DNA of 20,429 nucleotides from a virus. The notes under the pieces were generated by a model. That model was not told the DNA's origin, ran no database searches, and worked only from the letters and a program-made list of their open reading frames with translations. The first letter of the stretch is position 1, and every line of letters begins with the position of its first letter. The translations under genes and the position numbers were made by a program. The stretch covers positions 1 to 20,429 of the IMG/VR virus record IMGVR_UViG_3300047323_000242, one strand, 5' to 3'. Of the stretch, positions 1 through 20,429 are shown piece by piece.

Positions 1-209
1 AGGGAGCCGATCGCCATGCTGGCCAGGCCGGCAGTGATCGCGACGTCGCGCAGCGTGCCGCTGAAGGTGGTGGCCTTGTCGTTGAGCCGCTCGATCGAGA
101 CGACGCCCTGCCCGACGTTCTTCCGGAACTGCTCCACGCTCTCGCCCGCATGGATCATGCGGGAGGTAAAGGAGCCGTCTTCTAGTTCAAGCTCAACCCG
201 GATAGGCAT
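1..209 (-). CDS. Tape measure protein, N-terminal fragment (cut by window edge)
   Basis: The reading frame begins at an ATG at 209 and stays open to the window edge, giving about 69 residues that start MPIRVELELEDG. An amphipathic and then hydrophobic stretch (LRDVAITAGLASMAIGS) appears near residues 53-69, which is typical of the N-terminus of phage tape measure proteins. The position supports this strongly: it follows the tail assembly chaperone frameshift pair, exactly where siphophages place the tape measure gene. Its start overlaps the end of the frameshifted chaperone frame by 17 bases, so translation is probably coupled. A weak GGAG lies about 12 bases upstream. The tape measure sets tail length and is threaded in the tail tube. 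Only the N-terminus can be judged, so the call rests mainly on context. Confidence 0.75.
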   Translation of the reverse strand, partial: MPIRVELELEDGSFTSRMIHAGESVEQFRKNVGQGVVSIERLNDKATTFSGTLRDVAITAGLASMAIGS

Positions 210-872
210 TGTTCGTCAAATCTCCGATAGCATCGAGCGCATGCAGCGCCTTGCGATCGAGCTTGGTCGGTGCCGTCTCCTCAAATTCGATGATTGTGCC
301 CATCTGCTTGCGCAGACCTTCCATCAAGTCCGAGACCCCTTCCGAGGACTGGGACTGGATCTGGACCAGGGCGTTGCGCTGGTCGCGCTCTGCCGAGATC
401 CGGTCGATGTTGCGGTGGAGCATCCAGAAGGTCTGCATCGCGAGCTCGCGAACCTCCCTGACACTCAACCCGTAAAAGGCGACGACGCGACTGAAGGCGA
501 AGCCCCAGTCGAAGGCCTTGACTACGCCGCCGCCTTCGGAGGGTTTTCGCCGGCTTCCTTGCTCACGTCGTTCTCGCCCGAATTGTCGCGCGCGAAGTTG
601 AGAAGCGTGTTGAGCTGCGCCATCGTCAGATCGCCGAAGCGCCCCTTGGGCACGCTCGGAAACACCTGCTCGAGCATCTCGACGATCAGGCCCTTCTCGG
701 TCTCCTCGTCGAGGGCGCCGGTGCCGAGCTTCTTCATCGTCTTCATGTTCTTGACGAAGTTGTTGACCGTGACCGGGACGAGCGGGTGGTCCTGCTTGTC
801 GAGCTTGAGCACCACTTCCTTTTCGGGAACGATGGCGTCGAGATCGAGGACAATCTGGTTCGGGTTGGACAT
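193..872 (-). CDS. Tail assembly chaperone long form made by -1 frameshift (lambda gpGT-like)
   Basis: The upstream frame (start 872) carries the heptamer A AAC CCT at 546-540 read on the minus strand, with AAC and CCT in the zero frame. This is a canonical X XXY YYZ slippery site. Slipping back one base moves translation into a frame that stays open to a TGA at 195-193 and adds about 115 residues, which start SEGGGVVKAFDWGFAF and are rich in regular helix-forming sequence. The predicted fusion is about 226 residues. A 7-bp stem (538-532 with 516-510) lies just downstream of the slip site and could stimulate shifting, although it is unusually close. In lambda-like phages the short and long chaperones load the tape measure protein and tail tube subunits. 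Placement between the major tail protein and the tape measure fits exactly. The frameshift is inferred from sequence. Confidence 0.8.
522..872 (-). CDS. Tail assembly chaperone, short form (lambda gpG-like)
   Basis: The protein has 116 residues and starts MSNPNQIVLDLD. I chose the ATG at 872 because AGGA lies 5 bases upstream, and longer versions of the frame run into the terminator region. It is acidic and mostly helical, with no enzyme motif. A conserved-looking core (VNNFVKNMKTMKKLGTG, then FGDLTMAQLNTLLNFARDN) is like that of other siphophage tail chaperones. The gene follows the major tail protein, from which it is separated by an intrinsic terminator and one copy of the 18-bp palindrome. 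It ends in KAAA just after a slippery heptamer that creates the long form. It probably acts in the cytoplasm during tail assembly and is absent from the virion. Confidence 0.75.
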   Translation of the reverse strand: MSNPNQIVLDLDAIVPEKEVVLKLDKQDHPLVPVTVNNFVKNMKTMKKLGTGALDEETEKGLIVEMLEQVFPSVPKGRFGDLTMAQLNTLLNFARDNSGENDVSKEAGENPPKAAA

Positions 873-885
873 GCGATCCTGCTGG

Positions 886-921
886 CAAAAGAAAACTGAC
901 GGAGCGCGGGGCCCCGTCAGT
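886..921 (-). terminator. Intrinsic terminator between major tail protein and tail chaperone
   Basis: Read on the minus strand, an 8-bp GC-rich stem ACTGACGG/CCGTCAGT (921-914 with 902-895) is followed by TTTTCTTTT. This is a good rho-independent terminator. It lies downstream of the 968-1831 gene and of the palindrome at 945-962. It would limit read-through into the chaperone/tape measure genes, so those genes need read-through or a promoter close to their start. Confidence 0.75.
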
Positions 922-944
922 GATCTTTGGATCAATCCGATACG

Positions 945-962
945 TAAGTCAATACTGACTTA
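945..962. promoter_or_regulatory. 18-bp palindrome, copy 1 (operator-like)
   Basis: TAAGTCAATACTGACTTA consists of 7-bp arms TAAGTCA/TGACTTA around a 4-bp centre. It lies 5 bases downstream of the stop of the major tail protein gene and just before an intrinsic terminator. The flanking hexamers are poor as a promoter in the geometry seen at copies 3 and 5. This copy may therefore act as a binding site only. Confidence 0.8.
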
Positions 963-967
963 TTATA

Positions 968-1831
968 TTAGACCGCCGAACCGTCGCCGACGTAGAACAG
1001 ACGCTTGGTCACGCTGTCCGGATAGGCGTTGAAGTCGACCGGGAACAGGCGCTCCTGGTCGAGCTTGAACGAGAACTGCATCGCGCCGGGGGTGTTCGCC
1101 AGCGGAATGACGAAGTCGTCCGAGTGGTCTTCGTCGTCGTTCGCGATCGGATGCAAGACCAGGGTCTTGGCCGAGGCGAGCAGCGAGATGCCGATGCCGT
1201 TCGGGACGTCGACGCGGACCTTGGTCGCGTTGGCGCCGCCGGCCAGGGTCGCGCCGGACACGGTGCAGTTCGCCGGGGTCACGAAGGTCTTGGCGAGCGT
1301 GTAGGCGTTCGCCCAGGTGCCCACGGTGTCCGCGGTGATGGTCACGACGCCGGCATTGGCGCTGGCCGAGATGTTCACGACGCGGTCGTCGATCGAGGCA
1401 TTGATCGCGGCCGCAAGGGTCGCGGCGCAGATCGTGAAGGTCGCGCCGATCGCCATGTCGCTGCTGCTGACCGGCACCGTCTTATACGTGAAGTCCTTGC
1501 CGTTGACCGTGACCTTGTCGCCGTCGACCGGAACCGCGGTCAGAAGCGTGACCGTGCCGGTGGCCTTGGTGCCGCCGGTCGCAACCTTGGTCGCGCCGGG
1601 CATGATCTGCACCAGGTTGTCCAGGGTCGTTTCCGCCAGCGGAACCTTGGCCGAGCAGGTGCGGCCCATGATGTATTCGTTGATCTCGGACTGGCCGAAC
1701 TGGTCGACCATGACCTTCTTGGTCTGGGTGGCAACCGTGACTTCGACGCCGCCCTGGGTATAGCCCAGGTCAACGCCGCCGAAGATCACCGAGCACACGC
1801 CCAGCTTAACGTTTTGGGTATTCGACGGCAT
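968..1831 (-). CDS. Major tail (tube) protein with inserted surface domain
   Basis: The protein has 287 residues. I chose the ATG at 1831 (MPSNTQNVKLG), which has AAAGGA about 10 bases upstream. A TTG six codons earlier lies inside a hairpin and is unlikely. The ends (residues 1-100 and about 201-287) form a tail-tube-like beta domain, with GGVDLGYTQGGVEV near 18-31. Residues about 101-200 look like an insertion of the type common in phage structural proteins: GDKVTVNGKDFTYK, then AATLAAAINAS, then GVVTITADTVGT and ATLAGGA. Tube subunits stack into the tail shaft. The gene lies between the lysozyme and the tail chaperone, the usual place for the major tail protein in siphophages. It is flanked on both sides by copies of the 18-bp palindrome, so it may form its own transcription unit. 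Confidence 0.82.
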   Translation of the reverse strand: MPSNTQNVKLGVCSVIFGGVDLGYTQGGVEVTVATQTKKVMVDQFGQSEINEYIMGRTCSAKVPLAETTLDNLVQIMPGATKVATGGTKATGTVTLLTAVPVDGDKVTVNGKDFTYKTVPVSSSDMAIGATFTICAATLAAAINASIDDRVVNISASANAGVVTITADTVGTWANAYTLAKTFVTPANCTVSGATLAGGANATKVRVDVPNGIGISLLASAKTLVLHPIANDDEDHSDDFVIPLANTPGAMQFSFKLDQERLFPVDFNAYPDSVTKRLFYVGDGSAV

Positions 1832-1846
1832 GGATCCGATCCTTTG

Positions 1847-1892
1847 CAAAATGACCGCAGAAACTGATGGGCTCTATTCTACGGTCATTTTG
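1847..1892 (-). terminator. Inverted repeat upstream of major tail protein gene
   Basis: CAAAATGACCG (1847-1857) pairs with CGGTCATTTTG (1882-1892), and the stem extends to about 14 bp with one mismatch around an 18-base loop. It lies between the lysozyme stop plus palindrome copy 2 and the Shine-Dalgarno of the major tail gene. It could be a terminator or attenuator, or an mRNA structure protecting the tail transcript. The downstream T tract is short, so terminator activity is uncertain. Confidence 0.5.
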
Positions 1893-1901
1893 TTGCGCAT
1901 A

Positions 1902-1919
1902 CAAGTCAACACTGACTTA
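1902..1919. promoter_or_regulatory. 18-bp palindrome, copy 2 (operator-like)
   Basis: CAAGTCAACACTGACTTA matches the consensus with one arm mismatch. It lies 5 bases beyond the stop of the lysozyme gene and 10 bases before the inverted repeat at 1847-1892. This is the same order (stop, palindrome, hairpin, next gene) as at copy 1. Confidence 0.78.
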
Positions 1920-1924
1920 TATTA

Positions 1925-2557
1925 TTACGCAGCGAGCTGCGCCAGGCCCTTTTCGAACAACTGAGCCTCGACTTCGCGCCGCTTGACCAGGCCGTTGGTC
2001 CAGAGCCGTTTCATCGATCGCAGCTCGGCCGGGATCTTCTCCGGCTGGCCGGCCTCGAGGTGCTTGCGAATGGCCAGCATTTCCTTGCGGCGGTTCGAGC
2101 CGGGCGCGTCGATGAGCTGGGTGCCGCGGTTGAAGATCAGCGACCACAGCGAGCCGGCGCAGTAGGGGCCGAGCGCCTCGATGCCCGGATAGGTCTTCTC
2201 CAGCTTCTTCATCCAGTTCGGGATCTCGACCTGCTCGAATTCTGCGAGCGCGGCGTCCCAGGGCACGACGACGCTGGAGAGCAGGCCGGAGCGGACCAGC
2301 GTGTGGGCGCGCTCGCCCTTGAGGCCGACGGCCTGGTGAAGGACCGAGATTGCGGTTGCCGGCAGATACGGGCCCCAATCGTGCTCGAGATCGGCGTGGG
2401 TGGTGTAGCCGAGGTCGACGCCGATGCCGATCGTGGCGCCGGAATCGCCGGTCGGCCAGGTCGGCTTCTGATATTTGGCCTTGTAGAGCGCAACGGAGGA
2501 GACCTCCTGTTCGATCACCATGTTCTCGGCTTCAATGCAGATCAGATCGGACGCCAT
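1925..2557 (-). CDS. T4-type/pesticin-like lysozyme (muramidase)
   Basis: The protein has 210 residues. The ATG at 2557 follows AGGAAAAGAG. The N-terminal third carries a muramidase signature: a glutamate in QEVSS (E18), GDSGATIGIG (residues 37-46, including D38 and T42) and VDLG. The TIGIG segment matches the active-site strand of T4 lysozyme, whose catalytic triad is Glu-Asp-Thr. Later motifs (SLIFNRGTQL near 138-147, RRKEMLAIRKHL, and LRSMKRLW...GLVKRREVEAQLF) match the C-terminal half of pesticin-like lysozymes found in alphaproteobacterial proteins. It would cleave the glycan strand of peptidoglycan. No signal peptide or membrane segment is visible. Its place between the tail terminator and the tail tube suggests a virion-borne lysozyme or an endolysin in an unusual position. 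The catalytic residues are assigned by eye. Confidence 0.72.
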   Translation of the reverse strand: MASDLICIEAENMVIEQEVSSVALYKAKYQKPTWPTGDSGATIGIGVDLGYTTHADLEHDWGPYLPATAISVLHQAVGLKGERAHTLVRSGLLSSVVVPWDAALAEFEQVEIPNWMKKLEKTYPGIEALGPYCAGSLWSLIFNRGTQLIDAPGSNRRKEMLAIRKHLEAGQPEKIPAELRSMKRLWTNGLVKRREVEAQLFEKGLAQLAA

Positions 2558-2569
2558 TACTCTTTTCCT

Positions 2570-2971
2570 TTATCGGGGTTCAACGTAGGAGGTGACGAAA
2601 TTGAGCGACCACTCCAGGACGTTCGCCGGCGTCCAGGGGTAAACGATGGGCAATTGCGCCAGGCAGATGTAGTTGACCTGCATCTGAAGCTTGCCGTCGG
2701 CGTCGTTGAAGATCTGCTTGCCCATCTCCAGCGCCTTGCCGACCGCATCGGATTTCGTTTTGCCCTCGGCATGCGTTCCCGCGCGCACGATCGCCTGGAG
2801 GCGCGAACGGTAATAACCGGGCAGACCGGGATCGACCGGGGTGCCGGAGAGCGGATCTTTCAGCAGAATACCCTGCTTGACCTCGGCGGGCATCGAATGG
2901 ACGTAGATGTCTTCTCCGATCGTGCCGAGACCGGCGTCCTGAAGAAGCTGGGCGAGGATTTCGAGTTTCAT
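2570..2971 (-). CDS. Tail terminator / minor capsid-like tail completion protein
   Basis: The protein has 133 residues. The ATG at 2971 overlaps the stop of the upstream gene (ATGA arrangement), showing translational coupling. The fold suggested is that of phage tail terminators: an N-terminal helix (KLEILAQLLQDAGLG), an alpha/beta core (YYRSRLQAIVRAGTHAEGKTKSDAVGKALEMGKQIF) and a last strand pair (QVNYICLAQLPIVYPWT...LEWSLNFVTSYVEPR). The gene order gp10-like, this gene, (lysozyme), major tail protein is the usual one for the tail terminator, a ring protein that stops tube growth and docks the tail to the head. It is similar in style to the minor capsid protein family of Gram-positive phages, but the assignment is mainly positional. 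Confidence 0.6.
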   Translation of the reverse strand: MKLEILAQLLQDAGLGTIGEDIYVHSMPAEVKQGILLKDPLSGTPVDPGLPGYYRSRLQAIVRAGTHAEGKTKSDAVGKALEMGKQIFNDADGKLQMQVNYICLAQLPIVYPWTPANVLEWSLNFVTSYVEPR

Positions 2972-3417
2972 TTCAGCACCGCCAATTCGCGCAGGATGGC
3001 TTCGGTCATTTGCTTGATGATCTTGGGCATCTGGTCGTCGACCGCGCGCTCCAGGAACTTGCCGCCGACGTAGCGGCCGGGATTGGCCGCGCGCTTGGCG
3101 AGCGTGCCCTTGCCGGGGTTCATGCCCTCGTAGTTCTCGTGGATCAGCATGGCGTAGCGATCGACGTCGACGCCGCGCACCTCGCCGCCGACCACGATGT
3201 CGATCTTCAGCCGGCCACGGTCCTCGTAGGACTTCTCCTTGTGGATGGCGTCCTCGAGATTGTGTTTGTCGACCGGAGCGTTGAGCGCCGCTTCCTTGAC
3301 GATCTTGTCGGCGCCGCGATCCATGACCTTGCGGCCCTGCTTGGGCACGCGCCCGGCGAGCTCTTTCATCAGACCGGCGAGCTCGTCGCAGCCGTATACC
3401 TTCAACCCTGCTTTCAC
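2968..3417 (-). CDS. HK97 gp10-like tail completion protein
   Basis: The protein has 149 residues. It starts with GTG at 3417, and the GTGA overlaps the preceding stop, so it is coupled to the upstream gene with no separate Shine-Dalgarno. The layout is that of the HK97 gp10 family: an N-terminal amphipathic helix (ELAGLMKELAGRVPKQGRKVMDRGADKIVKEAA), the family-like APVDKHNLEDAI turn at about 47-58, a beta core (LKIDIVVGGEVRGVDVDRYAMLIHENYEG) and a C-terminal helix containing FLERAVDDQMPKI. Proteins of this family act at the head-tail joint or as tail completion factors. Its neighbours, a head-closure-like protein before and a tail terminator-like protein after, agree with that role. Confidence 0.78.
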   Translation of the reverse strand: MKAGLKVYGCDELAGLMKELAGRVPKQGRKVMDRGADKIVKEAALNAPVDKHNLEDAIHKEKSYEDRGRLKIDIVVGGEVRGVDVDRYAMLIHENYEGMNPGKGTLAKRAANPGRYVGGKFLERAVDDQMPKIIKQMTEAILRELAVLK

Positions 3418-3755
3418 GGCGCGATGTCGAAATCGACCTCCCTGTGGTCGAGGACGCCATGGACCGAAAAGCGCTGCTGCACCGCGATCACGCGCAGCGA
3501 CAGACCGGCGATCGTGAAGGTGTCGTCCTTGCCGATCACGACGTTGGCGGGAAACAGGATCTTGACGGTCGCGGTGGTTTCCTCCGCCGCGCCGCGGCTC
3601 GCCGACGAGTCAGCGCGCACCGGGGTCTTGGCGACCTGGTCCAGATTGTCGACGATGGCGCAGGGAACGGGGATAGCCGGATAGAAGGTCGCCTCGCCGT
3701 AGACATTGCGGCCGAGCCGGCGGGTGAGCATGCCCTTGGCGTTCGGGATGAACAT
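3414..3755 (-). CDS. Head-closure (stopper)-like connector protein
   Basis: The protein has 113 residues from an ATG at 3755 (MFIPNAKGML), overlapping the upstream stop by one base. It is a small beta-rich protein. The first half (GEATFYPAIPVPCAIVDNLD) and the second half (TVKILFPANVVIGKDDTFTIAGLSLRVIAVQQRF) fit the small beta-barrel fold of head-closure/stopper proteins such as SPP1 gp16. A probable loop rich in A, S, E and T at about 48-62 would be the flexible arm that gates the channel. The position between the 253-aa minor head protein and the gp10-like protein supports a neck role. No motif is diagnostic. Confidence 0.55.
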   Translation of the reverse strand: MFIPNAKGMLTRRLGRNVYGEATFYPAIPVPCAIVDNLDQVAKTPVRADSSASRGAAEETTATVKILFPANVVIGKDDTFTIAGLSLRVIAVQQRFSVHGVLDHREVDFDIAP

Positions 3756-4516
3756 CAGGCATACCTCGCCAGGATCGCGTTGGCGTTCGGGTGGAAGGTC
3801 TGGTCGCGAATGTCGGCGAGCGTCGGCAGCTCGGTGGTGTCGACCATGGAGATCTCGAGGCCATGCGTCGCCGCGGTCGGGTCGGTATGCCGGACGCGCG
3901 CGGTGTCGACGCCGGCGTCTGCCAGGGTCATGAGCACCACGTCGTTGTAGAGCGAGAGCAGATTGTGCCGCCAGATCGTGCGGACGTAGCCCTGAGCCGG
4001 CCATTTGGCGTATCTGCGATCGGTGAAGCCGAACTTGACGTCGGTGTTGATCGCGATCCGGTGCTGGATCAACGCGGTGCGCAGCGGCAGGCGCTGGGCG
4101 GCGGCTGCGAGCGTCACGCCCAAAATCGTCTGCTGAAGCGTCTTCTTCAGCGTCGCGATGTCGCGCTCGATCTGAATCGACAACTCGCTCGTGAGATGCG
4201 CGATAAACGCGCTGACGTGCTCGTCTACTGCGTCCGGGATCTCGTCGCTGTCTGTGACGCTCAATTCGCTGCGCGTCGCTGAGAGCGCTTGCTCTGCGAC
4301 GGCGATCATGGCGTCCTGGATCTCGATCGCCTCGGCGGCGAGATACCGGCGGGCCATGGCGTAGGCCTCGTCCGTGATCTCGCGCAGCAGCACCGGCGCG
4401 CCGAAGCGCGGGTCATCGAGCGCGCGGTTGTAGAGCGCCTTCCAGCCCTCGATGAGCATGGTGTAGCGGGTCGCCGCGGCCGCAGCCATCGTGGTCATGA
4501 GCTGGGTTGCGATCAT
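3755..4516 (-). CDS. Putative minor head / morphogenesis protein
   Basis: The protein has 253 residues. The ATG at 4516 overlaps the stop of the upstream gene (ATGA). The first two thirds are strongly helical (residues 1-140, including ITDEAYAMARRYLAAEAIEIQDAMIAVAEQAL and an alanine-rich stretch at 134-140). The C-terminal third (about 155-253) is mixed and ends DQTFHPNANAILARY. The FHPNA ending is reminiscent of the HPNCRC tail of MuF-type minor head proteins, but the usual cysteines are missing, so the relationship is only suggestive. It lies in a run of head-completion genes and is probably a virion component. I would not name it more precisely. Confidence 0.45.
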   Translation of the reverse strand: MIATQLMTTMAAAAATRYTMLIEGWKALYNRALDDPRFGAPVLLREITDEAYAMARRYLAAEAIEIQDAMIAVAEQALSATRSELSVTDSDEIPDAVDEHVSAFIAHLTSELSIQIERDIATLKKTLQQTILGVTLAAAAQRLPLRTALIQHRIAINTDVKFGFTDRRYAKWPAQGYVRTIWRHNLLSLYNDVVLMTLADAGVDTARVRHTDPTAATHGLEISMVDTTELPTLADIRDQTFHPNANAILARYA

Positions 4517-5304
4517 GAGCGGGTGACGCTGATCCGGGTGTTGAGGAACTGGGCCAGCGCATTCATGGCGTCGCGGCTCACGGCGTCGTCGAGCGGCCGC
4601 ACGCCGCTCTTGAACATCAGCGAGCTCTCGCCGATCTTCTCGGAGAACACCCCTGCCCGCCGGCGATCGGCCATCGGGTCGGAGTTGAGCAGCGCGTTGG
4701 CCTGGATCACCTGGGCGCGGTTGAGGGCGTCCTTGAAGTAGTCCGGATAGATGGTCCAGATGTCCGGGGTCATCAGCGGCCACATGCGCGGGGTCAGGTG
4801 CGACTGGTAGCGCGGCGCAATGCGGTTCTGAAGATCCAGGACTTCGGGCCAGGGAATGAAGAAGTTGAGCAGCGTGATTCGGCGGAATGCCTCGATCAGC
4901 GCCGTGGTCTGGTCATCCTTGGTGGCGCCCATCCACGCGATCAGGTTCGGGATGCTGCTGGACACGTAGAGCGCGTTGGCGCGGGTCTGGAAGGTGTTGA
5001 CCAGGAACTGGAGCTTCACGGTCGGCTGGACCGCAAAGATCTCCTCCTGGACGAACACCTCGCCGCCGGCGACCGTGATGAACAGCTCGATCGAATAGCC
5101 GCCAGGGGTCGAGATGAGCCCGTTCGGAATGGAAATGTCGGTCGAGGTCCCGGTCAGGGTCGCAATCGCCGTGAGCGGGACCACGTCCTCGCCCGCGCTA
5201 TCCTTGACGGCATAGGCAAGTGCGACCGGCGTGACCGGACTGCCGTCGTTGTCGAGGAAAGGAACCTCGACAACAGCATTCGTTCCGACCGGGAAGGTCT
5301 GCAT
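4513..5304 (-). CDS. Head-tail adaptor with N-terminal Ig-like domain
   Basis: The protein has 263 residues. The ATG at 5304 overlaps the preceding stop by one base. Residues 1-95 look like an immunoglobulin-type beta sandwich (VVEVPFLDNDGSPVTP, then AYAVKDSAG, then PGGYSIELFITVAGGE). Residues about 150-263 are helical and resemble phage head-tail adaptors that bind the portal ring: DYFKDALNRAQVIQANALL, then RRRAGVFSEKIGESSLMF, then DAMNALAQFLNTRI. The SEKIGESS stretch resembles the segment seen in adaptor proteins before a final helix. The two-domain arrangement is unusual, since most adaptors are about 100-170 residues. The Ig-like part may decorate the neck or contact the tail. Domain calls are by eye. 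Confidence 0.55.
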   Translation of the reverse strand: MQTFPVGTNAVVEVPFLDNDGSPVTPVALAYAVKDSAGEDVVPLTAIATLTGTSTDISIPNGLISTPGGYSIELFITVAGGEVFVQEEIFAVQPTVKLQFLVNTFQTRANALYVSSSIPNLIAWMGATKDDQTTALIEAFRRITLLNFFIPWPEVLDLQNRIAPRYQSHLTPRMWPLMTPDIWTIYPDYFKDALNRAQVIQANALLNSDPMADRRRAGVFSEKIGESSLMFKSGVRPLDDAVSRDAMNALAQFLNTRISVTRS

Positions 5305-5990
5305 CAGCCCTGCTCCCCTTCGCCGGGCAGCTCGTTCTTCGGCGGCTCGATCTTGACGTGGATCGGCTCGCCGTTGGCGCCAACGGCGTTCGGGGTCTCG
5401 TCAGTGACGAGCACGCGGGCCTTCGAGAGCATTTCGGCCTCTTCAGCCATGCGCGCGGCCATCGCCGCATCGAGGGCGGCGGCGCGCGAGGCGCGCTCGT
5501 CGTTCTCGCGTTGCGCCTTGGCCTGGATGAAGTTGTTCTGGGCCTTGACGACCAGGCTGATCAGGCCGGGGATCGAGCGGTGCTTGACGTTCCAGGGTGC
5601 AGCCAGCTTGCGCAGGCCATCGATACCCTCGAGATCGGCGACCGCGGTGAGCTGCTCCTCGGTGAAGAACTCGCGGGTCGGCGCCTTGCCGGCTTCCTGA
5701 CACACGGTCAGCATTTCGGCCGCCTTGGCCTCCTCGGTCTGGCGCTCCATGAGCGTGCCGACGGTCGCCTCGACCGAACGACGGCTCGCGATACGCGCGG
5801 CCGCCCCGCCCTGCCCCAGCTCGTCGCCGTCGGCATTGGAGATGGTCGCGGTCACAAGCGCGCAGATCCGGTCGGCGATGTTGCGCGGGATCGGCACCGT
5901 GGAGACACCGTTCAGGAACGGGTAGCCGACGTAATCGCCGGAGAAAGATTCCCAGCCGGACTGGGTGATGGTGACGCGAAAGAAGTCCAA
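5304..5990 (-). CDS. Conserved-looking structural/head protein of unknown function
   Basis: The protein has 228 residues and starts at an ATG at 5990. The N-terminal ~45 residues (VTITQSGWESFSGDYVGYPFLNGVSTVPIPRNIADRI) form a small beta module that I associate with virion proteins containing the phrase 'F-x-G-V-S'. A region at about 75-130 is helical, and residues about 145-192 form a charged, alanine-rich probable coiled coil. The C-terminus is proline- and glutamate-rich and likely disordered. There is no catalytic motif, signal peptide or membrane segment. It sits between glutaredoxin and the adaptor gene in the head-completion block, so a head or neck accessory role is likely but unproved. 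Confidence 0.5.
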   Translation of the reverse strand: MDFFRVTITQSGWESFSGDYVGYPFLNGVSTVPIPRNIADRICALVTATISNADGDELGQGGAAARIASRRSVEATVGTLMERQTEEAKAAEMLTVCQEAGKAPTREFFTEEQLTAVADLEGIDGLRKLAAPWNVKHRSIPGLISLVVKAQNNFIQAKAQRENDERASRAAALDAAMAARMAEEAEMLSKARVLVTDETPNAVGANGEPIHVKIEPPKNELPGEGEQG

Positions 5991-5992
5991 GA

Positions 5993-6253
5993 TTAGCCTC
6001 CGAAAAGGATCTGCTGAACGACCGGAAGGGCGTTCTTGAAGTGCTCGAAGCCGCCGATCCGGTGCGCTCCGATGAAGATTTGCGGGACGGTTTCGGGCTT
6101 ACGGCCAAGCCGGTCCTCGAGCTCCGCCTTGAGCACCAGGTTGCTGCCGAGGTCGTGGTAGACGAACGGCAGCTTGTGCTTCTGACAGAGAGCGACGGCC
6201 GCCGCGCAGAAGCGGCAGTCGTCGCGGCCGTAGATTTCGACCGTCTTGCTCAT
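5993..6253 (-). CDS. Glutaredoxin
   Basis: The protein has 86 residues, the normal size for a single-domain glutaredoxin. The ATG at 6253 overlaps the stop of the ParA-like gene (ATGA), so the two are co-translated. The active site is C13-R-F-C16 after the first strand and turn (VEIYGRDD). The cis-proline loop TVPQIFIG (P57) and the glycine pair in HRIGGFEHF complete the thioredoxin fold. It would reduce disulfides using glutathione. In phages this usually supports ribonucleotide reductase or keeps proteins reduced. No reductase gene is present here, and sitting inside the head operon is odd. Confidence 0.9.
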   Translation of the reverse strand: MSKTVEIYGRDDCRFCAAAVALCQKHKLPFVYHDLGSNLVLKAELEDRLGRKPETVPQIFIGAHRIGGFEHFKNALPVVQQILFGG

Positions 6254-6924
6254 TGGCCGAGCTTCAGGACCGAGAGCGCGCCAAGCACGCCCTTGAGCCA
6301 GTTGCCAACCTTGCCCTTGACGACGAAGGACGCGTATTCGCGCGCGATGTCGGCGAACGGCTTGGCCGCCTGCTCGACGTGCTCGGCCACGGTCTCGTCC
6401 AGCTTGGGCACGTTGATGACGGCTTCAGCCAGGCCGAGGGCCTTCTGGGCATCTTCGCTGTCCCAGCCGAAATAGGCGGTGTCGTTGATGTGGTTGGTGA
6501 CGATGAAGTAGCGCGAGCCCTTGATTGCGCCGGCGGTGTCCACGATCTCCTGAAACGAGGCGACCGAGGAGCCGAGGACATGCAGCACGATGACGTCGAG
6601 CTTGCCGTCGCGGACAGCCTCGAGCATGCCGATGTCACCGAGCAGCTTCAGTGTGGGCGAGAGCTGGCGCGCGGCCAGGTCGATCACCGTGACCTTCGAG
6701 CCGGTCAGATTGTCGAACACTGCCATCTGACCGTCGGACTTCTCGAGGTCGACGACCTGGGCATCGGGGAAGAAGCGCTTGAGATTGCCCTTGGGCGTCT
6801 CCGCGTCGAAGGCACGATATTCCAGACCCGAATTGCGGAGGTGATCGAGAACGATCCGGGTGACGGTGGTCTTGCCAACGCCGCCCTTATCGGCGCCGAC
6901 GATGACAACGGTGGGTTTTGACAT
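6250..6924 (-). CDS. ParA/MinD-like P-loop ATPase with deviant Walker A
   Basis: The protein has 224 residues. I chose the ATG at 6924 (MSKPTVVIVG) because a TTG six codons upstream lies inside a hairpin. The deviant Walker A KGGVGKTT lies at 13-20 with the two lysines (K13, K18) of the ParA/MinD/SIMIBI class. VTVIDLAARQL (about 73-83) is the probable switch II/Walker B region. The usual DxDPQ is replaced by FDAETPKGN at about 39-47, so the family is divergent and closer to plasmid StbB/TraL-like ATPases than to chromosomal ParA. It follows the major capsid gene and overlaps glutaredoxin. Possible roles are DNA partition (if the element is a phage-plasmid) or an ATP-driven positioning function in assembly. 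The biochemistry is secure, but the role is not. Confidence 0.75.
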   Translation of the reverse strand: MSKPTVVIVGADKGGVGKTTVTRIVLDHLRNSGLEYRAFDAETPKGNLKRFFPDAQVVDLEKSDGQMAVFDNLTGSKVTVIDLAARQLSPTLKLLGDIGMLEAVRDGKLDVIVLHVLGSSVASFQEIVDTAGAIKGSRYFIVTNHINDTAYFGWDSEDAQKALGLAEAVINVPKLDETVAEHVEQAAKPFADIAREYASFVVKGKVGNWLKGVLGALSVLKLGQ

Positions 6925-6943
6925 GGGTAATCCAGACAGCAAG

Positions 6944-6970
6944 AGGGGCGGAGTGATGAACTCCGCCCCT
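6944..6970 (-). terminator. Perfect 11-bp hairpin after major capsid gene
   Basis: AGGGGCGGAGT (6944-6954), a 5-base loop and ACTCCGCCCCT (6960-6970) form a perfect stem. On the minus strand it follows the capsid stop and palindrome copy 3. The T tract after it is poor, so it may be a weak terminator or an mRNA end-protecting stem. The promoter predicted at 6969-6997 would begin transcription inside this stem. Confidence 0.6.
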
Positions 6971-6997
6971 TATAAGTCAGAACTGACTTACAATCAA
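6969..6997 (-). promoter_or_regulatory. Sigma70-like promoter with the palindrome in its spacer
   Basis: On the minus strand, TTGATT (6997-6992) and TATAAG (6974-6969) are separated by exactly 17 bases, and the spacer is filled by palindrome copy 3. This would start transcription near 6962, giving a ~38-base leader for the ParA-like and glutaredoxin genes. A protein bound to the palindrome would cover both hexamers, so simple repression is the natural reading. Confidence 0.65.
6973..6990. promoter_or_regulatory. 18-bp palindrome, copy 3 (operator in promoter)
   Basis: TAAGTCAGAACTGACTTA is a perfect copy with 8-bp arms. It lies 9 bases beyond the stop of the major capsid gene and inside the spacer of the promoter for the ParA-like gene. 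Confidence 0.88.
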
Positions 6998-6999
6998 GC

Positions 7000-7902
7000 T
7001 TAGATGTTGGTGATGCCGGCCAGGCGGGCAACCGAGAGAGTGGACTTGAGGGCCGTGCCCACATACCACTTCACGCGATAGCGCACCGCATCCTTGTTCT
7101 GGATGGTGCCGATCTCTTCGACCTTGAGACCCGCGGCCTCACCGCCGACGATGCCGTGGAAGCCGACGGCTTCGTCCAGCTTGAGGGCGTAGATCGAGGT
7201 CGTGGCCGAGTTCGAACCGGTGACCTCGTTCGCCGGGATGAAGTCGTTGATGATGACGGGCATGCCATCGATCGCCGGCACCGGATGACCGAAGTTCGGA
7301 ATCATGATGGTCTCGGCGGTGTTGCCGTTGAAACCACGGAGCAACGCCTTGATCGCGCGCCAGGTGCCCTGACGCATCATGAAGCAGTCGGCGCCGAGCA
7401 GCACGGCGTCGCGCAGCTCGTCGAGCATCGAGAACGTGACCGCAGCACCGTTGGTGCCGGCAATCAGAACCTGCTCGTTCGGGGTCAGCACCTTCAGACC
7501 GTCGAACTCCTTCGGGTTGACGCTGTTGTTGCCGTTGACCAGGGTGCGCTTCAGCTTGCGGGTGAGCGCCTTCGCCTTCGCAGCGATCTGGATCGCGAGC
7601 TGGGGATTGTGGTCGGACTGGGTCGACAGCAGGAACTTGTCCATGTCGACGTCGCCAGCGAGAATGCGCAGACGGGTCGTGACCTCGGTGAAAGTCGCGG
7701 CGCCTTCCGGCACGGGATCGTAGGGATCCAGGAAGTCGCCCTCGGAGAGGGTGTTCTCGCGGTTGTATAGATACGCCTTGCCGTCGATCGTCTTGAACGG
7801 CAGGATAGCGAACAGGGCTTCGCGGTCGATGATCTCTTCGATCACCCCACGCTCAAGCATCTCCTGGGAGAGCTTATTGGCTTCGGTCTCGAGCAGCGGC
7901 AT
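7000..7902 (-). CDS. Major capsid protein (HK97 fold)
   Basis: The protein has 300 residues. The ATG at 7902 has a strong AAGGAG 7 bases upstream, fitting a highly expressed gene. The N-terminus (MPLLETEANKLSQEMLERGVIEEIIDRE) is a helix. Next come an E-loop/P-domain-like region (LPFKTIDGKAYLYNRENTL, then PEGAATFTEVTTRLRILAGDVDMDKFL), the long spine helix (NPQLAIQIAAKAKALTRKLKRTLVNG) and an A-domain including FDGLKVL, MIPNFGHPVPAIDGMPVIINDFIP and VRYRVKWYVGTALKS. This is the usual pattern for HK97-fold capsid proteins that lack a fused protease. It directly follows a scaffold gene and precedes the head-completion genes. Palindrome copies 3 and 4 bracket it, so it is probably an independently controlled transcription unit. 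Confidence 0.88.
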   Translation of the reverse strand: MPLLETEANKLSQEMLERGVIEEIIDREALFAILPFKTIDGKAYLYNRENTLSEGDFLDPYDPVPEGAATFTEVTTRLRILAGDVDMDKFLLSTQSDHNPQLAIQIAAKAKALTRKLKRTLVNGNNSVNPKEFDGLKVLTPNEQVLIAGTNGAAVTFSMLDELRDAVLLGADCFMMRQGTWRAIKALLRGFNGNTAETIMIPNFGHPVPAIDGMPVIINDFIPANEVTGSNSATTSIYALKLDEAVGFHGIVGGEAAGLKVEEIGTIQNKDAVRYRVKWYVGTALKSTLSVARLAGITNI

Positions 7903-7910
7903 GACAACTC

Positions 7911-7985
7911 CTTGGAAGACGCCGGGGAATTCGTAAGTCAGTATTGACTGACAATAGAATACCCCGGCGTTGAGTAACTTCCAAG
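7911..7985. repeat. Nested inverted repeat enclosing palindrome copy 4, upstream of capsid gene
   Basis: CTTGGAAG (7911-7918) pairs with CTTCCAAG (7978-7985). ACGCCGGGG (7919-7927) pairs with CCCCGGCGT (7962-7970). ATTC (7929-7932) pairs with GAAT (7957-7960). A 7-base bulge (7971-7977) and one mismatch interrupt the stem. The loop is palindrome copy 4, which can itself fold. The outer arm covers part of the capsid Shine-Dalgarno (plus-strand CTCCTT at 7908-7913). As RNA this could terminate read-through from the scaffold gene or hide the capsid ribosome site. Confidence 0.75.
7934..7951. promoter_or_regulatory. 18-bp palindrome, copy 4 (operator-like)
   Basis: TAAGTCAGTATTGACTGA has one mismatch in the right arm. 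It lies between the scaffold and capsid genes, in the loop of a larger inverted repeat. The hexamers in the positions used at copies 3 and 5 are TCTATT and TACGAA on the minus strand, which would be a weak promoter at best. Confidence 0.82.
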
Positions 7986-7988
7986 AAG

Positions 7989-8012
7989 AAAAGTAAGTTA
8001 GAGCTTACTTTT
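7989..8012. terminator. Hairpin terminator after scaffold gene
   Basis: AAAAGTAAG/CTTACTTTT forms a 9-bp stem around a 6-base loop. On the minus strand it overlaps the scaffold stop codon by one base and is followed by TTCTTCTT. On the plus strand it is followed by TTATTT. It is probably a bidirectional intrinsic terminator. The arms resemble a decayed palindrome of the 18-bp family (TAAG...CTTA). Confidence 0.6.
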
Positions 8013-9010
8013 TATTTCGTGGGGGTCTTTTTCTTCAGCGCGCCGGCTTCGAGCGCGGCCGTGATGCGGGCCATTCCGCGCAGGCCGTCGCCGGCGTTCT
8101 CGTCCGAACCGCCCTTCTCCGTCTTCGAGCCGGCGCCCGTCGCGATCTTCGAACGCACCAGGCGATCGCGGTCCGGAGATGCCTCGATGATCTTCTTCAG
8201 CGCGCCGTCAACCGACAGAGCGTTGCCGCTGGCGTCGACGAGCTGAGTGCGGCCCGCCTCTCCGCGCGGCTTGTCGAAAGGCACGACCTTACCGTTCACC
8301 ACGTCGAAGTGGCTCGAGTAGACCTGGCGCGCCATGGTCGGCGGGATCACCAGCTCGTCGCGAATATAGGTGGACTGGCTGAAGGCGGAACCGACGGTCA
8401 GGTCTTCGATCGTCTTCTGGGCGCCGTTGATCAGAGTGTCCTTCTCGGCGAGCTTGGTCTCGAGCTCGGTCACCACCTTGGTGTGCTCCTCGCCCATCAT
8501 CTTCTTGATGCGCTCGACGTCGCCGGCAGCTTCCGCGGCCTTGAGCTCGGCGTCCTTGGCCGCCTTCGCGGCGTCGGCCTGGTCCTTGACCAGCTTCTTG
8601 ATCGCGGCCGCGTCGAGGCCCTCGAAGTCCTTCAGCTTGGCGTTGGCGGCTTCCAGCGCAGCCTTGGCCTCGCGCGCGGTCTGCTTGTGCTTCAGCGCGT
8701 CGGTGAGGAACTCGTATTCCTTGTCGGTGAGCTTCTTTGCAGCCTTGTCGGCTTCAATTCGCGCACGCTCGGCTTCGTCGGCCGCCTTCTCGGCGGCGAT
8801 ACGATCGGCCTCGGCCTTTTCGGCCGCGATGCGGTCGGCTTCCGCCTTCTCGGCGGCAACTCGGGCTGCTTCGGCTTCGGCAGCTTCGCGAGCGGCCTTC
8901 TGCTCGGCGGTCTCGCCATCCAGCAGGCGCATGCTTTCGACAGCGAACATCGGGAGGTGGTTGCTCGGCTGCATCTGCATTGCCGGAGCGGTCACAGTCA
9001 CTTTACGCAC
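8012..9010 (-). CDS. Capsid scaffold protein
   Basis: The protein has 332 residues. I chose the GTG at 9010, which has AAGGAG 8 bases upstream. A TTG two codons earlier lies too close to that site. Residues about 35-200 are an alanine/glutamate/lysine-rich coiled coil, with three near-identical 10-residue units at 51-80 (AAEKAEADRI type). A C-terminal globular region follows (SAFSQSTYIRDELVIPPTMA, then SHFDVVNGKVVPFDKPRGE, then DASGNALSVDGALKKI). Such an acidic coiled-coil protein between portal and major capsid genes is the classic scaffold that directs procapsid assembly and is then removed. No protease motif is visible, so it may be cleaved by a protease elsewhere or simply exit. Confidence 0.82.
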   Translation of the reverse strand: MRKVTVTAPAMQMQPSNHLPMFAVESMRLLDGETAEQKAAREAAEAEAARVAAEKAEADRIAAEKAEADRIAAEKAADEAERARIEADKAAKKLTDKEYEFLTDALKHKQTAREAKAALEAANAKLKDFEGLDAAAIKKLVKDQADAAKAAKDAELKAAEAAGDVERIKKMMGEEHTKVVTELETKLAEKDTLINGAQKTIEDLTVGSAFSQSTYIRDELVIPPTMARQVYSSHFDVVNGKVVPFDKPRGEAGRTQLVDASGNALSVDGALKKIIEASPDRDRLVRSKIATGAGSKTEKGGSDENAGDGLRGMARITAALEAGALKKKTPTK

Positions 9011-9100
9011 GTTCAAGTCTCCTTTGGCACGGTCTCTCGGCCATCAGGTGTTTCGGGTCGCACAGTCTCTCGGCTTCCCGGTGGGCGATATGCCCGGTCG

Positions 9101-10747
9101 TTACTTTTTCGTCTTGGACTTGGTGTCCTTCGTCACCTGCCCCTGGCGCTTTTCCGGAGTAGCTTTGGGAGAGGGTGTCGCCGGCATAGACGAGCCGCCG
9201 GTCGATACGGATGCCGACGCCGGGAACCTGGTAGGCTGACCGGAGCCGCCCATCGTGGCCGTCACGGTCAACTTGTCCGCAACGGTCATCGGCCAGTTAT
9301 CGACGTCCTTAAGCATCTGGGTCTTGAGGTCGTTCGCCAGCCGCGGGAACAGCTTCTCGATCACCTGCTTCATCTGTTCCTGACGCAGGGTCTTCGGCGC
9401 ATCCACGAGAGCCAGTCTCTCGGCGATCGTGAATTCGTCGAAAAGGGTGCGGACATCGAAGGTGTCCGGGTATTTGACCAGGTCGTCCTCGCGAGCGAGG
9501 CTCTCCAGGCCCTTGGCCTGCCCGTTCCATTTCAGGACCAGGTCGGCAAGCTTGTTCTCAGCGTTCTCCAGGGCGTCGGCCTTGGAGGTGAGGAGCGAGT
9601 TCATTCGCTCGAAATCGTAGGCCTTGGCGACACCGGACGAGTTGTCGATGCCCATGGCGTTGTCTTGCTTGGTGCGCTCGCCGGCCATGCCGACGGTGTG
9701 GTAGATCTCGGTGATCAGCTTGTTGATGACCGTGACGATGAGCTGTGCCTGCTTGACGTCGGGCGAGATGAATTCGGGCTTCGCGCCGCCCTCGCCGTCG
9801 TAGGCAAAGATCCGCTTCGTCCCCATCTCGATCAGGGCGTCATACTTATCGGTGCCGGGCATCAGGCCCTGGGCCGGCATCACGAGCTGGCTGAAGGTCT
9901 GGTCCTGAATGATGGCGTCGAGGTTCGAGCAGTAGTTCGCGCAGGCGCGGTCGAGATAGGCGATATCGTCGATCAGGCCAGGCGCCGAATATTTGTCCTC
10001 GGAAATGACGTGGTCGACCGGAATGACCGGAACCTCGCCGACCTGGTGGGGCACCTGCGGCCCCTCGATGATCTTGAGATCCTCGGCCTTGCCGGACTTG
10101 CCCTGCTGCACCGTGAACAACTGGTGGAAGGTCGTGGTCCAGAGCCGATACTGGACAGCGATCGCGCCGGTCGATGCGATCGGGTCCTTGTCGTCGCGCA
10201 CGCGCTCGCGGATCAGGATCCATTGCATGACCCCGTCCTCGTCGAAGCCCATGTCGAGGGCATCCTGCGGGCGGACGTAATAGGCGTAGACACGCACCTT
10301 CGCCGCCTTGGCGTCGGCGACGGAGATGACGTTCGGCTTGGCGTTGGTGTCGACGACCAGGTAACCGCGACCCTTCTTGGAGGTCTCGGTGCCGACCAGC
10401 TTCATGAACTCCTGGATCGACAGGCCGGACAGCGTCGCGTTCTTCCAGAAGGCCTTGATCTCCTTCGGCGCGTCGTTGGCGCGGACGATCGCGCTCTTGA
10501 AGATGTATTTTTGAACGAGATCAACGACTTCGCGGGTGTGATTGAAGCGGTAGGCGCGCTTGACGCGATCCTCGTATTCCTTGTCGCCCTCCTTGATGTA
10601 GCGGAAGACGTTTTTGCAGAACCATTCCCGGCCGCCCTCGTAGGTCGCGTCCAGGAAATCCCAATGGGCGCACTTGTCCTGATAGTCAGGATGCCGGCGC
10701 TTGATGAAAGCGCGAAGCTGCTTCTGGCGATCAGTTACGGCGGGCAA
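9101..10747 (-). CDS. Portal protein
   Basis: The protein has 548 residues, a normal portal length. The start is the TTG at 10747 (MPAVTDRQKQ), because no in-frame ATG or GTG fits better. The upstream GGTG is a weak ribosome site, and the leader from the predicted promoter is only ~23 bases. The N-terminus (HPDYQDKCAHWDFLDATYEGGREWF) is typical of portals that start with a tandem helix block. A wing/stem region follows, including PGLIDDIAYLDRACANYCSNLDAIIQDQTFSQLVMPA and KLITEIYHTVGMAGE. The last ~45 residues are S/T/P/K-rich and disordered. It forms the dodecameric channel for DNA packaging at the capsid vertex. It follows large terminase and precedes scaffold, as expected. Confidence 0.87.
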   Translation of the reverse strand: MPAVTDRQKQLRAFIKRRHPDYQDKCAHWDFLDATYEGGREWFCKNVFRYIKEGDKEYEDRVKRAYRFNHTREVVDLVQKYIFKSAIVRANDAPKEIKAFWKNATLSGLSIQEFMKLVGTETSKKGRGYLVVDTNAKPNVISVADAKAAKVRVYAYYVRPQDALDMGFDEDGVMQWILIRERVRDDKDPIASTGAIAVQYRLWTTTFHQLFTVQQGKSGKAEDLKIIEGPQVPHQVGEVPVIPVDHVISEDKYSAPGLIDDIAYLDRACANYCSNLDAIIQDQTFSQLVMPAQGLMPGTDKYDALIEMGTKRIFAYDGEGGAKPEFISPDVKQAQLIVTVINKLITEIYHTVGMAGERTKQDNAMGIDNSSGVAKAYDFERMNSLLTSKADALENAENKLADLVLKWNGQAKGLESLAREDDLVKYPDTFDVRTLFDEFTIAERLALVDAPKTLRQEQMKQVIEKLFPRLANDLKTQMLKDVDNWPMTVADKLTVTATMGGSGQPTRFPASASVSTGGSSMPATPSPKATPEKRQGQVTKDTKSKTKK

Positions 10748-10776
10748 GACGACACCAATAGGACAAGGGAATCCAT

Positions 10777-10805
10777 AATGTATGTCAGAACTGACTTACA
10801 ATCAA
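10777..10805 (-). promoter_or_regulatory. Sigma70-like promoter with the palindrome in its spacer (portal)
   Basis: On the minus strand, TTGATT (10805-10800) and TACATT (10782-10777) are separated by 17 bases occupied by palindrome copy 5. The predicted start near 10770 gives a very short leader for the portal/scaffold genes. The geometry is identical to that at 6969-6997. Confidence 0.6.
10781..10798. promoter_or_regulatory. 18-bp palindrome, copy 5 (operator in promoter)
   Basis: TATGTCAGAACTGACTTA matches the consensus with one mismatch in the outer left arm. It lies 9 bases beyond the large terminase stop and upstream of the portal gene. The flank ACAATCAA is shared with copy 3. Confidence 0.85.
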
Positions 10806-10807
10806 CC

Positions 10808-12094
10808 CTAAATCGAGATGCCGAAGGCGTCCTTGGAGCGCCAGGGAAACTCGATGTCGATGCAGTAGCCGGCGGCGTCCGTCGGATGCTCGAGCCCTTG
10901 CGTCTTGTCGACCTCACGGCTGCCCTCCTTGTAGATGGTCTGCTCGAAGCCGGCGATCGTGTGCTTGCAGGTCATGTTGATCCGCATCTTGATGGTGCCG
11001 TCGGCGGCCCGCCACATCCGGTTCACCGCGTTGACGCGGTCGGCGATCTTCGGGTGCTTGCGCTTGAATTTGACCCAGCGGAAGCCGGCATCCTTGAGGA
11101 TGTCGATGTCGGACTCGCCGCGGCCCTTGGTCGAGCGCTGTGCGCCGGCGGGATCCGGATAGATCGTGATCTGCTTCATCCAGCGGAAGTAGCGGCGCGC
11201 CAGCTCGTCCGCGGTCTCCTGGGTATTGGAGCCGCGCAGCACGACCTCGTCGACGATCCAGACCTCGCCGTTGGGCTGTGGCTGCATGATGACCGAGGAC
11301 ATCGGGTCGATGTTGAAGTCCTGGCCGACCCAGATCGGGAGCTTCGGGTTGAACGGGTAGTCGCCGACATGCACCTTGCGATCGAAGGCGTAATAGACGC
11401 GGCCGGACATGGTCTCGAAGGAGGCTTCGAACTCCTGCCGGAACGATTTCTCGTCCATGTCGGCCCGCGCCGCCTCGACTTCGGCCTTCGGAATGAAGGG
11501 CGAGGTGATCGTGGGAAACTGCCAGGACTTCCAGGGATTGATGATCCGCCGGCCGGCGTGCTTGCCCTGCTTGATCTCGATCGTGGCGCCCTGCTGGCCC
11601 ACCATGTAGACGTCGTAGAGCCAGTTGTAGGCCTTCGGCGTGCCGATGATGATCGCCTGGCCCTTGGTCGAGGCCAGCGTCGGGCGGAGAACCTTATACC
11701 AGGTGTCGGGCTTGATATCCTGGGCTTCGTCGATGATGAGCAGATGGATGCCGACGCCGCGCAGCGTGTCCGGCTTGTCGGCTCCCTTGAGCTCGATCCG
11801 GGTGCCGTTGCGCAGCCGGATGGTCATGCGGGTTTCGTTGTAGGCCAGCACCCAGTCGCGCGGGATCGACTCCTTCAGCTCCTCCCACATGATGCCGCGG
11901 GCCATCTGATAGGTCGGCGCGACATACCAGATGAGCTGCTTCGGCAGCACCATACGCTTGCAGATCGACAGCTTCGACATCTGGGTCTTACCCCAGCGTC
12001 GGCCGGCCACGACGCATTTGAAGCGGTGGGGGTCCTGGAAGACCTCCCGCTGCTTGCCATGCATCTTCAGCGTCTGGCGCGGCCTATGCGTCAC
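10808..12094 (-). CDS. terL: Large terminase subunit (TerL)
   Basis: The protein has 428 residues. The ATG at 12094 overlaps the small terminase stop (ATGA). Walker A is GRRWGKT at 31-37, Walker B is LLIIDEAQD at 118-126, and the coupling motif GTP is at 151-153. The C-terminal RNase H-like nuclease has acidic residues D259 (GQDF), D314 (YPDP) and D406 (HPTDAAGY). It pumps DNA into the procapsid through the portal and cuts the concatemer. Both domains are intact, so the gene should be functional. Its order after small terminase and before portal is standard. Confidence 0.95.
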   Translation of the reverse strand: MTHRPRQTLKMHGKQREVFQDPHRFKCVVAGRRWGKTQMSKLSICKRMVLPKQLIWYVAPTYQMARGIMWEELKESIPRDWVLAYNETRMTIRLRNGTRIELKGADKPDTLRGVGIHLLIIDEAQDIKPDTWYKVLRPTLASTKGQAIIIGTPKAYNWLYDVYMVGQQGATIEIKQGKHAGRRIINPWKSWQFPTITSPFIPKAEVEAARADMDEKSFRQEFEASFETMSGRVYYAFDRKVHVGDYPFNPKLPIWVGQDFNIDPMSSVIMQPQPNGEVWIVDEVVLRGSNTQETADELARRYFRWMKQITIYPDPAGAQRSTKGRGESDIDILKDAGFRWVKFKRKHPKIADRVNAVNRMWRAADGTIKMRINMTCKHTIAGFEQTIYKEGSREVDKTQGLEHPTDAAGYCIDIEFPWRSKDAFGISI

Positions 12095-12753
12095 GACGTC
12101 GGGCCGCCTTCCTCGACGATGTCCTCGTTCTCGAGCTCGGGCATTTCGAGGCCGTCCAGGCCTTCGTCATCGCCGCCCTGAATCTGCTGGATCTCGTCCA
12201 TGGTCAGATCCTGGAATTCGAGGATGGTCAGCGAGGCCTCGTCGATGTCGCCGGCGATGTTGAGCGCGTTCTCGAACATGGCCTGGGCATCCAGGATGGT
12301 CTTGCCCATGCGCTGGATCGCTTTGATCTGATTGTGGGCGCCGACCCAGGTCATCGTGCCGTCCTGGATCGCCTTCTGGACCTGCATGACCTGGGCATTG
12401 TGGAAGGCCGCCTGGCGATAGCGATATTCCTTGGCGCTCTCGATGCGCTCCTTGCGCTTGCCCTCGAATTCAGACGGGGGCTTCGGCGGGGGCGGCGCGG
12501 TCGCGATCTTCAGCGCCTTGATGGCCTCGCCCTTCTTCGCGCCGCGCGCGATGATGACGCCCTTCTTCTTCAGCTCCTGGAAATGGTTCGTGACCGCGGA
12601 CGGGGTGATGCCGAACTTGACGGCAATGTCCCTGGTCTTCATCAGGTCGTATTCCCAAAGCATCTCGATCTCTCGCCACTCCTCGGGCTTGAGACGCTTC
12701 TGCTTGGGCTCGGAACCTTCCTCAGAGCCGGAATCTTCAATTTCTTCGGTCAT
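12091..12753 (-). CDS. terS: Small terminase subunit-like DNA-binding protein
   Basis: The protein has 220 residues. The ATG at 12753 is only 5 bases from palindrome copy 6, with AGG as a minimal ribosome site. Residues 40-60 form a helix-turn-helix (TRDIAVKFGITPSAVTNHFQEL). Residues about 95-175 are helical and suit the oligomerisation core of small terminases. Both ends are acidic. The small subunit recognises the phage DNA for packaging and loads the large subunit. The name rests on the HTH and on the overlap with terL. Because the 18-bp site touches its start codon, it could also be under direct repression. Confidence 0.75.
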   Translation of the reverse strand: MTEEIEDSGSEEGSEPKQKRLKPEEWREIEMLWEYDLMKTRDIAVKFGITPSAVTNHFQELKKKGVIIARGAKKGEAIKALKIATAPPPPKPPSEFEGKRKERIESAKEYRYRQAAFHNAQVMQVQKAIQDGTMTWVGAHNQIKAIQRMGKTILDAQAMFENALNIAGDIDEASLTILEFQDLTMDEIQQIQGGDDEGLDGLEMPELENEDIVEEGGPTS

Positions 12754-12758
12754 AGATA

Positions 12759-12776
12759 CCTGTCAGGACTGACTTT
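12759..12776. promoter_or_regulatory. 18-bp palindrome, copy 6 (operator-like, at small terminase start)
   Basis: CCTGTCAGGACTGACTTT keeps the inner arms GTCAG/CTGAC but has lost the outer TAA/TTA pairs. It ends 5 bases before the small terminase ATG, so a bound protein could block ribosome or polymerase access. Confidence 0.65.
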
Positions 12777-12805
12777 AACGCCGGAACATGGAATTTCCTA
12801 GTCCT

Positions 12806-12861
12806 CACCCTCTCTTATATAGATACTATGTAAGTAACTACTTATCTAAGTAGAGAGGGTG
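12806..12861. terminator. Long hairpin between winged-helix gene and small terminase
   Basis: CACCCTCTCT (12806-12815) pairs with AGAGAGGGTG (12852-12861) around an AT-rich interior. The interior has smaller inverted repeats such as TAGATA/TATCTA and TAAGTA-AC-TACTTA (12831-12844). It starts 3 bases after the winged-helix stop codon. It probably ends or stabilises the upstream operon transcript. The inner TAAGTA/TACTTA resembles the outer arms of the 18-bp palindrome. Confidence 0.6.
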
Positions 12862-12864
12862 CGG

Positions 12865-13128
12865 CTACGGAAATCCGGGTCCTCCCTTGAAAGTGGACAC
12901 TCCGGAGGCGGTCGGAGACACGTTTGCACCCTTCCGGCCATGACGAACCGTCTCGAGATAGCCGTGCTGCCGGAGAAACTTCAGCGAGCAATGCAGCGCC
13001 GACCTGCCCGGCTTGTAGGAGAGCTGGGCCATCAGCTCGTTCACGGTGAGGTGCCGGCCGCGCGCCGCCGCTTCCACAATCAAGGTCATGATCTCGATCT
13101 GCTTGTCGCTGCCGCGGAACTCAGACAT
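12865..13128 (-). CDS. Small winged-helix DNA-binding protein
   Basis: The protein has 87 residues. I chose the ATG at 13128 (MSEFRGSDKQ), overlapping the GNAT gene stop by 8 bases. A helix-turn-helix is visible: an initial helix (IEIMTLIVEAAARG), LTVNELMAQLSYKPGRSALHCSLKFLRQHG with the recognition helix near 41-55, and a wing (YLETVRHGRKGANVSPT at about 57-73). This is the MarR/ArsR-like arrangement in minimal form. It is the last gene of the upstream operon and lies next to the small terminase promoter region. It is therefore one candidate for the protein that binds the 18-bp palindromes. The DNA target is unknown. Confidence 0.65.
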   Translation of the reverse strand: MSEFRGSDKQIEIMTLIVEAAARGRHLTVNELMAQLSYKPGRSALHCSLKFLRQHGYLETVRHGRKGANVSPTASGVSTFKGGPGFP

Positions 13129-14023
13129 GCAGCCGCTCCGTCGGCTTCTGGGCATCGAAGGCCGTCAGCGGCAGTTGCTGCGGGACTGGGCGCCCTTTGT
13201 CGGGGTTCACGAACACGCCATACATCGGCGAGGCTAGCGTGATCTGCTGGATGCTCTTGATGATGGTCTCGGCGCTCATGGCGTCGACCCTGCCCTGACC
13301 CTTGTCGCGGTTGTTGCCGGTCTTCTCCAGGGCCGAGTGCCGGTAATAGTGGTCCTTGCAGAGCTGGAGCAGCGCCTCGCGCGCCTCGGGCGCCAGCGCA
13401 TTCAGCTCGTCGACGATCGCCTGAAAGTCCTGCGGGCTCGAGCGGAAGTTCTTGCGGAAGAACTTCATGCCGATCTCGTATTTGTTGGCGTTGAGCGGCC
13501 GCACGAAGCGAAAGCCGGCCTTCTGCCCGAACAAGTTGAACTTGGACATGGAGGACTGGATCTCCATGTAGGTCTTGCCCTCCATCCGGGCGACCAGGTT
13601 CATCATGCGGTAGCCGCAGCCGATGCCGCGATACATGGTGTCGACCACGAAGCGGCTGATGACCCGGAAATTCGAGTTCACGAAGGCGTAGCGATAGGTG
13701 TTGGTGTTCTTGGTCTCCCTGCCCGGCTTCATGTTCGGGAAGACCAGGTGCCGTTCCTTGAGCAGCCCCTTGGGGTTTGCCGTGACCAGGACGCCGATCG
13801 TCTCGCCGTAGAGCGTCAGCTTCCAGAACCGGGGTCCGATCGGGAGGTTCTCGGCCTTGTAGTGCAGGTCGTGCAGCAGCTCCCAATCTGACTTGTCGCC
13901 CCGCTCGACGATCATGTCGTCAAGCAGCGAGAAACGGGGCGCTGGTGCGTCCGCGCGCTCGATCAGCGTCACGAGTGCATCGGGACGTTCGAACGCACCA
14001 GCGGTCGTCTCTGCGAACGGCAT
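13121..14023 (-). CDS. GNAT-fold protein, COG2401 acetyltransferase-half-like
   Basis: The protein has 300 residues. The ATG at 14023 overlaps the previous stop by one base. Residues about 45-178 carry a GNAT fold: LHDLHYKAE (50-58), strand ETIGVLV (74-80), VISRFVVDTMYRGIGCGYRMM (121-141, with the R/QxxGxG acyl-CoA loop at 132-137) and SKFNLFGQKAGFRFV (160-174). The run 'ISR-VV---YRGIG-G' then 'M-KFN-F--KAGF' is what I associate with the acetyltransferase half of COG2401, an ABC ATPase fused to a predicted acetyltransferase. Here the ATPase half is the separate gene at 14598-15284. Residues 200-300 are an extra helical domain with a basic, Q- and P-containing end. The substrate is unknown. 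A nucleic-acid or base-modifying role is possible by analogy with Mu Mom, itself a GNAT relative. Confidence 0.7.
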   Translation of the reverse strand: MPFAETTAGAFERPDALVTLIERADAPAPRFSLLDDMIVERGDKSDWELLHDLHYKAENLPIGPRFWKLTLYGETIGVLVTANPKGLLKERHLVFPNMKPGRETKNTNTYRYAFVNSNFRVISRFVVDTMYRGIGCGYRMMNLVARMEGKTYMEIQSSMSKFNLFGQKAGFRFVRPLNANKYEIGMKFFRKNFRSSPQDFQAIVDELNALAPEAREALLQLCKDHYYRHSALEKTGNNRDKGQGRVDAMSAETIIKSIQQITLASPMYGVFVNPDKGRPVPQQLPLTAFDAQKPTERLHV

Positions 14024-14403
14024 TATTCGGCCGCCTTATCCTTTGCCGCGACGATCGAGGCCAGCGCGTTGTCGATGTGCTGGCTGAGCTTCGAGGTGTC
14101 GGCCTCGACGTTGACCTTGAGCGTCGAGACGGTCTGAACGATCGCCGGCCATTCGGCGTAGCGGCCGGCCTTCTTGTGTGCCTTGAGCTTCATCTCGTCC
14201 TCGGTGCCGTCGAGCAGGTCGACCGAGGTATACGACTTGATGTCGCCGTTCGGCATGAACACGATCAGATTGACCATGCGATCGCTCCAGACGTGGACGA
14301 TCAGCGCCGAGAACGGCAGATTGCCGTGAGACTTGAATACCGGATCCTTGTCGGGTGCCGGCGGCGTGAAGTTGACGAAGCGGTTGCGAGCGGGGGCTGT
14401 CAT
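14023..14403 (-). CDS. Small phage protein of unknown function
   Basis: The protein has 126 residues. The ATG at 14403 follows AAGGAG with 6-base spacing, one of the better ribosome sites here. Residues 1-60 form a compact beta region (RNRFVNFTPP, then FSALIVHVWSDRMVNLIVFMPNGDIKSYTSVDL), and residues 63-126 are helical (MKLKAHKKAGRYAEWPAIVQTVS, then DTSKLSQHIDNALASIV). Many phages have a small protein with this 'ALIV...V-L-V---G---S-TSV' pattern just upstream of tail or accessory genes, but its function is not known to me. No signal peptide or membrane segment is present. Confidence 0.6.
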   Translation of the reverse strand: MTAPARNRFVNFTPPAPDKDPVFKSHGNLPFSALIVHVWSDRMVNLIVFMPNGDIKSYTSVDLLDGTEDEMKLKAHKKAGRYAEWPAIVQTVSTLKVNVEADTSKLSQHIDNALASIVAAKDKAAE

Positions 14404-14413
14404 GGGGTCTCCT

Positions 14414-14614
14414 TTACTGACAAGCGTGTCCAGCGCCCTGGCCCGACAGGTCGGATGAGCGCATGAAGTCGTAGCGGCCGGCGCCGTCGCAGCGCGGGTC
14501 GCGTTTCGGGGCGGCCTCTTTGCAGCCGGACAGGACCGCGATCGTCGCCAGAAGAATGACGAAGATGACGATGGTCCGGTCGAGGACGGGGTGCGGTTTA
14601 CGGACGCGGGGCAT
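14414..14614 (-). CDS. Small lipoprotein with lipobox
   Basis: The protein has 66 residues from the ATG at 14614. A basic N-terminus (PRVRKPHP) is followed by a hydrophobic segment at about 13-28 (TIVIFVILLATIAVL) and a lipobox LSGC with the lipidated cysteine at 31. The remaining ~35 residues carry three more cysteines and charged residues. It starts inside the last codons of the ABC ATPase gene (17-base overlap). A membrane-anchored phage lipoprotein could be a superinfection-exclusion or outer-spanin-like factor, but there is no partner inner spanin nearby. Only the lipoprotein nature is supported. Confidence 0.65.
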   Translation of the reverse strand: MPRVRKPHPVLDRTIVIFVILLATIAVLSGCKEAAPKRDPRCDGAGRYDFMRSSDLSGQGAGHACQ

Positions 14615-15284
14615 TGGGAAACCGCATTTTGCAATCAGCGAGGGACTTGTCGTAATCACTCTCGATCTCGACACGCTGGCGAAAGCGCTTGGTGATCGTC
14701 AGCGACGGGCCGAGCTCGTCCTTCAGATCGGTGTGGGTGGTGGCGACGATCAGCGTCTTGCCGAGCCGGCGGGCGACCTTCTGCATGTTGAAGGCGACGC
14801 ACTTGGCGGTGACGCGGTCGAGCACGGCGCCGAACTCGTCGGCGACCCAGACGTCGGCCTGCTGCGCCATCAGCATGGCCAGCTTCAGCCGGTAGCGCTG
14901 GCCGTCGGAGAGCTCTTGCGGCTTGCGAATGTAGATCCAGGCATCCGAGATCCCGGCCTTGGCCAGCAGATCCGCGGCCTCGGTGGTGGTGTTGCCGACG
15001 ATCTCGATCACCGGCGCGTCGGGCAGCTCGAGCCTGTTCAGGTCAGCCACCGCCAGCTTTTCATTTGCCATTTGCCGGGCAAGGTCTCGGAGAATGAGGG
15101 ACTTGCCGGAGCCGGACTGGCCGGTGACGTAGACGACGTCGCCCTGGCGGACCTCGAGCTCGAGGTTGTCATAGATGACGAATTCCTTGTTCGAGAGGCC
15201 CAGGCCAAAACCCTCGGCGACCTCAAGCACGCGGGGAGTTCGTTCCACAGACGAATTAAAGCGGATGTCGATGGCATACTTCAC
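14598..15284 (-). CDS. ABC-type ATPase, COG2401 ATPase-half-like (not a transporter)
   Basis: The protein has 228 residues. It starts with GTG at 15284 after AGGAGG, with the GTGA overlapping the upstream stop. Walker A is GQSGSGKS (55-62), the ABC signature is LSDGQ (125-129), Walker B is VWVADE (145-150), the D-loop lies at 154-157 and the H-loop is H184. No membrane domain is present. The phrases around the motifs (TPRVLEVAEGFGLG, LSDGQRYRLKLAMLM, ADEFGAVLDRVTAK, NMQKVARRLGKTLIVATTHTDL) match the style of COG2401, in which this ATPase is fused to a GNAT domain. Two genes downstream lies a GNAT protein, so the pair is probably a split version. All catalytic motifs are intact. The role is unknown, and nucleic-acid-linked action is inferred from the company of ParB-like proteins and terminase. 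Confidence 0.8.
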   Translation of the reverse strand: MKYAIDIRFNSSVERTPRVLEVAEGFGLGLSNKEFVIYDNLELEVRQGDVVYVTGQSGSGKSLILRDLARQMANEKLAVADLNRLELPDAPVIEIVGNTTTEAADLLAKAGISDAWIYIRKPQELSDGQRYRLKLAMLMAQQADVWVADEFGAVLDRVTAKCVAFNMQKVARRLGKTLIVATTHTDLKDELGPSLTITKRFRQRVEIESDYDKSLADCKMRFPNAPRP

Positions 15285-15604
15285 TCCTCGTCCTCCTCAA
15301 GATTATCCATCTCGAGGTTGCCCATCGCGAGCGCCTCGATCTGCACCTGGGCCATTCGATTGGCGAGCGCGAGCACTGCGAAATCTCGGGCATCGTGGTG
15401 GCCGGGCCCGGTGATGGAGCACGTTGGGTAGCCGTTCACGACCGCGCCGACCGCGACGCCGGCGAGCGCGCCCTCCTTGGCGAGACCCAGGAAGTATTCG
15501 AGCAGCTTGACGCTGTTCTCGCAGATTTCGACCTTGGTCTCTTCGGCGCCGGGGAGCGGATCGCCCGGCTTGCGGCCGAACGCGTTGATGATCTGCGCGT
15601 TCAT
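15281..15604 (-). CDS. Small acidic protein of unknown function
   Basis: The protein has 107 residues. The ATG at 15604 overlaps the ParB-like stop (ATGA), and its own stop overlaps the start of the ABC ATPase, so it is locked in this operon. It has a mixed alpha/beta core (VEICENSVKLLEYFLGLAKEGALAGVAVGAVVNG) and a polar C-terminus ending in a run of acidic residues. The GPGHHDARD segment near 67-75 carries two histidines. I do not recognise the family. Its constant overlap with both neighbours suggests it belongs to the same functional module. Confidence 0.6.
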   Translation of the reverse strand: MNAQIINAFGRKPGDPLPGAEETKVEICENSVKLLEYFLGLAKEGALAGVAVGAVVNGYPTCSITGPGHHDARDFAVLALANRMAQVQIEALAMGNLEMDNLEEDEE

Positions 15605-16314
15605 GCCGCCAGCAGCCCGTTGTCGTTGATGTAGGCCACCAGCGCCTCGGCGCCCTTCAGGCCGGTCTCACTCTCGATGCGAGCCATGAACGAGCGCACC
15701 GTGCGCGACTGCTCGATGGTGACGCGCTTGAAGCCCAACGCATCGCCGACGGGCGCCGCGGACTGGTCGATCTCCTTGGCTTTCTCGACGTTCTCGGCCT
15801 TCTGGGTCTCGACGGCCTGGTTGATGTCCTCGACGAACATGGAGTCGTCGACGGAGCCGAAATCGGCCGTCAGCTTGCTCAGTTCCGCGTCGTCGAAGCC
15901 GAGCCCGTCGAGCTCGATGTCGGCATCCTTGAGAACCAGCAGCTCGGCCTTCAGCAGCTCGGTGTCGTAGTCGTTGGAGACCGTCTGGTTGTCGGCGATC
16001 CGCAGCGCCATCGCTTCGGCCCTGGTGAGGTCGGTGCGGACGATGACGTTGACGTGGGTCCAGCTCAGCGAGGTCGCAGCGAGCCAGCGGCCGTGACCGG
16101 TGATGATAGTGTCCGGAACCGGATTGGTCTCGCCGTCGGCCCAGACAGCGGGCTCGACCTGAATGGTGTTCGCGATGCCGTATTTCGCGATCGACTTGGC
16201 AAGCTTGTCGATCTGCGCCTGCGGATGCTTCTTGGAATTCGTCGGCGACGGCTTGAGCCGGCCGATCTCCCGGATCTCGGTCGGCAGCTTGGAGACATCA
16301 ATCATCTTGGTCAT
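15601..16314 (-). CDS. ParB/Srx-like N-terminal domain protein, second copy
   Basis: The protein has 237 residues. The ATG at 16314 follows AGGA. Residues about 15-130 are a ParB N-terminal domain: LKPSPTNSKKHPQAQIDKLAKSI, then TIITGHGRWLAA (69-80, the box that holds the nucleotide in ParB relatives) and ALRIADNQTVSND (103-115). A C-terminal domain at about 195-237 (FKRVTIEQSRTVRSFMARIESETGLKGAEALVAYI) resembles that of the first ParB-like gene at 16483-17157, so the two are diverged paralogs. There is no typical ParB HTH, so centromere binding is not evident. Proteins with this domain are common beside phage terminases and DNA methylases, often as nucleases or NTP-dependent DNA-associated factors. 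Confidence 0.82.
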   Translation of the reverse strand: MTKMIDVSKLPTEIREIGRLKPSPTNSKKHPQAQIDKLAKSIAKYGIANTIQVEPAVWADGETNPVPDTIITGHGRWLAATSLSWTHVNVIVRTDLTRAEAMALRIADNQTVSNDYDTELLKAELLVLKDADIELDGLGFDDAELSKLTADFGSVDDSMFVEDINQAVETQKAENVEKAKEIDQSAAPVGDALGFKRVTIEQSRTVRSFMARIESETGLKGAEALVAYINDNGLLAA

Positions 16315-16483
16315 TGTTCATCCTGGCGTAAATTCTCATCAGCTCGTCGGCAGTGGGGTCGCGGTCGCGGATCCTCTCATCGAAGAATTCGCCCGACCCG
16401 CAGGGCAGGCAGCGCCCGGAGACGCGGGTGCGGTTGAAGAATCGGCAATCGACGCATTCGGGAAATCGCGGCTTGACGACCAT
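16298..16483 (-). CDS. Tiny zinc-ribbon protein
   Basis: The protein has 61 residues from the ATG at 16483, overlapping the preceding ParB-like stop by one base (a GTG one codon earlier is also possible). Two CxxC pairs (C10-V-D-C13 and C25-L-P-C28) make a compact zinc ribbon. The rest is a charged helix (ADELMRIYARMNNDQDD). It lies between the two ParB-like genes and overlaps the second, so it is co-expressed and may bridge them or DNA. Its function is unknown. Confidence 0.6.
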   Translation of the reverse strand: MVVKPRFPECVDCRFFNRTRVSGRCLPCGSGEFFDERIRDRDPTADELMRIYARMNNDQDD

Positions 16484-17157
16484 CACTCGGTCGCCGCGCT
16501 GAAGAGTTGGTGGACCAGCGCGTCGCCGGCGTTGGTCAGCTCGTCGGCAGCGGTGTAGCCCTGGCGCTTCTGGACCTTGGCGAGCAGCTCGGCGACGCGC
16601 TCGGAATCGGCGATCGCGACCTTGAAGCGCATGATGGTGTGGGTCTTGGTCGCCTTCTCGGGCTTTGGATCTGCGGCCTGGTCCTTTGCGTCTTCCGTGT
16701 AACTTTCCGGAAGATCCAGCTCGTCGAGCGCTATATCGACGCTTGAGAAAATCGAGTTCAGATCGCTCTCGGTGTAGGGAAGAACCGCCTGCAATCCTTC
16801 GATGTCGCCAATTTCCTCGAGCAGCTTCGCCAATTCGATCGTGTCATCCTGACCGTAGCGGGCGTTGTCGGCGAGCGTGATCCGCTTGGCCATGTCGTCG
16901 TCGATCACCCCGACGCTGAAGACGGGGACCTCGGCCAGGCCCTCCTCCTTCGCCGAGTCCCAGCGGTGCTCGCCCCCGAGGATCTCGTAGTGGGTGTCGG
17001 TGTCCGCGTCGTAGAGCTCGCGGACGACGATCGGTTTGAACAGCCCGAACTGACGGATGCTGGCGCGCAGCTTCGCCTCGTTGTCGGGGCTGACGTGGTT
17101 CGAGTTCCAGACGTTTGGCCTCAGATCGAGGATCGAGGCCGAAAATTGCTTAGACAC
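16483..17157 (-). CDS. ParB/Srx-like N-terminal domain protein, first copy
   Basis: The protein has 224 residues. It starts with GTG at 17157, with an AGGA about 11 bases upstream. The ParB N-terminal domain spans about 10-115: LRPNVWNSNHVSPDNEAKLRASI, then FGLFKPIVVRE (38-48), YEILGGEHRWDSA (57-69) and LADNARYGQDD (95-105). The C-terminal domain at about 172-224 (HTIMRFKVAIADSERVAELLAKVQ...LTNAGDALVHQLF) matches the second copy in outline. It is the first gene of the minus-strand operon. Palindrome copy 7 and the divergent helicase gene lie just upstream. As with its paralog, no DNA-binding HTH is seen. Its role is probably in DNA handling tied to the ABC/GNAT genes downstream. Confidence 0.82.
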   Translation of the reverse strand: MSKQFSASILDLRPNVWNSNHVSPDNEAKLRASIRQFGLFKPIVVRELYDADTDTHYEILGGEHRWDSAKEEGLAEVPVFSVGVIDDDMAKRITLADNARYGQDDTIELAKLLEEIGDIEGLQAVLPYTESDLNSIFSSVDIALDELDLPESYTEDAKDQAADPKPEKATKTHTIMRFKVAIADSERVAELLAKVQKRQGYTAADELTNAGDALVHQLFSAATE

Positions 17158-17173
17158 TTGGTTGCGGTTCCTG

Positions 17174-17191
17174 TAAGTCAGAACTGACTTA
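17174..17191. promoter_or_regulatory. 18-bp palindrome, copy 7 (divergent operator)
   Basis: TAAGTCAGAACTGACTTA is a perfect copy. It sits alone in the 65-base gap between the minus-strand ParB-like operon and the plus-strand helicase, so one bound protein could control both directions. Possible hexamers with the spacing seen at copies 3 and 5 are weaker here (TACCAT as a plus-strand -10). Confidence 0.88.
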
Positions 17192-17222
17192 CCATAGTTT
17201 CTAAAGAAGGCAAGCGGATTAA

Positions 17223-18815
17223 ATGAAACCCGTTCTCACCCTGGTCGCCAACGCGACCATCGCGAAGATCGTCAACGCCGACGATGCAGTGAAGGACATC
17301 ATCGCGACCTCCCTGTCCTACCGGGTCGAGGGCTATGAGCACATGACCGCCTTCACCTCGGGCGGCTGGGACGGCCGGTCGAGCTTCTTCTCGCGCCGGA
17401 CCTGCACCTTCCCGGCCGGCTTCTTTCACATGATCTTTCACGAGCTGACGCGGAAAGGCTACCAGGTCCGCGTCGGCCGCAAGCCGTTTGCAGCCCCGCT
17501 CGGTCCGGAGAACCCGATCGTCGACACGTTCGGCAACGACGATCCGCGCTACGACTTCCAGCTCAAGGCGCTGCGCCAGATCGAAAAGCACGGCCGCGGA
17601 ATCATTCAGGTCGCGACCGGCGGCGGCAAGTCGAAGATCGCCAAGCTGATCACCGCGCGCTACCGGCGCCCGACCCTGTTCCTCACCACGCGCGGCGTGC
17701 TGATGTATCAGATGCAGAAGGCCTTCCTGAAGGATTGCGGCTTCAACACCGGGATCATCGGGGACGGCGTCTGGAGCCCGACCAAGGGCATCAATTGCGG
17801 CATGGTGCAGACCTTCGTCGCTCAGCTCAAGGAGCCGAGCCTCCAGGACGAGCGCGGCGCGCTGATCGGCGCCAACATCAAAAAGAGCCTCGGACTGACC
17901 AAGGACCAGATCGATGTGCTGGCCCAGAAGAACTTCGACAGCAAGGTCCGGGCGCGCGCGCGGCTGATCAAGCTCCTGGAGATGTTCGAGGTCGTGATCG
18001 GCGAGGAGGCGCACGAGGCCGGCGGCAATTCCTATTTCGAGATCCTGCAATACTGCAAGAACGCCACGATCCGCGTCGCCCTGACCGCGACCCCGTTCAT
18101 GCGCTCGGCCGAAGAAGACAATATGCGGCTGATGGCTGCATTCGGCCCGATTCTGATCAAGGTCTCCGAGGAGCTGCTGATCAAGCGCGGGGTCCTGGCC
18201 AAGCCCTACTTCCTCTATGCGAGCCCGCCGCCGGCGAAGCTGCTGCGCCGGACCTCGCCCTGGCAGCGCGCGCGCGAGATCGGCATCACCACCTCCCTGC
18301 CCCGCAACACCGCGATCGTGAACCTGGCCGTCAAGGCCAAGGCGCACGGTCTGCCGGTGCTGATTCTGGTCGCGGCCAAGAAGCACGGCCCGATCCTGGT
18401 CGAGATGCTGAAGGCCAAGGGCATCCGGGCGGTCCAGATCCAGGGCGAGAACGACCAGGCGGAACGCGAGCGCGCGCTGGAGGCGCTTGCCACGGGCGAG
18501 ATCGACGCGCTGATCGGAACCACCATCGTCGACGTCGGTGTCGACGTGCCCTGCATCGGCATGACCATCCTGGCCGGCGGCGGCAAGGGTGAGATCGCGC
18601 TCCGGCAGCGGATCGGCCGCGGCCTGCGCGCCAAGAAGGTCGGCCCCAACATCACCTTCATCGTCGACTTCACCGACGAGCTCAACTCCACCCTTCGCGA
18701 CCACGCGCGCACCCGCCGCGCGATCGTCGAGCAGACGCCCGGCTTCGCCGAGGGCATCGTCGCGGCCAATGACGATCTCCCGTGGCATCTGTTTTCTGCG
18801 CGAAAAGCTGCATAA
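17223..18815 (+). CDS. UvsW-like SF2 DNA helicase
   Basis: The protein has 530 residues. The ATG at 17223 follows AGAAGG. The first ~105 residues form an N-terminal domain like that of UvsW (AFTSGGWDGRSSFFSRRTCTF). Helicase motifs follow in order: Q-like YDFQLKALRQI, Walker A ATGGGKS (131-137), motif II GEEAHE (260-265), motif III ALTATPF (286-292), motif V TTIVDVGVDVP (433-443) and motif VI QRIGRGLR (462-469). UvsW/RecG-class enzymes remodel branched DNA and restart replication. Motif II has E where the first D of DEAH is usual, which may tune ATPase activity. The gene stands opposite the ParB-like operon and starts the replication/nucleotide side of the window. Confidence 0.9.
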   Translation: MKPVLTLVANATIAKIVNADDAVKDIIATSLSYRVEGYEHMTAFTSGGWDGRSSFFSRRTCTFPAGFFHMIFHELTRKGYQVRVGRKPFAAPLGPENPIVDTFGNDDPRYDFQLKALRQIEKHGRGIIQVATGGGKSKIAKLITARYRRPTLFLTTRGVLMYQMQKAFLKDCGFNTGIIGDGVWSPTKGINCGMVQTFVAQLKEPSLQDERGALIGANIKKSLGLTKDQIDVLAQKNFDSKVRARARLIKLLEMFEVVIGEEAHEAGGNSYFEILQYCKNATIRVALTATPFMRSAEEDNMRLMAAFGPILIKVSEELLIKRGVLAKPYFLYASPPPAKLLRRTSPWQRAREIGITTSLPRNTAIVNLAVKAKAHGLPVLILVAAKKHGPILVEMLKAKGIRAVQIQGENDQAERERALEALATGEIDALIGTTIVDVGVDVPCIGMTILAGGGKGEIALRQRIGRGLRAKKVGPNITFIVDFTDELNSTLRDHARTRRAIVEQTPGFAEGIVAANDDLPWHLFSARKAA

Positions 18816-18824
18816 TCCAGCTAT

Positions 18825-19016
18825 ATGTTGTGTATGAGAGAGAAAGTTGACCCAATTCGGCTGTTCGATGCCAAGGCCAGGCCCCTGTCTTCCTATGAGG
18901 CCATGGAGCGACGCATCAAGCTGCTCGAGCGCTGGAACGACCGCCTTCTTCGAATGCTGCGGCACAAGCAGCGTCTCGAGGAACCGGCAACCAAACCGGC
19001 AAGCATCCTCAACTAA
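18825..19016 (+). CDS. Small helical protein of unknown function
   Basis: The protein has 63 residues from ATG 18825. An internal ATG at 18834 (MREKVDP) is an equally possible start, and neither has a clear Shine-Dalgarno. Codon use from 18846 on is the GC-rich phage type, which supports a real gene. Residues about 24-50 (YEAMERRIKLLERWNDRLLRMLRHKQRLEE) form a probable single helix or coiled coil with basic charge. It sits 9 bases after the helicase and just before an intrinsic terminator, so it is likely the last gene of that transcript. Its function is unknown. Confidence 0.55.
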   Translation: MLCMREKVDPIRLFDAKARPLSSYEAMERRIKLLERWNDRLLRMLRHKQRLEEPATKPASILN

Positions 19017-19020
19017 GTAA

Positions 19021-19044
19021 GCCGCCTCAATAGCTTGGGGCGGC
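19021..19044 (+). terminator. Intrinsic-type hairpin ending the helicase unit
   Basis: GCCGCCTCAA (19021-19030) pairs with TTGGGGCGGC (19035-19044) through a 4-base loop, including one U-G pair. ATTTCC follows. It lies just after the small helical protein gene, so it most likely ends the helicase transcript. The T tract is short. Confidence 0.6.
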
Positions 19045-19063
19045 ATTTCCGTGTCTACTGTCA

Positions 19064-19081
19064 ACAGTCAGGGCTGACTTA
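19064..19081. promoter_or_regulatory. 18-bp palindrome, copy 8 (operator-like, at kinase start)
   Basis: ACAGTCAGGGCTGACTTA keeps inner arms AGTCAG/CTGACT. It ends 2 bases before the ATG of the kinase gene at 19084. A protein bound here would cover the start codon region, and no ordinary ribosome site is visible between. Confidence 0.75.
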
Positions 19082-19083
19082 CA

Positions 19084-19692
19084 ATGAGCGTCTACAACCT
19101 CCCCCGCTACATCGCGATCTGCGGCAACCCCAAATCCGGCAAGTCGCTGGTCCAGGAGATCCTGCTTCAGAACTACAGCATCCAGCCGGTCGACGACGGC
19201 TTCGTGCTGCGCGACACCGCGATGCGTCACTTCGGCGCCACCCACGATCAGGTCCACACCCAGGAGGGCAAGGCCTCGCCGGCCTTCTGGCCAAACGGCG
19301 ATCCGATCCTCAACGAGGAGACCGGCGCCCACATGACCTGGCGCGAGGTGCTCGGTGAGCTCGGCAAGAAGCTGGAGCTGCTGCTCGGTGAGTTCGTGAT
19401 GCCGATGACCGCCTGCGCGCGCCTGGTCGGTCCGGGGCCGTTCTCGTTCGGCTCGGTGCGCAAGACCCAGGGCCACTACTTCAAGAACCACGGCGGCGTG
19501 GTGATCGAGGTCGACAACCCGGATGCGAAGCCGACCGGCAATGACTTCGACGTCTACGATCGGTCGATCATCGACTACACGATTCCGAACGACGGCCTGG
19601 CGCGCGGCCTGGCGCCGGCTGACGCGCGCATCGACCTCGAGCGCAAGATCCACGACCTCGTTCTCGCCGTCTCGTTCGACAAGGCGGCCTGA
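19084..19692 (+). CDS. Deoxynucleoside monophosphate kinase-like P-loop protein
   Basis: The protein has 202 residues. The ATG at 19084 directly follows palindrome copy 8, with no clear Shine-Dalgarno. The P-loop is GNPKSGKS (14-21). VDDGFVLRDTAMRHFG (35-50) looks like the nucleotide-binding/lid part, and VVIEVDNPDAKPTGNDFDVYDRSIIDYTIPND (138-169) has the D-rich pattern of phage dNMP kinases such as T4 gene 1 product. It would phosphorylate dNMPs to dNDPs for replication, or prepare unusual nucleotides. The family assignment comes from the P-loop and overall layout. Confidence 0.7.
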   Translation: MSVYNLPRYIAICGNPKSGKSLVQEILLQNYSIQPVDDGFVLRDTAMRHFGATHDQVHTQEGKASPAFWPNGDPILNEETGAHMTWREVLGELGKKLELLLGEFVMPMTACARLVGPGPFSFGSVRKTQGHYFKNHGGVVIEVDNPDAKPTGNDFDVYDRSIIDYTIPNDGLARGLAPADARIDLERKIHDLVLAVSFDKAA

Positions 19693-19694
19693 TC

Positions 19695-20300
19695 ATGAAG
19701 CGGGCGCGCGAGGACCGAGCTCTTGAGGTGTGGATCGGCGGCGGGCGGCAGCTCGCCGGCTGGCTCACCACCTTCAGGAACGTCCCGATGGCCATGTCGG
19801 ACATCCTGCTCACGCGCGCGAGCGTGAATGAGGAAGATGGCATTGAGGAGACCCGCGGCTTTTCGCTGACGTCGGTGCATCAGAACTTCGACGCCAGGGA
19901 TCTTCAGAACACCCCAGGCATGGTCGAAGGCCTCATTCCGCTCTATGCCCAGACCACGCAAATCTTGAACCGCGACGCGGTTCGCTTCGTCTGGAAGGTG
20001 CTCCGGCTCAACCAGGATAGTTTCGACTGGCTGTTCGACCACCCCGACTTCGTGCCGGCCGACACCGAGAAGGACCGCGATTACCTGGCCTCTGAGGAGG
20101 GTGCGCGGGAATATATTACCGAAATGCTCGATCAGGGGTTGTCAGCTTCCTGTCATTTTGGGTCAGTTTCGACTTATGGAAAAACCGATCGTTCTACGTC
20201 TGCGGCCACTTCATCCGGTTCTGCAAATGATTACTGCATGACCTTGGAAAAGCTGCAAAAAAAGCATAGCAGCCGCGCAACAGGCGATGGCCGGCGCTAA
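19695..20300 (+). CDS. Unrecognised phage protein with foreign-looking C-terminus
   Basis: The frame has 201 residues from ATG 19695, two bases after the kinase stop, with only a poor ribosome site. Residues 1-145 use GC-rich codons and look like a real helical protein (NRDAVRFVWKVLRLNQDSFDWLFDHPDF, then EEGAREYITEMLDQG). From about base 20134 on, the codons become AT-rich and the sequence becomes low in structure (SASCHFGSVSTYGKTD, then TSAATSSGSAND). This suggests the native gene continued elsewhere or ended near here and is now fused to unrelated DNA. No family was recognised. Confidence 0.45.
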   Translation: MKRAREDRALEVWIGGGRQLAGWLTTFRNVPMAMSDILLTRASVNEEDGIEETRGFSLTSVHQNFDARDLQNTPGMVEGLIPLYAQTTQILNRDAVRFVWKVLRLNQDSFDWLFDHPDFVPADTEKDRDYLASEEGAREYITEMLDQGLSASCHFGSVSTYGKTDRSTSAATSSGSANDYCMTLEKLQKKHSSRATGDGRR

Positions 20301-20308
20301 GTCAGCGC
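20294..20308. repeat. Short hairpin carrying a half palindrome
   Basis: GCGCT-AAGTC-AGCGC forms a 5-bp stem spanning the stop codon of the preceding frame. It contains TAAGTCAG, the left half of the 18-bp operator, but the right half is not conserved. It could be coincidental or a decayed copy. Confidence 0.35.
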
Positions 20309-20429
20309 TTCATTAATTGCCTACTTATCCCGTCCACAGCCTTGTAATTTCACAAACATTTGCCGTTGCGAATCTATTAAGAGAGTATTAACTCTCCCGA
20401 CTTAACGATTTCGCTAAATCGCTGGAAAC
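20301..20429. other. AT-rich noncoding end of window with two small hairpins
   Basis: I see no gene here. Two perfect 6-bp stems with 4-base loops occur: GAGAGT/ACTCTC (20381-20396) and CGATTT/AAATCG (20406-20421). The composition differs from the phage genes to the left. It may be a promoter region for a gene starting beyond the window or part of a different DNA segment. Confidence 0.5.

Follow-up and report, generated by a model that had tools for sequence, protein, structure and literature searches.

What are the 18-bp palindromes that recur between genes in this viral DNA, and which protein would read them? The window (the whole stretch of 20,429 nucleotides analysed herein) is a 20 kb fragment from a phage related to the 115-120 kb rhizobial phages and to SSU5-type phage-plasmids, sharing with the latter the genes for terminase, portal, capsid, tail and helicase, orthologues of which were found in 14 genomes. 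Comparison of its TerL with plasmid records gave 974 matches, 930 of them covering at least 80% of the TerL length, and relatives occur in hundreds of plasmid records from Klebsiella, Escherichia, Acinetobacter, Enterobacter and Rhizobiales. Of the plasmid replication and partition genes, repC is present in 10 of the 14 relatives, and those in the window, a fragment, are limited to one ParA-like and two ParB-like genes. Lysogeny control in this phage-plasmid group appears to be undescribed, no paper having been found in the literature searched. Our best reading of the sequences is a dispersed-operator lysogeny repressor system.

Palindromic sites in the window

The site motif was defined as TAAGTCAG-NN-CTGACTTA with up to 3 mismatches allowed, and the sites were scored against TAAGTCAGNNCTGACTTA. 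Nine copies within this limit were found in the window, where 0 are expected, together with a weaker copy at 12759, all being intergenic as the original prediction had claimed; 100 dinucleotide shuffles of the window gave no site with 3 or fewer mismatches. All eight palindromes listed in that prediction were recovered, seven with at most 2 mismatches and the one at 12759 with 4.

Putative operators (listed without strand; brackets give the strand of the gene; mismatches relative to TAAGTCAGNNCTGACTTA) and one hairpin:
895-921, minus strand: hairpin resembling an intrinsic terminator, between operator 945 and the gene that follows; 11-bp stem with T-run
945-962: operator upstream of the tail-chaperone-region gene (minus), right after the major tail gene stop; TAAGTCAATACTGACTTA, 1 mismatch
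1902-1919: operator upstream of the major tail protein gene (minus); CAAGTCAACACTGACTTA, 2 mismatches
6973-6990: operator between the capsid gene and the ParA-like/glutaredoxin operon (minus); perfect match, also in G002/L281
7934-7951: operator, proximal of a pair, upstream of the major capsid gene (minus); TAAGTCAGTATTGACTGA, 2 mismatches
7994-8011: operator, distal of the pair, upstream of the major capsid gene; TAAGTTAGAGCTTACTTT, 3 mismatches
10781-10798: operator upstream of the portal gene (minus); TATGTCAGAACTGACTTA, 1 mismatch
12759-12776: degenerate operator upstream of the TerS-like/HTH gene and terminase operon (minus); CCTGTCAGGACTGACTTT, 4 mismatches, yet correctly placed
17174-17191: one operator common to two divergent genes, ParB-like (minus) and helicase (plus); perfect match
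19064-19081: operator 2 bp upstream of the P-loop kinase gene (plus); ACAGTCAGGGCTGACTTA, 2 mismatches

The site at 7994-8011, the weaker of the capsid-upstream pair, is new to this analysis, and the pair is kept in most relatives. A further weak match at 20298, mainly a half-site near the fragment end, was excluded from the counted sites. Operator 945 carries TATAAT immediately upstream on the minus strand and has an equivalent position in the nearest complete relative, G002, which has sites as in the window and a K-type regulator. Several sites had been described as lying within 10 bases of a stop codon, and this is true of five. They had also been described as splitting the window into units; boundaries are indeed marked, but gene starts are marked equally, every counted site lying 2-91 bp from the downstream start codon and the 17174 site being common to two divergent genes.

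Conservation of the sites in related genomes

Each of the 14 relatives, ranging from Rhizobium to Acinetobacter and Klebsiella, carries 27-57 sites of its own motif variant, while identical motif fitting on Markov-shuffled genomes gave 1-21 sites. Reversed genomes were rejected as a control and the Markov shuffles used instead, because a palindrome stays one when the genome is reversed, and the motif is simply found anew. In a de novo search the palindrome ranked top or near the top in most relatives, Acinetobacter included. The sites are by no means equally frequent inside genes: 78-95% of them are intergenic in the 14 genomes, as against about 9-28% expected, and 55-93% lie within 100 bp upstream of a start codon.

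Site positions persist despite diverged sequences. A site was found at 79 of 84 orthologues of the site-bearing window genes, and at only 12 of 176 orthologues of the window genes that have none. An operator immediately precedes the major tail gene in 14 of 14 genomes, the helicase in 13 of 13, the portal in 13 of 14 and the kinase in 10 of 10; it is found upstream of the capsid orthologue in 12 of 14 and the TerS orthologue in 11 of 12, and at the ParB-like gene in 13 of 14. In contrast to the lytic operons, which carry operators, repC has an operator in none of 10 genomes.

Many of the palindromes coincide in part with the presumed start of a CTATAA promoter, and in most cases CTATAA/GCTATA closely precedes the operator on the coding strand (73 of 82 occurrences, versus 10 of 13 reversed). 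The promoter inference rests on this position bias in relatives, because canonical sigma-70 promoters predicted in the window are fewer than in shuffles. The late-gene sites mostly have no recognisable -10 box, and some are then followed by terminator-like hairpins, a class of structure that across the window is no commoner than in shuffles. Taken together, the number of sites in the relatives, their conserved positions and their overlap with promoter starts support the phage-wide regulon that had been proposed, one that would consist of dispersed repressor-type sites.

Candidate proteins and roles for the palindrome

The likely reader is a protein of about 130 residues of the XRE (CI/Cro) type, flanked by operators and encoded next to repC/cobT in relatives. 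An operator lies 31-199 bp upstream of its gene in 13 of 14 genomes, and more operators lie just downstream in 10 of 14. The HTH_3 domain is scored at 27.6 bits in the V1VFA-S protein, against a curated cut-off of 23, and below the cut-off in the N1_10 protein. The predicted fold aligns with the P22 c2 repressor-operator complex (rmsd 1.9 over 62 residues, Z 8.1) and also with 434 Cro and lambda CI. When PDB sequences were searched with a profile of the regulator alignment none matched, and a search of GTDB genomes with one regulator returned one locus. In Cyrano, an E. coli phage-plasmid, the XRE orthologue is CYRAN_45, which in the lysogen is transcribed about 10-fold above the prophage background (PMC9928086, Table 1). 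The link from the XRE protein to the window sites runs through the relatives, the repressor gene lying outside the window.

Among 131 columns of the XRE protein, recognition-helix residue 30 best predicts operator position 6 (adjusted eta-squared 0.88, 30 non-redundant proteins). Lys/Arg or Asn at this residue tracks C or A as the operator base, and 42 of 43 K/R/N regulators agree, a correlation that includes only 3 phylogenetically independent pairs, for which the sign test is not significant. K-type regulators occur in the G001/G002 lineage, an N-type one in V1VFA-S and a Q-type one in RHph_N1_10. A disjoint-column test over the 14 genomes was not discriminating: every protein has some columns splitting the genomes like the operator types, 1-7% of columns passing in most proteins and 18% in the sigma factor. 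Correlation of whole-protein distances with operator distances did not favour the XRE protein and was better for the ParB-like one.

The last result bears on a different reader, the phage ParB-like protein or proteins, for which the palindromes would be dispersed partition centromeres or the operators of a KorB-like global repressor of the ParB family; KorB has dispersed palindromes on RK2. The 224-residue product encoded at window positions 16483-17157 carries a ParB N domain, and its modelled structure is similar to ParB, Noc and KorB, a plasmid repressor. Its gene lies next to an operator in 13 of 14 genomes, and it is the protein whose whole-protein distances agree best with the operator distances (0.79, 9 genomes). 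However, its putative helical DNA-binding region is largely conserved across genomes with different operator types, and at operator base 6 its best column reaches 0.68 against 0.87 for XRE residue 30 in matched genomes. Moreover, known parS clusters do not resemble a set of 30-55 sites placed at promoter starts, and the gene has no special operator arrangement except the shared divergent site. We thus regard this reader as improbable, though it fares best among the alternatives.

Slightly less probable still is that the palindrome belongs to a promoter peculiar to the phage, or is the site of an activator that sets timing by switching genes on, for instance for a phage-encoded sigma factor. 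The sites are promoter-proximal, the phages encode a sigma-like factor and an unusual upstream element is present in early and middle promoters, but the palindrome is located at the presumed start or beyond it in the downstream direction, the position of a repressor and not of an activator. Early (CTATAA) and late gene classes alike are served by it, its two-fold symmetry is unlike promoter elements, and it flanks the regulator gene as well.

Least probable, and rejected, is that the palindrome works in RNA, as a hairpin at the beginning or end of transcripts that would terminate them, direct their processing or stabilise their 5' ends: sites often fall right after stop codons and beside other hairpins, and one was flagged as terminator-like by prediction, but the loop would be just 2 nt, Rfam gave no match, and the half-site bases show no pairwise covariation, positions 4/15 in three genomes being G-C 23, A-T 22, G-T 35 and A-C 27, so that pairing is not selected, with A-C mismatches about as common as G-U among 420 oriented sites. 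Since the half-sites vary independently, the palindromes are taken as DNA operators.

Known systems and the proposed mechanism

The likeness to the stoperators of L5, noted in the original prediction, holds for the many dispersed intergenic sites, and fails for symmetry and promoter-proximity; it serves as a working analogy only, the repressor role being inferred here. A stoperator system of the L5 type also entails that elongation of transcription is blocked. L5 and other cluster A mycobacteriophages have more than 20 sites in short intergenic regions for one repressor, and the phage-specific motif variants diverge along with the repressor (PMC6550527, PMC9283540). In L5 the stoperator is an asymmetric 13-mer that follows the direction of transcription, and the repressor binds it as a monomer that has two DNA-binding domains (PMC9283540), whereas the sites described here are 18-bp palindromes, conserved in both halves and mostly promoter-proximal, and the candidate of about 130 residues has one recognisable HTH. 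Phage P1 is likewise a plasmid prophage, held under 22 dispersed operators of C1, but these are asymmetric 17-mers (PMC8546580), unlike the symmetric 18-mer of different sequence found here. The system is best read as working like those of L5 or P1 C1 and belonging to neither. The repressor of Streptomyces phage phiC31 also has dispersed, mostly intergenic palindromic sites (conserved inverted repeats, CIRs); that phage is unrelated and has fewer sites. The lambdoid repressors of the XRE type (lambda CI, P22 c2, 434) have the HTH fold of the candidate, which like them would place one helix in each half of a palindrome, but they act at few clustered operators of one switch and not at 30-55 genome-wide sites. 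On RK2, KorA and KorB coordinate plasmid promoters through dispersed palindromic operators; RK2 is, however, a conjugative plasmid and not a phage, and the reader favoured here is XRE-type and not ParB-type.

We put at roughly 0.8 the probability that the palindromes are DNA operators of one phage-encoded XRE repressor keeping the lytic genes silent. From the computed site positions, conservation, promoter overlap, repC exemption, operators flanking the repressor gene and residue-base correlation, we infer binding, dimerisation, repression, immunity and a repressor of the window phage's own. That protein, encoded outside the 20 kb fragment (near repC and/or cobT in relatives), would bind the symmetric 18-mer, presumably in dimeric form, each half-site being contacted by one recognition helix. 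Its operators would stand at the start of nearly all lytic transcription units (replication, packaging, capsid, tail, lysis). Many of them overlap the presumed transcription start just downstream of the -10 box, and therefore binding would block RNA polymerase; at late genes the bound repressor may also form a roadblock for transcripts reading through. With the phage resident as a plasmid prophage, all lytic units would be silenced together and the repressor would control its own gene, while repC, free of operators, would stay on. Loss of the repressor would release the entire regulon. A point against this picture is that mitomycin C failed to induce the plasmid prophage pLM21S1 (PMC4447125).

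With less confidence, though we lean towards it, one XRE protein may silence essentially the whole lytic programme across the SSU5-type supergroup of rhizobial, enterobacterial and Acinetobacter plasmids, through 30-55 palindromic operators found at nearly all lytic operons, sparing plasmid replication, with immunity groups that depend mostly on a single residue of the recognition helix (Lys/Arg, Asn or Gln) and the operator set shifting in concert. The operator map, the candidate repressor and the predicted specificity residue make immunity, superinfection groups and induction directly testable, and the operators provide a sequence signature for recognising members of the group from fragments. 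About 40 sites that shift specificity together while keeping their positions would make a good system for the study of co-evolution between a repressor and its regulon.

Palindromic sites in the window and its relatives

Using the pattern TAAGTCAGNNCTGACTTA with up to 3 mismatches, nine matches were found in the window and none in shuffled sequence, and a further, more degenerate copy lies at 12759. Eight of the nine matches and the copy at 12759 are intergenic with a start codon 2-91 bp downstream, and the ninth, at 20298-20315 (TAAGTCAGCGCTTCATTA), is mainly one strong half-site with a poorly matching partner, so close to where the fragment stops that its downstream gene, if any, falls outside the window. 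The eight intergenic palindromes of the original prediction were present; it missed the weak site 7994, the distal partner in an operator pair upstream of the capsid gene.

The window, a viral fragment of 20,429 bases, has genes that match Rhizobium phages of 115-120 kb (e.g. RHph_N1_10, RHEph10 and V1VFA-S), and matches to its terminase occur in 974 plasmid records, chiefly of Klebsiella, Escherichia, Acinetobacter and Enterobacter. The wider group also includes E. coli phage-plasmid Cyrano and Salmonella phage SSU5, and papers on the rhizobial relative pLM21S1 describe it as a plasmid-like, RHEph10-related prophage that replicates by a RepC system (PMC4447125, PMC5537653). The window's own pattern gave 23-46 matches per complete IMG/VR relative; variant half-sites are TAAGTAAG (V1VFA-S, pLM21S1, R. 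beringeri), TCAGTCAATA (RHph_N1_10, Y2_11, Pararhizobium) and TTAGTAAG (Acinetobacter). After fitting a symmetric weight matrix separately to each of 14 genomes, 27-57 sites per genome were identified, bearing out the proposed phage-wide dispersal, and identical fitting on shuffled genomes gave 1-21. As an independent check outside the fitting, 78-95% of the sites are intergenic, the motif not being as frequent inside genes, and 55-93% have a start no more than 100 bp downstream, the genes coming from a simple in-house caller so that individual distances are possibly off. Klebsiella phage pJN2-26 (loci L195-L200) carries a second dispersed palindrome, AAACAANTTGTTT, in 11 copies, as a separate motif.

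Conservation of operator positions

The operator positions are old. Among the 14 genomes, orthologues of window genes with an upstream site also carry one in 79 of 84 cases, and orthologues of genes without a site in 12 of 176; 11 of these 12 come from the operon that follows the capsid gene; in the window, that operon is served by site 6973, which precedes an inserted gene. An operator is present at the major tail (14/14), helicase (13/13), portal (13/14) and P-loop kinase (10/10) genes, the first three being common to alpha- and gammaproteobacterial phages. In G002, the nearest complete relative, the sites are arranged as in the window. Under operator 6973, between the capsid and tail genes, lie a ParA-like ATPase gene and a glutaredoxin gene (5993-6924, minus strand); no orthologue of the ParA-like gene was found among the 14 genomes.

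Candidate reader of the operators

A small XRE-family gene adjoins repC and/or cobT in most relatives, with an operator 31-199 bp upstream in 13 of 14 genomes and additional operators close behind it in 10 of 14. Modelling gave the protein a CI/Cro-like HTH, which could be aligned with the operator-bound P22 c2 repressor. Residue 30, at the start of the recognition helix, is Lys or Arg where operator position 6 is C and Asn where it is A, a rule that fits 42 of 43 K/R/N regulators; in the RHph_N1_10 group it is Gln, position 6 is a C/A mixture and position 8 is A. For the link to position 6, residue 30 is the best among 131 columns in a set of 30 non-redundant regulators, the tree yielding only three independent contrasts, and the Acinetobacter regulator is ambiguous by one residue in the alignment around it. 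The window fragment lacks the phage's own regulator gene; G002 encodes a K-type regulator (L245), matching the prediction from the window's TAAGTCAG sites.

An alternative candidate reader is a ParB-like protein. Two are encoded near each other and kept in 14/14 genomes:
16483-17157, minus strand, first ParB-like protein, its model resembling ParB, Noc and KorB
15601-16314, minus strand, second ParB-like protein
On the same genomes, no column of the ParB-like protein does as well as XRE residue 30. Coarse column tests did not discriminate, and whole-protein distances favour the ParB-like protein.

Promoter context, regulon and proposed role in lysogeny

When sites were oriented by the downstream gene, CTATAA and GCTATA occurred 73 and 82 times (10 and 13 in reverse). 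These -10-like words lie mostly 7-11 bases before the palindrome, which therefore covers the presumed transcription start; the sites appear to be DNA operators near promoters. A reading as RNA hairpins is argued against by the half-site bases, which vary independently without keeping base pairing. Late-gene sites follow a stop codon, at times after an AGCTTG word (10 versus 0 reversed), and have a hairpin downstream more often than other sites; they may block either initiation or read-through. Late operators of relatives often lie between a stop codon with AGCTTG and a terminator-like hairpin, which thus separates the operator from the next gene, as does the hairpin at 895-921 of the window. 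At the tail chaperone position (193-935, minus strand), the overlapping frames 522-935 and 193-888 could be a programmed frameshift pair. Early and middle operator promoters of relatives share a GCAATCC- or CxxTCCC-like word (e.g. V1VFA-S loci L134 and L153; relative G004, L135-L140), in which the CC lies about 13 nt upstream of CGCTATAA, a distance too short for a canonical -35 box; a phage sigma-like factor beside cobS is its candidate reader.

Dispersed repressor operators are also known in phiC31. They have been described in L5-type mycobacteriophages (PMC9283540, PMC6550527), and plasmid prophage P1 carries 22 (PMC8546580). The likeness to L5 stoperators originally noted holds, by analogy, for the working principle, which would be that of L5 and P1, but membership of either system fails since their operators are asymmetric whereas the sites here are symmetric. 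For SSU5-type or rhizobial phage-plasmids, no prior description of such operators was found in the literature searched, which left most subscription journals outside.

Nearly every lytic operon is headed by an operator, and none of 10 repC genes has one directly upstream. For the partition gene parA such an exemption is not clear, since in 9 of 11 genomes it comes after an operon that carries an operator. The XRE orthologue in Cyrano by family membership is CYRAN_45, annotated as a putative repressor and transcribed in the lysogen about tenfold over the prophage background (PMC9928086). We infer a repressor-immunity role for the system: a plasmid prophage needs its lytic genes off and its replication on, and the operator layout fits this need.
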